NCBI RefSeq assembly: GCF_014302995.1
Contig: NZ_CP060295.1
Coordinates: 5,385,501-5,449,500 of the forward strand
Length of the DNA stretch: 64,000 nucleotides
Origin: Variovorax sp. PAMC26660
Lineage (GTDB): Bacteria; Pseudomonadota; Gammaproteobacteria; Burkholderiales; Burkholderiaceae_C
Direction: 5' to 3'
The notes below the pieces were generated by a model. The model did not search any database. It was not told the DNA's origin and saw only the letters and a program-made list of their open reading frames with translations. Shown here one piece after another: positions 1 to 64,000 of this stretch. The translations under genes and the position numbers were made by a program. Within the stretch, counting starts at the first letter, position 1; each line of letters opens with the position of its first letter.

Positions 1-254
1 TTGCGGACTGCAAAGGTGTTCCCGTGAGCACCTTGCGGCGATAGACGCGCTTCGTGACTTTCACGTCTTCGGGGTGCAGCAGCTCGAGAGCAGACACGTC
101 GAAATCAGAATCCGAAGCTGCCTTGGCGCGCTTGTCGTGGAGGGTGTGCCCCTCGACCTATGTTGGTCACAGTCCAAGCGAGAGCACTTCGAGGCCTGTT
201 TTCATGGGATATGCTGCAAGGCACAACGCAATTTCTTGAGCCTGGAGTGTATCG
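1..254. other. Left edge without a confident gene
   Basis: No convincing gene with a start codon and ribosome-binding site is visible. On the minus strand a frame is open from about position 157 down to the edge and its translation looks protein-like (it includes the stretch SALELLHPEDVKVTKRVYRR), but it lacks an upstream ATG and follows a stop codon. It may be the beginning of a gene with an unusual start (for example GTG at 97) or a decayed fragment. Confidence 0.25.
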
Positions 255-530
255 ATGGAAGAAGTGAAGATCCTGCAAATCATGCCCGCTGATGGGTGGG
301 TCGCTGTTTACGATGGAGGTGAAGAAGGCGAGATGGAAGAACCCTTGGCCTGTTTTGCGCTGGTCCAAGTCGATTACAAAAATGGCGACGGCCCTCAGAC
401 TGAAGTTCGCGGGATGGCGCCCGACGAAAAGCTCATGGCATTCGTGGAAGATGCATCAAATTTTGTGACGGTTCGCCGCGCTGAAGAAGATGCGGACGAA
501 GACGAGTCAGATACCGAAACGGACGACTGA
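255..530 (+). CDS. Small acidic protein of unknown function
   Basis: This 91-residue protein is not recognised. It starts at an ATG preceded by GGAG with a 7-base spacer. It has no signal peptide or membrane segment and ends in a strongly acidic tail (AEEDADEDESDTETDD). The sequence before the tail is a mixed, probably folded alpha/beta stretch. It lies alone among non-coding DNA, so neighbours give no hint. Calling it a gene rests on the ribosome-binding site and non-repetitive amino-acid composition; the function is unknown. Confidence 0.6.
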   Translation: MEEVKILQIMPADGWVAVYDGGEEGEMEEPLACFALVQVDYKNGDGPQTEVRGMAPDEKLMAFVEDASNFVTVRRAEEDADEDESDTETDD

Positions 531-840
531 ACGTCCACTTCGCTCCGCCAGCATGGCACGCGCGCGGAATCACCCGGGTCCATGACAGATGTGCGTGGAC
601 GCATTCGCTGCGAACCGGATCAGATGCAACCTCCGCGCACGTTCGCACGATGCGCCTCATTGGGGCGGCATAGCTCATCGCTTTCTCGCAATGCACTGTG
701 TGTCGCCCAGGTGGCCGAGGCAATGCCTTGATCGGAGTTGGCGCAGCATTGAGCGGTTGTTGGAAGACGCGACACGAGAATCGAACTGATCGAGTAACCC
801 GGAACGCTTCAACCGTGAGCAACCTGTTGGAACTCGACGC
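531..840. other. Non-coding stretch
   Basis: Open frames here, on both strands, overlap each other and are rich in Arg, Cys and Ser, as expected of chance frames in GC-rich DNA. No terminator, repeat or promoter stands out. Confidence 0.4.
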
Positions 841-1029
841 TCAGACCTTCTTGTCGCGATGCTCCTTGAGCAATGTATTCACAAGCGAAAGTGCATCGGA
901 GATGTGTTGAAGGGCGTTGATCCGATGAGTTTCTGTTGGCTGCGCCGCCCGAAAATTTGCCAATTCTGATCTGGCCTTACCGATCGCCAGTTTGAGCTTT
1001 CTGTATCTCAGGTCGACTACCAATGCCAT
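841..1029 (-). CDS. Short helical protein of unknown function
   Basis: This is a 62-residue protein beginning MALVVDLRYRKLKLAIGKAR. The ATG at 1029 is preceded by a strong GGAGGAG sequence, which favours it over a longer frame starting 36 bases upstream. The protein is rich in Lys, Leu and Ala and probably mostly alpha-helical, with a basic end (KEHRDKKV). There is no signal peptide. No family is recognised and the neighbours are orphan genes too. Confidence 0.55.
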   Translation of the reverse strand: MALVVDLRYRKLKLAIGKARSELANFRAAQPTETHRINALQHISDALSLVNTLLKEHRDKKV

Positions 1030-1427
1030 TCTTCTTTCTCCTCCGATTGATGAGGGGAGCCTCATAAAAATCTATGCTCGCAGTCCAGCCCATCCGCAAT
1101 CAGATTGGGTTGCGTGATTCGGGGCCAAAAAAAGCGCCTGCCGAAGCGGGTGAGTCAACGGGTTCGATCAGGGACGGCTGTCATGACTGATCGCACCTCG
1201 GTTGTGCCATGCATCGTGTTGCACATAAGACACCACGACGGATACGGGCGGCGAAGCGTGACGTAGTGCGCGCGCAGGTGGGTACTCCTTCAGTCAAACC
1301 TAAGGTTGGCGAACGATACTGACCTCGACGATCTGTTGGCGTTGGTAGAGGAAGCTCTTGCACCCGCTCTTGACTGCGGTTCCTCGAGGTTGGCGATCGT
1401 CGCAAATCCCTCGATGTACCTGTTGCG
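1030..1427. other. Non-coding stretch between orphan genes
   Basis: No gene with supporting signals is seen. A TTG-initiated 81-codon plus-strand frame starts at 1306 but overlaps the better candidate at 1428 in another frame. The DNA has scattered short palindromes but no clear terminator. Confidence 0.35.
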
Positions 1428-1673
1428 ATGCAGGTCAGAAAAATGCGCCACTCACTACTTCGATATCTTGCCGGTCAATCGCTTCCCGCCACCGTCGCAG
1501 GAACAAGCGGTGTTGCCGCTGTTCAGGCTCTGGTGCAGGACGGCCATGTGAAGGCGATCCTGCCTTCGAGCCGCTCTGCGACGACCGAGCCACCAGCGGC
1601 CACGGTGACCGAGTTCACTCGCCTGGGAAGGCGCGAGTTACGGCGCACTCGGACTGCTACGTCATTGCAGTAG
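1428..1673 (+). CDS. Small hypothetical protein
   Basis: This 81-residue frame begins MQVRKMRHSLLRYLAGQSLP and continues with a plausible globular pattern (AVQALVQDGHVKAILP, then TVTEFTRLGRRELRR). The alternation of helix-like and strand-like segments resembles a small winged-helix-type or orphan protein common in Comamonadaceae, but I cannot name a family. The start is uncertain: the frame is open further upstream and there is no strong ribosome-binding site. Two overlapping frames are judged to be chance. Confidence 0.4.
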   Translation: MQVRKMRHSLLRYLAGQSLPATVAGTSGVAAVQALVQDGHVKAILPSSRSATTEPPAATVTEFTRLGRRELRRTRTATSLQ

Positions 1674-1868
1674 TTGCAGCGCGCAGCCGTTGCCTGTTGG
1701 CGAGGTGGCGGGCTCTGCGCGCAATGCTTGCGAGCGTGAACTAGTCCTCGCTTAGGGCGTCGAAAACGATGAGTTTTTTGCCGCCAGTCGTGATGTCGGC
1801 GACGGCCTACTCTGAATACACGGCTCACCGCCGCATACTCTTTTCACAACGAAAGATCAGGTGATGCG

Positions 1869-2246
1869 ATGGGAGCGATGAGTGAAGTCTTGCCGGAGGC
1901 GAGCGCGTTTCTGTGCCGCTTCAACATTCCAATCCGGCTGGACGAAGATCGTCATCAATACGTCCCGGTCTTCGGCATCTTCCGCCGTATTCCATACGAC
2001 CAGCTCGATCGATGGGTGATGCAATCAGATGGTCGGCCGCGCACTGACCGAGATCTGGCGGCCGAGGTTTTGCTGGAACTGCGTCGACCGCTTGGGCCTA
2101 CAGGCAAGACGGCCCCACTGCATCTGAGCGTGCGTGAGGTCATCGAATTTGACCGTGCCGCGACGATCATCGTGGCGACGTTCCTGGCAGAGCTTCCGCG
2201 CGAAGCGAGCGAAGAAGCTGGCCTTGAACTGGGGCGCGTGGCGTAG
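1869..2246 (+). CDS. Hypothetical cytoplasmic protein
   Basis: This 125-residue protein starts MGAMSEVLPEASAFLCRFNI; the alternative start is the second ATG nine bases downstream, which has a GGGAG just before it. It has no signal peptide or membrane segment. Motifs such as VFGIFRRIPYDQLDRWV suggest a folded domain, and the C-terminal third is helical and acidic. It sits at the end of the orphan-gene region and is followed by a rho-independent terminator shared with the convergent gene. Confidence 0.55.
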   Translation: MGAMSEVLPEASAFLCRFNIPIRLDEDRHQYVPVFGIFRRIPYDQLDRWVMQSDGRPRTDRDLAAEVLLELRRPLGPTGKTAPLHLSVREVIEFDRAATIIVATFLAELPREASEEAGLELGRVA

Positions 2247-2259
2247 GCACCTCCAGCGC

Positions 2260-2288
2260 AAGAAAGCCCTCACGAGGAGGGCTTCTTT
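2260..2288. terminator. Bidirectional rho-independent terminator
   Basis: AAGAAAGCCCTC, a five-base loop, then GAGGGCTTCTTT forms a strong hairpin with A-rich and T-rich flanks. It lies between two convergent genes ending at 2246 and 2313, so it can stop transcription from both sides. Confidence 0.8.
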
Positions 2289-2312
2289 GCGAGCAGACGG
2301 AAGGGCTAGATA

Positions 2313-2663
2313 TCAGCAGGCCTTGCCGTGCGCCACATGCGCGCCCTTTGCCTTTGCGTCGGCTTCGGACATGTACGAACCGTGCTTGGTCTTGCCGAAG
2401 TACTTGTCGTTTGCGCAGTGATAGACCTTGCCATTGACCCAGACCTGACCCGCCGTGGCACCTGCCGCAGGCGCTGCCGCTGCTGCAGTCGTCGTTGCCG
2501 CCTTTGCCGCGGGAGCGGCGGCTGGTGCTGCTGGAGCCGCGGGAGCCGTTTGCGTCGTCGGCGCAGGGGTCGCTGCTGCAGCAGCAGGAGCGGGAGGTTT
2601 CTGCGCGAAGACGGATGCGGCGAAGACAGTACCGGTGGCCAACAGAATCAGAGCTTTTTTCAA
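2313..2663 (-). CDS. Exported Ala/Pro-rich protein with small Cys-containing C-terminal domain
   Basis: This 116-residue protein has a clear signal peptide ([20 protein letters not shown]). A long low-complexity Ala/Pro/Thr linker follows, roughly residues 22-70. The C-terminal domain of about 45 residues is marked by [32 protein letters not shown] and a final AHGKAC. The two cysteines could form a disulfide. The layout suggests a small domain carried on a flexible tether in the periplasm or outside the cell. Similar C-terminal domains occur widely in Burkholderiales with no known function. Confidence 0.75.
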
Positions 2664-2776
2664 GGTTGCACCTCAAGGTTCGCACGGAAAGACGTGCATG
2701 TTGCAACCAACGTGCGCCCTGCGCGTCGGTTGACTGACTGGCCGCTCGCCCTGTAACTGGCGGTTGCGCGCTAGGC

Positions 2777-2863
2777 CTATTTGATTAACTGCGGTGCAAA
2801 CTTCTCGTTGATGGCGGCCTGCTCGCTGTCATGACCGCGGATCCCGTCCTCGGCAACCGACCC
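2777..2863 (-). pseudogene. Possible C-terminal relic of a lost gene
   Basis: On the minus strand, between the MFS gene and the exported-protein gene, 28 codons read like a protein C-terminus (GHDSEQAAINEKFAPQLIK, then TAG). The frame is closed by a TGA just upstream and has no start. It may be what remains of a gene deleted next to the transporter, or chance. Confidence 0.2.
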
Positions 2864-2874
2864 TCAGGAAACGC

Positions 2875-4389
2875 CTAAGACGCGCACCCCTCGGCTTGCG
2901 AGGGCCGCTGCTTGGCCCACCAGCCCAGGGCCGCGACCGAGCCTGCGGCCGCGACGACGATCAGCACGGCCACGGCCAGCACCGCAAAGAACGCTTGGTC
3001 GAACGCCGCGTGCGCGAGCGAGACGAGTTGCGACGCCACTTGCGCTGGCAGCGTCTCGGCGGCGAGCAGCGCGGCGTCGATGCCGTCACCGGCAGACGCG
3101 GGAACGGCCAGGCCTTCGGGAATGGCCAGTGCGGCTGTGTAGCTCGACGAGAGCACGCTGCCCAGCAGGGCCACGCCCAGCACGCCACCCAGTTCGTACG
3201 AGACCTCCTCGATCGACGCGGCCATGCCCGCATGCGCCAGCGGCGCGTTGTTCATGATCGCGTTGGAGGCGGCCGTGATGGTCGCACCGACGCCCAGCCC
3301 CAGAAGAACCAGAACGGCCAGCTTGCGCATGCCATGCGCATCCGCGAACAGTGCCAGTCCGCACAGCGCCAGCGCTGTGGTAAGCAGGCCCAGCAGGATG
3401 ATGCGGCGCGAACCCATGCGTGCCAGCATCAACCCCGCGACCGGGCCTGCCACGAAGGCGGCCAACGGAAGGGGCAGGATCGTCAAGCCCGCCTGCAGCG
3501 GTGTCAGGCCGGTCACCAGCTGCAGCCGCTGGCTGAAGACAAGTTCGACGCCGATCAATGCGACAGACGCCACGACGGCCGCAATCACGCCGCCCGAGAA
3601 GTACGGATTGCGAAACAGGCGGAAGTCGATCAAAGGTGCTGCGCTGCGCCGCTGGCGCCGCACGAAAAAGAACATGGCAACAGCGGCCAGCGTCCCGATC
3701 ACTATGGCCGTGGTGCCCGACGGTGCGACCTTGGCAAATTCCTTGATCGTCAGCACCAGGCACACCAGCGCTGCCAGTACCTGCACCGAACCGATGAAGT
3801 CCCACGGCCGGTTGCCGGTCGGGCGTTGGCGCGGGAGCAGCCACAAGCCCAGCACCAACGCGAGGATCACCACCGGCACATTGATGAGAAAGACCGAGCC
3901 CCACCAGAAATATTCCAGCAAGATGCCGCCGACCACCGGCCCGAGCGCGGCCCCGCCGGATGCCACCGATGCCCACACGCCGATGGCAACGGCGCGTTCG
4001 CGGTCGTCGGTGAAGGTCAGCCGGATGATGGCCAGCGTGGCCGGCATCATCATCGAGGCGCCCACGCCCAGCAATGCGCGCGCCGCAATGAGGGCGCCCG
4101 AGGTCGGCGCATAGGCCGCGCACAGCGACGCCACGCCGAAGACGGCCAGCCCCGCGATGAACATGCGCCTGTAGCCCACGCGGTCACCCAGCGCCCCCAT
4201 GCCCAGCAGCAGGCCGGAGACGACGACGGTGTACGCGTTGATGATCCAGAGCTTCGCGGAAGCCGATGCGCCGAGGTCGTGCGTGAGCGTAGGCAGCGCG
4301 GTGTAGAGCACGGTCATGTCGACCACGATCAGCAGCAGCGCCATCGAGACGATCACCAGCGTGATCCATTTCTTTGCGGTGTGTGTCAT
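2875..4389 (-). CDS. DHA2-family MFS drug efflux transporter, SmvA-like
   Basis: This is a 504-residue inner-membrane proton/drug antiporter with about 14 transmembrane segments. The N-terminus (TLVIVSMALLLIVVDMTVLY) and loop motifs GALGDRVGYRR and LLEYFWWGSVFLINVPVV match SmvA, the methyl-viologen and cationic biocide exporter of enteric bacteria, along most of its length. It therefore probably exports quaternary ammonium or other cationic compounds; the exact substrate is inference. The ATG lies three bases after the stop of an acetyltransferase gene, so the two are cotranscribed. A divergent LysR gene is the likely regulator. Confidence 0.88.
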   Translation of the reverse strand: MTHTAKKWITLVIVSMALLLIVVDMTVLYTALPTLTHDLGASASAKLWIINAYTVVVSGLLLGMGALGDRVGYRRMFIAGLAVFGVASLCAAYAPTSGALIAARALLGVGASMMMPATLAIIRLTFTDDRERAVAIGVWASVASGGAALGPVVGGILLEYFWWGSVFLINVPVVILALVLGLWLLPRQRPTGNRPWDFIGSVQVLAALVCLVLTIKEFAKVAPSGTTAIVIGTLAAVAMFFFVRRQRRSAAPLIDFRLFRNPYFSGGVIAAVVASVALIGVELVFSQRLQLVTGLTPLQAGLTILPLPLAAFVAGPVAGLMLARMGSRRIILLGLLTTALALCGLALFADAHGMRKLAVLVLLGLGVGATITAASNAIMNNAPLAHAGMAASIEEVSYELGGVLGVALLGSVLSSSYTAALAIPEGLAVPASAGDGIDAALLAAETLPAQVASQLVSLAHAAFDQAFFAVLAVAVLIVVAAAGSVAALGWWAKQRPSQAEGCAS

Positions 4390-4392
4390 GTC

Positions 4393-4929
4393 TCAGGCCT
4401 TCAGTTCCTTGAGCATCGTGACGGAGACGGGCGTGCATCCGCGCGCCTTGAAGAAGCGATGCGCATCTTCATTGCCGATGCCGCTTTCGAGAAAAAGCCG
4501 CGCGCTGCCGCGCTGCTGCAGTTCGGTGCAAAGCCAGTCGAACATCTGCGTGCCCAAACCCGTGCCCTGGAATCGCGAATCGACGACGAGGTCGTCGAGG
4601 GTGGCAAAGGTGCGGGACGCGATCTTGGCTTCGTCGATCGACACCAGCGCGATGCCGGCCAGCGAATCGCCGGTGCGCGCAATTGCGACCAGCGTGGTCG
4701 ACGTCGCCAGCGGTTGAGCCAGGGCATGACGCACCTGGGCCAGCAAGACCTGTGGAAGGTCGGGGCGCCATTCGCCGATGGCCACGGCGCGCTGCTCCTG
4801 CAGTTCGGAGTGCGAGATGTAGTGAGCGCCGAGCTGTCGCAGGAACAAAGCAGCAATGGCCTCGGCCTGGGAGGGATCGTTGCACCAGCTCAACTCGAAC
4901 GGTGCTGTGTGGGTACGAGAAATCGTCAT
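4393..4929 (-). CDS. GNAT-family N-acetyltransferase
   Basis: This protein of about 178 residues has the acetyl-CoA-binding motif VVDSRFQGTGLGTQMFDWL, preceded by the typical strand carrying the substrate side, and ends with the FFKARGC segment of the GNAT fold. The substrate is unknown. The pairing with an SmvA-like exporter suggests a role in resistance, such as acetylating an amine that is then exported. The start is uncertain: ATGs at 4929, 4947 and 4980 are in frame, but the last overlaps a likely operator and none has a good ribosome-binding site. Confidence 0.8.
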   Translation of the reverse strand: MTISRTHTAPFELSWCNDPSQAEAIAALFLRQLGAHYISHSELQEQRAVAIGEWRPDLPQVLLAQVRHALAQPLATSTTLVAIARTGDSLAGIALVSIDEAKIASRTFATLDDLVVDSRFQGTGLGTQMFDWLCTELQQRGSARLFLESGIGNEDAHRFFKARGCTPVSVTMLKELKA

Positions 4930-4974
4930 GGGTGCATATTGCGCCATTAAAATGAATGAATAAAGATGAAATCC

Positions 4975-4993
4975 ATCCATAAAACAGATGGAT
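4975..4993. promoter_or_regulatory. Inverted repeat between divergent GNAT and LysR genes
   Basis: ATCCAT and ATGGAT are separated by seven bases, just upstream of the LysR start at 5001. LysR-type regulators commonly bind such dyads in divergent promoters and repress their own gene. The match is short, so this is a candidate only. Confidence 0.4.
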
Positions 4994-5000
4994 AGAACCC

Positions 5001-5879
5001 ATGGAATGGACCGTCGATCAACTCCGCCAATTCGTGACGACCGCCGACTGCGGCTCGTTCTCGGCGGCCGCGCGCCATCTGGGCAAGGCGCAGTCGGCCG
5101 TCAGCACCGCCATCGGCTTGCTGGAGGTCGACCTGGGCGTGGCGCTCTTCGACCGCTCGCGCAGGAATGCGCAGCTGTCCGAAGCGGGGCGGGTGCTTTT
5201 GCTCGAAGCGCGCGAACTGCTGCGTCAGGCAGAGCAACTGGACCAGCGCGCTCGGTCGTTGAACGCGGGGAACGAGGCCGCGCTGTCCCTGGCTTTCGAC
5301 GAGGCCTTGCCGTACACGGCCATCGGCACGCTCATGCGCGAGATCTCGGCGAAGTTCCCCAGCCTCGAACTCACCGTGCTCAATGGCACGGCCACCGAAG
5401 TGGCCGACTACGTGGAGCAGGAGCGCGCCAGCGTCGCGTTCCATTTCGACCGCGGCCCCGTGCGGCCCAGCTTCGACCTGCGACACATCGGCAGCGTGCC
5501 GCAGGGCGTGTTCGTGGCGAGCGACCATCCGTTGGCCGACGGCCGCACGGTCCGCCGCAAGGACCTGGTGCGCCATCGGCAACTGCTGATGCACGCTGAC
5601 GATGTTCACGAGGTGGCCTACAGCCCCAAGGTCTGGCGATCCGACAGTTTCTACAGCACGGCCGAGATGGTGGCCGACAACCTCGGCTGGGCCGTGCTGC
5701 CCGTCAACATCGCGCGTTACGAGGGCTTTCGCAAGGCCTTGCAGGAAGTGCCTTGCCCCTCGCTGGCACTGCCCCGGCTGTCCGTGCGCATGCTCTGGCT
5801 GCAAGGCCGCTCGCTGGGCGCAACGGCCCTGTACGTGCAGCAGCGTTTCACCGAGCTGCTGCTCGACACTCCCGAGTGA
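5001..5879 (+). CDS. LysR-family transcriptional regulator
   Basis: This 292-residue protein has the canonical N-terminal winged helix-turn-helix (LRQFVTTADCGSFSAAARHL, then KAQSAVSTAIGLLEVDLGVA) and a C-terminal periplasmic-binding-like effector domain from about residue 90. It is transcribed divergently from the acetyltransferase and SmvA-like exporter genes, so it probably controls them in response to an unknown small molecule. Its length is normal for the family. Confidence 0.88.
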   Translation: MEWTVDQLRQFVTTADCGSFSAAARHLGKAQSAVSTAIGLLEVDLGVALFDRSRRNAQLSEAGRVLLLEARELLRQAEQLDQRARSLNAGNEAALSLAFDEALPYTAIGTLMREISAKFPSLELTVLNGTATEVADYVEQERASVAFHFDRGPVRPSFDLRHIGSVPQGVFVASDHPLADGRTVRRKDLVRHRQLLMHADDVHEVAYSPKVWRSDSFYSTAEMVADNLGWAVLPVNIARYEGFRKALQEVPCPSLALPRLSVRMLWLQGRSLGATALYVQQRFTELLLDTPE

Positions 5880-5929
5880 GCGGTTGGTAACCCTACGATA
5901 TCGGCTTCGCCAACGACCTGAGTGCCCTG

Positions 5930-6361
5930 ATGGAACCCTTGCGCATCTCCACCGACATCCACGACCAGGACGTGGCGCTCATTCACCGCTTCCTGTCCGA
6001 AGAGTCCACCTGGGCCCGGCAGATTCCCTTCGAGACGGTGCGCACATCCGTCGAGAACTCCTTGAACTTCGGCGGCTTCGTCGGCGCGGCCCAGGTCGCT
6101 TACGCGCGCGTGATCTCCGACTGCGCCACGTTTGCCTACCTCGTCGATGTCTTCGTGCTGCCGCAGCATCGGGGCAAGGGCTACAGCGCTGCGCTCATGG
6201 CGGCGGTCATGTCCCACCCGCGGCTCCAGGGCTTGAGACGCTTCATGCTGGCCACGAGCACCGCGCACGGGTTGTACGAGAAGTTCGGCTTTACGTCGCC
6301 GGCCAAACCGCAAACGCTCATGGAGCGCTTTGTGCCGGACGCCTATCGTTCCAAGGCCTAG
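5930..6361 (+). CDS. GNAT-family N-acetyltransferase
   Basis: This 143-residue enzyme of the compact GNAT type carries the motif VLPQHRGKGYSAALMAAVM, which holds the acetyl-CoA pyrophosphate loop, and ends with YEKFGFTSP. The overall pattern resembles small acetyltransferases related to the YjaB/Arg-N-acetyltransferase group; the substrate is unknown. It follows the LysR gene by 50 bases and overlaps the end of the convergent XRE-cupin gene by four bases. Confidence 0.82.
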   Translation: MEPLRISTDIHDQDVALIHRFLSEESTWARQIPFETVRTSVENSLNFGGFVGAAQVAYARVISDCATFAYLVDVFVLPQHRGKGYSAALMAAVMSHPRLQGLRRFMLATSTAHGLYEKFGFTSPAKPQTLMERFVPDAYRSKA

Positions 6362-6891
6362 GATTCATCCTGCGCCACAACCAGTAGCACGGACGCCTGC
6401 TGCTTGCCCACCGACGTGATCTTGTGGGGGATGCTCGAATTGAAGTGCGCGCTGTCGCCTGCATTCAGCAGCTCCACGCGGCCGGCGAGCTGAAGGCTGA
6501 TGCGGCCTTTGAGAACGTACAGCAGCTCTTCGCCTTTGTGATTGCTCATGGGGTGATTGCGCACGGGCTCCTCGGTGGGTGTCAGCACGAACGCGACCAT
6601 CCTGCGATCGGGCGACGCCCCTGACACAACGCGCGGCGTTTTCGGGCGCGCGTCCGTCGTCTTGGCTTCCGCGCGGCTGATGAGCACGGGGTCGCTGTCG
6701 GACGACTCCGCGAACACTTCCTCGACCTGCACATGCAGTGCCTTGGCCAGCTTCAGTGCCGCGCCCACGGACGGCGTCGAGATGCCTCTTTCCAGTTTCG
6801 ACACATAGCTGCGGGTCAGGTCCGTCGCCTGGGCCAGCTCTTCGAGCGTCAATCCGGCCTGGACGCGAAGCAACTTCAGTTTGATGGACAT
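6358..6891 (-). CDS. XRE-family regulator with C-terminal cupin domain
   Basis: This 177-residue regulator has an N-terminal helix-turn-helix (AGLTLEELAQATDLTRSYVSK, about residues 12-32), a linker, and a cupin domain from about residue 100 (HKGEELLYVLKGRISLQLAG and GDSAHFNSSIPHKI). This is the usual layout of HipB/PuuR-like local repressors whose cupin senses a metabolite. The start follows from the family's normal N-terminus. It faces the Bug/GST/aldolase operon across a near-perfect palindrome, so it probably represses that operon and itself. Confidence 0.88.
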   Translation of the reverse strand: MSIKLKLLRVQAGLTLEELAQATDLTRSYVSKLERGISTPSVGAALKLAKALHVQVEEVFAESSDSDPVLISRAEAKTTDARPKTPRVVSGASPDRRMVAFVLTPTEEPVRNHPMSNHKGEELLYVLKGRISLQLAGRVELLNAGDSAHFNSSIPHKITSVGKQQASVLLVVAQDES

Positions 6892-6900
6892 ACGCTTTTC

Positions 6901-6922
6901 TTTAGGACACTTGTGTCCTAAA
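6901..6922. promoter_or_regulatory. 22-bp palindromic operator
   Basis: TTTAGGACAC, two bases, then GTGTCCTAAA form a perfect 10-bp inverted repeat 10 bases upstream of the XRE-cupin start and 65 bases before the Bug gene. A dimeric XRE repressor binding here could control both divergent promoters. Confidence 0.75.
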
Positions 6923-6986
6923 ATGATTTTGGTTTCCTGATTTGAACAATCTTTGCGGGGCTGGCCCGCTATCTGAGGAGTATGGT

Positions 6987-7979
6987 ATGTCGGTACGCAC
7001 GCGCCTTCGGGCTTTGTTTGTCAGCTCGTTCGCCGGGGCGCTCGCGTTGCTGGTGTCCGCTTCCGTGGCCCACGCCCAGCCGGCTTATCCCAGCAAGCCC
7101 ATTCGACTCGTGATTCCGTTCGGTGCGGGCGGCATCACCGATGTGGCCGGGCGGCTCATCGGCCAGCATCTCGGCGAAGAACTGAAGCAGTCGGTCATCA
7201 TCGACAACAAGGCGGGAGCCGGCGGTGCCATTGCCGCACAAGCCGTCGCACAGGCCCAGCCCGATGGCTACACCTTGCTGCTGGGCACGGTGGGCACGCA
7301 GGTGGTCAACAAGATGCTCTACAACAAGCTCAACTACGACCCGGCCGCCTTCACGCCTGTCTCGCTCGTGAGCAACTCACCTTACGTGCTGGCCGTCAAC
7401 GGCATCGATGGCGTGAGCGACCTGAAGGGCCTGATCGCCTACGCCAAGGCGCATCCGGGCAAGTTGAACTTCGGCTCCGCAGGCAATGGCAGCTCGCCCC
7501 ACCTGGGCATCGAGCTGTTCAAGCTGGCGACCCAGACGGACATCGTGCATGTCCCCTTCAAGAGCGGCGCCGAGGCGGTGAACGCGGTCATGGGCGGCCA
7601 GGTGCAGATCGTCATCGACGCCATTCCCGTCATCCAGCCGCAGGCCAAGACGGGGCGGCTCAAGATGCTGGCCATCGCGGCAAACCATCGCAATGCAGCA
7701 GTGCCTGATCTGCCGACCAGCACCGAGCAGGGGCTGCCCGACTTCCAGATCGGCTCATGGAACGCGATCGTCGCACCGGCCGGCACATCCCAGGCGCAGG
7801 TCGAGATCCTCAACCAGGCGCTTGCCCGCGCACTGAAGCGCCCCGCAGTCGTCGCACGCCTGGCCGAACTCGGCATCGAGCCGATGACCACCGGCGTGCC
7901 GGCCTACCTCGCCCACGTCAAAAGCGAAACCGCCAAGTGGAGCAAGGTCATCAAGGCTGCGGGCACGAAGCTGGACTGA
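6987..7979 (+). CDS. Bug/TctC-family periplasmic solute-binding protein
   Basis: This 330-residue exported protein binds a carboxylate or similar solute, in the family of Bordetella Bug and TctC proteins. The ATG at 6987 has GAGGAG six bases upstream and opens a standard signal peptide ending SVAHAQ; a longer in-frame start at 6942 would spoil it. The mature N-terminus PSKPIRLVIPFGAGGITDV is the family hallmark, and TVGTQVVNKMLYNKL follows. There is no TctAB membrane component nearby. The two genes downstream suggest that the ligand is a catabolic substrate. Confidence 0.9.
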   Translation: MSVRTRLRALFVSSFAGALALLVSASVAHAQPAYPSKPIRLVIPFGAGGITDVAGRLIGQHLGEELKQSVIIDNKAGAGGAIAAQAVAQAQPDGYTLLLGTVGTQVVNKMLYNKLNYDPAAFTPVSLVSNSPYVLAVNGIDGVSDLKGLIAYAKAHPGKLNFGSAGNGSSPHLGIELFKLATQTDIVHVPFKSGAEAVNAVMGGQVQIVIDAIPVIQPQAKTGRLKMLAIAANHRNAAVPDLPTSTEQGLPDFQIGSWNAIVAPAGTSQAQVEILNQALARALKRPAVVARLAELGIEPMTTGVPAYLAHVKSETAKWSKVIKAAGTKLD

Positions 7980-7994
7980 CGCAGGACGCGAGAC

Positions 7995-8645
7995 ATGAAG
8001 CTCTACGACACCCAGCGTTCCGGCAACGCATGGAAGGTGAGACTGCTCGCCGGCTTTCTCGGCATCGCGCTGGAACGCGAAACGCTTTCCATCGACCGCG
8101 GGGACCTGCGAAGCCCCGGCTTTCTCGCGATCGCGCCGATGGGCCAGGTCCCGGTGCTCGCGCTGGACAACGGCACGCACCTGGGCGAGTCGATGGCGAT
8201 CCTTTATTTTCTGGCGCAAGGCAGCCCCTGGTGGCCGGGCGACGTGGCCCGACAGGCGCAAGTACTAGCATGGTTGTCGTTCGAACAGGAACGGCACATG
8301 AAGCCGTTGGCGCAACTGCGCCTGCATCTCGCCCTGCATCGCGACCGCGATCCGGCCGGCGAAGAGTTCATCCACTTCGCCCGCGAAGCCAGGCAGTCGC
8401 TGCAGATACTGGATGCGCAGTTGTCGCGGCAGGGCGCAACAGGCTGGGTCGCCACGACAGATGCGCCGAGCATTGCCGACGTGGCGCTCTATCCCTACAC
8501 GCGCCTGGCGCCGATGGGCGGCATCGACCTGTCGGCCTGTCCGGCCATCACCGCATGGCTCGGCAGAATCGAGCAACTGCCCGGCTACCAGCCGCTCTTT
8601 CCCGGCGCGCCCGAGAAGAACTTTTCCACCAGCGAATCTGCATAA
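7995..8645 (+). CDS. Glutathione S-transferase family protein
   Basis: This 216-residue cytoplasmic protein has an N-terminal thioredoxin-like glutathione-binding domain (SGNAWKVRLLAGFLGI; PMGQVPVLALDNG; ESMAILYFLA, with the conserved cis-Pro and Glu-Ser glutathione contacts) and a helical C-terminal domain (ADVALYPYTRLAPMGG). It lies 15 bases after the Bug gene and 10 before the aldolase gene, so all three are one operon. A role in breaking down or detoxifying the imported compound is inferred. Confidence 0.88.
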   Translation: MKLYDTQRSGNAWKVRLLAGFLGIALERETLSIDRGDLRSPGFLAIAPMGQVPVLALDNGTHLGESMAILYFLAQGSPWWPGDVARQAQVLAWLSFEQERHMKPLAQLRLHLALHRDRDPAGEEFIHFAREARQSLQILDAQLSRQGATGWVATTDAPSIADVALYPYTRLAPMGGIDLSACPAITAWLGRIEQLPGYQPLFPGAPEKNFSTSESA

Positions 8646-8655
8646 GGACAACGCC

Positions 8656-9456
8656 ATGGCATCGCAAGACACTTTCAAACTCGACAAGGGCGAACTGATC
8701 CAGCAGTCATACGCCCAGATGGACGCGCACCTCGCGGACAGCACTTACACGCTGCGCCAGAAGCTGGCCCTGACATGCCGCATTCTTTTCGACAACGGGC
8801 ATGACTCCGGCCTGGCCGGACAGATCACGGCCCGCACCGGCGTGCCGGGCGAGTTCCTGACGCAGCGGCTCGGGCTGGGCTTCGACGAGATCACCGAAGA
8901 CAACCTGCTGCGGGTCGACGAAGACCTGAACGTCCTCGAAGGCGACGGCATGCCCAACCCGGCCAATCGCTTCCACTCGTGGGTCTACCGCGCGCGTCCC
9001 GATGTCAACTGCATCATTCACACGCATGCCGCGCACGCGTCCGCGCTGGGCATGCTCGAAGAGCCGCTGGTCATCTCCCACATGGACAACTGCGTGCTCT
9101 ACGACGACGTGGCTTTCGTCGGCAAATGGCCGGGCATTCCCGTCGGCAACGAGGAGGGCGAGTTCATCGCGTCGGCCCTCGGAAGCAAGCGTGCCTTGCT
9201 GCTTTCGCACCACGGGATGCTCGTGGCCGGCGGCAGCGTGGAAGAGTCTTGCGTTCTTTCGATCGCTTTCGAGCGCGCGGCGCGCATGCAACTGCTGGCG
9301 TCGGCCGCGGGCAAGATCCAGCCCATCGATCCGGAACTGGCCAGGGAAGCGCACGACTGGATCTTGCGGCCTCGCCGCAACACGGTCGCGTTCGACTACT
9401 ACGCGCGACGCTCGCTGAAAGATCCGCGCAACGCGGATTGCGTCCGAAGGGCCTGA
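8656..9456 (+). CDS. Class II aldolase/adducin-family protein
   Basis: This 266-residue protein starts at an ATG with AAGGA upstream; an upstream extension of the frame runs inside the GST gene and is rejected. It has the class II aldolase fold with zinc-binding histidines in CIIHTHAAHASA and LLSHHGMLVAG, and ends with the family's YYARRSLKD. Relatives act on phosphorylated sugars or on 3-oxo-acid and catechol-type intermediates; the exact reaction cannot be told. It is the last gene of the Bug/GST operon and converges on the Lrp-type gene. Confidence 0.87.
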   Translation: MASQDTFKLDKGELIQQSYAQMDAHLADSTYTLRQKLALTCRILFDNGHDSGLAGQITARTGVPGEFLTQRLGLGFDEITEDNLLRVDEDLNVLEGDGMPNPANRFHSWVYRARPDVNCIIHTHAAHASALGMLEEPLVISHMDNCVLYDDVAFVGKWPGIPVGNEEGEFIASALGSKRALLLSHHGMLVAGGSVEESCVLSIAFERAARMQLLASAAGKIQPIDPELAREAHDWILRPRRNTVAFDYYARRSLKDPRNADCVRRA

Positions 9457-9475
9457 ACGCCAGCCGCCCGGAACG

Positions 9476-9961
9476 TCAGGCCAGTGCGGCCTCTTCCGAC
9501 AAGGGCACGTGCAGCCCGACCTTGACCCGGCTCATCGCCACCAGCGTGTTGAAGCGCTTGACGTTGTTGTTCTCGAAGAAGAGTTCACGCGTCAGCCGGG
9601 TGTATTGGCTCATGCTCCTGACCGCGAAGATCAGGACGAAATCGCAGTCGCCCGCCACGTAGTAGCACTGCTGAATCTGCGGGCAGGCCTGAAACGTCCG
9701 CTTCATCGCGTCCAGCAGGTCGACGCGTTCGCTCTCGACCTTCACCTCGACGATCACCGTCAACTCGCATCCCACCGCATCGGGATTGATGATCGCGGCA
9801 TGGCGCTCGATGACGCCTTCGTCCGCCATCCGCTTCAGTCTCCGGTTCACCGCTGCGGTTGAAAGATTGACCTGCTGGCCCAACTCGCCTTGAGGAATGC
9901 GCGCATCCTGCTGGACCAGTTCGAGCAGCTTCAGGTCGTAAGCATCCAGTCGTGTGGTCAT
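9476..9961 (-). CDS. Lrp/AsnC-family transcriptional regulator
   Basis: This 161-residue regulator has an N-terminal helix-turn-helix (DARIPQGELGQQVNLSTAAV) and a C-terminal RAM/AsnC ligand-binding domain (ECYY-like pattern QQCYYVAGDCDFVLIF). Such proteins form octamers that sense amino acids. It is transcribed divergently from a diaminopropionate ammonia-lyase gene 113 bases away, so the likely job is control of that enzyme in response to an amino acid. Confidence 0.9.
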   Translation of the reverse strand: MTTRLDAYDLKLLELVQQDARIPQGELGQQVNLSTAAVNRRLKRMADEGVIERHAAIINPDAVGCELTVIVEVKVESERVDLLDAMKRTFQACPQIQQCYYVAGDCDFVLIFAVRSMSQYTRLTRELFFENNNVKRFNTLVAMSRVKVGLHVPLSEEAALA

Positions 9962-10074
9962 GCGTCGAAACAGGAGGAAAAAGCGAGGAGGGATTGCATA
10001 TGCGCATGCGCCAACGAGAAGAAATTCGCGGGCCGCACGCCTACGATTATGCGCATCACCCTAGGAATTTCGCC

Positions 10075-11298
10075 ATGCTGGTCAACAACCCAAGAGCCCT
10101 TCGAGGCGAGTATCCGGACACGCTGCAAAGCAGCATGAGCATCGCCGAAGCGCGGCACACCCGGTCCTGGCTTTCGCGCTGGGACCTGCTCTCGCCGCAG
10201 CCCACACCGCTCTGGCGCCTGCCGGATCTGGCCCGCAGGCTGGACGTCGCCGAGGTTCACGTCAAGGACGAATCCGTGCGTTCCTCGCTGGGCAGCTTCA
10301 AGGCGCTCGGCGCGCCTGCTGCGCTTGTTCGCCTGATTGTTCGCAGCCATCCTTCATGGGCCCCCGAAGATGTGCTGGCCGGTGCGCACCGCAGCCATCT
10401 GGGCGACCTGGTCGTCATCAGCGCCACCGACGGCAACCACGGCCGCGCGCTCGCCGCTGCCGCCCGCAGTGCGGGCGTGCGTTGCGTGATCGTCCTGCAC
10501 CGGCATGTCAGCCCTGAGCGCGAGCGTGCGATCGCGATGTTCGGCGCCGAGGTCATTCGCATCGAGGGGAACTACGACGCCTCTGTGGCACACGCGGCGC
10601 ATCTGGCCGAGCAGCATGGCTGGCAGGTCATCTCGGACACCGCATACCCGGGCTATGAAGAGGTTCCCCGCGACGTGATGCAAGGCTACGGAACGATGAT
10701 CGACGAGCTGCTGGAGCAGACGGAATCGCCTTCGCAAGCGTGCCCCTTCACCCATGTGGTTCTGCAAGGTGGCGTCGGTGGCTTGGCTGCCGGGGTCGCG
10801 AGCTATTTCTGGGAGAGGTTCGGCGCAGAGCGGCCAGCCTTCATCGTCGTGGAGCCGCGCCAGGCCGACTGCCTGATGCAGAGCGCACTTCAAGGCCGTC
10901 CATCCGCGGCGACCGGCAGTGTCGACTCGGTGATGGCGGGCCTTGCCTGCGGCGAAACATCCACGCTGGCCTGGCGCTTTCTGGAGCCGTCGGTGGATTG
11001 CTTTGCCGCCATCGAAGACAGCCACGCCGTGGAAGCCATGCAATGGCTTGCGCAGGGCTCCAGGCTTGATCGGCCCATCGTCAGCGGCGAGTCGGGGGCT
11101 GCCGGCGCGGCCGCGCTGCAGATGATTGCGCTCTCGCCCCAGTGGCGCCAACAAGCCGCGCTCGACACCGACTCGAAGGTGCTGCTGATCAACACCGAAG
11201 GCGCAACAGCGCCTGGCGTTTACGCAGAGCTTCTGGGCCGGAGCGCCGACGAAGTCCTGCAGGCGCAGCAGCAATGGGCGCAGACCGGGGGCGTTTGA
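10075..11298 (+). CDS. dpaL: Diaminopropionate ammonia-lyase
   Basis: This 407-residue cytoplasmic, pyridoxal-phosphate-dependent enzyme converts 2,3-diaminopropionate to pyruvate and two ammonia. It is similar to E. coli YgeX/DpaL across its length: EVHVKDESVRSSLGSFKALG contains the PLP-binding Lys, ATDGNHGRALA the substrate loop, and VVLQGGVGGLAAGV the phosphate-binding Gly loop. VMAGLACGE and SGESGAAG are also family marks. The ATG at 10075 with AGGA upstream gives the usual length; upstream in-frame starts lack support. The divergent Lrp-type gene is the probable regulator. Confidence 0.87.
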   Translation: MLVNNPRALRGEYPDTLQSSMSIAEARHTRSWLSRWDLLSPQPTPLWRLPDLARRLDVAEVHVKDESVRSSLGSFKALGAPAALVRLIVRSHPSWAPEDVLAGAHRSHLGDLVVISATDGNHGRALAAAARSAGVRCVIVLHRHVSPERERAIAMFGAEVIRIEGNYDASVAHAAHLAEQHGWQVISDTAYPGYEEVPRDVMQGYGTMIDELLEQTESPSQACPFTHVVLQGGVGGLAAGVASYFWERFGAERPAFIVVEPRQADCLMQSALQGRPSAATGSVDSVMAGLACGETSTLAWRFLEPSVDCFAAIEDSHAVEAMQWLAQGSRLDRPIVSGESGAAGAAALQMIALSPQWRQQAALDTDSKVLLINTEGATAPGVYAELLGRSADEVLQAQQQWAQTGGV

Positions 11299-11488
11299 TC
11301 GTCTCGTCGGAGCGTCCAAAATCGATTCGGGGATGGTCAGCGAGACCCGTGGCCAGACCATCGTTGTACGACAGGGTTGCGTGTTCGGGCGCTGGACAGG
11401 CCTTGCAGATGGCCGCCTCGTCAACAGCCGACGCGGTTCATCCGTTGAAGACCCGGGAGGCCGTCTCCCTCACCCTGGATGGAATCAC

Positions 11489-11728
11489 ATGAAAAAGCTT
11501 CTTGTTACCCTGACCGTTCTGCTTGGTGCGGCGAGCGCGTTCGCGCAGTCCGACAACGGAGTCCGCGTGAGCACAGATCCGGCCCGTGCTGCCGCAGTGG
11601 AAAGCCATGCCCAGCAGCTGCAGGCGCGCCCTGCGGAAAAGCCGATGGCCATGCACGACCACGCGCCCAAGATGCACAAGCATCAGGCCCGCCACCATCA
11701 CGCCAAGCCGCACGCCAAGAAGTCCTGA
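11489..11728 (+). CDS. Small exported His-rich protein
   Basis: This 79-residue precursor begins with a signal peptide (MKKLLVTLTVLLGAASAFA, cut before QSDN). The mature part is short, and its C-terminal half is packed with His, Lys and Met (MAMHDHAPKMHKHQARHHHA). This composition suggests metal or anion binding in the periplasm, but no family is recognised. It has a GGATGGA ribosome-binding site and stands alone between dpaL and another small exported protein. Confidence 0.65.
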   Translation: MKKLLVTLTVLLGAASAFAQSDNGVRVSTDPARAAAVESHAQQLQARPAEKPMAMHDHAPKMHKHQARHHHAKPHAKKS

Positions 11729-11796
11729 GGCCAGCGATGCCGCCCCGGCGGCCTGGCGCTAAAGTCCGTCCTGCTCAAACCTGAGGAGGGCGCGAC

Positions 11797-12240
11797 ATGC
11801 ACATTCGGACCGGGCGGCTTTCAGGCCTCCTGCTATTGCTTCTTTCGGCCGCAGGCTCGGCATCTGCAGGAACGATCACGTGCGTTCCTGGCCCAGGCGC
11901 AGGGGCCGGCTCCTTCCACTGGGTTCGCAAGATCTCGATCGACGAGCACTCGCGGACCGTGCTCATGGACACCGTGCGCTCCAAGACAAAGGACGCCGAG
12001 ACCATGAGCAAGATAAGGGGCGAGTTGGTGAGCATGGACGACACCCAATCCGGTGAGCCCATCTACGTCTTCAACTCGATTCCCGCCCCGGGCGTGGAAG
12101 TCATGAACCTCTTCAAGTTGTTCAAGGCGGGTGAATGGCGCCTGATCAGTGCGGGGGTGAGCTTCGTGAACAAGGTGCCGGCACTGCGCGCCGTCGAGCA
12201 AAGCGCGGTTTTCGACTGCAAGCGCTCCGGATTGGGGTGA
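11797..12240 (+). CDS. Exported protein of unknown function
   Basis: This 147-residue precursor has a signal peptide (LSGLLLLLLSAAGSASA). The mature protein of about 120 residues has one Cys near each end (TITCVPG and FDCKRSG) that could pair. The sequence between looks like a small beta-rich domain (SIDEHSRTVLMDTV, EPIYVFNSIPAPG). GAGGAGG precedes the start. No family is recognised. Confidence 0.65.
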   Translation: MHIRTGRLSGLLLLLLSAAGSASAGTITCVPGPGAGAGSFHWVRKISIDEHSRTVLMDTVRSKTKDAETMSKIRGELVSMDDTQSGEPIYVFNSIPAPGVEVMNLFKLFKAGEWRLISAGVSFVNKVPALRAVEQSAVFDCKRSGLG

Positions 12241-12380
12241 ACGTCACCTGAGGCGAGGCTGACGCTCAGCACGCCGTGTGACATTTGGGAACGATCTTCA
12301 CACTCGCGATGTGCGCGGCTGCAAAGGGCATGGCGTTGTCTTCACATCGGGACTGTTCCCGTCCTTCAGGAGACGACGTG

Positions 12381-12746
12381 ATGGCTCATCGAACCTTTCT
12401 CAAGCTGGCTGCCGCAAGCGCGATCGCTGTCAGTGCACTGTGCGCTGCGGTCTCGGCGAATGCCGGCCCGAGCTGGTCCATCGGCGTGACCGTGCCGGGC
12501 GTCGTGGTGAGCCAACCCGCGCCGGCGTATTACGAGCCGGCGCCTGTGTCTTCGCGACCGGCACCCATCTACTACCAGCCTGCGCCGCCCGTGCGTTACC
12601 AGCCGCCGTCTTACTACGCGCCGGCCCCCGGGTACTACGAGCGCGAATCCCGCTGGGATGAACGTCGCGCCGAACGCCGGGAATGGCGCCGCCGGGAGTG
12701 GGCGCGCGAACACTATCGCCGCTACCACGAAGACCGCGACGACTGA
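12381..12746 (+). CDS. Exported Pro/Tyr-rich protein with basic charged tail
   Basis: This 121-residue precursor has a signal peptide ending in SANAG. A Pro/Tyr/Ala-rich segment follows (repeats of YYEPAP-, YYQPAP- and YYAPAP-like units), then a highly charged Arg/Glu tail (RRAERREWRRREWAREHYRR). The ATG has AGGAG upstream. This architecture is common among poorly characterised envelope proteins of Burkholderiales sometimes called PXPV-repeat proteins. No function can be assigned. Confidence 0.7.
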   Translation: MAHRTFLKLAAASAIAVSALCAAVSANAGPSWSIGVTVPGVVVSQPAPAYYEPAPVSSRPAPIYYQPAPPVRYQPPSYYAPAPGYYERESRWDERRAERREWRRREWAREHYRRYHEDRDD

Positions 12747-12771
12747 TCGTTACGGCGGCCTCGCTGGCCTG

Positions 12772-13950
12772 TCAGGCCGTGGCTGTGGCAATCACGCGGC
12801 CGCGTCCCAGCGCCTTGGCGCGATACAGCACCTCGTCGGCCTGCGCCAGCACCTCGTCGACGTCCTTGACACCGTCGCTGGTCGCCACGCCGATGCTGAC
12901 GGCGAACGAGCCGACCGCATGCGCCGGTGAATCGGGCGGCAGGGGCTCGTCGATGCCTTCCTTCAGGCGCGCCGCGATGGTCATGGCATCGGCCATCGTC
13001 GTGTGGGGCAGCAGCACGACGAATTCTTCACCGCCATAGCGCCCGAGCAGGCCCTGCGTGCCGATCACCCGCTGCATGCGGCTGACCGCCTCGCGGAGCA
13101 CCGCATCGCCCATCTGGTGGCCGAAGCGGTCGTTGATGCTCTTGAAGTGGTCCAGGTCCACCATCAGCAACGCTGCAGGTCGCCCCTGCGTTCCGTGGCT
13201 CGCGGCGAATTCGGCCAGGCAGGCATCGAGCAGTGCGCGCCGGTTCAGCACGCCGGTGAGCGGGTCGCGGGTGGCGAGGTACTCGAACTCGGTGTGCACG
13301 CGGTCGGTGGCCATCAGCACGACAGCGATGGACAGAAACAGCACGCTGAAGGAATACATGGTGATGTAGACCGACTGGATCCACGTCGCTTCCATGATGC
13401 TGGTGCCGGCCATTCCCATGATCACCGACACGAAGCGCAAGCCGGCCACCAGCGACTGGGCCAGCAGCAGCCCGATCATCAGCCGCATGCCGTACACCGG
13501 GACCTTGTGCCGCACGTAGAGCATGGCGTGAAAGAAAAACAGCAGCGTCACCGCGAGGGTGACGATCGCCAGACGCGCCTCGAAGTCCGGTTGGATGCTG
13601 CTGAACCAGAACATGAGCATGCCCAGCACCAGGTTCAGTGCTGTCCAGCCCCGGGTGTCGCTGCGGCCCAGCAGAAACTGCTGGCTTCCCGCGTAGTAGA
13701 TGACGCAGGCCTGGAACAGCACCATGTTGGCAACGACGATCGTGGCGAAGTCGGGCAGGAAGCCACGCGCGGCGAACAACAAGGTGCTGACAAACGCAAT
13801 CAACGGCGCCCGGGACCAGTCGCTCAGCCCCCGGATGCTGGGCGGATAGCTGCGGCGCATGAAGAACAACACCAGCGACATCATGATGCCCATCAGACCC
13901 GCCAGCAGGATGGTGGAGCGGGGGTCGAAGAGATAAGGCAGGTAGCCCAT
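12772..13950 (-). CDS. Membrane-bound diguanylate cyclase (GGDEF)
   Basis: This 392-residue protein makes the second messenger cyclic di-GMP. The first about 215 residues hold six or seven transmembrane helices. A GGDEF domain follows (RDPLTGVLNRRALLD; MVDLDHFKSINDRFGH; active site GRYGGEEFVVLLP near residue 306). The residues in front of GGEEF lack the RxxD inhibitory site, so product feedback at the usual site is not expected. The start at 13950 puts the first membrane segment at the N-terminus; a 52-residue longer frame is unlikely. Confidence 0.9.
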   Translation of the reverse strand: MGYLPYLFDPRSTILLAGLMGIMMSLVLFFMRRSYPPSIRGLSDWSRAPLIAFVSTLLFAARGFLPDFATIVVANMVLFQACVIYYAGSQQFLLGRSDTRGWTALNLVLGMLMFWFSSIQPDFEARLAIVTLAVTLLFFFHAMLYVRHKVPVYGMRLMIGLLLAQSLVAGLRFVSVIMGMAGTSIMEATWIQSVYITMYSFSVLFLSIAVVLMATDRVHTEFEYLATRDPLTGVLNRRALLDACLAEFAASHGTQGRPAALLMVDLDHFKSINDRFGHQMGDAVLREAVSRMQRVIGTQGLLGRYGGEEFVVLLPHTTMADAMTIAARLKEGIDEPLPPDSPAHAVGSFAVSIGVATSDGVKDVDEVLAQADEVLYRAKALGRGRVIATATA

Positions 13951-14126
13951 GGTGCTCGATGTGTTTTGCGTCGCGCAGCGGCGTGTGCCGGCCTCCCAGG
14001 CAGGGCAAAGAACTCTGTCGACTGCGTCTTGAGAAGGCTGGAGGATATCGACTCGACGCAGCGGCCGAAAGCGGGCACGACCCAGCAACCGTGAGATTGC
14101 AAACAATCAAAAACAAAACATTAATA

Positions 14127-14146
14127 CCAAGGAACTATTTCCTTGG
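14127..14146. promoter_or_regulatory. Inverted repeat upstream of a small gene
   Basis: CCAAGGAA, four bases, then TTCCTTGG is a perfect 8-bp dyad 33 bases before the start of the gene at 14179, in AT-rich promoter-like DNA. It may be an operator or a short hairpin in the leader. Confidence 0.4.
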
Positions 14147-14178
14147 GCTGCCGAAGGCCGAGACCTATCCTTGGCGCC

Positions 14179-14433
14179 ATGTACGCAGCACAGCAACTCC
14201 TCGTCGAACTGCCCGATGGCTGGTCCAGCCGGATCGACATCAAGCAGACCAGCAATGGCCGCTATGCAGGTGTCGCGGAGCTGAACCTGCAGGGGCTCAA
14301 GTGGGGCGTGCTCGTGTTCATGCAGCAACCTTCGCTGGACGCCGCGCTGGCGCGCGTTCGTCTGCGGGCCAGCCAGTTCGCGAGGGAGCGGCTGTCCCTG
14401 CTGGACGCCGAGTCGAGGATGCTGCTCGACTGA
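14179..14433 (+). CDS. Small hypothetical protein
   Basis: This 84-residue cytoplasmic protein begins MYAAQQLLVELPDGWSSRID. Its first half predicts beta strands and its second half a helix (ARVRLRASQFARERLSLLDA). It has no signal peptide. No family is recognised. It is followed after eight bases by a strong terminator, which supports it as a real monocistronic gene. Confidence 0.6.
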   Translation: MYAAQQLLVELPDGWSSRIDIKQTSNGRYAGVAELNLQGLKWGVLVFMQQPSLDAALARVRLRASQFARERLSLLDAESRMLLD

Positions 14434-14440
14434 ACCAATG

Positions 14441-14465
14441 AAAAAGCCCGCACGAGGCGGGCTTT
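14441..14465 (+). terminator. Rho-independent terminator
   Basis: AAAGCCCGC, a five-base loop and GCGGGCTTT form a GC-rich hairpin flanked by A and T runs, directly after the stop codon at 14433. Confidence 0.8.
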
Positions 14466-14689
14466 GGAATGTGGTCGTGAACTCTCACGCGGTCCACGGT
14501 TACGGCAAATGTTCAATTGCGGAAGCCACCTGTTGTTTTTTTCGTCGTAGTGACTTCGACGCGCCGGTGTGAGATTCGGCTTGCCTGGCCAGGCAACATT
14601 CGGAGCAAGTCCGGACGAAGCGCGATTGTATCAGATAGCGATGGCCTATCTGAACCGAGGTGCTTGCTCCAGGTTTTGCTATCGCGCGC

Positions 14690-14836
14690 ATGAAGATTGC
14701 CAAACCCTCTCAGCCCGTCAAGGCGGCACCATCGACGCTGACTGACGGAGAACACATCGTGAACACATTCAGAAAATTCGTGGGTGGCGCCATTTCGCTC
14801 GCCGGGGCTGTGGTGCTCGTGGCCCGGCACCTTTAA
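14690..14836 (+). CDS. Possible 48-residue small membrane protein
   Basis: A short frame from ATG 14690 encodes 48 residues whose second half is a single hydrophobic helix (GGAISLAGAVVLVARHL). An internal GTG at 14758 preceded by GGAG would give a 25-residue peptide (start NTFRKFVGG) that is almost only the membrane segment. The stop overlaps the end of the convergent LysR gene by four bases. There is no homology evidence; support is the ribosome-binding site and the hydrophobic pattern. Confidence 0.35.
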   Translation: MKIAKPSQPVKAAPSTLTDGEHIVNTFRKFVGGAISLAGAVVLVARHL

Positions 14837-15777
14837 GGGGCACCCTTTTTCATGGCTCGCGGCGTTCGCACCGCGGCGCGAAGGAAGTCGATGAACGCGC
14901 GGACCTTCTCGGGAACATGCCGCGTGTCCGGGTAGAGCGCGTACACCGACTGAGTGGGAAATCGGTAGTCCGGCAGCAGCCGGCGCAGGCGTCGTGCGTG
15001 GATGTCGTCGCGCACCAGCCATTCAGGCAACAGCGCAACGCCGGCGCCCTGCAGCGCAAACGCCCGCAGGGTGGAGGCCGAATCGGTCACGATCATCGCG
15101 GCGGGCGTATCGATCTCGAGCGTTGTCCGCCCACCCTGCGGCGTCTGCAGCGGCCAGCGTCGCGGCGATGGCAGGCGGCTGTGCCCGAGCCATTGCGCGC
15201 GGCCCAGTTCGTCCGGCGTCGTGATCGCCTTGCCGGGTACGCGCTGGAGGTAATCGGGCGCCGCCACCGCCACGATGTCGAAGGTCTCGATCAGCGAGGC
15301 CCGGTAGCTCGAATCCTGCAGCCGGCCGAGGCGAATCGCCAGGTCGAATCGCTCGGAGATCAGGTCTTCCTGCTGCGAAGACGATGCGTGCCGTATCTCC
15401 AGCAACGGGTTCTCGCGCGCAAACGCCGCGAGCGCGGGCACCACCGCGTGCACACCGTATTCCGTGGTCGTCGTGATGCGCAGCGTGCCGCTCAGCCCTG
15501 CATGCGCCTTGCGTGCGGTATCGATCGCTTCTTGCGCCTCTCGCAGAACTTCCTGGCAATCGCGATAGAAGCGCTCGCCCACGTCCGTCAGCACCAGCCG
15601 GCGCGTGCTGCGCGTCATCAGCGACACGCCCAACTCCGCCTCGAGCTGTTTGATGTTGAAGCTCACGACCGCCTTGCTTTGCGCCAGTTGTTCGGCCGCC
15701 GCCGTGAACGAGCCGGCCTCGACCACGGCAACGAAGGCGTTCAGGCGGTTCAGGCTGACGTTGTTCATTGCGTTCAT
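14833..15777 (-). CDS. LysR-family transcriptional regulator
   Basis: This regulator of about 314 residues has an N-terminal winged helix (LNAFVAVVEAGSFTAAAEQL, then KAVVSFNIKQLEAELGVSLM) and a substrate-binding-like effector domain. ATGs at 15777 and 15768 are both possible starts. It is divergent from an MFS exporter gene, and a long-spaced inverted repeat lies between them, so it probably regulates the exporter and the small SnoaL-like gene behind it. Confidence 0.88.
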   Translation of the reverse strand: MNAMNNVSLNRLNAFVAVVEAGSFTAAAEQLAQSKAVVSFNIKQLEAELGVSLMTRSTRRLVLTDVGERFYRDCQEVLREAQEAIDTARKAHAGLSGTLRITTTTEYGVHAVVPALAAFARENPLLEIRHASSSQQEDLISERFDLAIRLGRLQDSSYRASLIETFDIVAVAAPDYLQRVPGKAITTPDELGRAQWLGHSRLPSPRRWPLQTPQGGRTTLEIDTPAAMIVTDSASTLRAFALQGAGVALLPEWLVRDDIHARRLRRLLPDYRFPTQSVYALYPDTRHVPEKVRAFIDFLRAAVRTPRAMKKGAP

Positions 15778-15784
15778 TGTCAAA

Positions 15785-15825
15785 TTCGATAAGACAGTGT
15801 AGTTACCATTAGGCCGTTTATCGAA
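15785..15825. promoter_or_regulatory. LysR operator candidate
   Basis: TTCGATAA at 15785 and its exact complement TTATCGAA at 15818 form an 8-bp inverted repeat with a 25-base spacer in the intergenic region between the divergent LysR and MFS genes. The position suits a binding site for the LysR protein. Confidence 0.45.
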
Positions 15826-15872
15826 AGCCTATGCCTGTCTAAGCTCTCGCCTTTCTGAAGACGGAGCACGTC

Positions 15873-17300
15873 GTGTTGTATCGAAAAAAAGTGGCAGCCC
15901 TGTATCTGCTCGGGTTCTTCGTCGACCTGGTCAACATGTTCATCGCCAACGTGGCGTACCCCGACATCGCGCATGCGTTCAATGCGTCCATTGCCACGCT
16001 GGCGTGGGTCGGCAACGCCTACATCCTCGGGCTGACCGTGGTGATCCCGCTCAGTGCATGGCTGGCGCGGCGCTGCGGCAGCCGGAACATCTTCATGCTT
16101 TCGCTCGCGGTGTTCATGCTTGCCACGCTGGGCGCCGGTGCCTCCGGCACGATCCCGACGCTGATCGCGTGGCGCTTTATCCAGGGGCTCGGTGGCGGTT
16201 TGCTGATCCCACTGGGCCAGACGATGGCCTACCGCATGTACCGGCCCGAGGAGCGGGCCAGCCTGTCCAGTCTCATCATGCTTGTCGGCCTGCTCGCACC
16301 GGCACTGTCGCCTGCGCTGGGTGGCCTGATCGTCGACGCTCTTTCGTGGCGCTGGATCTTCTTCCTGAATGTCCCGTTGGCCGCGTTCACGCTGGTGCTG
16401 GCCTGGCGTTGGTTGCGGCCGGAGCAGGTCGGCACCGTCCACACGCCGCTCGACCTGTCGGGCCTGGCCAGTGGCGCCCTTGCCATCGCGCTCGCCTTGC
16501 TCGGCCTGACGATGCTCGGCGAACATGACCGGCAGGCGGTCGGCGCGGTCGTCCTCGCGGCAGGGTTGCTCGTATTCGCATGGCATGTGCGCGGCGCGCT
16601 GCGCAGCGCACACCCGATCCTCAATCTCAGGCTCGCGCGCGATCCGCTGTTGCGCGTGTCGATGCTGGTCTACCTGCTCGTACCGGGCGTCTTCATGGGC
16701 GTGAGCCTGGTCGCGATGTTCTATCTGCAGACCGTGATGGGCATGTCCGCATCGCACACCGGCCTGCTGATGCTGCCGTGGTCGCTGGGCGCCTTCCTCG
16801 CCATCTCGCTGACCGGCAAGAGCTTCAACCGTGTCGGACCCAAGCCGCTGTTCCTGCTCGGTGCGCTGTTGCATGGCGCAGGCATCGCGTTGCTGGCCGG
16901 CGTTTCGCCGCCGCTGCGCTGGCCCCTGCTGACAGCCGCCTATGCCCTGATGGGTTTCGGCGGCAGCCTCACCAGCAGCGCCGCGCAGAGCACGGCCTTC
17001 CTGCAGACCGCCGATGACCAACTGGGCGAAGCCAGTGCGCTCTGGAACATCGGCCGGCAGATCAGCTTCTGCCTTGGCGTGGCCCTGCTGAGCGTGCTGC
17101 TCAACCTGCTGCTCGGCCTGGACGGCATCACCGACCCGGGCGATCCGGCCATGAGCGTGCGCGCGACCCACGTGTTTCACCTCTGCTTCGCCATTGCCGC
17201 CGCGAGCGCGGTGCTTCCGATCCTCCTTTGCATGCGCATCGGCAACGCGGACATCCTGCGTCGCCTGCGGATGCAACCCCACCCGAAGACGCAACCATGA
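15873..17300 (+). CDS. DHA2-family MFS transporter
   Basis: This 475-residue inner-membrane exporter is of the EmrB/QacA group, with about 14 transmembrane segments. Family motifs include LSAWLARRCGSRNIF, FIQGLGGGLLIPLGQTM and LSWRWIFFLNVPLA. It begins with GTG, preceded by GGAG. The neighbours suggest regulated export of an unknown compound: a divergent LysR regulator and a translationally coupled SnoaL-like gene. Confidence 0.87.
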   Translation: MLYRKKVAALYLLGFFVDLVNMFIANVAYPDIAHAFNASIATLAWVGNAYILGLTVVIPLSAWLARRCGSRNIFMLSLAVFMLATLGAGASGTIPTLIAWRFIQGLGGGLLIPLGQTMAYRMYRPEERASLSSLIMLVGLLAPALSPALGGLIVDALSWRWIFFLNVPLAAFTLVLAWRWLRPEQVGTVHTPLDLSGLASGALAIALALLGLTMLGEHDRQAVGAVVLAAGLLVFAWHVRGALRSAHPILNLRLARDPLLRVSMLVYLLVPGVFMGVSLVAMFYLQTVMGMSASHTGLLMLPWSLGAFLAISLTGKSFNRVGPKPLFLLGALLHGAGIALLAGVSPPLRWPLLTAAYALMGFGGSLTSSAAQSTAFLQTADDQLGEASALWNIGRQISFCLGVALLSVLLNLLLGLDGITDPGDPAMSVRATHVFHLCFAIAAASAVLPILLCMRIGNADILRRLRMQPHPKTQP

Positions 17301-17698
17301 CCATGACGCCCCTCCACATCTACCTCCAGGAAATCACCGACACCTGCGCGCTGATCGAGCGCCTGTTCAATGCGCCTGCACAAGACGCGACGATTCACCC
17401 CGAACTGCTCGCGCATTTTTCGCCCGAGTTCTCGATGCTGACGACCGGAGGCCACAGGCTCGATCACACGGCGCTGGCCGATTTCTTCTCGGCCATGGCG
17501 GGCCGCAAGCAAGGCCTGAAGATCGACGTGTCAGACCTCGCGCTGCTGTACGAGAGCGAGCGCGGCGCCGTCGTGACCTATGCGGAAACGCAGACGCTGA
17601 ATAGCGAGGTAGAAGTCCGCCTGGCGACCGTGCTCCTGGACAGGCGACAGGACGGCGCGCTGCAATGGCGGCATCTGCAGGAAACCACCCGAGGCTGA
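17297..17698 (+). CDS. SnoaL/DUF4440-like small protein
   Basis: This 133-residue protein has the pattern of the NTF2-like superfamily: an N-terminal helix (ITDTCALIERLFNAP), a HFSPEFSMLTTGGHRL segment and closing beta strands (VEVRLATVLLDRR). Its ATG overlaps the stop of the MFS gene (ATGA), so translation is coupled. Such domains act as small-molecule isomerases or as binding modules; no catalytic role can be proven here. Confidence 0.65.
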   Translation: MTMTPLHIYLQEITDTCALIERLFNAPAQDATIHPELLAHFSPEFSMLTTGGHRLDHTALADFFSAMAGRKQGLKIDVSDLALLYESERGAVVTYAETQTLNSEVEVRLATVLLDRRQDGALQWRHLQETTRG

Positions 17699-17699
17699 T

Positions 17700-18080
17700 T
17701 CAGGGCCGCGTGATCAGCGGCGAAGCCGGCACCACCGGCGGTGGCCGCTGCGGATACACCGACGTGCCGAAGGTGTTGCCCATGCGATGTTCGGTCGCCG
17801 CCCGGTTGAACAGGCCGAGCTGGTTGGACGGCCGCTGCGCGATGGCTTCCGACGCCATGCCCGGCTGCGCTCCGTCGGCCGCGCGTGGCGGCGCGGTGGG
17901 GCGCAGCTTCTGCGTGAGGCAGGCATAGGAGGGCGTGCGCTCGCCATTGACCACCACTTCCACGCAACTGTCCGCGCCCGTGTCCTCCGCCTTCGCGGCT
18001 GGCGAATCCTGCGCCATCGCAACACCGTGGGAACCGAATGCCAGCAACGCCATGGCGCCATACAAGAGACCTGCGCGCAT
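17700..18080 (-). CDS. Exported protein of unknown function
   Basis: This 126-residue precursor starts at an ATG with GGGAG upstream; a GTG two codons earlier is less likely. The signal peptide ends HGVAMAQ. The mature N-terminus holds two cysteines (DSCVEVVVNGE and SYACLTQKL) and the rest is rich in Pro and Arg. It converges with the SnoaL-like gene. No family is recognised. Confidence 0.6.
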   Translation of the reverse strand: MRAGLLYGAMALLAFGSHGVAMAQDSPAAKAEDTGADSCVEVVVNGERTPSYACLTQKLRPTAPPRAADGAQPGMASEAIAQRPSNQLGLFNRAATEHRMGNTFGTSVYPQRPPPVVPASPLITRP

Positions 18081-18174
18081 CCTCACTCCCCATCGTTCGA
18101 TTGGCCGGCCGGGACGGCGGCGAACCCGTCAGTCTAGGCAGCGCGCAAGTCAGCCACAAGACGGCGCGACCGCT

Positions 18175-19971
18175 TCAACCGAAGGTGAACACATAGGCTT
18201 GCGCACCGGCATCGAGAAACTCGATCTCGAACAGCCGGTCCTTGCCATTCACCGACTGGCGCACGAGTTGATAGAGCCGTTGCGCGTCGATGACGCCGTT
18301 GCCTTCCGCATCCGTATCGGCGCCGTGGTCCGCCAGCGGCGGCTTGCCGTCCACCCGCACTCTGAAGCGCACGGGCTTTCCGTCGGTCGACGGGCCCAGC
18401 ACCAGGTGCAGGTCGCGCGCCTGAAAGCGATAAGCGATGCGCCCGTTGGCGCGGGCCAGCACCGCGCGTTCACTCCCCACGGTCCATTCACCGCTCAAGG
18501 CCCATTGGTCGGTTCGCAGCGAAGGTGCGCTCTGGTAGACGCGGGTACGGTCGCTCGCAAGGCCGCCGGGCGAGGCGAAGTTGTGCGCGCGTTCATAGCC
18601 GAGGTAGGTCTCGCCCGACAGTGCAGGCGACGCATCGGGCGCGGCCTGTGTGCCCTGGCCTTGTGGCGAGACCACCTGAGCCGGCACATCCGCCCGCCCG
18701 GCCTCGGCCAGCAGTTGCTGGATGACCTGCTCCGACTTCGTGTACCGGTTCTCCCCGACCTGTTGATGGCGGATGCGCCCCTGCGTGTCGATGAAATAGA
18801 AAGCCGGCCACGACTGGTTGCCGAATGCACGCCAGATCGCGTAGTTGCTGTCGACGGCCACCGGGAAGCCAACGCCCAGGTCCTTCGTCGCCCTGCGCAC
18901 GTTGGACGGCAGCTTCTCGAACGCGAACTCGGGCGTGTGCACGCCAATGACGACCAGGCCTGCGTCCTTGTACTTCTCTGCCCATGCGCGGACATAGGGC
19001 AGCGTGCGCAGGCAGTTGATGCACGAGTAAGTCCAGAAGTCGATGAGCACGACCTTGCCGCGCAGGCTCTCGGGCGTCAGCGGGGGTGAGTTGATCCATT
19101 CGGTCGCGCCGGCGAGAGACGGAAGCGAGCCCTCGACACCGAGTGGAGGCACAGGCTTCTTCGGCTCCTGCAGTGCCGATGTCAACATCAGGCCAGGCGC
19201 CAGTGACGTCGACACCGGCGCGGCGAGCAGAGGCGACGGCTTCGGCGCGTTGATCTTCTCGACAAGCGCCTGCTCCAGTGCCGACTTGGTTCCGGCCGAG
19301 AGTTGGCTGAGCAGCCCTGTGTCCAGCCCCAGCGCGATCGCACCGACGCCCGCCAGCACCGCCACGCCAGCCGCACGCCGCACCCATTCGCCCGTGCGCA
19401 GCGAGCCCTTCATCACCGAGAACACGCGGCCGCCGAAGAGCAGCGCCGCCGCCAGCGAAGTGCACGCGCCGGCGGCATAGGCCAGCAGCAACAGCGAGGT
19501 GCCGACGCTCGCGCCGTTGAGCGCCGCGCCGGTCAGGATCAGCCCGAGGATCGGTCCCGCGCACGGCGCCCACAGCAGGCCGGTGCCAACGCCGAGCAGC
19601 AGCGGCGCGAAGACCGAAGGCTTTGTCGCGGCACCGTCCGGCTGCCGTTGCGACAACCGGTTGCCAAGCGCAACCAGCGGCCGGCTCAGCCGCTGCGCCA
19701 CCGACGGAAACAGCAGCGTGACGCCGAACACCGCTAGCAGCCCCATCGCCGCATGGCGCCCGTACTGGTTCAGTGCCACCACCCAGCCACCGCCCACCGC
19801 CGCCAGCGTGGCGATGGCGGCAAAGGCCAGCGCCATCCCCAGCAGCAAGGGCAGCCCGTGCGAGCGGAACGGACGGTCTGCGCGTGCGAACACGAAGGGG
19901 AGCACGGGCAGGATGCACGGGCTCAGGATGGTGAGCACGCCACCCAGGTAGGCAACGAGGAGGATGAACAT
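18175..19971 (-). CDS. DipZ-type fusion: CcdA-like membrane domain plus thioredoxin domain
   Basis: This 598-residue protein carries reducing power across the inner membrane to a periplasmic thioredoxin domain. Residues 1-245 are a CcdA/DsbD-like membrane part with redox cysteines in LSPCILPVLPF and LWAPCAGPILG. Residues 280-440 are a TlpA-like thioredoxin with active site CINC near 317-320. The C-terminal 150 residues form the beta-rich module typical of DipZ. It follows the sensor kinase gene by 100 bases on the same strand and is probably cotranscribed, which puts it in the stress regulon marked by the shared 17-bp motif. Confidence 0.88.
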   Translation of the reverse strand: MFILLVAYLGGVLTILSPCILPVLPFVFARADRPFRSHGLPLLLGMALAFAAIATLAAVGGGWVVALNQYGRHAAMGLLAVFGVTLLFPSVAQRLSRPLVALGNRLSQRQPDGAATKPSVFAPLLLGVGTGLLWAPCAGPILGLILTGAALNGASVGTSLLLLAYAAGACTSLAAALLFGGRVFSVMKGSLRTGEWVRRAAGVAVLAGVGAIALGLDTGLLSQLSAGTKSALEQALVEKINAPKPSPLLAAPVSTSLAPGLMLTSALQEPKKPVPPLGVEGSLPSLAGATEWINSPPLTPESLRGKVVLIDFWTYSCINCLRTLPYVRAWAEKYKDAGLVVIGVHTPEFAFEKLPSNVRRATKDLGVGFPVAVDSNYAIWRAFGNQSWPAFYFIDTQGRIRHQQVGENRYTKSEQVIQQLLAEAGRADVPAQVVSPQGQGTQAAPDASPALSGETYLGYERAHNFASPGGLASDRTRVYQSAPSLRTDQWALSGEWTVGSERAVLARANGRIAYRFQARDLHLVLGPSTDGKPVRFRVRVDGKPPLADHGADTDAEGNGVIDAQRLYQLVRQSVNGKDRLFEIEFLDAGAQAYVFTFG

Positions 19972-20071
19972 GGTGTGGTTCTCTGCGGTGGATGGATGAA
20001 AACGACAGGGCGAGCAAGGTCTTCACGGCCTCGACGAGCGAGCCGCTTTTCAAAAAGGGACTTGGTGCGGC

Positions 20072-21457
20072 TCAGCCCGGCGGCGCAGCGCGGGTGTTCG
20101 TCAGGGTCAGCCGGGCTTCCAGCCCGCCTTCGCTGCGGTTGCGCAGCGTCAGCTCCGCGCCCATCGCCATCGCGAGCTGGTGGGCGATGGCCAGGCCCAG
20201 CCCGGTGCCGCCGGTGCCGCGGTTGCGCGAGCCTTCCACGCGGTAGAAAGGCTTGAGCACGTTCTCCAACTGGTCCGGCGGAATGCCGGGGCCGTTGTCG
20301 ATCACGGCAAGGACCAGTCGATCACTGTCCGCCCGCACCTGCAGCCGAACATCGCTGCCGAAATTCAGCGCGTTGTCGATCAGGTTCGCCAGGATCCGGC
20401 GCAACGCATTCGGGCGCGTCACGATGGGTTCGCCGGTGCGGCCTTCGAGCCGCACCGCCTGTCCCGAGTCTTCATAGTCGGCCACCATGCTCTCGAACAG
20501 CGCGTCGGCGTCGATGCGGCAGGCCGGCTCGGTGGCGCCGTGGAGCGTTCGCGCGTAGGTCACGCCTTCGCGCACCAGCGCGTGCATCGCGTCGAGGTCT
20601 TGCCGGAACTTGTCGCGGTCGTGGTCGCTGTCCATCAGCTCGGTGCGCAGGCGCATGCGGGTGATCGGCGTCTGCAGGTCGTGCGAGATGGCCGCAAGAA
20701 TTTCCACGCGCTCGGCCATGTAGCCTGCGATGCGACGCTGCATGGCGTTGAAGGCGCGTGCCGCGTGGGCCACTTCGGTCGGACCGTCTTCCAGCAGCTT
20801 CTGTGCCTTGAGGTCGGGCCCCAGTTCGTCGGCAGCCGCGGCAAGATCGGCCAGCGGCCGCGTCACCAGCCGCACGGCGAACCAGGCGCACAGGGCCAGC
20901 ACCACCAACTGGATGGCCAGCAGCCACATCACCCAGCGCGACACCGGCATGCCCACCCGCCTCGCATGCACCACCACCGAAGAGCCGTCGCTCAGTCGCA
21001 CCTGGATCTGCAGGCTCTCGGTCGGTTGCGCCACCTGCCCGATCTTCACGATCTCGAAAGGCCGCATCGCATCGGCGATGGCCGTGGCGAACTGCTGCAG
21101 CAGCACGGACTGCGGTGCGATGCCCTGTGCGCTGCCGCCCAGCACGAAGCGGTAGTTGCGCCGTTCCAGCCGTTCCAGCCAGCTCGCGCGTTCGGCGGCG
21201 GGCAGGCGGTCGAGGATGGCGACCGAACTGGCGATGTCGCGCTCGATGCCGATCATCATCAGCTCGCGCAGCGCCATGTCGCGTTCGTAGCGGATGGCCG
21301 CGAAGGTCAGCAACTGCGCAATTGCCAGGCCGATCACGATGATCAGCGTCACCCGGGAGAACAGCGAACGCGGCACCAGCCGGTGCCAGTTTTTGCGAAC
21401 GGGCGCCTGAAGGCCAGTGCTGGCGGGGAGGGCGTCGGGGCTGGCTGATGTGGGCAT
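20072..21457 (-). CDS. Sensor histidine kinase
   Basis: This inner-membrane kinase of about 461 residues has two transmembrane segments (VTLIIVIGLAIAQLL and WVMWLLAIQLVVLALCAW) around a 130-residue periplasmic sensor. A HAMP domain, an H-box (ILAAISHDLQTPITRMRLR, with the phosphorylated His), an N-box (ILANLIDNALNFG) and G-boxes (VIDNGPGIPPDQ, GTGLGLAIAH) follow. The chosen ATG lacks a strong ribosome-binding site; longer starts run through the promoter region. It has no adjacent regulator: the only response regulator nearby is at 25664. Its genes for DipZ and the divergent hydrolase suggest envelope redox stress. Confidence 0.87.
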   Translation of the reverse strand: MPTSASPDALPASTGLQAPVRKNWHRLVPRSLFSRVTLIIVIGLAIAQLLTFAAIRYERDMALRELMMIGIERDIASSVAILDRLPAAERASWLERLERRNYRFVLGGSAQGIAPQSVLLQQFATAIADAMRPFEIVKIGQVAQPTESLQIQVRLSDGSSVVVHARRVGMPVSRWVMWLLAIQLVVLALCAWFAVRLVTRPLADLAAAADELGPDLKAQKLLEDGPTEVAHAARAFNAMQRRIAGYMAERVEILAAISHDLQTPITRMRLRTELMDSDHDRDKFRQDLDAMHALVREGVTYARTLHGATEPACRIDADALFESMVADYEDSGQAVRLEGRTGEPIVTRPNALRRILANLIDNALNFGSDVRLQVRADSDRLVLAVIDNGPGIPPDQLENVLKPFYRVEGSRNRGTGGTGLGLAIAHQLAMAMGAELTLRNRSEGGLEARLTLTNTRAAPPG

Positions 21458-21567
21458 GGGCTGGTTTATAGACCCGTGCCCGCCACCGGTGCCGTTTGTT
21501 TGTATTGCAGTGTGTTGAACCCCGCAAACGACATGGAACATTACCCGCGCGTTCGCGCTTTCCGTTT

Positions 21568-21613
21568 TTGTATGCCCGTGTATCTCGCGGCGCCGGCACA
21601 CACGGCCATACAA
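21568..21613. promoter_or_regulatory. Shared stress-regulon motif, site 1 (inverted half-sites)
   Basis: TTGTATGCCCGTGTATC at 21568-21584 is followed by ACACGGCCATACAA at 21600-21613, an inverted copy matching 13 of 14 bases. The site lies between the divergent kinase-dipZ and hydrolase-ohr operons. Close copies stand before the response regulator gene (25576) and the thioredoxin gene (27864), so it is probably the binding site of that regulator. Confidence 0.6.
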
Positions 21614-21732
21614 GAAGGCCCCTTTCAAGACACATCGCGAATACACGCCGCGAATCCAATGAGGCCATCGCCAGCCGCACCCCATCCGGTGCCCTGGCGA
21701 TGAGATCACTCAACGCATACGAAGGAACGCGC

Positions 21733-22770
21733 ATGTCTGCACCCATCAATCGTCAACGCCGCTTCTTGCTGGGAGGCGCGGCTGCGAGCCTTGCGGCCAT
21801 AGAGCTGGCCTTCATGGGCAACACCCAGGCGGCCGAGACGCGACCCACCGGTTCATCCGGCAAGTCGCCCAGGCTGGAACCGATCCGCCAGATCAAGGCG
21901 GGCGAACTCGACGTCGGCTACTACGAAGCCGGCCCCGCCGACGGCATTCCCGTGCTGCTGATGCACGGCTACCCCTACGACATCCACAGCTATGCAGAGG
22001 TCGCGCCGCTGCTGGCCGCAAGGGGCTGCCGCGTCATCGTGCCGCACCTGCGCGGCCATGGCAGCACCCGCTTTCTCGACAGCGCCAACCCGCGCTCCGC
22101 ACAGCAGGCGGCCGTGGCGCTGGACCAGATCGCGCTGCTCGACGCGCTCGGCATCGACCGCGCCGTGATGGTGGGCTACGACTGGGGCGCGCGCACCGCC
22201 TGCATCATCGCGGCGCTCTGGCCGCAGCGTTGCCTGTGGCTGCTGTCGGTCAACGGCTACATCATGACCAACCGCCCCGGCAACAAGCTGCCGCTGCCCG
22301 CCAAGGTGGAGCTGGGCTGGTGGTACCAGTACTACTTCGCCACGGAGCGCGGCCGTCTCGGGCTGGAGGCGAACCGGCGCGACATCGCGCGCATCCTGTG
22401 GACCACCAACTCGCCGAAGTGGAACTATGACGACGCCACCTTCGAGCGCAGCGCCGCGTCCTTCGACAACCCCGACTATGTGAACATCGTGATTCACAAC
22501 TACCGCTGGCGCCTGGGGCTCGCGGAGGGCTTTGCGCCGTATGAAGACCTCGAAAGGCGCCTCGCCGCCTTCCCGACGATTGCCGTTCCCACCATCACCA
22601 TGGACGGCGATTCCGACGGCGTGGTGCCCGCTACCGACGGCAAGGCCTATGCCGCGAAGTTCACCGGGCCGCGCACGCACATTGTCGTGAACGCGGGCCA
22701 CAACGTGCCGCAGGAAACGCCGCAGGTGTTTGTCGATGCGATCTGGAAGCTCGCATCCGCGCGCGGCTGA
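21733..22770 (+). CDS. Exported epoxide-hydrolase-like alpha/beta hydrolase
   Basis: This 345-residue protein has a twin-arginine-type signal (NRQRRFLLGGAAASLAA), suggesting folded export by Tat. The alpha/beta-hydrolase core shows HGYP (oxyanion hole), the nucleophile elbow GYDWGA with Asp in place of Ser, DGDSDG for the acid and AGHNVPQE for the base. An Asp nucleophile is typical of epoxide hydrolases and haloalkane or haloacetate dehalogenases rather than esterases. It starts at an ATG with GAAGGAA. The ohr gene follows 54 bases later in the same operon, which points to detoxifying oxidised lipids; this is inference. Confidence 0.85.
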   Translation: MSAPINRQRRFLLGGAAASLAAIELAFMGNTQAAETRPTGSSGKSPRLEPIRQIKAGELDVGYYEAGPADGIPVLLMHGYPYDIHSYAEVAPLLAARGCRVIVPHLRGHGSTRFLDSANPRSAQQAAVALDQIALLDALGIDRAVMVGYDWGARTACIIAALWPQRCLWLLSVNGYIMTNRPGNKLPLPAKVELGWWYQYYFATERGRLGLEANRRDIARILWTTNSPKWNYDDATFERSAASFDNPDYVNIVIHNYRWRLGLAEGFAPYEDLERRLAAFPTIAVPTITMDGDSDGVVPATDGKAYAAKFTGPRTHIVVNAGHNVPQETPQVFVDAIWKLASARG

Positions 22771-22824
22771 ACCGACTCTTTTTCTTTCTCCCGACCCACC
22801 CCGACTCACTCCAAAGGAACCACC

Positions 22825-23250
22825 ATGACCATGAAGCTCGACAAAGTGCTGTACACCGCATCCACCCACACCACCGGCGGCCGCGAAGGCGCAGGCAAGG
22901 CCAGCGACGGCGCGCTCGACGTCAAGCTCAGCCCACCCGGCTCGGGCAAGCCCGGCACCAACCCCGAACAGTTGTTCGGCATCGGCTACTCGGCCTGCTT
23001 CATCGGCGCGATGCGGCTCGCCGGCGGCCGGCTCGGCATCAAGCTGCCGGAAGACGTGGCTGTCGATGCCAGCGTGTCGCTCGGCAAGACGGAAGGCGAC
23101 GCGGCCTATGCATTGGCCGTGAAGCTGGCCATCACGCTGCCGGGTCTCGACGCCGCGCAGAAGAAGCAACTGGTGGAGGGCGCCCACCAGACCTGCCCCT
23201 ACTCGAACGCGACGCGGGGCAACATCGAGGTCGAATTCTCGATCGCCTGA
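22825..23250 (+). CDS. ohr: Ohr-type organic hydroperoxide reductase
   Basis: This 141-residue OsmC/Ohr-family peroxidase reduces organic hydroperoxides, usually with lipoyl reductants. The two catalytic cysteines are in FGIGYSACFIGAM and HQTCPYSNATRGN, the arrangement of Ohr rather than OsmC. Its length is normal. It lies behind the epoxide-hydrolase-like gene in what looks like a two-gene stress operon. No OhrR repressor is nearby, so the shared motif and two-component pair are the likely control. Confidence 0.9.
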   Translation: MTMKLDKVLYTASTHTTGGREGAGKASDGALDVKLSPPGSGKPGTNPEQLFGIGYSACFIGAMRLAGGRLGIKLPEDVAVDASVSLGKTEGDAAYALAVKLAITLPGLDAAQKKQLVEGAHQTCPYSNATRGNIEVEFSIA

Positions 23251-23255
23251 TCTCT

Positions 23256-24047
23256 TCAGCGAACCGCGACGATGAACAGCCTTGGAAAAGGCAGCAGCAC
23301 CGTGCCATCGTCCAGTGCGGGATAGGCCTTTGCAATCTCGGTCTGGTACTGCGCAATGAACGCGGCCTTCTCATCCGCGTTCAGCCGCGCCAGATAGGGC
23401 AACAGCGCCGAGCCTTTGAACCATTCCACCACCGCCGCAGCGCCGGCGAGCGGGTGGAAGTAGGTGGTGCGCCACACATCCACCTGGCTGACATGCGGCC
23501 GCAGCAACGCGTAGTAATGCGCCGGGCTGTGCCGCGCCGGGTGCTTCACGTCGCCGATCTTTTCGGCCCAGCGCTTCGATGCCGCGACTTCGCGCGCCAG
23601 CCGGTGCGCGGGTTCTTCCAGGTTGTCGGGCGTCTGTATCGCGAGGCTGCCGCCGGGCGCGAGCTTGCTCGCCAGGCGCGGATACAGCGATGCGTGGTCC
23701 GGCAGCCATTGCAGCGAAGCATTCGCCAGGATCACGTCGAAGGCCTGCGACGGGTTCCAGCTTTCGATGTCCGACACCTCGAAGCCGATGGCGGGCAGGC
23801 GCTTTCGCGCGGCAGTCACCATGTCTTCGGAGCTGTCCATGCCGGTGACCGTCGCGCCAGGAAAACGCTGGGCGAGCACGTCGGTGGAATTGCCGGGCCC
23901 GCAGCCCAGGTCGACGGCCAGCCGAACGTCTTTGGAATGAATGGCGGCCACGAGATCGCGGACCGGCCGGGTGCGTTCGTTCTCGAAGGCTGTGTATTGC
24001 TTGGCAGACCAGTCGCCGCTGGTGGCGTCGGGGGTAGAGGCAGTCAT
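23256..24047 (-). CDS. SAM-dependent methyltransferase, trans-aconitate 2-methyltransferase-like
   Basis: This 263-residue cytoplasmic methyltransferase has the class I motif VDLGCGPGNSTDVLAQRF for S-adenosylmethionine, then GMDSSEDMV and the Tam-like segment ILANASLQWLPDH. The overall pattern follows trans-aconitate 2-methyltransferase (Tam), which protects against an inhibitory aconitase by-product. The start at 24047 gives the family's usual length; an upstream extension overlaps the promoter of the divergent LysR gene. Confidence 0.83.
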   Translation of the reverse strand: MTASTPDATSGDWSAKQYTAFENERTRPVRDLVAAIHSKDVRLAVDLGCGPGNSTDVLAQRFPGATVTGMDSSEDMVTAARKRLPAIGFEVSDIESWNPSQAFDVILANASLQWLPDHASLYPRLASKLAPGGSLAIQTPDNLEEPAHRLAREVAASKRWAEKIGDVKHPARHSPAHYYALLRPHVSQVDVWRTTYFHPLAGAAAVVEWFKGSALLPYLARLNADEKAAFIAQYQTEIAKAYPALDDGTVLLPFPRLFIVAVR

Positions 24048-24105
24048 CGGAGGCTCTTCTTGAAGTGGGTGCGGATAGTTTGCGCAGCGTGCTTGTCTAC
24101 GTAAA

Positions 24106-24128
24106 ATGAATTTATTTCGGCCATTCAT
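24106..24128. promoter_or_regulatory. LysR-type T-N11-A dyad
   Basis: ATGAAT, eleven bases, ATTCAT: a dyad with the classic T-N11-A core of LysR operators, 12 bases before the LysR start and 58 bases from the divergent methyltransferase gene. Confidence 0.5.
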
Positions 24129-24139
24129 TCAAATCGCTC

Positions 24140-25048
24140 ATGAAAATCGACATCCTGGGCATTCAGGCTTTCGTCGCGATTGCAGAGCGGGGCAGCTTCC
24201 AGGCTGCGGCCGACCATCTCAGCGTGACGCAGACGGCCATCACGCAGCGGCTGCGCAAGCTCGAAGAATTCCTGGGCGTGGCGCTGGTCGAGCGCACAAC
24301 CCGCTCCGTCGGGCTCTCGACCATCGGCCAGAACTTCCTGCCGCAAGCGCGCCGCCAACTGATCGAACTGACAGACGCCTTGCTGGAGATCCGCGAAAGC
24401 GGCAAGGCCGAGCGCGGCGACGTGTCCATTGCCTGCGTGCCGACAGCGGGCGTGCAGTTCCTGCCGAAGATCATGCGGGCCTATTCGGCGCGCTATCCGC
24501 AGAACCGGATCAAGATCCTCGACCACTCGACGTCGGCCGTGACCGACGCGGTGCTGCACCGCGAAGTGGAGTTCGGCATCGGCATGTCCGGCTCGCATCC
24601 GCCCGAGCTGTCGAGCGTGCCGCTGCTCGAAGACAAGTACGTGCTGATCTGCCACCAGAGCCATCCGCTGGCAAAGCGCCGCAGGATCGCGTGGCGGCAA
24701 TTGAAGGAATTTCCGCTGATCTTCGCCGGCCAGGTCAACGGCAACCGCGACCTGCTCGACATGGCTCTGGACAAGAGCGCGCTCGGCCTGCAGACCTTCT
24801 ACGAAGTCCAGCGCAGTTCCACCGCGGTCGGGCTGGTCGCCCAGCAGGTGGCCGCCGCGATCGTGCCCAGGCTGGCGGTGCAGGCGGGCGCCTATCCCGA
24901 CATCCGCATCGTGGAGCTGATCGATCCGGTGGTCTCGCGCACGCTGGTGCTGATGGCCCGCAAGACGGCGCACCTGTCGCCGGCGGCGCAGGCGCTCTAC
25001 AACATGATCAAGGCGCAGGCCTCGCGAAAGCAGAACGGGCAGGCCTGA
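24140..25048 (+). CDS. LysR-family transcriptional regulator
   Basis: This 302-residue protein has a winged helix-turn-helix at residues 4-60 (IQAFVAIAERGSFQAAADHL, then QTAITQRLRKLEEFLGVALV) and an effector domain with FGIGMSGSHPPELSSVPLLE. It is of the subgroup close to CynR/CbbR-like regulators. It is divergent from the methyltransferase gene and 55 bases upstream of an OsmC-family gene, either of which may be its target. Confidence 0.88.
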   Translation: MKIDILGIQAFVAIAERGSFQAAADHLSVTQTAITQRLRKLEEFLGVALVERTTRSVGLSTIGQNFLPQARRQLIELTDALLEIRESGKAERGDVSIACVPTAGVQFLPKIMRAYSARYPQNRIKILDHSTSAVTDAVLHREVEFGIGMSGSHPPELSSVPLLEDKYVLICHQSHPLAKRRRIAWRQLKEFPLIFAGQVNGNRDLLDMALDKSALGLQTFYEVQRSSTAVGLVAQQVAAAIVPRLAVQAGAYPDIRIVELIDPVVSRTLVLMARKTAHLSPAAQALYNMIKAQASRKQNGQA

Positions 25049-25103
25049 TCGATGATTCGGGCTGCCACACGCATATTCATCAGACTTGTCCAGGAGTGAA
25101 CAC

Positions 25104-25514
25104 ATGAGCCACGGCACCACAGCCACCATCGTTTCCACGGGAACCGACTACAGCCATCGCATCGCGGTGGGCAAATTCGAGCTTCTCGCGGACGAGCCGG
25201 CCGCCCTGGGCGGACAGGGGCTCGGTCCCGCGCCCTACGACTACTACCTGGCGGCACTGTCGGCCTGCACCGCCATCACGCTGCGCATGTATGCGAAGCG
25301 CAAGGGCTGGGAGCTGGGCGAGTTTCGTGCGGAACTCACGCTGACAAAAGACGCCGACGGCAAGGCGCACATCCGCAGGGTTCTTCACGCCGATGCGCCG
25401 TTGAGCGATGCCCAATGGGAGCGCCTGCTCGAAGTGGTGGCCAATACGCCGGTGACGAAGACGATGCGCGAGGGCGCGGAGATCACGAGCGAGCGTGGAC
25501 CCGCAGCGGATTGA
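25104..25514 (+). CDS. OsmC-family protein, YhfA-like
   Basis: This 136-residue OsmC-fold protein has GLGPAPYDYYLAALSACTAI with the first redox Cys in its usual place. The C-terminal region reads VANTPVTKTMREG, where OsmC/Ohr proteins have their second Cys, so that Cys is replaced and a two-Cys peroxidase mechanism is unlikely. The ATG has AGGAG upstream. It lies between the LysR and response-regulator genes and adds to the oxidative-stress theme of the cluster. Confidence 0.83.
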   Translation: MSHGTTATIVSTGTDYSHRIAVGKFELLADEPAALGGQGLGPAPYDYYLAALSACTAITLRMYAKRKGWELGEFRAELTLTKDADGKAHIRRVLHADAPLSDAQWERLLEVVANTPVTKTMREGAEITSERGPAAD

Positions 25515-25575
25515 CCCAGCGCGATGAACCGGTGCCGCAGGTTCATGCAACGTAATGTGGCGGCCCGGTCCGCCA

Positions 25576-25625
25576 GATACACAGGCATACAAACCCGCTC
25601 GTTCCGCGCGTCAACCGGCATACAT
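25576..25625. promoter_or_regulatory. Shared stress-regulon motif, site 2
   Basis: On the minus strand TTGTATGCCTGTGTATC lies at 25576-25592, 72 bases before the response regulator start. A second half-site (CGGCATACAT, 25616-25625) repeats AGGCATACAA in the same orientation 33 bases on, three turns of the helix. This suggests autoregulation. Confidence 0.6.
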
Positions 25626-25663
25626 TGCGGCTATCGCGCCATCCGGCGCCCCATTGCACCGCC

Positions 25664-26404
25664 ATGACGCCCAAGACCTCCGACCACATTCTCATCGTAG
25701 ACGACGACCGGGAAATCCGCGAGCTGCTCACCACCTACCTGGTCAAGAACGGACTGCGCGTGGTCGCGGTGCCCACGGGCCGGCACATGCGCGCGGCGCT
25801 GGAAGCGTCGGGCCCGTTCGACCTGATCATCCTCGACCTGATGCTGCCGGGCGAAGACGGGCTGACGCTGTGCCGCGACCTGCGCACGGGAAAATTCAAG
25901 GCCACGCCGATCCTGATGCTCACGGCCCGCAGCGAAGAGGCTGACCGCATCCTCGGCCTGGAGATGGGCGCCGACGACTACCTGGCCAAACCCTTCTCCG
26001 CCCGGGAACTGCTCGCGCGCATGCGTGCGGTGTTGCGCCGCACGCGCATGCTGCCGCCGAACATGCGCTCGACCGAGGCCGCCTCGAAGCTGGCGTTCGG
26101 CGAATGGCAGGTGGACACCACCGCGCGCCATCTGATCGATGACAGCGGTGTGATGGTGGCGCTGAGCGGTGCGGAGTACCGGCTGCTGCGCGTGTTTCTC
26201 GACCATCCGCAAAAGGTGCTGAGCCGCGACCAGTTGCTGAGCCTGACCCAGGGCCGCGAGGCGGAATTGTTCGAGCGATCGATCGACCTGCTCGTGAGCC
26301 GTCTGCGCCAGCGTCTGCGCGACGATGCGCGGGAGCCGCGCTACATCAAGACGGTGCGCAGCGAAGGCTATGTTCTGGCATCGTCGGTCGAGGCGCTGGA
26401 CTGA
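25664..26404 (+). CDS. OmpR-family response regulator
   Basis: This 246-residue regulator has a receiver domain (ILIVDDDREIRELL acidic pocket; phospho-Asp in LIILDLMLPGEDG; LTAR; Lys in LAKPFSARELL) and a winged-helix DNA-binding domain (LSGAEYRLLRVFLDHPQKVL; RDQLLSLTQGREAEL; YIKTVRSEGYVL). No kinase adjoins it. The orphan kinase at 20072-21457 is the obvious partner, and both genes have the same 17-bp motif upstream. The next gene, for a small lipoprotein, may be cotranscribed. Confidence 0.9.
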   Translation: MTPKTSDHILIVDDDREIRELLTTYLVKNGLRVVAVPTGRHMRAALEASGPFDLIILDLMLPGEDGLTLCRDLRTGKFKATPILMLTARSEEADRILGLEMGADDYLAKPFSARELLARMRAVLRRTRMLPPNMRSTEAASKLAFGEWQVDTTARHLIDDSGVMVALSGAEYRLLRVFLDHPQKVLSRDQLLSLTQGREAELFERSIDLLVSRLRQRLRDDAREPRYIKTVRSEGYVLASSVEALD

Positions 26405-26452
26405 GGGGCTGGCCAGATCCTGGCGATGCGGTCGCGGACCTACACTCGCGAA

Positions 26453-26692
26453 ATGATCAAAGCTCTCTTGTTGCCATTGGGTGCTCTCCTGGTTACCGCG
26501 TGCGCTCAGCCTGAGCCACCGCAACCACCGCGGGTCGGCATGGCGAACCCCGCGTCGGTTTATTGCCAGAGCCTTGGGGGAACGACTTTGATGAAGTCGA
26601 ATGACAAAGGCCAGTACGGCATTTGCCAGCTGCCGGATGGCAAGCAGATCGAAGAGTGGGAGCTTTTTCGGCGCGACCATCCGGCGAAGTAG
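26453..26692 (+). CDS. DUF333-type small lipoprotein
   Basis: This 79-residue lipoprotein has the lipobox LLVTACAQ. The C-terminal half matches the DUF333 domain: NPASVYCQSLGG, then YGICQLPDGKQIEEWELFR. The paired cysteines of this domain could form a disulfide. DUF333 proteins are small envelope proteins sometimes annotated as putative hemolysins without good reason. It begins 48 bases after the response regulator gene. Confidence 0.78.
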   Translation: MIKALLLPLGALLVTACAQPEPPQPPRVGMANPASVYCQSLGGTTLMKSNDKGQYGICQLPDGKQIEEWELFRRDHPAK

Positions 26693-26703
26693 GGTTCGCT
26701 GCA

Positions 26704-26838
26704 CTACGACGGCTTGCGCGTACGCACGCGGGGTCCGTCGGTCTGCCGCGCTGAGATGCACTGGCAGTTCACCGGGTTGCGTATCTCGTGCGCAATGCCG
26801 CCGGTCAGGAAGAGCAGGGCTAGCCAGAGCTTCTTCAT
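26704..26838 (-). CDS. Very small exported protein with CQC motif
   Basis: A 44-residue frame starts at an ATG preceded by AAAGGAG. It begins with a signal-peptide-like N-terminus (MKKLWLALLFLTGGIAH) and leaves a mature peptide of about 27 residues: EIRNPVNCQCISA followed by a basic tail. The CxC pair suggests metal binding or a redox or lipid link. It converges with the DUF333 lipoprotein gene, which is also a small Cys-containing envelope protein. No family is known to me. Confidence 0.5.
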   Translation of the reverse strand: MKKLWLALLFLTGGIAHEIRNPVNCQCISARQTDGPRVRTRKPS

Positions 26839-26920
26839 ATCAGTGACTCCTTTCGGGGGGCTGCGGTTTGCGGCTTTCGCGCTGTTGTGTTCGGGGCGGG
26901 TTCGGGTTTATTCAGGGCTC

Positions 26921-27012
26921 GTGCGAATGACGCCAGGTACTCCCCTCCGCGAATGTCCCCCGCTTCGCTCCTCCTTTATTTCGCTGCGGGGAGTACCTGG
27001 CGTCATTCGCAC
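26921..27012. repeat. Hairpin repeat element, copy 1
   Basis: A perfect 25-bp inverted repeat (26921-26945 with 26988-27012, outer end GTGCGAATGACG) surrounds a 36-bp core at 26949-26984. The same core, in inverse orientation, is the centre of copy 2 at 27083-27118. The arms of the two copies are unrelated. The element is intergenic and contains no gene. It looks like a short mobile palindromic unit of the REP/MITE kind. Confidence 0.8.
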
Positions 27013-27067
27013 AGGACACGCTGCTGGCGATCGCCGGTCAACAACCGCTCTGAGCGCTCACGTCGAT

Positions 27068-27133
27068 ACGGGGCTCTTTTTCGCGAAATAAAGGAGGAGC
27101 GAAGCGGGGGACATTCGCGAAAAAGAGCACCGT
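27068..27133. repeat. Hairpin repeat element, copy 2
   Basis: The 36-bp core at 27083-27118 is the exact reverse complement of the core in copy 1. It is flanked by its own 15-bp inverted arms: ACGGGGCTCTTTTTC against GAAAAAGAGCACCGT, with one mismatch. Together with copy 1 it could fold into alternative large hairpins, since the two cores can also pair with each other. Confidence 0.8.
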
Positions 27134-27213
27134 GTCGGCGTGAGTGCCGCCCTGAACAGCAGCAGCACCTCGAATCAAGCACAACGCGACGAACAGCAAA
27201 GCAAGGCGTCATC

Positions 27214-27780
27214 CTAGGACCCCGCCGTCGAAGGTTCCGACAGCAGCGCCTGAATCTTCTTCTCCGTCGTGCCATAGCTGCCTTCGCCGAAGTGCGAGTA
27301 CACGACTTTTCCCTGCCTGTCGATCAGGTACACGGCCGGCCAGTACTGGTTCTTGAACGCCTTCCAGGTGCCATAGCTGTTGTCCTGCGCCACCGCATGT
27401 TTGATCTGCAGCCGCTGGACCGCGTCCTGCACGTTCTTCGTCGACTTCTCGAACGCGAACTCCGGTGTGTGCACGCCCACCACGACAAGGCCCTGGTCCT
27501 TGTACTTCGCGTTCCAGTCTTTCACGTAGGGCAGGTGGTTCAGGCAGTTGATGCAGGTGTAGGTCCAGAAATCGACCAGTACCACCTTGCCGCGCAACTC
27601 GCTCAACTTCAACGGTTGCGTGTTGAGCCACGCGTCGATGTTCTGGAACTCGGGCGCGGGCAGCGCTTCGGCGGCGGGCACGTCACCGCCCAGCGGCGGC
27701 GCGGCGAAGCTCAGGGTAAGGGCGACCGCCGAGGCCGCAACGGCCACGGCGAAGAAGGCGGCGAGAGAACGAAGGCGCAT
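27214..27780 (-). CDS. Exported TlpA/DipZ-like thioredoxin
   Basis: This 188-residue precursor has an N-terminal signal or anchor helix (LAAFFAVAVAASAVALTLSF) and a thioredoxin-like domain with the active site CINC near residues 76-79 in WTYTCINCLNHLPYV. The domain closely resembles the one in the DipZ protein at 18175 (shared VGVHTPEFAFEK), so it may be reduced by that protein or act beside it. It is alone in its transcription unit and has the shared stress motif 84 bases upstream of its start. Confidence 0.88.
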   Translation of the reverse strand: MRLRSLAAFFAVAVAASAVALTLSFAAPPLGGDVPAAEALPAPEFQNIDAWLNTQPLKLSELRGKVVLVDFWTYTCINCLNHLPYVKDWNAKYKDQGLVVVGVHTPEFAFEKSTKNVQDAVQRLQIKHAVAQDNSYGTWKAFKNQYWPAVYLIDRQGKVVYSHFGEGSYGTTEKKIQALLSEPSTAGS

Positions 27781-28183
27781 GTTGATTCCTGCAGGGGAGA
27801 GTGACGGGCGGGTTCTTGAACGGAGCCGATTCTTCGCCGCGTTGTCCTCTTCCGGCGCGCAAGGCGTATGCCTGTGTATCCGTCAAGGGACGTCGACACA
27901 CAGCGTTTCACGGCCGCACTTCCAACCCGCGCATTGAACGCGATGCGCCGCCAGTTTCATCGCGGTGTCACAAAGAAGAGCCTCCTACGTCGAGACCATT
28001 CTTCTTACGCGCAGGAAAACCCATCGCGGCGGACCGAGTGCCATTTTCTTGATGAAGTTTTCGTGACAAACGACAGTCGCCGCGCACGCCGCGCGTCTAG
28101 ATAACCGTACGCAACAGCGACATGAAGGCTCTGCCTCATGCGCCGTTGCCAAGCGAGCTTCATCTTTGAGAACCGAGCTGTAA
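27781..28183. other. Divergent promoter region of thioredoxin and secretion operons
   Basis: This 403-base stretch holds no gene. It contains stress motif site 3 near the thioredoxin side. On the other side it must contain the promoter and leader of the secretion operon starting at 28184; no consensus promoter is obvious, which would fit control by an alternative sigma factor. Confidence 0.5.
27864..27905. promoter_or_regulatory. Shared stress-regulon motif, site 3
   Basis: GCGTATGCCTGTGTATC (27864-27880) matches 15 of 17 bases of site 2. GACACACAGCG at 27895-27905 provides a partial inverted half-site. It precedes the thioredoxin gene read on the minus strand. Confidence 0.55.
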
Positions 28184-29872
28184 ATGCATGACATGAAGAA
28201 GAACGCCCCACCGAATTGCTGGAGAGCGGTGTGGCTGGCAGTGATGGCAATAGGTGCCCAAGGGGCGGCCTTTGCCCAGGCATCCGCACCCGCCGCAGCA
28301 TCCACAACCCCACCCGCCTCGGCGGCCACACCCTCGACCCCGACGCCGGTTGCCGCACCGGCTGCGACCCCCGAATCGACCCGCAAGGTCGACATTGCCG
28401 AATACATCGTGCGCGGCAACACCGTGCTCGACGCCCGCGCCATCGAGAAGGCGGTCACGCCCTTCCTCGGCCCCGAGCGCACGCTGAAAGACGTGGAGGG
28501 CGCGCGCGACGCGCTGCTCGCGGCCTATCAGGCGGCCGGCTACCAGTCGGTGTACGTCGACCTGCCCGAACAGCAGGTCACGCAGGGCATCGTGTTCCTG
28601 CAGGTCAATGAAACCCGCGTGGGCCGCGTGCGTGTGGTGGGCGCCGAATACAACTCGCCGGTCGACGTGCGCGACCAGGTGCCCGCGCTGAAAGAAGGCG
28701 GCGTGCCCAACTTCACTACCGCGCAGGCCGAACTCACCGCGCTCAATCGCAGCCCCAAGCGCCAGGTGATGCCGCTGGTGCGCCAGGGCGCGATGCCCGG
28801 CACCATGGACGTGGACCTGAAGGTCGACGACAGCAGCCCGTGGCGTGCCAGTGCCGGCTTGAACAACGACTACAGCGCCGACACGCGCAAGCTGCGCTCC
28901 ACGCTTTCGCTGGGCCACGACAACCTCTGGCAGATGGGCCACAGCGCGTCGATCAGTTTCTTCGGCGCGCCGCAGGACCTGAGCCAGACCAAGGTGTTCT
29001 CGGCTTCCTATACGGCGCCGCTGCCGGGCACCAACTGGAGCCTGGAAGCCAATGCGTACAAGTCCGACAGCAACGTGGCCACCGTCGGCGGCACCAGCGT
29101 GCTGGGCAAGGGCCACTCCATTGGCGTGAAGGCCACCTACACCGTGCCGAACACCGGCAACTGGTGGCACGCGTTCAGCGTGGGCGTGGACCTCAAGAAC
29201 AACCAGGAGGCGTTGCGCCTGAAGGGCAGCGGCGACACGGTGCCGCTGAAGTACGCGCCGATCACGCTGTCGTACTCGGGCTTTCGCCAGACGGACAAGA
29301 GCCAGTACGGCGTCGGCATCTCGCTGGTGGTGGGCACCAGCAGCTCTTTTGGCTATACCAGCGACTGGGCCGCCTTCGACTACAAGCGCTACAAGTCTTC
29401 GCCCAGTTTCATGGTGCTGAAGACCGACCTCAACGGCACGCACACCTTCGACGGCGGCCAGCAACTGGCCTTCCGCTTCAACGGCCAGATGACCGATTCG
29501 CCGCTGGTGTCCAGCGAGCAGATCGCCGGCGGCGGCATGAACTCGGTGCGCGGCTATCTCTCGGCCGAAGCCACCGGCGACTACGGCGTGGTCGGCTCGC
29601 TCGAAGTGCGCAGCCAGCCGCTGACCTTCCTGGGGCCGCTGGTCGAGAACTGGCGCGTGTATGCCTTCGCCGATGCGGCGCGGCTGCGCCTGAAGAGCCC
29701 GCTGCCCGAGCAGGCCGAGCGCTTCTCGCTGTATTCGGTGGGCCTGGGCACCACTTTCAAGATCAGCCAGTACTTCGCTGGCCGCGTCGATTTCGGCTAC
29801 CCGCTCACGGACGGTCCGCGCACCAAGAAGCACGACCCGCGCGTGAATTTCAGCTTCACCGCGAACTACTGA
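28184..29872 (+). CDS. Two-partner secretion outer-membrane pore (TpsB, ShlB/FhaC/HecB family)
   Basis: This 562-residue precursor forms the outer-membrane channel that exports a TpsA partner. It has a signal peptide (ending GAAFAQ), an Ala/Pro/Thr-rich linker to about residue 65, a POTRA_2-type domain (IAEYIVRGNTVLDARAIEKA through GIVFLQVNETRVG), a second POTRA region, and a C-terminal beta-barrel with the conserved lid-loop motif NSVRGYLSAE and a C-terminal aromatic (ANY). It is the first gene of a nine-gene operon that supplies its own ExbB/ExbD/TonB proteins. The natural partner is probably the giant TpsA at 59828. Confidence 0.9.
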   Translation: MHDMKKNAPPNCWRAVWLAVMAIGAQGAAFAQASAPAAASTTPPASAATPSTPTPVAAPAATPESTRKVDIAEYIVRGNTVLDARAIEKAVTPFLGPERTLKDVEGARDALLAAYQAAGYQSVYVDLPEQQVTQGIVFLQVNETRVGRVRVVGAEYNSPVDVRDQVPALKEGGVPNFTTAQAELTALNRSPKRQVMPLVRQGAMPGTMDVDLKVDDSSPWRASAGLNNDYSADTRKLRSTLSLGHDNLWQMGHSASISFFGAPQDLSQTKVFSASYTAPLPGTNWSLEANAYKSDSNVATVGGTSVLGKGHSIGVKATYTVPNTGNWWHAFSVGVDLKNNQEALRLKGSGDTVPLKYAPITLSYSGFRQTDKSQYGVGISLVVGTSSSFGYTSDWAAFDYKRYKSSPSFMVLKTDLNGTHTFDGGQQLAFRFNGQMTDSPLVSSEQIAGGGMNSVRGYLSAEATGDYGVVGSLEVRSQPLTFLGPLVENWRVYAFADAARLRLKSPLPEQAERFSLYSVGLGTTFKISQYFAGRVDFGYPLTDGPRTKKHDPRVNFSFTANY

Positions 29873-29938
29873 TCCACGCAGACGCCACCTTTTTCTTTCT
29901 ATCTTTTTCTCTCTACGAGTTTTTCGGAGAACCCTGTC

Positions 29939-31741
29939 ATGCGACGAATTCTTTTTATCGTGCTCACGTTGATGAGCACGCTCTTGCCGGGCCTGGCCCA
30001 CGCCTGGTGGCAAGCCGAATGGTCTTACCGCAAGCCCGTCACCATCGACGGCGGCCCGCAGGCCGGCGCCATCGGCAGCGATGCCGGCCGCGTGCCGGTG
30101 CTGGTGCGCCTGCACACCGGCAACTTCAAGTTCGAGGGTGTGAGCGAGACCGGCGCCGACCTGCGCTTCGTTGCGGCCGATGACAAGACCGTGCTGAACC
30201 ACCAGATCGAGCAGTTCGATCCGCTGCTGGGCATCGCGCTGGTGTGGGTCGATGTGCCCAACGTCTCGGCCGGCACGCCGCAGAAGCTGTGGATGTACTA
30301 CGGCAACCCGAAGGCTCCCGCCTCGGGCAACGGCCAGCGCAGCTTCGACCCCGACTACACGCTGGTCTACCACTTCGCCGAAGGCGCCGTGCCGCCGCGC
30401 GACACCACCGCCTACGCCAACAACGGCCAGACCTCGGCCGTGCCGGTCGAAGGCACTGTCATCGGCAAGGGCGCGCAGCTCGGCAGCGGCCCGCTGATGC
30501 TGCCCTCCACGCCGTCGCTCGCCGTGCAGGCCGGTGGCGCGCTGACGTTCTCCGCATGGGTCAAGCCCGACCAGCTCGGTGCCCGCCAGGCGATCTATGC
30601 CCGCCGCGACGGCGCCGGCGAACTCGTGGTCGGCATCGACCAGGGCGTGCCCTTCGTGCAGGTCAACGGCCAGCGCAGCACGCCCGGCCAGCCGATCCAG
30701 GCCGGCCAGTGGTCGCACCTTGCCGTGAAGGCCGAGGGCGACAGCGTGGCGCTGTATGTGGGCGGCCGTCCCACCGTGTCGCTGGCTGCGAAGCTGCCCG
30801 CGCTGAATACCGCTGCGGCTCTGGGTGCCGATGCACCGGGCAGCCTGCCGGTGGCGCAAGGTGCGCAACCCGCCGCCACTTTCGCCGCATTCACCGGCGC
30901 CATCGATGAAGTGCGCCTGTCGAAGGTGGCACGCGCCGATGCGCTGCTGCTGGCCGATGCCGTGTCGCAAGGCGCCGAGTCGCGCCTCACCGTGTTCGGT
31001 GCCGACGAGCAGCAGGCCGGCAAGAGCCACTTCGGCTTCATCCTGGCCGCGATGCCGCTGGACGCCTGGATCGTCGTGGGCCTGCTGGGCCTGATGATGG
31101 CGATCTCCTGGGCCATCATGATTGCCAAGGGCCGCCACTACGGCGCCACCTCGCGCGCCAACACCACCTTCATCGAGCACTTCCGCGAAGCTGCCGGCGC
31201 GCCACTCGATCGCCTGGCCGTGAACAACACCGTGCCGCACGAGGTGCGTGCCGATTCGTCGCTGTGGCGCCTGTATGAAGTGGCAGTGGACGAAATGCGC
31301 CGCCGCCACGACCGCGGCTACGACCTGAGCGCCGTGTCCAGCGCCACCATCGGCGCGATCCGTGCCGCCATGGACGGCGTGATGGTGCGCGAGATCGAGC
31401 GCATGTCCAAGCGCATGAACTGGCTCTCGACCACCATCGAAGGCGCGCCTTACGTCGGCCTGTTCGGCACCGTGATCGGCATCATGCTGGTGTTCGTCGT
31501 GGCGGCCATGGCCGGCGCGGTGGACATCAACTCGGTGGCCCCGGGCATGGCGGCCGCGCTGCTGTGTACCGCCGCCGGCCTGGGCGTCGCGATTCCCGCG
31601 CTGTTCGGCTACAACTGGCTCGCCTCGCGCTCGGACGCCATCACCGCCGACATGGCCGTGTTCGTCGACGAGTTCGTCACGCGCCTGGCCGAAGAGCAGG
31701 GCGAAGGCCGCTCGCTTCCGATGGCATCGGCGCGGGCCTGA
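29939..31741 (+). CDS. DUF2341-LamG-ExbB fusion protein
   Basis: This 600-residue precursor has a signal peptide ending in AHAWW, a DUF2341 domain (about 25-130, WSYRKPVTIDGG; LWMYYGNPKAP), and a concanavalin/LamG-like lectin fold (about 140-330, LVYHFAEG; LTFSAWVKPDQ; GAIDEVRLSKVA). The C-terminal ExbB/MotA/TolQ proton-channel domain (about 350-590) has the hallmark APYVGLFGTVIGIMLVF. The periplasmic lectin-like part is thus fused to the ion-driven motor. ExbD and TonB genes follow at once. Similar fusions accompany TPS genes in other proteobacteria, but their binding target is unknown. Confidence 0.88.
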   Translation: MRRILFIVLTLMSTLLPGLAHAWWQAEWSYRKPVTIDGGPQAGAIGSDAGRVPVLVRLHTGNFKFEGVSETGADLRFVAADDKTVLNHQIEQFDPLLGIALVWVDVPNVSAGTPQKLWMYYGNPKAPASGNGQRSFDPDYTLVYHFAEGAVPPRDTTAYANNGQTSAVPVEGTVIGKGAQLGSGPLMLPSTPSLAVQAGGALTFSAWVKPDQLGARQAIYARRDGAGELVVGIDQGVPFVQVNGQRSTPGQPIQAGQWSHLAVKAEGDSVALYVGGRPTVSLAAKLPALNTAAALGADAPGSLPVAQGAQPAATFAAFTGAIDEVRLSKVARADALLLADAVSQGAESRLTVFGADEQQAGKSHFGFILAAMPLDAWIVVGLLGLMMAISWAIMIAKGRHYGATSRANTTFIEHFREAAGAPLDRLAVNNTVPHEVRADSSLWRLYEVAVDEMRRRHDRGYDLSAVSSATIGAIRAAMDGVMVREIERMSKRMNWLSTTIEGAPYVGLFGTVIGIMLVFVVAAMAGAVDINSVAPGMAAALLCTAAGLGVAIPALFGYNWLASRSDAITADMAVFVDEFVTRLAEEQGEGRSLPMASARA

Positions 31742-31754
31742 GGAGCGCACGACC

Positions 31755-32165
31755 ATGGCAACCCCAGCCAAGTTCTCGCCCCGCAGGCGCACGGGCGGCA
31801 TCAACATCACGCCCTTCGTGGACGTGCTGCTGGTGGTGCTGGTGATCTTCATCCTCACCAGCAACGCCAGCATTCCCGGCATCAAGGTCGACCTGCCGAA
31901 GGCCAGCGCCTCGGTGGCGCTGGAGAAGCCCAAGACCAAGGCCATCACGATCGACAACGCGGGCAACGTGTTCCTCGACGCCTACCCGGTCACGCTGCCG
32001 GAGCTGGAAGAGCGCCTGCGCACCGAGAAGGCCCTGTCTCCCGACTTCCCCGTGATCGTGCGCGGCGATGCCAGCGTGCAGTACGCGAAGGTGGTCGATG
32101 TGCTGGACCTGCTGCGTCGCATCGAGCTGAACCAGATCGGCCTTGTGACCGGCAAGCAGAAGTGA
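31755..32165 (+). CDS. ExbD-type biopolymer transport protein
   Basis: This 136-residue inner-membrane protein has one N-terminal transmembrane helix carrying the essential Asp (INITPFVDVLLVVLVIFIL) and a periplasmic domain. With the ExbB domain of the preceding gene it forms the proton channel that energises TonB. It starts 13 bases after the ExbB fusion gene and ends 10 bases before the TonB gene. The length is normal. Confidence 0.92.
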   Translation: MATPAKFSPRRRTGGINITPFVDVLLVVLVIFILTSNASIPGIKVDLPKASASVALEKPKTKAITIDNAGNVFLDAYPVTLPELEERLRTEKALSPDFPVIVRGDASVQYAKVVDVLDLLRRIELNQIGLVTGKQK

Positions 32166-32175
32166 GGAACGCAGA

Positions 32176-32919
32176 GTGAAACCTCGCGATCCGACTTCTC
32201 CTCTTCCCACCGCGCACCGCGCGGGCGGGAAGGCCGGGACGCGCGGGCTGTGGCGCCGCTGGGGTGGGGTGGTCATCGGCGTGGCGATCGTCGCCGCGCT
32301 GGTGGCCCTGGTGTGGCATCTGCTGTCGGACACCGCGAGCAAGAAGCGCGTGGTGGCCGATGCGCCGATGCTGATGCTGCCGCCCCCACCGCCACCGCCA
32401 CCAGAGCCCGAGAAGCTGCCCGAGCCCGAGCCGGAAAAGATCAAGCCCGAAGTGGTCGAGAAGGAGCCCAAGCCGGTCGAGCCGCTGGAGCCGCCCAAGG
32501 ACGACGCGCCCCCAAGCCCATCGAAAGACCTGGGCGACCCGGTGACCATGGACAGCGCCGGCCAGGCCGGCAACGACGCCTTTGGTATCCAAGCCGGCAG
32601 CGGCGGCGGCATGAGCGGCACCGGTGCCGGTGGCGGCCTGGGCAGCGGCTCGTATGCCCGCTACGTCTCGAGCATGTTGCAGCAGGCTTTGTCGCGCGAT
32701 CCGCGCACCCGCCAGCTCGTGTTCGACGACATCCAGATCGACCTGTGGCTCGGCGCCGACGGCAAGACCGCGCGGGCGCAACTGGTGCGCAGCACCGGCA
32801 CGCCCGAATCCGACGAAGCGGTGCTCGCCATGGTGCGCGCCCTCGACCGCATCGACGAGAAGCCGCCGGCCTCGCTGCGCTTTCCGATGCGCGTGTCCAT
32901 GAAGGGACGCCGGCCATGA
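32176..32919 (+). CDS. TonB-family energy transducer
   Basis: This 247-residue protein has an N-terminal membrane helix (about 30-50), a Pro/Glu/Lys-rich periplasmic spacer (PPPPPPPPEPEKLPEPEPEK), a Gly/Ser-rich stretch, and a C-terminal TonB domain (VFDDIQIDLWLGADGKTARA). It starts with GTG after a GAGGAA site. The operon makes it the dedicated partner of this ExbBD pair; its outer-membrane client may be the TpsB, the porin or the STN protein at 57387, which is the open question of the system. Confidence 0.88.
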   Translation: MKPRDPTSPLPTAHRAGGKAGTRGLWRRWGGVVIGVAIVAALVALVWHLLSDTASKKRVVADAPMLMLPPPPPPPPEPEKLPEPEPEKIKPEVVEKEPKPVEPLEPPKDDAPPSPSKDLGDPVTMDSAGQAGNDAFGIQAGSGGGMSGTGAGGGLGSGSYARYVSSMLQQALSRDPRTRQLVFDDIQIDLWLGADGKTARAQLVRSTGTPESDEAVLAMVRALDRIDEKPPASLRFPMRVSMKGRRP

Positions 32920-32998
32920 ACTCCGTGACCCGAGTGACCGCCACTGCGGCCACCGCCGACGCCCCCTGCCAGTCCCATTCAATCCTGTGAACGAAGCG

Positions 32999-34786
32999 AT
33001 GAACCATCTCAAAAACATCCAGAGCAGGGGCGCCATGCCGACCCTGCGCAAATGCGCGCTCGCGGCGGCCGTGGCCTCCGTGTTCGTTTTCGCGGCCACG
33101 AGTGCCACCGCGCAAACCGGTGCAGCGCCTGCCGAATCCGCCATGGTCAAGCTGATCCGCGGCCTGATCCAGAGCGGCACGCTTGCCAAGGACGTTGGCG
33201 AGGCGCTGCTGGCCCAGGCCCAGACCGAAGCCATTGCCGCGCAGCAGGCGCAGCGCATGTCGGCCGCCACCACCGCCGCATCGGCCAGCGTGGCCGGTGG
33301 CGTGCGGCTCGAAGCCGGCGACGTGCGCGTGCCCTACATCTCGCAGACCGTGCGCGACCAGATCCGCGACGAGATCAAGGCCCAGGTCATGGCCCAGGCC
33401 CAGACCGAAGGCTGGGCCGCGCCCAACGAAACGCCCGAGTGGAGCAAGCGCATCCGCGTCGAAGGCGACGTGCGCGTGCGCAACGAGTCGCGCAACTACG
33501 CCGGCAACAACAGCAACATCGAGATCAACTGGTCCGAGCTCAACAAGAGCACGGGCTACGACGTCAACCCGAACACCAACCTTGCGCTGCCGTCGATCCT
33601 CAACACGCGGCAAGACCGCAAGAACCTGTTCCGCGCCCGCGCGCGGCTGGGCGTGTACGCCGACCTCACCGAGAACACCAAGGCCGGCATTCGCCTGGCC
33701 TCGGGCAGCGACGACAGCCCGGTGTCGACCACGCAGACGCTGGGCGGCGGCCTGGGCAAGAAGAGCGTGTGGCTCGACCAGATGTGGATCTCGCACAAGC
33801 CGGTCGACTGGCTCACCGTGACGGCCGGCCGCTTCGGCAACCCCTTCATGTCGACCGACCTGCTGTACTCCAGCGACCTGAACTTCGACGGCATTGCCGC
33901 GCAGTTCGAGAAGAAGCTCGCGTCGAACAAGGACCTCACGCTGTTCGGCACGCTCGGCCTGATCCCGCTCGAATACTCGTCGGACAATTCGCCGAGCCGC
34001 AGCCAGGCCAAGATGAAGAGCGAGAACAAGTGGCTCTTCGGCGCGCAGGCCGGCGCCGAGTGGAAGATCGACGCAGACAACCGCTTGCGCGGCGCTCTTG
34101 CTTACTACAACTTCAACAACATCAGCGGCAAGGTCTCGCAGCCCTGCGCGCTGTATGCCGGCGCCGACGGCTGCAGCACCGACTGGTCGCGCCCGGCCTT
34201 CATGCAGAAGGGCAACACGCTCATGCTGCTGCGCGACATTTCGCTGGACCCGCTCAACCCGGCCGGCACGCCGCAGCCCCAGTACGTGGGCCTGGCCTCG
34301 AAGTTCCGCCTGATCGACCTGAACCTGCGCTGGGACACGGCCGTGGCCGGCAACAACCTGCGCCTGGATGCCAACTTCGTGAAGAACACCGCGTACGACG
34401 CCAACGACATCTGGAACCGCGCGGGCATTCGCGGCGCCATCGTCAACAACTTCGGCGCCACCGGCGGCACCGGGAAGGCCGACTACAAGAGCGGCGGCAA
34501 CGCCTACATGGTGCAGGCCACCTACGGCAAGCCGGCACCGTCGGCACGCGGCGACTGGAACGTGCTGGCGGGCTACAAGCGGATCGAGCCCGACGCGATG
34601 CCCGACGGCTACAACGACTCGACCTTCCACGGCGGCGGCACCAATGCGCGCGGCTACTTCCTGGGCGGCTCGTACGCGATCGACAAGAACATGTGGTTCA
34701 CCGGCCGCTGGATCTCGACCAAGGCCGTCTATGGAGCGCCGCTGGCCATCGACACCCTGCAGCTCGAATTCAATGCGCGTTTCTAA
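32999..34786 (+). CDS. Large putative outer-membrane porin
   Basis: This precursor of about 595 residues has a signal peptide ending ATSATAQ and a helical region of about 100 residues rich in Ala/Gln (LIRGLIQSGTLAKDVGEALL), followed by a beta-barrel. Family segments include RARARLGVYADLTENTKAGI, VTAGRFGNPF and a terminal Phe (LEFNARF), the usual mark for barrel assembly. It belongs to the family annotated as putative porin that co-occurs with DUF2341 genes. A GTG 12 bases earlier is an alternative start. It may work with TonB or anchor the secreted protein. Confidence 0.83.
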   Translation: MNHLKNIQSRGAMPTLRKCALAAAVASVFVFAATSATAQTGAAPAESAMVKLIRGLIQSGTLAKDVGEALLAQAQTEAIAAQQAQRMSAATTAASASVAGGVRLEAGDVRVPYISQTVRDQIRDEIKAQVMAQAQTEGWAAPNETPEWSKRIRVEGDVRVRNESRNYAGNNSNIEINWSELNKSTGYDVNPNTNLALPSILNTRQDRKNLFRARARLGVYADLTENTKAGIRLASGSDDSPVSTTQTLGGGLGKKSVWLDQMWISHKPVDWLTVTAGRFGNPFMSTDLLYSSDLNFDGIAAQFEKKLASNKDLTLFGTLGLIPLEYSSDNSPSRSQAKMKSENKWLFGAQAGAEWKIDADNRLRGALAYYNFNNISGKVSQPCALYAGADGCSTDWSRPAFMQKGNTLMLLRDISLDPLNPAGTPQPQYVGLASKFRLIDLNLRWDTAVAGNNLRLDANFVKNTAYDANDIWNRAGIRGAIVNNFGATGGTGKADYKSGGNAYMVQATYGKPAPSARGDWNVLAGYKRIEPDAMPDGYNDSTFHGGGTNARGYFLGGSYAIDKNMWFTGRWISTKAVYGAPLAIDTLQLEFNARF

Positions 34787-34796
34787 GGAGCTTGCC

Positions 34797-35549
34797 GTGT
34801 CCAGAAAAATCTTCCCGGCGCTGGTGCTGGCAACGCTTGCCGCCACGGCCGGCGTGACCCACGCACAGCAACAGCCGCAGGGCCAGAGCATGGAGGAGCG
34901 GCTTCGCGCGCAGTTGCGCGTGACGACCACGCAGCTCCAGCAGGCACAGAACGAGCTGGCCGCGCTCAAGGCGGGGCAGCCTGCGGGCACGCCAGCCGCG
35001 GGTGCTGCGGCCGGTGCGGCGCCGGCCAAGTCCGACATCGAGGCGCTCAAGAAGGAGCTTGCGCAAAGCCAGTCGCAACTGGCTGCCGAGCGCCAGGCTC
35101 ATGGGCAGGCGAGCGCCGGCAGCCAGCAACTGCGCCAGCAGGCGCAGGCCACGAGCGAGAAGGCCACCGCGCAGATCGCCCAATACCGTGGCGCGTATGA
35201 CGATCTGCTGAAGATGGCGCGCGCCTCAGAAGCCGAGCGCCAGCGCCTGGCCACCGAGGCCGCGACGCACCGCACCGCGATGACGCAATGCGAGGCCAAG
35301 AACACGCAGCTCTATGCCGTGGGGCAGGAGATATTGCGTGCCTACGAAACGGTGGACCTGGGCAGCGTGCTGGCGTCGCGCCAACCTTTTGCCGCGCAGA
35401 GCCGCGTCAAGTTCGAGCAGATCGCGCAGCAGTACGGCGACAAGCTGTACGAAGGCAAGTTCGATGCGCGCGCGGTGAATGCGCCGGCACCGGCACCTGC
35501 TGCCGCCGCTGCATCCGCAACCACACCCGCTTCGGGAGAAAAGCAATGA
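34797..35549 (+). CDS. Exported coiled-coil protein
   Basis: This 250-residue precursor starts with GTG after AAGGAG and has a signal peptide ending THAQQQ. The mature protein is a long coiled coil (heptad-rich LRAQLRVTTTQLQQAQNELA and further stretches to about residue 165), then a globular segment with YAVGQEILRAYETVDLGS, and an Ala/Pro tail. It probably spans or scaffolds the periplasm for the secretion apparatus. The gene lies within the operon, and its stop overlaps the next start (ATGA). Confidence 0.75.
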   Translation: MSRKIFPALVLATLAATAGVTHAQQQPQGQSMEERLRAQLRVTTTQLQQAQNELAALKAGQPAGTPAAGAAAGAAPAKSDIEALKKELAQSQSQLAAERQAHGQASAGSQQLRQQAQATSEKATAQIAQYRGAYDDLLKMARASEAERQRLATEAATHRTAMTQCEAKNTQLYAVGQEILRAYETVDLGSVLASRQPFAAQSRVKFEQIAQQYGDKLYEGKFDARAVNAPAPAPAAAAASATTPASGEKQ

Positions 35550-36490
35550 CACGACACATCAGGTCTTCCTCCGCCATGCTGGCCCGTCGGCTGCGCGTCG
35601 CTGCCGGCGCACTGCTGGTGTCGTCCGTCGGCATGGCCGGCGCGCAGACGCCGGCGCCGGGCAACACCGTGGTGGCCCGCCTGGGCGAAGTCACGGTGGG
35701 GCAGGACGAAGTCGAGAAGCTGCTGCAGACCCTGCCCGAAGCCGAGCGCGCCGCCGTCAAGGCCGACCGCGCCACGCTCGACGGCTGGCTGCGCCAGCGC
35801 CTGCTGAGCGAAGCCGTGCTGCGCGACGCGCGCGCCAAGGGCTGGGCCGAGCGGGCCGACGTCAAAGCGAAGATCGACGCCGCCACGCGCGAGATCAGCG
35901 CGCGCATCGTGAGCACCAGCTACCTGGAGTCGGTGAGCCAGGTGCCGGCGGGCTTTCCGTCGGACGCTGAAGTCAAGGCCGCTTACGAGCAGGGCAAGAC
36001 CGGCTTCAACCTGCCGGCCGCCTACCGCGTGGCGCAGATCTTCCTGGCCACGCCGCAGCGTGATGCGGCCGCCGTTGCCAAGGTGCGCGAAGAGGCGGGC
36101 AAGCTCGCACGCCAGGCTCGCGCCGGCGACTTCGCGGCCGTGGCACGCGCCAGCTCGCAGGACAAGCGCAGCGCCGAGCGCGGTGGCGAGGTCGATACCT
36201 TGCCGCTCGCGCGCATGCTGCCCGAGCTGCGCGACACCATCGCCAGGCTCAAGCCCGGCCAGGTCAGCGAACCGGTGCAGGCCGAGGCGGGCTTTCATGT
36301 CGTGAAGCTGCTCGACATCCAGCCCGCGCGCACCGCCACGCTCGACGAAGTGAAGCCGCAACTGCAGGCCGCCTTGCGCCAGCAGCGCCAGCAACAGCTC
36401 GTGCAGGCCTACCTCACGCAAGTGGCGCCTGCCACGAACCTGAGCATCGACGCCGCCGCGCTCGATGCCGCCATCAAGAAAACCAACTAA
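35546..36490 (+). CDS. Periplasmic PpiC/SurA-type peptidyl-prolyl isomerase
   Basis: This 314-residue precursor has a signal peptide ending GMAGAQ, an N-terminal SurA-like chaperone helix region (VARLGEVTVGQDEVEKLLQT) and a parvulin rotamase domain from about residue 155 (YRVAQIFLATPQ; ASSQDKRSAERGGEVDTLPL; GFHVVKLLDI). Such proteins fold or hold outer-membrane and secreted proteins in the periplasm. Being inside the secretion operon, it likely serves the TpsA substrate or the barrels of this system. It is translationally coupled to the preceding gene. Confidence 0.87.
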   Translation: MTRHIRSSSAMLARRLRVAAGALLVSSVGMAGAQTPAPGNTVVARLGEVTVGQDEVEKLLQTLPEAERAAVKADRATLDGWLRQRLLSEAVLRDARAKGWAERADVKAKIDAATREISARIVSTSYLESVSQVPAGFPSDAEVKAAYEQGKTGFNLPAAYRVAQIFLATPQRDAAAVAKVREEAGKLARQARAGDFAAVARASSQDKRSAERGGEVDTLPLARMLPELRDTIARLKPGQVSEPVQAEAGFHVVKLLDIQPARTATLDEVKPQLQAALRQQRQQQLVQAYLTQVAPATNLSIDAAALDAAIKKTN

Positions 36491-36518
36491 CCAGATCATT
36501 CCCACAGGGTCACAACAC

Positions 36519-37055
36519 ATGAACAACACAACGACGAACATCACCGAAGCCACCGACATCGCGGCGGCTCCCGCCCTCGACCTGCTGGACGCCGTCACGC
36601 CCGAGCAGGTGTCGGACGCCATCAAGGCCGCCGGCGGCGCCGTCACCACCATCGAACAAGACGGCGTGGTGCGCCTGCACAGCGCGAGCCACGGCATCGG
36701 CTTCCAGGTGCTGTGGGGCAACCCCGTCACCACCACGCAGTACACCGACTTCACGCTGAGCTGCCCGCTGCATGTGCAGGGCGGCACGCTGCCCGAGGCC
36801 GTGCTCGCCTCGTGGCACCGCACCAAGCGCTTTGCGCGCGTGGCACAGCACGGCGACTTCGTCGTGCTGGAGATGGACGTGGTGGTGGCCGGCGGCGTGA
36901 GCCACGCCTACCTGGCGTTCGCCGTGCGCCTGTGGATGCAGATGATGGGCGAGTTCTTCCTGCACCTGCGCAACTACGGCCCCGCCTCGGAAACCCGTGG
37001 CGACGCCGCGAACGCAGAGGCCCGCGACGCTGCCGGTGTGTCCGCCGCTGCGTGA
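36519..37055 (+). CDS. YbjN-like cytoplasmic protein
   Basis: This 178-residue protein has no signal peptide. The middle part (GVVRLHSASHGIGFQVLWGN; FTLSCPLHVQGGTLPEAVLA; FVVLEMDVVVAGGVSHAYL) resembles the YbjN/type III chaperone-like fold. YbjN proteins are regulators or chaperones with no enzymatic activity known. Its place in the operon suggests a cytoplasmic chaperone or regulator for the secreted protein; this is inference. Confidence 0.7.
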   Translation: MNNTTTNITEATDIAAAPALDLLDAVTPEQVSDAIKAAGGAVTTIEQDGVVRLHSASHGIGFQVLWGNPVTTTQYTDFTLSCPLHVQGGTLPEAVLASWHRTKRFARVAQHGDFVVLEMDVVVAGGVSHAYLAFAVRLWMQMMGEFFLHLRNYGPASETRGDAANAEARDAAGVSAAA

Positions 37056-37318
37056 TCCAGCAGATGCCAGCCAGCGCCGCATCCAGTCCGTCGTCGGTGG
37101 ACCTTCACGATTCGCCGACCAGCCGTGCCATCCAGGCCGTTGCGCGCCAGGCGCAGCGCGCGCGCCGCGCCGAGACCGTGCGCTTGCGGCAACGCGCCGC
37201 ATTGCTCGAGCTGCTGGTGCAGACCATGGCGGAGCTGCACATCTCGATGGCCGAACTCAATGCGGCGCGGCGGGCCCACGCGCCGGCGTGGAAGCATCCG
37301 GAAGACGGCACTGCCTGA
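37052..37318 (+). CDS. Small basic helical protein at the end of the secretion operon
   Basis: This 84-88-residue protein starts at GTG 37052, which overlaps the YbjN-like stop (GTGA), or at ATG 37064. It is mostly helical and Arg/Ala-rich (AIQAVARQAQRARRAETVRL; LLELLVQTMAELHISMAEL), which suggests a small coiled-coil or regulatory protein. It has no signal peptide. Coupling to the preceding gene makes it part of the operon; the function is unknown. Confidence 0.6.
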   Translation: MIQQMPASAASSPSSVDLHDSPTSRAIQAVARQAQRARRAETVRLRQRAALLELLVQTMAELHISMAELNAARRAHAPAWKHPEDGTA

Positions 37319-37395
37319 GCGCTTCGGATGGAGGTCGGATGCGGCCCTGATCCACCGGGATTCGAAGACACCGGCGCAGTGACTTCCCGCCCGCT

Positions 37396-38151
37396 TCAGC
37401 CCGGATTCATCGCAGCAAAAGTGGCGACGTAGCGACTGTCCCGCTCGGCCCAGCGCCGGGCCCTGTCGCGCTCGACCAGCACTTCGCCCCGGGGGTGATC
37501 CTTAGCCGCCAGCAACTGCATGACTTCGGCCACGTACACGGCAAGCGGCATGGCGCGCGGGTCGGATGCTTGGCCGCCGCCCGTGAGTTCCGTCTGCACA
37601 TAAGGCGGTGCCAGTTCGAGCACCTCGACGGGAACCTTGCGCAGTTGATGGCGCATCGATTGAAGCCACGAGTGCAGGAATGCCTTGCTGGCGCAGTAGG
37701 TCGGAAAGTCGGCGCGGGGCACGAAGGCAAGGTTGGAACTGGTCGCGATGATGGCCGCGTCGGGTTGCCCTTTCAGCACCGGCAAAAGCGCCGCCATCAC
37801 GCGCAGCACGCCCATGATGTTCGTGTCCACGATCGACTGGGCGTCTGAAGCATCCCAGCCGTCTGCCGTCACGTCTTCCGCCCGCGAGATGCCGGCGTTG
37901 GCGATGAGCACATTGAGTTCGGGAAAGCGCGCGCGAACGTCTTCGGCCAAACGCGGCAATGAAGCCGGGTCGTCGAGATCGAGCGGCATGCCGATCAGGC
38001 CGGGTCGGCGCGCAGTCATATCGTCGAGCAGGGCCTGCCGGCGCCCGCTGACGATGACGCGATTGCCGCTGTCGTGGAACGCTTCGGCGAGCGCGCGGCC
38101 GATACCGCTGGTGGCGCCGGTGATGAGGATGGTGTTGCCTGTCGTCTTCAT
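37396..38151 (-). CDS. Short-chain dehydrogenase/reductase, DltE-like
   Basis: This 251-residue SDR enzyme has the cofactor motif TGATSGIGRAL, NAGI, the catalytic Ser region IIATSSNLAFV and the YCASK active site (Tyr and Lys). The pattern matches the DltE-like group of NAD(P)-dependent oxidoreductases; its substrate is unknown. It starts 49 bases after the MFS gene on the same strand, so both form one operon. Confidence 0.87.
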   Translation of the reverse strand: MKTTGNTILITGATSGIGRALAEAFHDSGNRVIVSGRRQALLDDMTARRPGLIGMPLDLDDPASLPRLAEDVRARFPELNVLIANAGISRAEDVTADGWDASDAQSIVDTNIMGVLRVMAALLPVLKGQPDAAIIATSSNLAFVPRADFPTYCASKAFLHSWLQSMRHQLRKVPVEVLELAPPYVQTELTGGGQASDPRAMPLAVYVAEVMQLLAAKDHPRGEVLVERDRARRWAERDSRYVATFAAMNPG

Positions 38152-38200
38152 GATTTGCTGCTTGTGGTTTGCGTTGAGGTTGTCGTATGCATGGGGGGCG

Positions 38201-39397
38201 CTATGCGCTGCGACTGAGCCGGATGGCAGGCAGCAGGCACAAGGCCGCGCAAGTCGCACAGGCACCCACGAGGAAGGCCGACGAGATGCCGAACCATTGC
38301 GTCGCGAATCCGACCACGGGCCCGGTCACACCCAGTGCGATGTCGGCGAAGGCGATGAAGTTGCCCACTGCACGGCCGCGTTGTTCGGGCGGAACGGAAC
38401 GGGTCGCCAGCACGCCCATCGCCGGGAACACGAGGGAGAAGCCCAGGCCGGTCAGCGTCGCGCCCAGCACGGCCATTCCCGGCGCGGGGGCACACCAGAT
38501 CAGCACTTGCCCGATGGCCTCGAAGATCAACGAACCCACGGCGACCTTCGTCGCGCCGAAGCGGTCAGGAAGCCCCGAACCGACCAAGCGCACAAGGACA
38601 TAGGCGGCAGCGAAGCCGAGCAGCGCCGTGCCGGCGTGCGGCCAACCGTGTGCTGCGTAGTCGAGCGTGAGGAAGGCTGCCATCGCGGCATAGGGCACCG
38701 TGGCCAATGCCAGGACGAGCCCTGGCCGCCAGATCAAACCGAGTACGCGATGGAAAGGCACGCGCTGCCCGCCGGCGGCGGGAACAGGCGAAAGCCGCAG
38801 GGCGATGGCCCAGCCCAGCATCGGCGTGAGCAGCACAAGAACTCCGACGCCGACGAAGCCGTATGCCGCTTGCACGGCCAGCCCCAGCGGTGCGCCGAGT
38901 CCGAGCGCGGCGTAGATCGCAATGCCCGTCCAGGACATGACCTTGCCGGTGCGGGCGGCGCCCACGCGCGCGATGCCCCAGCTCATCAGCCCTGTCAGAA
39001 ACAGGCTCTCGCCAAGGCCTGCGATCAGGCGTCCGATGAGCAGGACGACCAGCTTTGCAACGGGGTCCATCGGCAGAACGCTCGACAGGCCATACGCCAG
39101 GCCCGAGCAGGCGGTGAGTGGAAGTCCGAGAAGAACGGCAGCGCGCGGGCCGCGTTGGTCACAGAGCGTGCCGGCTTGATGGCGGGTGAGCAGCGTGGCC
39201 AGCGACTGGGCACCGATGACCCAGCCGATGGTGGCCGAGCCGAACCCGAGGTGATTGCGTACCTCGAGCGACAGCGCCGCCAGAGGGACGCTGATTGCGA
39301 GGAAGCCGAGGAAGACCGCCAGCACCACGGGAGCGAGCCCCGTGAAAGCGGAGGTCTCGAACGGGCGAGCGGATACGGGAGAGGAAATTGATGTCAT
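38201..39397 (-). CDS. MFS transporter, YhhS/YfcJ-like
   Basis: This 398-residue protein has 12 predicted transmembrane segments. The signature loop GTLCDQRGPRAAVLLGLPL between segments 2 and 3 and the IGRLIAGLGESLFLTG segment match the YhhS/YfcJ group of sugar or drug exporters. The ATG at 39397 gives the family's length; an 85-codon upstream extension has no support. The SDR gene is cotranscribed downstream. Confidence 0.85.
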   Translation of the reverse strand: MTSISSPVSARPFETSAFTGLAPVVLAVFLGFLAISVPLAALSLEVRNHLGFGSATIGWVIGAQSLATLLTRHQAGTLCDQRGPRAAVLLGLPLTACSGLAYGLSSVLPMDPVAKLVVLLIGRLIAGLGESLFLTGLMSWGIARVGAARTGKVMSWTGIAIYAALGLGAPLGLAVQAAYGFVGVGVLVLLTPMLGWAIALRLSPVPAAGGQRVPFHRVLGLIWRPGLVLALATVPYAAMAAFLTLDYAAHGWPHAGTALLGFAAAYVLVRLVGSGLPDRFGATKVAVGSLIFEAIGQVLIWCAPAPGMAVLGATLTGLGFSLVFPAMGVLATRSVPPEQRGRAVGNFIAFADIALGVTGPVVGFATQWFGISSAFLVGACATCAALCLLPAIRLSRSA

Positions 39398-39623
39398 GCC
39401 AAAGCGCGTCTGTATTGATCGAGATATTCCCAGCTGGGATCCTCTCGACAAGGGACGCGTTGGATGACGGTAACGCTTACGACAGTCGCCTTGCGGCAAC
39501 TGCGGCGGCGAATATAACGTGGGCGCTGCGCCAGCGTCAACACCTTCCTGGCAAACGCGCAACGGCCTGCTGGTGCGGCTGCACGGCCGAATCACCGCCG
39601 TACCATCGCCGTACCATCGCCGC

Positions 39624-39998
39624 ATGGAATCCCCACTCGCTACCGCGCTCATCTACGCCCGCGACATGAAGAAGTCGGCCGATTTCTTTGCAATGCACTT
39701 CGGCTTTGTCACGAGCGGCGAGGTGCATGAAGGCCTCATCGAATTGCATGCGCCGCATGGCGGCGCGGGCATCCTGATCCACCAGGCCGCGAAGTCGGTG
39801 ACGCTGGGCCAGGTCGGCGTGAAGCTGACGTTTCAGGTGCGCGACGTGGCGGCCTTCGTCGCGGATGCCGCAACGCGCGGACTGAAGTTCGGCGCCATTC
39901 ACCAAGCCAACGGCTATGCCTTCGCCAATGCGAAGGACCCCGACAAGAACTCTGTCAGCGTTTCAAGCCGAGCCTATCGCGCAGCTTCTTCCACGTGA
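39624..39998 (+). CDS. VOC-family (glyoxalase/bleomycin-resistance fold) protein
   Basis: This 124-residue protein has the paired beta-alpha-beta-beta-beta modules of the vicinal-oxygen-chelate fold: ALIYARDMKKSADFFAMHFG, then LTFQVRDVAAFVADAATRG and FANAKDPDKNSVSV. It could be a metal-dependent dioxygenase, a glyoxalase or a binding protein; the ligand set cannot be fixed from the sequence. It is monocistronic and divergent from the MFS gene. Confidence 0.8.
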   Translation: MESPLATALIYARDMKKSADFFAMHFGFVTSGEVHEGLIELHAPHGGAGILIHQAAKSVTLGQVGVKLTFQVRDVAAFVADAATRGLKFGAIHQANGYAFANAKDPDKNSVSVSSRAYRAASST

Positions 39999-40011
39999 GT
40001 CTCGACCGGCC

Positions 40012-41301
40012 TCAGTACCGATCCATCCCCGCAAGGTAGCGCTCAACGACGGGCTGCCAGAGCGATGGTTCGGTGTGCAGCGCATGCCCATCCCGACCGG
40101 GCGGCGGATCGAAGCTCAGGAACTCGCCGCGTCCACCTGCCGCGGTGAAGCTGTCGAAGTTGGCGCGGCTGTGGCGCAGTGCATAGAACGGGTCGTGATC
40201 GCCATAGAGCCACAGCATCGGCTGCTTGAAGGCGGCGCCCCTTCGCATGAGCAACGGATTCACTTCGTTCGCCTTGGGGCAGGCGTCGCCGACCCAGCCG
40301 CCGACGAAGTTGATCACGCCCGTGAACATCTCGGGGTGCATGCCGGCATAGCCCACGGCAAGGATGCCGCCACGCGACACGCCGCCGATCATCAGGTGCC
40401 TGGAATCGACATCGGGACGCGCGAGCACCTGTGGCATCACCACATCGAGGTCTTCCACCGCGCGATCGAATCCGGCCAGCGCGCGCCTGGGCTGGCATGA
40501 ATAGCCGGCCGAGCGATCGGCCTCGAAGCCTTCGTCGTACAGGCCGTCGGATTGCCCGCGACCGCGCCGTTGGGGGAACAGCACCTGCCAGCCCCTGGCC
40601 GTGAAGTAGCGTGCGATTTCGGGGCTGGTCCAGGTCAGCTTGAACCATTCGGGCCGGTTGCCCCGGCCGGTCGAGCCGTGGTGAAAGATCAGCGTCGGAA
40701 AAGGGCCGATGCCCTGCGGGCGGAAGACGACCATTTCGAGTGTCTGCGCCTTGCCGTTGTCGCTCCACGGGGTGGGCACGCGTTCGATGGTGCGCGTGTA
40801 GGTGGACGCCAACGGCTTTTGCGTCAGCACGCCGGCCGAGACCAGTTGCGTGTCGGGCTTCCACAGCGACATCTCCATGTCGCCATCGGCCCGCAGGCGC
40901 AGCACGAGGCGCGAACCGGTGCGCAGGCGCACTGCCAGCTCTTCGTCTTTGAACAGACCTTCGGCGCGGTCGGTGAGCAGCCCCTGCAATGCGTTGGCGC
41001 CGGCATAGGCAACGGTGGCCCGCTCGGATGTGACTTGCTCGACCGCAATGCGCACGTCGCATTGCATGCCGCCGCACGCCCAGCCTTGCCACAGGCCGTG
41101 CCAGCGTTTGCGGGCGGCAGGGAGCGTGGGGTCGGGCGGCACCATCGTTCCGCCTTCTGGCAAGACGGCGGCCACCGGGCTTTCAGACACGGCGGGCTGC
41201 AGGCGCGATATGTAGTCCGGCCAGGCCGTCTGTGCACCAGCGACGGTGGTGAGCAGCCAGGCGGCTGCCGCAAAGATCCATGTGCGGTGTTTCTTCGACA
41301 T
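40012..41301 (-). CDS. Exported alpha/beta hydrolase
   Basis: This 429-residue precursor has a signal peptide ending VAGAQ, an N-terminal domain of about 150 residues (WACGGMQCDVRIAVEQV) and an alpha/beta-hydrolase domain (FHHGSTGRGN oxyanion region; nucleophile GVSRGG; YGDHDPFYA; DGHALH). It resembles dienelactone-hydrolase or acetyl-esterase relatives; the substrate is unknown. It starts 42 bases after the MocR-type gene on the same strand and could be cotranscribed. Confidence 0.83.
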   Translation of the reverse strand: MSKKHRTWIFAAAAWLLTTVAGAQTAWPDYISRLQPAVSESPVAAVLPEGGTMVPPDPTLPAARKRWHGLWQGWACGGMQCDVRIAVEQVTSERATVAYAGANALQGLLTDRAEGLFKDEELAVRLRTGSRLVLRLRADGDMEMSLWKPDTQLVSAGVLTQKPLASTYTRTIERVPTPWSDNGKAQTLEMVVFRPQGIGPFPTLIFHHGSTGRGNRPEWFKLTWTSPEIARYFTARGWQVLFPQRRGRGQSDGLYDEGFEADRSAGYSCQPRRALAGFDRAVEDLDVVMPQVLARPDVDSRHLMIGGVSRGGILAVGYAGMHPEMFTGVINFVGGWVGDACPKANEVNPLLMRRGAAFKQPMLWLYGDHDPFYALRHSRANFDSFTAAGGRGEFLSFDPPPGRDGHALHTEPSLWQPVVERYLAGMDRY

Positions 41302-41343
41302 GCGTTGCTCCTTCAGCGCGAGGACTCTAGCCGATGGGGCGGC

Positions 41344-42678
41344 TCAACAGGTGTGTGCGTCGATCGCGCGCCTGACCTTCGTGAGTGCATCACCGAGCAT
41401 GTCCAGCGGGACTGATCCCAACGCCAGGCGAATGGCATGCGGCACGTGAGTCGATGTCGAAAAAGGTTCAGCCGTCGACACCGAGATCCCATCGCGCATG
41501 AGTGCCGCCGCAACCTGGTCGGCGCGAACCTCTTGCGCCATCGGAACCCACACGAAGTACGACGCCGGATGGCGAACGCACCGCAGTCCGGCAAGGGCGT
41601 CCGTGGCGATGGCCTGCCGGGCCCTTGCGTCATGGCGCTTCTCGGTTTCGAGACGGGTGACCGTGCCGTCGTCGAGCCAGCCGCATGCCAGCGCCGTCAT
41701 CACACCGGGCGTGTTCCAGGTCGTGACCCGGATCGCGCGTTCGAGCTGGGGCACCCATGCCGCCGGTGCGGCCACGAACCCGACGCGCAAGCCGGTCGCA
41801 ATGCTCTTGGAAAGTCCAGAGACATAGACCGTCGACTCGGGGGCCAGCGCTGCCAGCGGAGCGGGCGGATCTTCCGCAAGAAAAGCGTAGGCCGCGTCTT
41901 CGATGATGAGCAGCCCATGCCGGCGCGCGATCGACACGAGCTGCCGTCGCCGGCTTGCGCTCATCACCCAGCCGAGCGGGTTGTGCAGCGTCGGCATCAC
42001 ATAGACGGCCCGCACTTTGCGGCTCTTGCACAGCCGTTCGAGCGCGTCGAGGTCGAGGCCGTGCCCGGCTGCGGGCACCGGTGCCAGTTCGAGGCGATGC
42101 GCCTCAGCAAGCACCTTGAAACCCGGGTAGGTGAGCGCATCGGTCGCGACCACATCACCGGGCTGCAGCAGCGCCATGACGGTCGTTGCCAAGCCATGCT
42201 GCGCACCGCTCACGATCATCACCTGATCGGCACCCACCGAGATGCCTCGCTGCGCGAGGTGCCGAGCCATGGTGGCCCGCTCGTGCGGTCGACCTCCGTG
42301 GGGCTGGTAGCGCAGCAGGGCTTCCAGGTCGCCCGCGGCGGCGAGCTGGCGCAGGCCCGTGCGCAGCAACTCGGCCTGGCCGGGCAGCGACGGGTAGTTG
42401 AAGTTCAGGTCGACCACGCCTGACGCCACGGCATGCTGGTCGATGCCCTGGTCACGCGGAAGGAGGGTCTCCCTGACAAAGGTGCCGCGACCTGTCTCGC
42501 CGCTGACCAGGCCCATCGCCTGAAGCTCCGCATAGACACGGCTTGCGGTGGCGAGGGCCAGGCCCTTCTGTGCAGCGAGCTTGCGAAGCGTGGGCAAACG
42601 GGTGCCTGGTGGCAGGCTGCCAGCGCGGATTTGTGCGGCGAGCACATCGACCCATTGTTTGTACCGGGCTTGAGTCAT
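41344..42678 (-). CDS. MocR-type regulator (GntR helix-turn-helix plus aminotransferase domain)
   Basis: This 444-residue regulator has an N-terminal GntR winged helix (RLPTLRKLAAQKGLALATAS) and a fold-type I aminotransferase domain that binds pyridoxal phosphate (Lys in VSGLSKSIATGLRVGF; YVMPTLHNPLG). MocR proteins usually control vitamin B6 or amino-compound genes. It is divergent from a DJ-1/PfpI gene 96 bases away, with a short ACAAT/ATTGT dyad between them, so that gene is its likely target. Confidence 0.9.
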   Translation of the reverse strand: MTQARYKQWVDVLAAQIRAGSLPPGTRLPTLRKLAAQKGLALATASRVYAELQAMGLVSGETGRGTFVRETLLPRDQGIDQHAVASGVVDLNFNYPSLPGQAELLRTGLRQLAAAGDLEALLRYQPHGGRPHERATMARHLAQRGISVGADQVMIVSGAQHGLATTVMALLQPGDVVATDALTYPGFKVLAEAHRLELAPVPAAGHGLDLDALERLCKSRKVRAVYVMPTLHNPLGWVMSASRRRQLVSIARRHGLLIIEDAAYAFLAEDPPAPLAALAPESTVYVSGLSKSIATGLRVGFVAAPAAWVPQLERAIRVTTWNTPGVMTALACGWLDDGTVTRLETEKRHDARARQAIATDALAGLRCVRHPASYFVWVPMAQEVRADQVAAALMRDGISVSTAEPFSTSTHVPHAIRLALGSVPLDMLGDALTKVRRAIDAHTC

Positions 42679-42774
42679 CGTGCCAATGTATCCATGACAA
42701 TTTTTTGATTGTATTGACTGCAGTGTCTACGATGCCCTCATTCCCATCCCATCCGGCACGGAGAAATCGACCCC

Positions 42775-43392
42775 ATGCACATCGCCATCCTCACCTTCGA
42801 AGGCTTCAACGAACTCGACTCGATCATCGCGCTCGGCATCCTCAACCGCATCAAGAAACCGGGCTGGCGGGTCTCCCTTGCGAGCCCGGCGGCGCGCGTG
42901 CGTTCCATGAACGGCGTGGTGCTCGAAGCGCAGGCCTCGCTGCATGAGGCGAGCGCGGCGGATGCGGTCATCGTCGGCAGCGGCATACGCACGCGAGAGG
43001 TTGTCGCCGATGCGGCGCTGATGGCGCAACTGCGGCTCGACCCTTCCCGTCAACTGCTGGCCGCGCAGTGCTCCGGCACGCTCGTGCTGGCAAAGCTGGG
43101 CTTGCTCGCCGATGTGCCGGCATGCACCGACCTGACGACCAAGCTCTGGGTCGAAGCCGCCGGCGTCTCGGTGCTGAACCAGCCGTTCGTGGCCAGGGGC
43201 AACGTGGCTACGGCGGGCGGTTGCCTGGCTTCGCAGTACCTGGCTGCGTGGGTCATCGCGCGGCTGGTGGGGCTTGATGAAGCGCGCGAGGCGATGCACT
43301 ACGTCGCGCCCGTGGGCGAGAAAGAAGACTACGTTGAGCGTGCGATGCGGAACATCACGCTGTACCTCGAAGCGATGCCCGCGACGGTGTAA
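42775..43392 (+). CDS. DJ-1/PfpI-family protein
   Basis: This 205-residue protein of the class I glutamine-amidotransferase-like superfamily has the nucleophile elbow LAAQCSGTLVLAKLG (Cys) and the early TFEGFNELD segment. Such proteins include isonitrile hydratases, chaperones and glyoxalase III-like enzymes; the specific activity is unknown. It is divergent from the MocR-type regulator gene, which probably controls it. Confidence 0.85.
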   Translation: MHIAILTFEGFNELDSIIALGILNRIKKPGWRVSLASPAARVRSMNGVVLEAQASLHEASAADAVIVGSGIRTREVVADAALMAQLRLDPSRQLLAAQCSGTLVLAKLGLLADVPACTDLTTKLWVEAAGVSVLNQPFVARGNVATAGGCLASQYLAAWVIARLVGLDEAREAMHYVAPVGEKEDYVERAMRNITLYLEAMPATV

Positions 43393-43434
43393 GGCCAGCC
43401 GCATCGCCGGCGCAGCCTGACTACACTGCGCCGG

Positions 43435-44175
43435 ATGAACAGCCCCCCGCCATCGCATCGCGCGAGAGACCGCCTGACCTCCTATTTCTGGAGCGGCGAC
43501 AACCTCCGCAGCCGAAGCGTGAGCGATGTGGTGCTGTCAGCCACGCTCGATGTGCCCGTGCTTCCCGCGCGCCTCATGGCGGATTGCGAAAGGGAGATCG
43601 CCACGCGCCTCACGCTGGAGCCCGGAGACGTCGAGCCCTTGTCCCTGGCGCGCGCACGCACGCGCTGGCCGGACTACAGGCACTGCGTACAGGCCATGTC
43701 CGATTGGACGCACATGCAGGGCCTGCCCGAGGTGCTTGCCGCCAGCGACATTGCGCTCATGGCGTGTCGCGGCGCCAAGTACCACCACGACGGCGCGCAA
43801 TACGGCAGCGCGGCCTTCTGCAATCTCTTCCTGAGCGAGGACAAGGGACTGGACCTGCACTTTCCCTCGTCAGGCCATCGCTTTCCGCTGACGCGGGGCA
43901 CTGCCGTGGTGTTCGATACCGGCCAGCCGCATGCCGTCATCCGGCGCGGCAGCAGCGGCTTCGACGCGGCCGACTTCGCGCCTGACAAGGACTGCACCCA
44001 ACTGTTCCTTACGTGGGAGCTGCCCATCGAAGACGCCCACGTGGCGCGCGTGCTTCAGGTCGCCTTCGATGTCGATCCTTCGACCTCGTCGCAGTTGGAA
44101 GAAGAGGCCGTCTGGGTGAACGGCGAGCGCGCCGTTCTATGCCCCGACTCAGGCCGCTGGTGCAGCGCCGACTGA
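43435..44175 (+). CDS. Putative Fe(II)/2-oxoglutarate-type oxygenase
   Basis: This 246-residue cytoplasmic protein carries YHHDGAQYG (HxD-type pair) and, about 40 residues later, GQPHAVIRRG (distal His followed by Arg), the order of metal and 2-oxoglutarate ligands in that superfamily. The identification rests on this spacing only. The last 121 bases overlap the 3' end of the convergent MerR-ATPase gene. Confidence 0.6.
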   Translation: MNSPPPSHRARDRLTSYFWSGDNLRSRSVSDVVLSATLDVPVLPARLMADCEREIATRLTLEPGDVEPLSLARARTRWPDYRHCVQAMSDWTHMQGLPEVLAASDIALMACRGAKYHHDGAQYGSAAFCNLFLSEDKGLDLHFPSSGHRFPLTRGTAVVFDTGQPHAVIRRGSSGFDAADFAPDKDCTQLFLTWELPIEDAHVARVLQVAFDVDPSTSSQLEEEAVWVNGERAVLCPDSGRWCSAD

Positions 44176-45191
44176 GGCCGCCATGCAATGACCCCCTGCG
44201 TTCGCGCCCGTACCTCGGGAGAGGCCAGGCAGCTCGCGACGGCCTCGTAGCCCGGCGCACCCGGCCATGGATCGACACGGGTCGGAGGGCTGTGATTGGC
44301 AGGGCAGAAGATGATCGACTCGTGCGCGCCGACGGCCGCGAGGTCCAGGATCACACAGGAGCGCGTGAGCAGGAAGAGCGGACGGCCATCAGGCCCACGG
44401 CGACGCAGATGGGCGATGACAGCCTGCTGCGTGGCGTGGTCCAGCCCCTGTTCCACCATGTCGACGACCAGGACGGATGGGCCTTCAGTTTCCAGTCCTG
44501 CAAGCAAGGCGATCAATGCATCGGATGCCGTTGCACCGTCCTCGATGAGCCAGGCCAGGGCTTGATCGACGCGCAGCCTGAGGGCCGGATCGGCATTCAG
44601 TTGCGTTGTTGCGCTGCCGTCTTCCTCCCGCTCCAGACCCAGGAACGCCGCATCCGGCAGAACCTCGGCCAGACGCAAGGCCAGCCGCGTCTTGCCGCTG
44701 CCCAAGGGGCCGACGATGTAGTTCAGCGGCCGTATGTCGCGCAACATGAACGGTTCACCACCCCAGGGCCAGGGCAGCTCGAATTCGACTTCAAGCTTTG
44801 CGGTGGGCGCCAGCAGATGCGTCAATGCCTCGACGGTCGGCGTCTGGCCCCGTGCGAGATCGGCCCGCAGGTTGCGGACCGTCTCGATGGTCCCCGCGAG
44901 CTGACGGGCATGTGCTTCGAGCGTCGTCTGGTGCGCAGCCAACGCGGGCTCCAGTCCCTCGGCGTCGCCATCCAGCACGCGCGCGACCTGGGCGAGGCTG
45001 AGGCCGAGCGCGCGCAGGGCCACGATCTCGGCGCCACGGGCCATCTGCTCGGGGCCATAAGAGCGCCATCCGGCCGCGTTGCGCGCCGGAGCCACCAGCC
45101 CACGCTGCTCGTACAGCCGCAGCGCCTTGGCGGAGACGCCGAGGCGCCTCGCAGCTTCGGCGGGGTTCAGGAATCGGGAGGAAGAGTTCAA
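44055..45191 (-). CDS. MerR-family regulator fused to a P-loop ATPase domain
   Basis: This 378-residue protein has an N-terminal MerR helix-turn-helix (AEAARRLGVSAKALRLYEQR), a dimerisation helix, and then a P-loop domain (YIVGPLGSGKTRLALRLAEV; Walker B-like SVLVVDMVEQGLD). The MerR-ATPase layout is unusual: standard MerR proteins are about 140 residues long. The last about 45 residues are low in structure and overlap the oxygenase gene in antisense, so the original stop may have been lost. An 8-bp inverted repeat just upstream of its start is a probable operator. Confidence 0.8.
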   Translation of the reverse strand: MNSSSRFLNPAEAARRLGVSAKALRLYEQRGLVAPARNAAGWRSYGPEQMARGAEIVALRALGLSLAQVARVLDGDAEGLEPALAAHQTTLEAHARQLAGTIETVRNLRADLARGQTPTVEALTHLLAPTAKLEVEFELPWPWGGEPFMLRDIRPLNYIVGPLGSGKTRLALRLAEVLPDAAFLGLEREEDGSATTQLNADPALRLRVDQALAWLIEDGATASDALIALLAGLETEGPSVLVVDMVEQGLDHATQQAVIAHLRRRGPDGRPLFLLTRSCVILDLAAVGAHESIIFCPANHSPPTRVDPWPGAPGYEAVASCLASPEVRARTQGVIAWRPQSALHQRPESGHRTARSPFTQTASSSNCDEVEGSTSKAT

Positions 45192-45493
45192 GAAAGCACC
45201 TCGATGGGTTGACCGGATATTGCCTTTATCGAGGTGGCCCCAAGGGCCGGGTCAAGTGGGTCCCGGTCACCCGTTCCATCCATGGGCGTTTGCACCGGCA
45301 AGTCAGGCAGCGCCGTTGATGATGAAGGCCGGCAGTGGTGTCTTTCTGCCGGAGTTCGGTTAGGGTGCAGTGGCGCCGCAGCACATTACTGCGGCGCAGG
45401 TGCGTTGGCAACCGGAGCCCGACGCGCCAACGTGGCGCCGGTCGAAAGACGCCGGCGCCGGATTCAAAAAATCAACAACGAGGAAAGACCGAC
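45192..45493. other. Intergenic region with MerR-ATPase operator
   Basis: No gene is seen. It holds the dyad ACCTCGAT/ATCGAGGT next to the MerR gene, a TTGACC box inside the dyad that suits a promoter element, and the leader of the DUF1090 gene. Confidence 0.5.
45198..45235. promoter_or_regulatory. Candidate MerR-type operator
   Basis: ACCTCGAT and its exact complement ATCGAGGT are separated by 22 bases, beginning seven bases upstream of the MerR-ATPase start. MerR proteins bind dyads that span stretched promoters, usually their own. Confidence 0.5.
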
Positions 45494-45889
45494 ATGAAGA
45501 CTGCATACCTTTCATTGATCTTCGTCCTGGCGACGGCTTCGGCTTCGGCGTTCGCCCAGCCGGCGGCCGGCACCTGCGAAGCGAAGCGCCAGGAAATCAG
45601 CAACGACATCGCGGCCGCGCGCGAAAAAGGCCTGACAGAAAAAGTGCGTGGGCTGGAACGCGCGCTCGCCCAGAACCAGCACCACTGCAGCGATGCAAAA
45701 CTGTCGGCGGCCCACGCGAAGAAGGTGCGGGCCGAGGAAAAGAAAGTGGCGCAGCGCCAGCGCGACCTCGACACGGCGCAGCACGATGGCAACGCGAAGA
45801 AGATCGCGCGCCGCCAGGCCAAGCTCGACGAAGCCAAGGCCGAGCTGGAGCGCGTCAAGGCTCAGCCGCCGGGCGCCACCGTCAAGTAG
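45494..45889 (+). CDS. Exported DUF1090-family protein (YqjC-like)
   Basis: This 131-residue precursor has a signal peptide ending ASAFAQ. The mature part is a highly charged, helical DUF1090 domain: CEAKRQEISNDIAAAREKGL with Cys, NQHHCSD, and long Arg/Lys/Ala/Glu helices (EEKKVAQRQRDLDTAQHDGN). YqjC relatives are periplasmic proteins induced by stress, of unknown function. The last 28 bases overlap the 3' end of the protease gene on the other strand. Confidence 0.82.
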   Translation: MKTAYLSLIFVLATASASAFAQPAAGTCEAKRQEISNDIAAAREKGLTEKVRGLERALAQNQHHCSDAKLSAAHAKKVRAEEKKVAQRQRDLDTAQHDGNAKKIARRQAKLDEAKAELERVKAQPPGATVK

Positions 45890-46818
45890 AACGGCATCAA
45901 CGTTCCGGCCACGGGCCGCAACAGCTTGAGCAGCAGCGGTTGCCCATAGCCTTCGCCCGCCAGCCGCTTGAGCAGGTCGGACAGCTGCGCAAGCGGCGTG
46001 CCGTCGCAGCCGACCAAAATGTCGCCGCTGCGCAGCCCGTCGCGCGCCGCGGCCGAGCCGGCCACCACCTCGACCACGCGCAGGCCGGTCGCCACCGGCC
46101 ATTCGTTCTCGCGCACCCAGCGCCGGGGCAGTGCGACAGCCGCGCACTGCACGCCCAGCTTGCCGCGGCGCACGGTGCCATGGCGCATCAGCTCACCCGC
46201 CACCCAGCGCGCGGTGTCGATGGCCACCGCAAAGCTCAAGCCCTGCGCCGAAGGAATCACGGCCGTGTTCACGCCGATGACCTGCGCCGCGCTGTCCAGC
46301 AGCGGGCCGCCCGAGTTGCCGGGGTTGAGCGCCACGTCGGTCTGGATCACGTCTTCGATCATCCGGCCACCGCGCGAGGGCAGGCTGCGGCCCAGCGCGC
46401 TCACGATGCCCGCGGTCACGGTGAAGTCGAAGCCCAAAGGATTGCCGACCGCCACCGCGATCTGGCCGGGCAGCAGGGCGGCCGAGCTTCCGAGCGGCAG
46501 GAAGGCGCCGGGGTTCGACTCGATGCGCAGCACCGCGATGTCGGTCGATGCGTCCATGCCCACGAGGCGGGCGGCGCTTTCGGTGCCATCGGCAAACGCT
46601 GCCCGCAGTTCGCTCGCGCCCTCGACCACGTGCGCGTTGGTCAGCGAAAAGCCATCGGGCGTGAAGAGAAAGCCGGAGCCGCTGCCCTGGCCGCCCGCGT
46701 TGCCGCGCTGCGCCGGTTTGCGGACCTTGATGTGTGCCACCGCCGCGCTGGCGGTGTGCGCCACCTGCGTGACGGTGGCGGAGTAGGAGTCGAGAAGGAA
46801 TTCGTCGCGTGCGCCCAT
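45862..46818 (-). CDS. DegP/HtrA-like serine protease without signal peptide
   Basis: This 318-residue S1C protease has the catalytic triad in TNAHVVEG (His), STDIAVLRI (Asp) and LNPGNSGGPL (Ser), then one PDZ domain (GLRSGDILVGCDGTPLAQL). It begins MGARDEFLLDSYSATV with no signal peptide or membrane segment, so it appears cytoplasmic, unlike DegP. The start has AGAGGTG upstream and no longer frame adds a signal sequence. Confidence 0.87.
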   Translation of the reverse strand: MGARDEFLLDSYSATVTQVAHTASAAVAHIKVRKPAQRGNAGGQGSGSGFLFTPDGFSLTNAHVVEGASELRAAFADGTESAARLVGMDASTDIAVLRIESNPGAFLPLGSSAALLPGQIAVAVGNPLGFDFTVTAGIVSALGRSLPSRGGRMIEDVIQTDVALNPGNSGGPLLDSAAQVIGVNTAVIPSAQGLSFAVAIDTARWVAGELMRHGTVRRGKLGVQCAAVALPRRWVRENEWPVATGLRVVEVVAGSAAARDGLRSGDILVGCDGTPLAQLSDLLKRLAGEGYGQPLLLKLLRPVAGTLMPFYLTVAPGG

Positions 46819-46992
46819 GAAGCACCTCTTTCGGTCGCCTGATCTCCTTGTGAAATGGCGGCGCGCCGGGTGTTTTCAATCCGTGGGAGCTGGGGCTGTC
46901 GCGTCGCGAACAGCCGACCGTGCGGGACCCGCTGTCACCGGTGTTTTCGAAATCAGGACAATGCGCTCGGCCTGACTTGGGAGATTTGGGAG

Positions 46993-47781
46993 ATGAGAGT
47001 GAAAAAAATCAATGCGTGCTTGCGCGGCACAAGGTTCGCGTGGCCCGTTTTTCTGGCCGCAATCGTCGGTGGCTGTGCAACGGGGCAGCCACCTGTCTTG
47101 TCGGACGGTGTACCCGAGAGGCCCGTGCAGAATGACGCGAGGCGATTCTCCGAGGAGGTTCTTCGTGTGGCTGTCGATGCGGGTATCGCGGCACCTCGCC
47201 ATCGGCTGCTGACGCTGAAAAAAACAGAAACCATCGATCCCTCGCAGTGGGGTACTCCGGCCTCGCCGGTGGAAACCCGGAATTTTTCGCCCTACGACAA
47301 GACCGTGCTTCAAGCCATCGAATGTAAAACCGAGCCGAACTCTTCCAGGATGGTTACGCGCGATATCTCATTCCTCGGATTGGTCAATTTGCAGAGCGAG
47401 TCCCGATCGATGACTTTCTTCAGTCGCGCACACCTGACGTCGCTTCAGTTGCAAGGCGATTGGCGTCGAATGGCCATTGGCTCCAGGCTGGAGGTCATTG
47501 CCAGGCTCGATAGCATGGTCGAATCGATCATCACAAAGTTCGATCAGACCTACGCCTATGAGATCGCGTGTCTTGTCGAAAGCGAGCTGCCGGCGAGCGA
47601 TCTGCATCCGGCGTTGCTCGGCGTGGCCAAGAGACTGGGCTGCGCATCGGACAGGCCGCAGAAAGGACGCACGGATGTCTACTTCTACCTTGAGGACTAC
47701 GCATTCGCGGTGCGCCTTGAGACCGCATTCGAAAGCAGACGTCCGACGAAATACCGGATCACTGAAGTTCGCCAGGAATGA
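46993..47781 (+). CDS. Lipoprotein of unknown function
   Basis: This 262-residue lipoprotein has the lipobox AAIVGGCATG after a basic N-terminus, and starts at an ATG with GGGAG upstream. The mature part is mixed alpha/beta, with two Cys pairs in the second half (ECKTEP and IACLVES; LGCASD). No family is recognised. It is divergent from the protease gene. Confidence 0.65.
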   Translation: MRVKKINACLRGTRFAWPVFLAAIVGGCATGQPPVLSDGVPERPVQNDARRFSEEVLRVAVDAGIAAPRHRLLTLKKTETIDPSQWGTPASPVETRNFSPYDKTVLQAIECKTEPNSSRMVTRDISFLGLVNLQSESRSMTFFSRAHLTSLQLQGDWRRMAIGSRLEVIARLDSMVESIITKFDQTYAYEIACLVESELPASDLHPALLGVAKRLGCASDRPQKGRTDVYFYLEDYAFAVRLETAFESRRPTKYRITEVRQE

Positions 47782-47868
47782 GCGGCCGCGACAGCGACGG
47801 CGTGCCCGATCATTGCGGCCGCCGGTCCGCTGCCCTCACAGGTACTGACGCGCAAAGCGGCGCGCGAC

Positions 47869-48498
47869 TCAGGCGCGCTGCTTGAGCGCCAGCACCGACA
47901 GCCCCGCCGCGATGAAGGTCAGGCCCGCGCCCAGGTTCAGCCCGGTGCCCACGCGCGGATGGCGCCGCAGCCATGCCGACATCTTGAAGGCGAAGCATCC
48001 GAGCACCGTGAAGATCAGGGCAGTGAGCGCGGCGAAGATCGCGCCGTAGACCAGCATCTGCAGCGCCACCGGGCCCCGGCCCGCGCTGACGAACTGGGGC
48101 AGGAACGCCAGCACGAACAGGCCCGGCTTCGGGTTCAGCACGTTCGACATCAACCCCGTCAGGAACACCTTGCGCAGCGACTGGTGCGCGCTGGGCTCGA
48201 ACGAGATCAGGTTGCGCGAGGCCAGCGCCTTGTAGCCCAGCCACAGCAGGTACAGCCCGCCCACCGCCTTGACGGCCCAGAACGCCACGGGCGAGGCCTG
48301 GATCACCAGCGACAGGCCCAGCGCCGCAGCCACCGTGTGGCACATGATCCCCAGCCCCGCGCCGATGGAGGACAGCGTGGCCGCCGCCTTGCCCTGGCTC
48401 AGCCCCCGGCTGATCGCCAGGATGTTGTCGGGGCCCGGCGCCATCACGACCACCAGGCAGGCGGCGATGTAGGCGAGGAGAACGTCATGGGGAAACAT
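47869..48498 (-). CDS. LysE/RhtB-family amino-acid exporter
   Basis: This 209-residue inner-membrane exporter has about six transmembrane segments and the family motif VVMAPGPDNILAISRGLSQG near the N-terminus; GLMSNVLNPKPGLFVLAFLP is the second conserved loop. Such carriers export homoserine, threonine or other amino acids; the substrate is unknown. It lies 63 bases behind a lipoprotein hydrolase gene on the same strand. Confidence 0.9.
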   Translation of the reverse strand: MFPHDVLLAYIAACLVVVMAPGPDNILAISRGLSQGKAAATLSSIGAGLGIMCHTVAAALGLSLVIQASPVAFWAVKAVGGLYLLWLGYKALASRNLISFEPSAHQSLRKVFLTGLMSNVLNPKPGLFVLAFLPQFVSAGRGPVALQMLVYGAIFAALTALIFTVLGCFAFKMSAWLRRHPRVGTGLNLGAGLTFIAAGLSVLALKQRA

Positions 48499-48561
48499 GG
48501 GGCTTGTCCTTGATGGGCCGCAGGGGCTGGGCCGGTTGCGCGATTCTGACGGTGTTGCCGT

Positions 48562-50262
48562 TCAGCGGCTGGGCGGCGTTGCCTTGGGCTTGGACGACGG
48601 TTCCCACGAATCGGGCGTGGTCGCCACCAGTGACTTGAAGTTGGTCCACGGCCGGGCGCCCGGCAGCTTGCCCTTGCCCACGATCACCTCCTTGGCATAG
48701 GCCACCATGCGCTCGCGCAGGTAGGTGCGATCGGATTCGGGCCAGGTCTCGATCGAATGCGGCCCACGCGCCAGCACGATCTCCTTCACGCCGCGGATGC
48801 GGTTGTAGGCGGCCACGGTGCCTTCGAGCGATTCGGCGCGGTCCCACAGGCCCTTGCCGAAGAAGGCAGTGGGCCAGCGGTCCATGCCCGCGAGCGTGGC
48901 CGAGTTGGGATAGAACACGATGTGATGGTCCGCCGCCATGCCGCCCAGAAAGAGGTTGCGGTCGGCCAGGTCGGGCGAGTCGCCCACATAGCCCGCGCCG
49001 CTGGCAAACGACGACAGCAGGATCGCACCCCGGATGTTCTTCAGGCCCTTGGGTGGCGTGCAGTTGGGCTCGGGCATGTCGAAGCTGCACTGGGCCACGT
49101 AGTTCCTGGTCATGGCCCAGGCGGTCGACATCGAGCCGCGCGAATAGCCACCGAGCACCAGCGGAATCTCGGTGGACTTCATGCCCGCCAGCAGGCGGCC
49201 CTTGGTGGCGGCCCCCTCGAGCACTTCGCCCGACGGCGTGAGGATGCGCAGGCCGCGCCCGTCTTCCAGTTGCGAGAGTGCGCGGAACACATCCTCGCCT
49301 TGCTCCAGCGTGTTGGTGTCGCTGAAGCCGCCCGACAGGCCTTCGCCGCGCCGGTCGTAGGCCAGCACGTCGTAGCCGGCCTGGTTCAGCGCATACAGGT
49401 TCTCGCGCCACCAGCGCTGGCCCATGGTCTCGGTGGTGGCGTTGGGAAAGCTGACGGGCGTGGTCTTGCCCGTCTTCTCGTCGATGCGGTAGGAGGCTTC
49501 GTCCGGATGCTGGATGGCCGTGAGCTGCCCGCCGCCGCCCGGCGCCATGATCGCCAGCGCGCGCACCTTCTTGCCCTTGCCGTCGTCCACACCCGCGCCT
49601 TCGATGTACCAGCCGCGCAGCTTGATGGGGTCGGTCATCTTCAGGTCGATGCGCTCGAAGGCATCGCGCGGCGCGCTGAACTCGACGATGTACGTGCGGC
49701 CATCGGCCTCGGCAATGCCTTCGCGGTAGGGCGCCTTCGCGAAGAAGGCGGGCCGGCGGATCTGCCGCAGGTCGACCTGGCCTTCGGGATCGATCTTGCC
49801 GGATGGATCGACCACGCCGGTCGAGCGTGTGGCGCGTTCCTTGTTCGGCGGCAGCCAGCGCTGCATCTGCGCATCGATGCGCTTGAAGCACGCCGGGTCT
49901 TCCTTGCAGGCGCGCCAGCGGGCCTTGAGCTTGTCGTCGGTGAATTCGCTGACGTGGTAGTCGCCACCGGCGTAGTCGGTGGGCGTCGGGTTGGCCGTCA
50001 TCATCACCGGCACGCAGACCTTGGTGCCGCTGCCTCTGGGGCCTTGCGGCAGCAGGTAGCCGCCCATCATGGCGTTGCGGTCGGTGCCGACCCAGGCGGT
50101 GCAGTCGGTGGGCGGCGGCTTGCTGTTGGTGGCCTGTCGTTGTGCCTCGCTGGTGGCCGTGCAGCCGGCCAGTGCCATCACTGCGCCAACGCCCAGCAGG
50201 GCCCAATGCGTTGCCGGTTTGCGGAGTGTGGCCATCTTTGTGCGCGTTGCCTTGTGTGTCAT
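48562..50262 (-). CDS. Large alpha/beta-hydrolase lipoprotein
   Basis: This protein of about 566 residues starts at ATG 50262 or 50235; either gives a lipoprotein signal ending LAGCTAT. After about 180 residues the alpha/beta-hydrolase part shows IMAPGGGG (oxyanion region), YDRRGEGLSGG and the nucleophile GGYSRGS. The tail after about residue 450 holds ARGPHSIETWPES, with the likely catalytic His. The substrate is not known; it is larger than most esterases of the family because of the N-terminal domain (ARWRACKEDPACFKRIDAQM). Confidence 0.78.
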   Translation of the reverse strand: MTHKATRTKMATLRKPATHWALLGVGAVMALAGCTATSEAQRQATNSKPPPTDCTAWVGTDRNAMMGGYLLPQGPRGSGTKVCVPVMMTANPTPTDYAGGDYHVSEFTDDKLKARWRACKEDPACFKRIDAQMQRWLPPNKERATRSTGVVDPSGKIDPEGQVDLRQIRRPAFFAKAPYREGIAEADGRTYIVEFSAPRDAFERIDLKMTDPIKLRGWYIEGAGVDDGKGKKVRALAIMAPGGGGQLTAIQHPDEASYRIDEKTGKTTPVSFPNATTETMGQRWWRENLYALNQAGYDVLAYDRRGEGLSGGFSDTNTLEQGEDVFRALSQLEDGRGLRILTPSGEVLEGAATKGRLLAGMKSTEIPLVLGGYSRGSMSTAWAMTRNYVAQCSFDMPEPNCTPPKGLKNIRGAILLSSFASGAGYVGDSPDLADRNLFLGGMAADHHIVFYPNSATLAGMDRWPTAFFGKGLWDRAESLEGTVAAYNRIRGVKEIVLARGPHSIETWPESDRTYLRERMVAYAKEVIVGKGKLPGARPWTNFKSLVATTPDSWEPSSKPKATPPSR

Positions 50263-50362
50263 GAGTCGATGTGTTGCAGCCCGCAATGGTAGGGCGCGGG
50301 CGCTATGTGTCTGTAGGCCGGGTTCGGCGGGTTCAGGCGGCGTTGGAGCACGGCGCGGCGGC

Positions 50363-52177
50363 TCAGGTTCCGCTCGTGGCCGGCGCCACCATGCGCTGCA
50401 GCAAGGGTTGCCGCGCCAGCACCGCATCGCGCGGGCCCGCGTCGAGCACATGGCCGGCCTCCATCACGATCACCGTGTCGAAGCGCTCGAGCAGGCTCAG
50501 GCGGTGGATCGACGCGATCACGCAGGCATTCGGGAACGCGCTGGCGATGCGCTCCAGCACGCGCGCCTCGGTGGCGGCGTCGAGCGCGCTGGTCGGCTCG
50601 TCGAGCAGCAGCAGCGAGCTGCCCTGCGCCGCGAGCACGCCGCGCGCTAGGCACAGGCGCTGGCGTTGCCCGCCCGACAGGTTGAAGCCGCGTTCCGACA
50701 CGGCCGTGTCGAGGTTGCCGTGCGTGGCCTTCAGCACTTCGTCGAAGGTGCTCGTGTGCAGGGCTGCCAGCAGTGCGTCGTCGCTGGCCGATTGGCCGAA
50801 GGCGAGGTTCTCGCGCACGCTGGCCTCGAAGAGTTCGGTCTCTTGCGGGATCAATGTGGCGAGCTGGCGCAGTTGCGGCCAGTCGACCAGCCGGCCATCG
50901 AGCGACAGCGTGCCGCCCTGCGGCGCATAGAGGCCGGCGAGCACGCGCAACAGCGTGCTCTTGCCGCCGCCGCTGGGGCCGACCAGCGCGATGCGCTCGC
51001 CGCGGCGCAGGTTCAGCGACACGTCGTGCAGCCCGCTGCGCGCGGTGGTGGCCGGTCCTTCGGCGGTGGTGTCGCGCGGCGCGTAGTTCCATTGCAGCGA
51101 CCGAACGCCAAGGCTCGTCCACGCCGCATCGGCATCAATCCGCTCGCGCTGCGGCACCTGCTCGGGCGTGGCGGAAATGGCCTCGCTCGACGGCGCCTGC
51201 CAGATCGGCGCCGCGCTGCTGTAGTCGGTGTGCATGCGCGCGAAGAACTGGAAGTTGGCCGCCACCGAGGTCACCACGCCAGCCGCCTGCTGCGCGTACT
51301 GGTAGATCATGAACACCGCGCCCAGCATCACCGCCTGCCCCGGCGTGCGCGCCTGCCACACATAGATCACGACCAGTCCCCAGGTCAATGCCAGGCCCAT
51401 CAGGTCGACCGCGAACCACTTGCCCTCGTTCAGCACCACGGTGCGCTTGAGCGGCAATGAGATCGCCGCCATGCGCCGGCGCAGCAGCAGCCGCGAGGCA
51501 CCCTGCAAGCGCAGGCCGATCACCGTCGATGCGTTGCCCAGGAAATCGAGCAGCGCAGCCACGTAGCGCCGGTCGGCGTCGTTCTCGGCGCGCGCCAGCT
51601 TCATCAGCGCGCGGTCGATGCGCACGATGACAAGGCCGATCAGCACATAGCCCGCCAGCGCGGTCGCGCCACTGGTGCGCGACAGCAAAGCCAGCGCCAC
51701 CAGCGGCCCGACGAAGTTGACGGCGTTGGTGAGCCAGATGAACTGGTTCTGCGCGAAGTCCGCCAGCGCGCGACTGGCCTGGTGCACGCGATGCTGCAAC
51801 TCGCCCGAATGGTGGCCGTCATGCCAGGTCAGCGGCGCGGCGGCAATGCGCGCATAGAGTTCGTCGGCCAATGTCTCGCGCACCTTCATGCCGACATTGC
51901 GCTCGAGGATGCGGCCCGGCCCGTGCAGCACCCACGCGCCGACATACACGGCCGCCAGCGTGCCGATCCAGCGGCCGGCCGTGCCCAGGTCGCTGCGTTG
52001 CAGCGCGTTGATCGCCTGCCCCGCGAGGTAGGGCAACGTGAGGCGGATGATCTGCGAGGTGGCCAGCAGCGCCGTGGCCCCGAGCAACTGCCCGCGTGCA
52101 CCGGCCGCGAAGTGCCACAGCGCGGCATAGAGTTCGAGCATCGCGTTGCGCGGATCGTCTTCTTTCTTCTTCTGCAT
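50363..52177 (-). CDS. ABC transporter, fused permease and ATPase
   Basis: This 604-residue half-transporter has a six-helix membrane domain (about residues 30-330) and a nucleotide-binding domain with Walker A (GPSGGGKST), Q-loop (IPQETELFEA), signature (LSGGQRQRL), Walker B (LLLLDEPTSALD) and H-loop (IASIHRLS). As a homodimer it exports a lipid, peptide or drug. It starts five bases after the alkB stop, so both genes are in one operon. Confidence 0.88.
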   Translation of the reverse strand: MQKKKEDDPRNAMLELYAALWHFAAGARGQLLGATALLATSQIIRLTLPYLAGQAINALQRSDLGTAGRWIGTLAAVYVGAWVLHGPGRILERNVGMKVRETLADELYARIAAAPLTWHDGHHSGELQHRVHQASRALADFAQNQFIWLTNAVNFVGPLVALALLSRTSGATALAGYVLIGLVIVRIDRALMKLARAENDADRRYVAALLDFLGNASTVIGLRLQGASRLLLRRRMAAISLPLKRTVVLNEGKWFAVDLMGLALTWGLVVIYVWQARTPGQAVMLGAVFMIYQYAQQAAGVVTSVAANFQFFARMHTDYSSAAPIWQAPSSEAISATPEQVPQRERIDADAAWTSLGVRSLQWNYAPRDTTAEGPATTARSGLHDVSLNLRRGERIALVGPSGGGKSTLLRVLAGLYAPQGGTLSLDGRLVDWPQLRQLATLIPQETELFEASVRENLAFGQSASDDALLAALHTSTFDEVLKATHGNLDTAVSERGFNLSGGQRQRLCLARGVLAAQGSSLLLLDEPTSALDAATEARVLERIASAFPNACVIASIHRLSLLERFDTVIVMEAGHVLDAGPRDAVLARQPLLQRMVAPATSGT

Positions 52178-52182
52178 GCGTG

Positions 52183-52830
52183 TCAGCCCGCCTTGCGAAA
52201 TGTGAGGTTGATGCGCACGGGGCCCAGCACCGGATGCGGCGCGTCCTTCAGGGGCAGCACGCCGTGATAGCGCAACCGGTCTTCGCCGCCCCAGACCACG
52301 ACGTCGCCATGCTGCAGCCGCACACGCACGGCCTTGTCGCCGCGCGCGAGTCCGCCGAAGAGAAAGACGGCGGGCATGCCGAGCGATACCGAGACGATGG
52401 GCGCGCCGTAGTCGTGCTCGTCCTTGTCCTGGTGCATCGAAAGCCGCGCACCGGGCGCATAGCGGTTGACCAGGCAGGCGTCGGGCGCGAAGCCGTCGAA
52501 GCCGGCCGCTGCGCCGGCCTCGCGGGCCAGGCGAGTGAACGCCTCGGGCATGGCCGGCCAGGGCCGGCCCGTGTCGGGGTCTGTGGCGCTGTAGCGGTAG
52601 CCGCGCCGGTCGCTGGTCCAGCCGAGCGTGCCGCAGTTGGTCAACGCGACGGACATGGTGAAGCCGCCGGGTGTCACGAGATGGCGAAAGGGCGCACGCT
52701 CCTGCAGCGCGTGGATCGCCGGGAGCAATTCATCGACGAAGGGCAGGGCGAAGCCGGGCAGCACGAAGGCGCCGGGGCCGAGTGGTTCACGCGCTTCGCG
52801 GGGTGGGTCGTCGAACAGGTCGAGCGTCAT
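52183..52830 (-). CDS. alkB: AlkB-type DNA dealkylase
   Basis: This 215-residue Fe(II)/2-oxoglutarate dioxygenase repairs 1-methyladenine and 3-methylcytosine by oxidative demethylation. It has the metal ligands in SMHQDKDE (HxD) and RYHGVLP (His), the substrate-lid region TMSVALTNCGTLGWTSDRRG, and the 2-oxoglutarate Arg in RINLTFR. Its length is almost the same as the E. coli enzyme. The start at 52830 sets this length. The ABC transporter gene is cotranscribed. Confidence 0.92.
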   Translation of the reverse strand: MTLDLFDDPPREAREPLGPGAFVLPGFALPFVDELLPAIHALQERAPFRHLVTPGGFTMSVALTNCGTLGWTSDRRGYRYSATDPDTGRPWPAMPEAFTRLAREAGAAAGFDGFAPDACLVNRYAPGARLSMHQDKDEHDYGAPIVSVSLGMPAVFLFGGLARGDKAVRVRLQHGDVVVWGGEDRLRYHGVLPLKDAPHPVLGPVRINLTFRKAG

Positions 52831-52867
52831 GGGCGCATTGTCGCGTCGGTTGGATACAGTCGATCCG

Positions 52868-53485
52868 ATGACTGCCCGATCGCACGACATGCCGCCGATG
52901 CACATCCGCAAGGCAACCAAGGACGACGTACCCGCCATCAGCGCGCTGATTCTCTCGCTCGCACACCATTTCACCTTGCAGCCAAACGGCGCGGGCGCAC
53001 AAGAGTTTCTGCTCTCGCTGCAGCCATCGGGCATCGGCCGTTATGTGGATGCAGACCCGTTCGATTACTGCATCGGAACGGTCGATGCGCAGATTGCCGG
53101 CGTGGTAGCTGTCCGCGCGAAGACGCACCTCTTTCACCTCTTTGTCGCCGAGCCATTCCAGCGCAGAGGATTGGCCAAGGCGCTTTGGCTTCGCGCGAAG
53201 TCGCTGCACGAACAGGCGTCTGTTCCGGATGCGATGACGGTCAACGCCACGCCGTTCGCACTTCCTTTTTACGAGCATGTCGGGTTTCGCGCGACAGGGC
53301 CTCGCGTTGAAACGCGAGGCATCGCCTTCGTACCGATGGTTTGGGTTCAGGGTTGCGCGGCCGCAACCCCTGTGCAAAGCGCTGCTGACTACCTCGAGAA
53401 CGCGATGACCTGCGGGTTCATTCCCGCAGCGACAGTCGGCACGCTCATGGGGCTGAACGCGCCTGTGCCGGCATCGACGTTGTAG
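52868..53485 (+). CDS. GNAT-family N-acetyltransferase
   Basis: This protein of about 195-205 residues has alternative ATGs at 52868, 52889 and 52898. The GNAT core has IRKATKDDVPAISALILSLA at the start, the acetyl-CoA motif LFVAEPFQRRGLAKALWLRA, and FYEHVGFRATG. The normal domain ends near FVPMVWVQ; about 40 more residues follow because the frame runs 97 bases antisense into the lactonase gene. It is divergent from alkB. Confidence 0.8.
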   Translation: MTARSHDMPPMHIRKATKDDVPAISALILSLAHHFTLQPNGAGAQEFLLSLQPSGIGRYVDADPFDYCIGTVDAQIAGVVAVRAKTHLFHLFVAEPFQRRGLAKALWLRAKSLHEQASVPDAMTVNATPFALPFYEHVGFRATGPRVETRGIAFVPMVWVQGCAAATPVQSAADYLENAMTCGFIPAATVGTLMGLNAPVPASTL

Positions 53486-54405
53486 GCCGACACGTTGCCG
53501 AGAGCGGAATTCACCACGTACGCAAAGCGGCCCGTGGGGTCCACCTTGACGGAGATGGGTTGGGACCCCACGGTGGTAATCGATGGCACGCTCATCGCAC
53601 TCAGCACGCCGGTGCTGGGGTTGATGTTGTAGGCCGACACACTGTCGGAGTCGATGTTCGCGGAATAGGCAAAGCGGCCCGTGGGATCCACGCCGATGGA
53701 GAAGGGCGTCAGCCCCGATCCGATCGTCGGCACGGCCAGCGGGCTCAGGGCGCCGGAGCTGGCGTCGATGGCATAGGCCGACAGAAAGGAGGCCCCGGTG
53801 TTCGCCACGTACGCGAACCGGCCGGTGGGGTCCACGGTGATGCCATAGGGGCTGGGCCCCGCGGCAATCGTGGGCACGGCCATCCGGGAGAGAACGCCCG
53901 TGTCGGGATTGATGTTGTAGGCCGACACGGTGTCTGAGCCGACGTTCGTCGCATAGGCAAACCGGCCCGTGGGATCGACCGTGACGATGGGCGTGCCCGT
54001 GCCCGCGGCGACCAGTGGCACACCTGCGGGGCTGAAGGTGCCTGTGCTGGCATCGATGGTGTAGGCCGACACCGTGTTGGCATTCACGTCCGACACGTAG
54101 GCGAACCGGCCTGTGGGGTGCACGGCGACGCTGTAGGGCGCGCCGCCGGCGACAACCACGACCTTCGGCACGGCCATCGGCGTGAGTTCGCCAGTGCCGA
54201 CATCGATGAGGTAGCCCGACACGGAGCTGTCGTAGGGAGTGGCCACGTAGGCAAACCGGCCCGAGGGGGCCACGGTGATGTTGATGGGCTCCGCTCCCAC
54301 GGCGAACGTCGGCACGGCCATCGGGCGAAGGGCTCCCGTGCCGGCATCGAGGGTGTAGCCCGACACGTCCTTCGAGTCGAAATTCACCACGTAGGCAAAC
54401 CGGGC
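53389..54405. repeat. Seven tandem repeats of about 145 bp encoding propeller blades
   Basis: The 3' two-thirds of the lactonase-like gene consist of seven repeats of 45-50 codons. Each begins with the GRFAYV-like strand and continues with NTVSAYTID-like and LSPMAVP-like segments. They are similar enough at DNA level to allow slippage or recombination between blades. Confidence 0.8.
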
Positions 54406-54849
54406 CGCTGGCGGTGCACAGCGCACGGCCACGTTGCTGACGGCTGCTCCGACCACCTTGCCGCTGCCGTTGCTGCTGACGGTGCACACGATGGTCGCAA
54501 GACTGGGCTGCGTCTTGACCGTGACTGTGTAGCCCGCGCCATCGGCGATCTGCGTGGCAAAGCTGAAGCTGCCGTTGGCCGCGATGGCCAGGTCATCGCC
54601 CGCGTTGTTCTGCAGCACGAGACCGGTGCCCATCAGACCGCTGACCGTACCGCCGATGGTTTGGGATGCGGCGACGGGGGCGGGCGGTGCAGGAGGTGCA
54701 ACAGGAGGAAGGAAGCCGAGGCCGTTGGAGCCACCACCACCGCCGCAGGAAGCCAGGATGAAGATCAACGCCCCGGTGGCTGCGCGGCGAGTTACGGCCC
54801 GTACATCGAGGGAAGAAAAGAGAGCGAGAGGGCGTGAAATCGGCGGCAT
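53389..54849 (-). CDS. Lactonase-like seven-bladed beta-propeller lipoprotein
   Basis: This 486-residue lipoprotein has the lipobox ILASCGGG, then a Pro-rich linker and a small beta domain (residues about 62-145), then seven repeats forming a YncE/6-phosphogluconolactonase-type propeller. Repeat units carry GRFAYVANTGASFLSAYAID-type segments. There are no obvious catalytic residues, so a binding role at the cell surface is as likely as enzymatic activity. The ATG at 54849 lies 26 codons into a longer frame without support. Confidence 0.8.
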   Translation of the reverse strand: MPPISRPLALFSSLDVRAVTRRAATGALIFILASCGGGGGSNGLGFLPPVAPPAPPAPVAASQTIGGTVSGLMGTGLVLQNNAGDDLAIAANGSFSFATQIADGAGYTVTVKTQPSLATIVCTVSSNGSGKVVGAAVSNVAVRCAPPAARFAYVVNFDSKDVSGYTLDAGTGALRPMAVPTFAVGAEPINITVAPSGRFAYVATPYDSSVSGYLIDVGTGELTPMAVPKVVVVAGGAPYSVAVHPTGRFAYVSDVNANTVSAYTIDASTGTFSPAGVPLVAAGTGTPIVTVDPTGRFAYATNVGSDTVSAYNINPDTGVLSRMAVPTIAAGPSPYGITVDPTGRFAYVANTGASFLSAYAIDASSGALSPLAVPTIGSGLTPFSIGVDPTGRFAYSANIDSDSVSAYNINPSTGVLSAMSVPSITTVGSQPISVKVDPTGRFAYVVNSALGNVSAYNVDAGTGAFSPMSVPTVAAGMNPQVIAFSR

Positions 54850-54992
54850 TTGAAACGCTTTCTGACGGAGGGCTGAAGGCCGGCCGCGCGATTCTAGGAA
54901 GCCGTTGCAAGGGCGCTTGTCGCTCAAATGTTCTATATGACTGGGAAGGAAAAGTGCTGTGGAATCTGTCGATATCTTGGTGAAGCGCCGAG

Positions 54993-55349
54993 CTACTTCA
55001 GCAGTTCGATTTTCTTGACGAAGTCGAGCCGGTCATTCGGCCCCGAGCCGGCCACCCTGTCGCGGTTCGGCTCTTTCCTGTAGTCGAGAAGCACCTGCTT
55101 GCCCAGCAGCTTCTTCTTGAGGCGGGAGCCTTCCGTCTCCTTGTCCTCGTCGAACCAGTCGCCGCATTGCCCGTCGCAATAGGCCTCGATCTGCTGGCCG
55201 CTGGCGGATCGCACGATGACGCGCAGATCGTCGATTCCGCCTCCTCCCGTGAGCGTTCCGGACAACGAGGCAGCAAGGGCGATGCCGGGCGAAAGGAACG
55301 CCAGCGGGAGCACAAGAAAACGCGTCATGGTTGAAATTTTGTTTGTCAT
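54993..55349 (-). CDS. Exported protein of unknown function
   Basis: This 118-residue precursor starts at the ATG overlapping the stop of the upstream gene (ATGA). The signal peptide is FLVLPLAFLSPGIALAAS. The mature part holds two cysteines in AYCDGQCGDWFDEDKET, suggestive of a small metal-binding or disulfide-containing domain, and a basic C-terminus. It is coupled to the membrane-protein gene upstream. No family is recognised. Confidence 0.65.
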   Translation of the reverse strand: MTNKISTMTRFLVLPLAFLSPGIALAASLSGTLTGGGGIDDLRVIVRSASGQQIEAYCDGQCGDWFDEDKETEGSRLKKKLLGKQVLLDYRKEPNRDRVAGSGPNDRLDFVKKIELLK

Positions 55350-55750
55350 AAATCGGACGAAATAGCGATGCGCGCAAGCAGGCGGCCCATCGTTTGTACA
55401 AGTATTGCGGACAGCACCGCCATGCCACTCACAAAGGTCACGAGGTTCTCCCCGAGCTTCAGGAGGGCACCCGTCGAGAGGGATGAGATCAACGCGAAAA
55501 GCACAGCCAGTCCGCACAGATGCCAGCGCGAAAACACCAGCTTCGCGGGCAGCAAGCGAAAACCGGGCAAGCCACCCAGGAACGCGCCGACCGCCGTTGC
55601 CGTGATCAGGATCACGTGCAGCATGCCCCGCTCTTTCCAGTCGCCCGACGGCGGCTGCACAGGCATTTCGAGGCTCGCCAGTTCCCAGGCAACAAGCACC
55701 ACCAACACCGCAAGGGCGAACCAACTGCTTCGGGCAAGTGCTGTGCGCAT
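55346..55750 (-). CDS. Small membrane protein
   Basis: This 134-residue protein has about four transmembrane helices (WFALAVLVVLVAWELASL; VILITATAVGAFLGGLPG; HLCGLAVLFALISSL; LVTFVSGMAVLSAILVQTM). No family is recognised. It is translationally coupled to the exported protein at 54993, so the two probably act together at the inner membrane. Confidence 0.65.
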   Translation of the reverse strand: MRTALARSSWFALAVLVVLVAWELASLEMPVQPPSGDWKERGMLHVILITATAVGAFLGGLPGFRLLPAKLVFSRWHLCGLAVLFALISSLSTGALLKLGENLVTFVSGMAVLSAILVQTMGRLLARIAISSDL

Positions 55751-55885
55751 TTCAATGTTCCTGCGTGGAGATCGGGCGAATCGCGATGGTTTTGGGGCGT
55801 GAGCGAGGCCTTGAAGTATCAGCGCCCTTCATTTTTGGCCCGCGATGCCGATAGTCCTCTTTTACGTCAACAACCAAGGAACAAG

Positions 55886-56263
55886 ATGCTGACTGCAATC
55901 GGTGCCACAGGGAGCGCGGGGAGCGCGGGGAGCGGGCCCAACGTCAATGCGGAGATGGCGAAGATCCAGCGCCAGATCGCGGGAATACAGGAGCAGATGA
56001 AAGAAAAGCAGGGCCTTCTGCTCACGACGCCCGTGGGCGAGCCGCGAAAGGCGCTTCAACAGCAACTGCAGTCCATGGCGGGCCAGATCGCCATGCTGCA
56101 GGCGCAGTTGAATGCATTGCGCGCCGCCGGCGCGCTGCAGAGCGCGACAGCTCAGCTCAGCGGGACAGGCAAGACATCGGATGACAACGCGGCAAAGGCC
56201 GACAAGGCACGCGTCAATGCCAGTGGCGTGCCGATCGGCTCCGTGCTGAACGTGGAGGCCTGA
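55886..56263 (+). CDS. FlxA-like small coiled-coil protein
   Basis: This 125-residue protein starts at an ATG with AAGGA upstream. It has a Gly/Ser-rich start (GATGSAGSAGSGPNV), a long heptad coiled coil (EMAKIQRQIAGIQEQMKEKQ; LQQQLQSMAGQIAMLQAQL) and a polar tail. The pattern matches the FlxA-like family, proteins of unknown role first noted among flagellar-regulon genes. There are no flagellar genes in the window. Confidence 0.6.
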   Translation: MLTAIGATGSAGSAGSGPNVNAEMAKIQRQIAGIQEQMKEKQGLLLTTPVGEPRKALQQQLQSMAGQIAMLQAQLNALRAAGALQSATAQLSGTGKTSDDNAAKADKARVNASGVPIGSVLNVEA

Positions 56264-56276
56264 CGCGAAGAAAGAA

Positions 56277-56306
56277 AGGGCGGCAGGCAGACCCGCACGC
56301 CGCCCT
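56277..56306. terminator. Hairpin between convergent genes
   Basis: AGGGCGGC and GCCGCCCT are separated by 14 bases between convergent genes ending at 56263 and 56306. It has no strong T-run, so it is a weak terminator candidate. Confidence 0.35.
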
Positions 56307-57181
56307 CAGCCTTTGTGGCCCACCACCCGCGCGATCCAGGCCAGCAGCACGGCCACGACTTCCTCGCGGTTGGTCTCGTTCAGCGTTTCGTGGCGCGCGC
56401 CACCGAACACGTGGCATGACACGTCGCGCAGCCCCGCCTCGCGGTAGCGCTGCACCAGCGGGTAGAACCACTCGGCCTTGTTGCTGACCGGGTCCTCGTC
56501 GCCGACGAACAGGTACAGCGGCAGGTCGGCCCGGATGCGCGTTCGCAGGGCTGCGGGCGCGAGGTCGGCGAGGTTCGCGAAGATCGATCCCATGCCCTCG
56601 GCCGAGACCGTGAATCCGCACAGCGGATCGGCGATGTAGGCATCGACTTGCGCCGGGTCGCGGCTGAGCCAGTCGAAAGGCGTGCGAACGTCGGGCAGCG
56701 CGGCGTTCATGTCTTCCAGCCGGAAGCCGGCTTGCAACGCGGTGCCCAACAGGTCGAGCGCCGTGGTGCCCGAGAGCACCGCGCCGGACAACAGCGCGCC
56801 GTGCTGGGCCAGGTAGTACTGCGTGGCGAACGAGCCCATGCTGTGGCCGACAAGAATCAGCGGCAAGCCGGGGTGCACGCCGCGAACGTGGCGGCTCAGC
56901 AGGGCCATGTCGTCCACCAGTCCGGCGAATCCGCGGGGACCGAATTCACCAAGCTCGTCGCGCGCCGCCGCGTCCTTGCCGTGGCCGCGATGCTCGTTCG
57001 CATAGACGACGTAGCCGGCCTGCGTCAACGCGTCGGCCAACGGCCGGTAACGCAGCGAATGCTCGCCCATGCCATGCGCCAATTGGATGATGGCGCGCTG
57101 CGTCGGGCCTTGCCAGCGGTGCGCCTCCACTTTGCGGCCATCGTTGGCGGTCAGGTCGAAGTGTGTCTCTGTGCTTGGCAT
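56306..57181 (-). CDS. Monoacylglycerol-lipase-like alpha/beta hydrolase
   Basis: This hydrolase of about 291 residues has the oxyanion motif LAHGMGEHSLRYRPLADAL, the nucleophile elbow GHSMGSF, the acid in VGDEDPVSNKAEWF and the His in GARHETLNE. The pattern is that of the monoacylglycerol lipase/lysophospholipase group. The start is 57181, with 57211 as the alternative. It is divergent from the STN-domain gene but seems unrelated to the secretion system. Confidence 0.87.
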   Translation of the reverse strand: MPSTETHFDLTANDGRKVEAHRWQGPTQRAIIQLAHGMGEHSLRYRPLADALTQAGYVVYANEHRGHGKDAAARDELGEFGPRGFAGLVDDMALLSRHVRGVHPGLPLILVGHSMGSFATQYYLAQHGALLSGAVLSGTTALDLLGTALQAGFRLEDMNAALPDVRTPFDWLSRDPAQVDAYIADPLCGFTVSAEGMGSIFANLADLAPAALRTRIRADLPLYLFVGDEDPVSNKAEWFYPLVQRYREAGLRDVSCHVFGGARHETLNETNREEVVAVLLAWIARVVGHKG

Positions 57182-57386
57182 GCGGTGTCTCGGTGAGAAG
57201 GATGTCGCCATCGTAGGGGGCGGTCGCTGCGCGGGGCATCAGGGCTTTCCAGATTTGCCCCGAAGTGAACCGGGCGCATTGCATTCAACCTGTCACAAAT
57301 GCTCACTAGCATCCGGTCGACTGAAAGTAGTACGGCCACGGTTCTCGCTGGCCCGCAGCAAATTCCATTTCGTGACAGGACCAGGC

Positions 57387-58076
57387 ATGTGGTGCATTGC
57401 TCGGTCGCGGTGGTGGGTGAGCGTCTTGACCTTGATTTTCGGAATCCTGTCCTTGGGTGCATCCTTCGCCACCGTTGCCGATCGCGTGAGCTTCGACATT
57501 CCCGCGCAGCCGCTGGCTTCGGCGTTGCAGGCATTCGCGCAGGCGAGCGGGCAGTCGGTGTTCTTCGACGGGCAGCTCGCGGCCGGGCTCGAATCGATGC
57601 CCGTGCGCGGGGAGTTGGCGCCGCGCGATGCACTGCATCGGATGCTGGCAGGCACGCGGCTGGTGGCGCGCTATGCCGACGACACCACCTTCACGCTTGT
57701 CGAGACCGAGGCTGCCGTGCAGGCCCCGGTGGCTGCATCTGCTGCGCCATCGGTCGAAGCCACGGGCGATGGCAACGCGCGCATCGTGCAGCAGGCGCTG
57801 GAGCGCACGCTGTGCCGCTGGCCGCGTGTGCAGCCCGGCGACTACCGCGCGCTGGTGCAGTTGTGGGTCGGCCCGGCCGGCCATGTGCGGCGCACGCGCC
57901 TGCTCAGCTCGACGGGCGTTGCGCAGCGCGATGCGGCGCTCGAAGCCGCGATGAACACGCTGGTGCTGAGTCCGCCCAAAGACGGCACGCCGGACGAACC
58001 CCTCACGATCCTGCTGCTGCCCCGCACCGGGCGCAGCACCGATGTGTGCGCGGGCCTGATACCCGCCGCGTCCTGA
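57387..58076 (+). CDS. STN-domain signalling protein without barrel, VreA-like
   Basis: This 229-residue exported protein has a signal anchor (SVLTLIFGILSLGASFA) and a secretin/TonB short N-terminal (STN) domain (about residues 35-105: FDIPAQPLASALQAFAQASG; GELAPRDALHRMLAGT). A C-terminal part of about 100 residues resembles a TonB C-terminal domain (VQLWVGPAGHVRRTRLLSST). It lacks the beta-barrel of FecA-type receptors. A small STN protein beside an ECF sigma and a FecR-like gene matches the VreA-VreI-VreR arrangement of P. aeruginosa. It likely passes a periplasmic signal to the anti-sigma factor encoded next. Confidence 0.85.
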   Translation: MWCIARSRWWVSVLTLIFGILSLGASFATVADRVSFDIPAQPLASALQAFAQASGQSVFFDGQLAAGLESMPVRGELAPRDALHRMLAGTRLVARYADDTTFTLVETEAAVQAPVAASAAPSVEATGDGNARIVQQALERTLCRWPRVQPGDYRALVQLWVGPAGHVRRTRLLSSTGVAQRDAALEAAMNTLVLSPPKDGTPDEPLTILLLPRTGRSTDVCAGLIPAAS

Positions 58077-58083
58077 GATCGCC

Positions 58084-58629
58084 GTGGAGCAAGACACCCC
58101 CGGCTTCCTGCGCAGCCTGCTCACGAGCCGCTACCTCGACTTCAGGAACCGGCTGCGCCGCCGCCTCGGTTCCGAGGACGTGGCCGACGACGTGCTGCAT
58201 GAAACCTGGCTGCGCGTGAACCGCATGAGCGACCCCGGCGCGGTGCAAAGCCCGATGGCCTACCTGCTGCGCATTGCGTCGAACGTGGCGGAAGACCGGC
58301 GCATCTCGAACGGTCGGCTGCTCGACTTCGTGGAGGTCGAGGAACTGCTGCACTTTGCCGATGAAAGCCAGGACCCGGCGCGCCTGTCCGAAGCCCGCAG
58401 CGAAGTGCAGGCGCTGGAGCGGGCGCTCGAAGAGCTGCCGCGCCGCCGCCGCGAAATCTTCCTGGCCTCGCGCGTGGACGAAACGCCGCACAAGGACATC
58501 GCGACGCGCTACGGCGTGTCGGTGCGGATCGTCGAGCGTGAAGTGAAGGCCGCGCTGGTGCATTGCGCCGGGCGATTGGGGCGCGATGTGATCCAGCGGT
58601 TCGGTCCCGGGGCCGGAAAACAGTCTTAG
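58084..58629 (+). CDS. ECF RNA polymerase sigma factor (FecI/VreI-like)
   Basis: This 181-residue sigma factor starts with GTG seven bases after the STN gene. It has region 2 (DVADDVLHETWLRVNRM; MAYLLRIASNVAEDRR) and region 4 (ELPRRRREIFLASRVDETPH; DIATRYGVSVRIVEREVKAA). This is the iron-starvation/FecI group, controlled by a membrane FecR-type protein. Its targets probably include the TpsA gene downstream and perhaps the operon at 28184; no promoter consensus could be derived here. Confidence 0.88.
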   Translation: MEQDTPGFLRSLLTSRYLDFRNRLRRRLGSEDVADDVLHETWLRVNRMSDPGAVQSPMAYLLRIASNVAEDRRISNGRLLDFVEVEELLHFADESQDPARLSEARSEVQALERALEELPRRRREIFLASRVDETPHKDIATRYGVSVRIVEREVKAALVHCAGRLGRDVIQRFGPGAGKQS

Positions 58630-58634
58630 TAGAG

Positions 58635-59630
58635 ATGCTGGCCGTGAACACCCCCAACGACGACCGCGCCGCGCTGCAGGCGCAGGCGCAAGACTGGCTC
58701 GTGCGCCTCACCTCGGGCCGGGCCACGACGGTGGACGCGCAGGACTTCAAGCGCTGGTGCGCCCAGAGCCCGCTGCATGCGCAGGTGATGGCCGAGACGA
58801 CCCGCGTGTGGGACGTGGCGCGGCCCGCGGCCGAAGCCGTGGCGCAGCGCATGCGTGCCGTGCAGCCACCGCGCGCCGCCGTCATCGCACGAACGCACCC
58901 GAACCGCCGCTACATCCTCGGCGCCGCGCTCGCGGCCGGCGCGGCGGCCTTCGTCGTGGTGCGGCCACCGGGCCGGCTCTGGCCCGCGCTGTCGGACATG
59001 ACGGCCGACTACAGCACCGGCACCGGCGAGCAACGCCAGGTGGTGCTGGCCGACGCGGCGGTGGTCGAGATGAACACGCAGACCAGCTTCAACCTCTCGC
59101 GCGCATCTGAAGCAGAGGCGGCCACGCTCGACCTGCTGGACGGCGAGGCGCAGGTGCTGCTCGACGCATCGCGCGCCACGCCGTTCACGATGACGGTCGG
59201 CGGCGGCCGGCTCGTGGCTTCCGCCGCCAGCCGCTTCAACGTGCGCGCCACCGGGTCCGAGGTGTGCGTGACCTGCATGGCCGGTTCGGTCGAACTGAAC
59301 TACGGCGGCCGCGTGCTGGTCGCGAAAGAAGCGCAGCAGATCAGTTATGGCAAACGCGGCGCGCAAGTGGCACGCGCGCCCGACATGTCCACCGTCAACG
59401 CATGGCGCGACCGCGTGCTGGTGTTCAACGACACGCCGCTCGCGGCCGTGGTCGAGGAGATCAACCGCTACCGCCCCGGGCGCTTGATAGTGACCAACGC
59501 CGAGCTGGGCCGACGCAAGGTGCAGGCGCGCCTGCGGCTCGAACAGCTCGCGCGCATCGAGACCCTGATCGGCGCCAGCTACGGCGCCAAGGTGACGACG
59601 CTGCCGGCGGGCATCGTGCTGCTCGGCTAG
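58635..59630 (+). CDS. FecR-like anti-sigma factor (VreR-like)
   Basis: This 331-residue protein spans the inner membrane once (YILGAALAAGAAAFVVV, about residue 95). The cytoplasmic N-terminus has the sigma-binding helix region (AQDWLVRLTSGRATTVDAQD; FKRWCAQSPLHAQVMAET). The periplasmic FecR domain has YSTGTGEQRQVVLADAAVVE and a C-terminal STN-like stretch (TPLAAVVEEINRYRPGRLIV) that could dock to the STN protein. It starts 5 bases after the sigma gene. It completes the signalling triad. Confidence 0.88.
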   Translation: MLAVNTPNDDRAALQAQAQDWLVRLTSGRATTVDAQDFKRWCAQSPLHAQVMAETTRVWDVARPAAEAVAQRMRAVQPPRAAVIARTHPNRRYILGAALAAGAAAFVVVRPPGRLWPALSDMTADYSTGTGEQRQVVLADAAVVEMNTQTSFNLSRASEAEAATLDLLDGEAQVLLDASRATPFTMTVGGGRLVASAASRFNVRATGSEVCVTCMAGSVELNYGGRVLVAKEAQQISYGKRGAQVARAPDMSTVNAWRDRVLVFNDTPLAAVVEEINRYRPGRLIVTNAELGRRKVQARLRLEQLARIETLIGASYGAKVTTLPAGIVLLG

Positions 59631-59827
59631 GGCCGCGCGGCCCTTCTGCCTTCGCTTCGTGACACGGCTGTGAAAAACACGGCCACCCGCATCGCCCCGC
59701 AAATTTTCCCAGTCTTTTATCTCGGTCGTGTCGGTCGCATCCGGTGAGCCCGGTCTCTTAACCAGAGCGCGGTGCAACACCGCCGTGCCACGCAATCACG
59801 CGAACGGGTTTTCCTCTGGGGTATGAA

Positions 59828-62800
59828 ATGAGCAAACAGACATTCCGCCGCGCACCGGTCGCGCACGCGGTCGCCATCGCACTGGCCATGGCGGGCCTTG
59901 CGGGCAACGCACATGCGCAACGCGCGTTCAGCGCAGCCTGGATGGCGCAGAAGAACGTGGCGCAAGGCACGGCGGCAGCCACGGGCTATCTGCCCAACGG
60001 CACGCCAGCCTCGATGCTGACGAACCCGCTGGCGCAGCAGCAAAAGGCCAATGAACAACTGCAACGCTCCATCGGCAATCTGAACCTCGCGGCGCAGGCG
60101 ATTGCCGCGCAGCAGGCAGCGCAAGCGGCGGCACGGCTGGCCGCGCAGAACGGCGGCACCGACGTGCCTGACGGCCTGGTCGAAGGCGGCCTGAAGGTCG
60201 ACACGAACAGCCTCACGGCCGGCTGGCACAACGCGAATGCGCCGACACCCGGCACGGCCGCAGGCCGCACCACGGTGACGGTCCAGCAGACCGGCGACAA
60301 GGCGATCCTGAACTGGGAAACCTTCAACGTCGGGCGCAACACCACGGTCGAGTTCAGGCAACAGGCCGACTGGGCGGTGCTCAACCGCGTCAACGACCCG
60401 GCCGCGCGCCCGTCGCAGATTCGCGGGCAGATCAAGGGCGACGGCACGGTGCTCATCGCCAACCGCAACGGCGTGGTGTTCAGCGGCAGCAGCCAGGTCG
60501 ACACGCGCAACCTGGTGGCGGCTGCGGCGAGCATCAAGGATTCGCAGTTCACCACCGGTGGCATCTATTCCAACGGCACCGCGCCGAGCTTCACCACGCT
60601 GAAGGAAGACCTGGGCAAGGTCGAAGTGCAGGCGGGCGCGCGCATCACGACGAAGGAGCCGGGCTCCGTCACGCAGGGTGGCGGCTATGTGCTGCTGCTC
60701 GGCAAGGAGGTGTCGAACGCGGGCGAGATCGCCACCCGCAAGGGGCAGACGCAGATGGCGGCGGGCGACAGCTTTCTGATTCGCAAGGGCATCGGCACCG
60801 ACGGCAACACCTTCTCGACCACGCGCGGCAACGAGGTCGCACCGCAGTTCGTGCCCGACAGCACGGCGGGCAAGGTGAGCAACACCGGCCTGATCACCGC
60901 GCGCGAAGGCGACATCACGCTGGCCGGCCGCGACGTTCGGCAGGACGGCGTGGCGGTGGCCAGCTCCACTGTGAGTGCGCGCGGCACTGTGCACCTGCTG
61001 AACTCGGCCGCCGACAAGCTCGGCAACGTGAGCATGGGCAAGGGCGCCGTCACGGCCGTGGTGATCGAGGACGACGGCAAGGCCAGCGCGCTCGACAGCC
61101 AGCGCGATGCGCTCATCAAGGAGTCGGCCGCGCAGGACGTACTTCGCACTGCGGCGGCGAGCGGCGCCTTCGACAACCTGGCCAACCTGGCGGACCGCCG
61201 TGACCAGTCGCGCATCGAGATCGTCTCGGGCGGCGACATCCGCTTCGAGGGCGAATCGCTCACGCTCGCCACCGGCGGGCAGATCGCGGCCAGCGCCGCG
61301 CGCCGCAGCTTCGTGGCAGACAAGGCGCGGCTCGACGTGTCCGGCGCGGTGGGCGTGAACGTGGCAATGGAGTCCAACAACGTCAAGGTGAACGTGCAGG
61401 GCAACGAACTGCGCGATTCGCCGTCGAACCGCGAGAGCGGCAAGCTGTTCAACAACGACGTGTGGATCGACCGGCGCAACCTCGTGCGCGTGGCGCCCGG
61501 CGTGGGCGGCTACGAAGGCGAGCGCTGGTATGCGGCGGGCGGCCTGCTCGAAGTGGGCGGCTACCTGGGCAACCAGGGCCACGGCATCGGCGAATGGGCC
61601 ACGCAGGGCGGCACGGTGTTGCTGGGCGGCAAGGAAGTGGTCACGCAGGCGGGCTCCAGCGTGAACCTCTCGGGCGGCACGCTGAACGTGCAGACCGGCT
61701 TCATCAACCAGACCTGGCTCAAGGGCAGCGACGGCCGGTTGTACAGCTTGAACAAGGCGCCGTCGGACATGGTGTTCGAGGGCGTCTACAAGGGCTTCGA
61801 GGCCGAGCACGTGCGCTGGGGCAAGAAGAACACCGAGTACTTCTACAACCCGCTGATCGGGCCGCAGCGCCTGCTGGAAAACGGCTACACGGTCGGCCGC
61901 GATGCGGGCCGGCTGGTGGTGAGCGCACCCACGGCGGTGCTCGAAGGCGACATCGTGGCCGATGTGTTCAACGGCGCGCGCCAGACGCGGGCGCGCGACG
62001 CCATCGAGGACGGCTACAAGCAGGCACAGACCGCAGTGGCACGCGGCGGCGCGCTGGCGGTGGGGCGCTATGCGTCGCAAGGCCGTATCGACCTGTTCGA
62101 CACCGACGTGCGTTTTGGCGACATCGCGCAGGCGACGCTGCAGATGGCGGCCAGCGATGCGCTGGGCACCGAGCGCATCGGCACGCTGTGGCTCGACAGC
62201 GGCCACCTGAACGGGCAGCACCTGGCGGTGCTGGACATCGGCACGCTGGGCACCGTCAAGATCGACAAGGCCGTCACGCTTGCCGATGGCGGCCAGATGA
62301 GCCTGCTCGGCGCGTTCATCGACATCGGCGCAACGGTCACGACACGCGGAGGCAAGTTCAGCGCCGGCAATGTCTTCCAGTCAACGTTGAACGGTGCGCC
62401 GGCACGCGCGCTGGTGAAGGATGCGGCTTCGTCGATCACGCTGCGCGATGGCGCCGCGCTCGATCTGCGCGGACGCCGCACCGACACCGTTGCCACCCCG
62501 GAGGACGCGGCCACGCTGGCCTACCTGGACGGTGGCATGGCGCGCATCGAATCGACGCACGGCGTGATGATCGAGAAGGGCAGCCTGATCGACGTGTCTT
62601 CCGGCGCGGCGCTGCTGGCCAAGGGCAAGCAGAAAGGCGGCAAGGGCGGCAGCGTGGCGCTGGTGGCCGATTCGGCCGCCACGGCCACGGATGCGCAGGG
62701 CGTGCTTTCGCTGGGCGGCGAGATTCGCGGCCACGGTGTGAGCGGCGGCGGCATGCTGCAGATCGAGACGGGCAACGCCATCGTCATCGGTGCGGACCCG

Positions 62801-64000
62801 GCGGCGCAGGACGCCACGGCGCTGGTGCTCGATGCGTCGCGCCTGCAGTCGGGCTTTTCTGCCTACGACATCAACGGGCACAAGGGGCTGTCGGTTGCGC
62901 CGGGTGCGCAGGTCGATGTGGCGATGCCGGTCTACCAGATTGCGCCGTACGCCACGGCCGGCAATGAGGGTGGCTTCGCGCTGCAATTGTGGACGCCGCC
63001 GCTGCTGCAGCAGGACGTGCCCAACCGCCAGGTCGTGCAGCGCCAGGGCGCCGACCTCGTGCTGCGCGCGCAGCGCCGCGTCAGCGAAGGCGGCGATGTC
63101 GCCATCGGCGCGGGCTCGGTGGTGTCGGTCGATCCCGGCCGCTCGATCCGCCTGCTCGGCGGCGGCAAGAGCAGCTTCGTGGTGGACGGCAGGCTCAACG
63201 CCTGGGGCGGCAGCATCGCCATCGACATCGAGGCGCCCGATTTCACCTCGTCGCTCAGCACGTCGAACCAGGCGCACAACCGCTCGGTGTGGATCGGCGA
63301 GGGCGCGGTGCTCGACGTGGCGGCGCGTGCGCAAACGGGCACCGACGCCAGCGGCCGCCGCTACGGCACGGTGCGCAACGGCGGCACCATCTCCATCGGT
63401 GGCGCGCTCGACTGGGAAGCACGGGGAGCGGCCAAGGCGCCCGACCTGGCATTGGTGATCCGGCCCGGTGCGGTGCTCGATGCCTCCGGCAGCAGTGCCA
63501 TCATCGACGCGCCGGTCGACGGCCGCTGGCGCGAGATGAATGTGGCCAGCAATGGCGGCAGCATCGTGCTCAAGTCGGCGCACAGCCTCTACCTCGACGG
63601 CACGCTGCGCGCACGCGCGGGCGGCGCCAATGCGGCAGGCGGCACGCTGGCGGTGGCGCTCGAAGCGCCGGTCTTCTCGACCATCTACCCGGTCGACAAC
63701 GAGATCCGGCAGGCGCGCGAGCTGATCCTGTCACAGACGCAGCAACCCAGCGGATTGCCTTCGACGCTGAAGCCGGGCCAGGCCGATGCGGCGCTGGCCT
63801 ACGGCAAGGGGCGGCTGGGCGTGGACCAGGTACAGGCCGGTGGCTTCGGCAACCTGTCGCTGCTGGTCAACGGCCTGCTGAGCTTCGACGGCAACGTCGA
63901 CCTGTCGACCGCGCAGAGCCTGCGCATCTACGCCGGCAGCTTCGCACTGGCCGAGAGCGCAGCAACGGATTCGCAGGTGAGGCTGGCGTCGTCGTACCTG
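59828..64000 (+). CDS. Giant filamentous-haemagglutinin-type TpsA exoprotein (5' part)
   Basis: An open frame of 1391 codons runs off the right edge without a stop. It starts with an extended signal peptide (RRAPVAHAVAIALAMAGLAG). An Ala/Gln-rich segment at about 50-115 (AAQAIAAQQAAQAAARLAAQ) is followed by the TPS secretion domain with ILNWETFNVGRNTTVEF (about 160) and IANRNGVVFSGSSQVDTRNL (about 210). Long beta-helix sequence then continues (GLITAREGDITLAGRDVRQD; GGSIVLKSAHSLYLDGTLRA). The full protein is probably several thousand residues. Antisense frames across it are chance. Its exporter should be the TpsB at 28184; the CSS triad just upstream probably controls it. Confidence 0.92.
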   Translation, partial: MSKQTFRRAPVAHAVAIALAMAGLAGNAHAQRAFSAAWMAQKNVAQGTAAATGYLPNGTPASMLTNPLAQQQKANEQLQRSIGNLNLAAQAIAAQQAAQAAARLAAQNGGTDVPDGLVEGGLKVDTNSLTAGWHNANAPTPGTAAGRTTVTVQQTGDKAILNWETFNVGRNTTVEFRQQADWAVLNRVNDPAARPSQIRGQIKGDGTVLIANRNGVVFSGSSQVDTRNLVAAAASIKDSQFTTGGIYSNGTAPSFTTLKEDLGKVEVQAGARITTKEPGSVTQGGGYVLLLGKEVSNAGEIATRKGQTQMAAGDSFLIRKGIGTDGNTFSTTRGNEVAPQFVPDSTAGKVSNTGLITAREGDITLAGRDVRQDGVAVASSTVSARGTVHLLNSAADKLGNVSMGKGAVTAVVIEDDGKASALDSQRDALIKESAAQDVLRTAAASGAFDNLANLADRRDQSRIEIVSGGDIRFEGESLTLATGGQIAASAARRSFVADKARLDVSGAVGVNVAMESNNVKVNVQGNELRDSPSNRESGKLFNNDVWIDRRNLVRVAPGVGGYEGERWYAAGGLLEVGGYLGNQGHGIGEWATQGGTVLLGGKEVVTQAGSSVNLSGGTLNVQTGFINQTWLKGSDGRLYSLNKAPSDMVFEGVYKGFEAEHVRWGKKNTEYFYNPLIGPQRLLENGYTVGRDAGRLVVSAPTAVLEGDIVADVFNGARQTRARDAIEDGYKQAQTAVARGGALAVGRYASQGRIDLFDTDVRFGDIAQATLQMAASDALGTERIGTLWLDSGHLNGQHLAVLDIGTLGTVKIDKAVTLADGGQMSLLGAFIDIGATVTTRGGKFSAGNVFQSTLNGAPARALVKDAASSITLRDGAALDLRGRRTDTVATPEDAATLAYLDGGMARIESTHGVMIEKGSLIDVSSGAALLAKGKQKGGKGGSVALVADSAATATDAQGVLSLGGEIRGHGVSGGGMLQIETGNAIVIGADPAAQDATALVLDASRLQSGFSAYDINGHKGLSVAPGAQVDVAMPVYQIAPYATAGNEGGFALQLWTPPLLQQDVPNRQVVQRQGADLVLRAQRRVSEGGDVAIGAGSVVSVDPGRSIRLLGGGKSSFVVDGRLNAWGGSIAIDIEAPDFTSSLSTSNQAHNRSVWIGEGAVLDVAARAQTGTDASGRRYGTVRNGGTISIGGALDWEARGAAKAPDLALVIRPGAVLDASGSSAIIDAPVDGRWREMNVASNGGSIVLKSAHSLYLDGTLRARAGGANAAGGTLAVALEAPVFSTIYPVDNEIRQARELILSQTQQPSGLPSTLKPGQADAALAYGKGRLGVDQVQAGGFGNLSLLVNGLLSFDGNVDLSTAQSLRIYAGSFALAESAATDSQVRLASSYL

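What the first reader, a model, noticed from the sequence alone, without database searches (positions are those of the whole stretch)
28184..64000. Energised and autoregulated two-partner secretion system, split into two blocks
The block 28184-37318 encodes TpsB, an ExbB fusion, ExbD, TonB, porin, coiled-coil protein, PpiC chaperone, YbjN-like and a small protein in one operon. The block 57387-64000 encodes STN protein, ECF sigma, FecR-like protein and the giant TpsA. Nothing else in the window would serve as partner for either. The parts correspond to the Pdt two-partner system and the Vre/PUMA3 cell-surface-signalling system of P. aeruginosa (recalled from the literature). TPS export is normally described as needing no energy input, so a dedicated proton-driven ExbBD-TonB set with a TpsB is mechanistically interesting. 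Sequence shows the genes; the joint function is inference.
Basis: partly seen in the sequence, partly recalled or inferred. Interest (0 to 1): 0.85.

Follow-up and report, generated by a model that had tools for sequence, protein, structure and literature searches.

The report
Motor-linked export hub for giant proteins
A bacterium close to Variovorax carries one outer-membrane exporter in an operon with its own proton-motor genes, plus four giant secreted proteins that seem to share it; in the genomes sampled this kind of giant protein and the motor were found in exactly the same genomes, although export of this type is described as needing no energy source.

Summary
Block 28184-37318 is TpsB, ExbB fusion, ExbD, TonB-like, Porin_5, coiled-coil, PpiC, YbjN and a small protein; block 57387-64000 is STN, ECF sigma, FecR and the start of a 4164-aa TpsA. 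No TpsB follows that TpsA. The genome has four TpsB: three lie near three TpsA, and the window TpsB is left for four orphan TpsA, each behind its own STN-sigma-FecR cassette. So this is one hub with four customers, not two halves. All four orphans end in DUF3739. In 347 Pseudomonadota genomes DUF3739 and the ExbB fusion occur in the same 14; in 250 genomes of the home family in the same 29 (one further DUF3739 hit lies under cut-off). TPS domains occur in 135 of the 347. The motor is thus tied to this TpsA class, while Vre-type signalling was seen beside it in only 7 of the 14. The blocks are 12 bp apart in one relative (OK212). Which sigma drives the hub is open. The gene set is the Pdt/PUMA3 neighbourhood described in 2009; I found no print record of the DUF3739-motor tie in the held library. 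What the motor does is unproven.

The parts
28049..28099 (+). Conserved element before the hub operon: ATGA..TGACA..CGTCTA (pho-box-like part plus ECF-type -10; both readings recalled)
   Evidence: Composite pattern before tpsB in 48 of 81 regions, 0.0 expected from 50 shuffles; CGTCTA in 56 of 81, 2.5 expected; sequence
28184..29872 (+). tpsB, outer-membrane transporter (POTRA + ShlB barrel)
   Evidence: Pfam ShlB 2.7e-22, POTRA_2 4.2e-14; 27 hub TpsB form one clade apart from the genome's three other TpsB, support 97/99, only three outgroup rows and long branches
29939..31741 (+). exbB fusion: DUF2341, LamG, TolQ/ExbB-type proton channel
   Evidence: Pfam; NCBIfam tolQ 138.5 bits, exbB 73.9 bits, both under cut-off; T511 and T544 invariant in 11 sequences
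31755..32165 (+). exbD
   Evidence: Pfam ExbD 3.4e-29; membrane Asp23 in 78 of 78 rows
32176..32919 (+). TonB-like protein: one hydrophobic segment, Pro-rich stalk, TonB/TolA-like C-terminus
   Evidence: tonB_Cterm 25.6 bits, cut-off 27.1; recognised in 76 of 80 hub loci, the four misses on short or cut contigs
32987..34786 (+). Porin_5 putative porin
   Evidence: Pfam Porin_5 3.4e-192; model mean pLDDT 69.4, 16 strands and N-terminal helices
34779..35549 (+). coiled-coil protein (PA0697-like by position); start uncertain
   Evidence: no Pfam family over cut-off; recognised in 68 of 80 hub loci
35546..36490 (+). PpiC-type peptidyl-prolyl isomerase
   Evidence: Pfam Rotamase; behind the hub in 36 of 80 loci
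36519..37055 (+). YbjN-family protein
   Evidence: Pfam YbjN 4.4e-8; 68 of 80 loci
37052..37318 (+). small protein, end of the hub operon; start uncertain
   Evidence: open frame; recognised in 22 of 80 loci
37319..57386 (.). interposed 20 kb; genes examined: MFS, hydrolase, GntR-aminotransferase, MerR, ABC transporter, beta-propeller-like protein and others
   Evidence: Pfam on 9 chosen frames there, translations; in L097 window 37288 and 57271 lie 12 bp apart
57387..58076 (+). VreA-like protein: STN + TonB-like C-terminal domain
   Evidence: Pfam STN 32.1 bits over cut-off, TonB_2 18.9 under cut-off; hhalign of its C-terminus with the hub TonB family 98.3%
58084..58629 (+). ECF sigma factor (VreI-like)
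   Evidence: Pfam
58638..59630 (+). FecR-like regulator (VreR-like); start uncertain
   Evidence: Pfam FecR + DUF4880
59828..64000 (+). tpsA A1 with TPS domain; runs on to 4164 aa (G000:C1:5457822), DUF3739 at residues 3949-4059

Best explanation
A motor-coupled two-partner secretion hub. SHOWN: TpsB, a TolQ/ExbB-type channel whose A subunit carries a DUF2341-LamG extension, ExbD, a TonB-like protein and Porin_5 form a conserved gene set, and in two genome draws the ExbB fusion occurs in exactly the genomes that hold a DUF3739-ended TpsA over cut-off. In this genome one hub is left for four such TpsA, each behind its own STN-sigma-FecR cassette. INFERRED: the hub TpsB exports all four; the proton-driven TonB-like rod reaches the outer membrane and does work on the TpsB-TpsA complex (late export, release or display of the DUF3739 end), with Porin_5 as a docking barrel; the VreA-like protein, whose C-terminus resembles the hub TonB, reads the state of the same outer-membrane partner and passes it to FecR and sigma.
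For: Same 14 of 347 genomes carry DUF3739, the ExbB fusion and full-length Porin_5, in 11 genera and 7 families; TPS domains at E <= 0.001 are in 135 of 347. Second draw: same 29 of 250, 18 genera; three genomes are in both draws. Two members of the home genus lack both (G515, G577). A DUF3739 TpsA lies upstream of tpsB on the same strand in 47 of 72 hub loci with over 3 kb upstream: 28 with a gap under 500 bp, 18 of 500-3500 bp, one of 6.2 kb; elsewhere it lies between tpsB and exbB or after the porin. ExbD Asp kept in 78 of 78, ExbB Thr511 and Thr544 in 11 of 11; their role is recalled. Own genome: four TpsB, seven TpsA, four of them orphans with DUF3739. VreA-like C-terminus matches hub TonB.
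Against: No experiment. I saw no TonB box in the parts of the TpsB, porin and TpsA alignments that one search showed (its output was cut). In P. aeruginosa a PA0695 (tonB) mutant overexpressing VreI was as virulent as the rest in zebrafish (PMC2729926), and VreA is not needed for sigma activity (PMC7035377, PMC4971064). The TPS review says no electrochemical gradient powers type V export (PMC5422565). Co-occurrence shows a joint role, not that the motor acts on export; genomes are related and no tree-aware test was made. The pairing of the four TpsA with the hub TpsB is by elimination. 25 of the 72 hub loci show no DUF3739 end upstream, and 6 show neither that nor STN + sigma.
Confidence: 0.45

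Rival explanations
1. Capture and import: the TpsA is a surface device that binds a nutrient (perhaps a phosphorus- or sugar-rich polymer) and the motor energises uptake through Porin_5, not secretion, much as HxuA serves the TonB-dependent HxuC.
For: Full-length Porin_5 is in the same 14 of 347 genomes as the motor. HxuABC is a precedent (PMC5422565, passage). The P. aeruginosa set is phosphate-starvation controlled. The extension on the channel subunit holds a concanavalin-like Pfam domain.
Against: The porin model shows 16 strands and no plug domain (mean pLDDT 69.4); the 50 best fold matches shown are porin-type barrels, AlgE and OmpM1. No TonB box seen.
Confidence: 0.25
2. Tol-like envelope support: the motor holds or repairs the outer membrane around very large TpsA, with the porin as an OmpM-like tether, and does not move the TpsA.
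For: The channel subunit scores better to TolQ than to ExbB; the best porin fold match is the attachment porin OmpM1, TM 0.73 by target length but 0.42 by query length.
Against: Two other giant TpsA frames in this genome (3516 and 3659 aa) lie far from the only ExbB fusion, so size alone does not explain the tie.
Confidence: 0.15
3. Co-regulated neighbours: motor and TPS share a regulon but work separately.
For: In P. aeruginosa the Hxc type II system is in the same regulon.
Against: Same-genome pattern in two draws, and operons with TpsA inside the set and no signalling genes in the 30-35 kb read (G019, G291).
Confidence: 0.1

Closest known systems
PdtA/PdtB-ExbB2-ExbD2-TonB4-PA0696 to PA0700 with Vre/PUMA3, P. 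aeruginosa (PMC2729926, PMC7035377, PMC4971064; passages, and section 20 of the last)
   Same: TpsA, TpsB, ExbB, ExbD, TonB, putative porin, PA0697, YbjN, PpiC, and VreA (STN + TolA/TonB-like), VreI, VreR. Pseudomonas hub loci L101, L103, L105 and L106 have the order TpsB-ExbB-ExbD-TonB-porin-cc-YbjN-PpiC, as PA0692-PA0699.
   Different: Here four STN-sigma-FecR-TpsA cassettes lie over about 1.4 Mb beside one hub, and PpiC precedes YbjN. Hxc and PhdA counterparts were not looked for.
Repeated PUMA3 clusters in Janthinobacterium and Rhodopseudomonas palustris (PMC2729926, Discussion passage)
   Same: Four signalling clusters in one genome and one tpsB-exbBD-PA0696 set for several tpsA.
   Different: There three clusters are followed by tpsA and the fourth by tpsB; here all four are followed by tpsA. 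DUF3739 is not named in the passages read.
Haemophilus HxuABC (PMC5422565, passage)
   Same: A TPS tied to a TonB-dependent step.
   Different: HxuC is a TonB-dependent transporter; here the motor is in the operon and the barrel is Porin_5.
Tol and Ton motors (TolQ 8odt, ExbB 5sv0; sequence search)
   Same: Same channel core.
   Different: DUF2341-LamG extension on the A subunit; a 2025 stator survey names DUF2341 among appendages of unknown function (PMC12505986, passages).

Membership tests
Two-partner secretion (type Vb) | TpsB with POTRA and ShlB-type barrel | tested here: met
   Pfam
Two-partner secretion (type Vb) | TpsA with N-terminal TPS domain | tested here: met
   PF05860
Two-partner secretion (type Vb) | TpsA is exported by this TpsB | not testable with these tools
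   pairing by elimination only
Two-partner secretion (type Vb) | export not powered by an electrochemical gradient | not testable with these tools
   stated for the class in PMC5422565 (passage)
Pdt/PUMA3-type locus | tpsB-exbB-exbD-tonB-porin in this order | tested here: met
   P. aeruginosa order
Pdt/PUMA3-type locus | VreA with STN and TolA/TonB-like C-terminus, ECF sigma, FecR-like VreR | tested here: met
   VreA anatomy
Pdt/PUMA3-type locus | hub and tpsA read by the sigma of the locus | tested here: inconclusive
   Conserved element before the hub; CGTCTA also before own A4 tpsA and those of L037, L049, L064, but not before the window tpsA, and in Pandoraea the hub has it in 12 of 12 loci while tpsA has it in 0 of 11
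Pdt/PUMA3-type locus | PdtA ends in DUF3739 and PA0693 carries DUF2341 | not tested
   P. aeruginosa proteins were not fetched; other Pseudomonas have the whole ExbB fusion (L101, L105) and DUF3739-type ends (L105, L106)
TonB-dependent transporter (for the porin) | barrel with plug domain and TonB box | tested here: not met
   Pfam Porin_5; model with 16 strands and no plug, mean pLDDT 69.4
Contact-dependent inhibition (CdiA) | polymorphic C-terminal end | tested here: not met
   the four TpsA share a conserved DUF3739 end; immunity genes were not searched

The most novel reading that the evidence does not exclude
A class of type V secretion that runs on proton-motive force: a dedicated Tol/Ton-type motor with a lectin-like periplasmic extension does mechanical work on giant DUF3739-ended TpsA at the outer membrane, one motor hub serves several TpsA, and a soluble TonB mimic (VreA) reports the state of the machine to the sigma factors.
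Probability: 0.35. Interest if true: 0.9.

Novelty: new variant of a known kind. Interest (0 to 1): 0.62.

Why it matters
Type V secretion is described as having no energy source (PMC5422565, passages). A same-genome tie between one TpsA class and a proton-type motor makes that statement testable for a subset that one Pfam domain picks out. It also gives a context to DUF2341 on channel subunits, named among appendages of unknown function in 2025 (PMC12505986, passages), and to DUF3739, for which the held library has no paper. A genome with one hub and four customers is a natural test of shared export.

Tried and rejected
Rejected: a second TpsB beyond the window. Rejected: the two blocks as each other's only partner, since the A1-type sigma is beside the hub only in L097 of 33 loci with a sigma.

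Led nowhere: the fold of the TpsA end (mean pLDDT 51.7, not used); solved relatives of the porin (one chance-like hit, E 0.14) and of the TpsA end (none); a shared -35 between tpsA and hub.

Limits: one search used the wrong frame for the porin and was repeated. One search failed by a script error and was redone. Upstream regions were set from stop-to-stop frames, so some true promoters may lie elsewhere; only own A2 and A4 were re-set by hand. The 80 hub loci are the best 80 of 153 relatives of the ExbB fusion, so they cannot test its presence; the genome draws can. Seven genomes with only partial Porin_5 matches (best 119 bits) were set aside where I say full-length. One DUF3739 hit under cut-off (G407, 20.8 against 27 bits) has no hub. 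Neighbour genes were found with HMMs built from window proteins, so distant genes may be missed. Part of the output was cut.
Full report
Where it lies. The window is G000:C1:5385501-5449500 of a 7.39 Mb single-contig genome.

The observation. The porin is read in the frame 32987-34786. The TonB-like protein scores 25.6 bits against a cut-off of 27.1 for tonB_Cterm. The channel subunit is nearer to TolQ (138.5 bits) than to ExbB (73.9 bits), both under their cut-offs, and solved relatives rank the same way. The ExbD membrane aspartate is kept in 78 of 78 rows and ExbB threonines 511 and 544 in 11 of 11; that these are the functional residues is recalled.

One hub, four customers. The genome holds four TpsB and seven TpsA. 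By the distances of the hits, three TpsB lie near three TpsA (4.20-4.21, 6.73-6.74 and 3.157-3.158 Mb). The fourth TpsB is the hub. The other four TpsA are A1 (window, 5445328-5457822), A3 (frame from about 5474453), A2 (from about 5970182) and A4 (from about 4536572). Each has STN, ECF sigma and FecR genes upstream. All four carry DUF3739, and the genome has no fifth match. A1, A2 and A3 are 46-58% identical over long stretches; A4 is more distant. The pairing of the four with the hub TpsB is by elimination.

The main result. In 347 Pseudomonadota genomes (drawn evenly, completeness at least 95), DUF3739 is in 14, the ExbB fusion at E <= 1e-60 in 14, and they are the same 14; full-length Porin_5 is in the same 14, and seven others have only weak partial Porin_5 matches. 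The TPS domain at E <= 0.001 is in 135 of 347, all 14 included. In a second draw, 250 genomes of the home family, the fusion is in 29; DUF3739 over its cut-off is in the same 29, and a 30th genome has a hit under cut-off without hub. Three genomes are in both draws. Positives span 11 genera and 7 families in the first draw and 18 genera in the second; two members of the home genus have neither (G515, G577). Related genomes are not independent and no tree-aware test was made.

Gene neighbourhoods. In 80 fetched hub loci TpsB is the next recognised gene before the ExbB fusion in 80; ExbD is recognised in 77, the TonB-like gene in 76, the porin in 74, coiled-coil and YbjN in 68 each, PpiC behind the hub in 36 and the small protein in 22. 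The misses of ExbD, TonB and porin are on short or cut contigs. The six Xanthomonadales loci that reach past the porin show no coiled-coil, YbjN or PpiC gene. Of 72 loci with more than 3 kb upstream, 47 have a DUF3739 end upstream of tpsB on the same strand; STN plus sigma are on 31 of 80; 6 of the 72 have neither. In the 14 genomes of the first draw the TpsA lies upstream of tpsB, between tpsB and exbB, after the porin, or on another contig (for 13 of them). In the stretches read, VreA-like STN with sigma and FecR is seen in 7 of the 14 (G000, G310, G195, G255, G215, G135, G159); G019, G291, G122 and G204 show none; G094 and G233 show sigma and FecR beside a 1069-aa STN frame, more like a full receptor, and G324 is cut there. 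Absence in a stretch is not absence in the genome. G019 and G291 have TpsB-TpsA-ExbB-ExbD-TonB-porin runs. So the core is six genes and the signalling cassette looks like an attachment.

The split. In Variovorax sp. OK212 (L097) window stretches 27931-37288 and 57271-61600 lie 12 bp apart, so here about 20 kb of other genes lie between them. But of 33 loci with a sigma near the hub, the sigma is closest to A4's in 19 (up to 88%), to A3's in 13 and to the window's only in L097 (87%).

Promoters. Before tpsB the composite ATGA..TGACA..CGTCTA occurs in 48 of 81 regions, 0.0 expected from shuffles, and CGTCTA in 56 of 81 against 2.5. The first part resembles a pho box (consensus recalled). Among 31 tpsA regions CGTCTA is in 4: own A4, L037, L049, L064, all with an A4-like sigma; L066, with a 68% A4-like sigma, lacks it. 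Against a simple reading: in Pandoraea the hub has CGTCTA in 12 of 12 loci and tpsA in 0 of 11. The window tpsA lacks it. So which sigma reads the hub is open. In P. aeruginosa VreI and PhoB are both required for pdtA and for the phdA-pdtB-exbB2 unit (PMC4971064, passages and section 20).

Mechanism. The set has an outer-membrane pore for a giant protein, a proton-type motor with a rod, and a second barrel with helices at its N-terminus. The VreA-like C-terminus matches that of the hub TonB family (hhalign 98.3%, 91 columns, 25% identity, one comparison); the 2009 paper modelled VreA on TolA/TonB in general (PMC2729926, passages). I take the motor to work on TpsA at TpsB and VreA to read the same partner. 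The first rests on co-occurrence; the second faces the finding that VreA is dispensable for sigma activity in P. aeruginosa. The TpsA end has a conserved strand of the type PSVFTVRVLGFG, and two of the 23 rows aligned (G019, G291) end right after it. Its fold could not be predicted well. The porin model has 16 strands and no plug; the best match is OmpM1.

Novelty. The gene set and its regulation are known in P. aeruginosa (PMC2729926, PMC7035377, PMC4971064; passages and one section), where the Ton genes are called uncharacterised. That several tpsA may go with one tpsB cluster was noted in 2009. In the held library no paper names DUF3739; the six that name DUF2341 are not on TPS by title (listing; one in passages); the TPS review has no 'ExbB' (occurrence count). 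The listings (30 of 34, 15 of 40, 30 of 105 and 20 of 126 papers shown) gave no title on motor-dependence of a TPS. The library holds open-licence papers only; the Pdt papers by Faure and others were not read.

Noticed in passing
window 53389-54927 (-) and L029:10316-11827 (-): A repeat protein that looks like a beta-propeller (blade motif PTGRFAYVAN..., my reading; the Pfam run used another frame) lies between hub and a signalling cassette here and in KBW07.
   Followed up: partly
L011:17191-17652 and L011:17668-19062: Soon after tpsA A1: a protein with a TonB_2 match under cut-off (and an STN-model hit), then a trypsin-like protease with PDZ domains.
   Followed up: partly
L023:18219-18983 and L024:16765-17871; also L145:13270-13977 in another genome: A further ECF sigma gene overlaps or follows the end of tpsA A2 and A3; no FecR match was found beside them.
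   Followed up: partly
L023:4983-5456: An extra FecR-like fragment lies between fecR and tpsA A2.
   Followed up: no
L122/L123 (G094) and L140 (G233): Near these hubs a sigma and FecR gene go with a 1069-aa STN frame, the size of a full TonB-dependent receptor, not the short VreA type.
   Followed up: no
G000:C1:4213252 and 6731260: Two nearly identical conventional TpsB (end branches 0.012 and 0.042) near giant TpsA: likely a recent duplication.
   Followed up: no
DUF3739 TpsA per ExbB fusion varies from one to four; the window genome has the most among the matches listed.
   Followed up: partly
G019, G291, G135, G402, G485, G569: Some ExbB matches are flagged with one stop inside; in G019 and G291 the gene reads as one open frame of about full length, so the flag may come from the match running past the gene's end.
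   Followed up: partly
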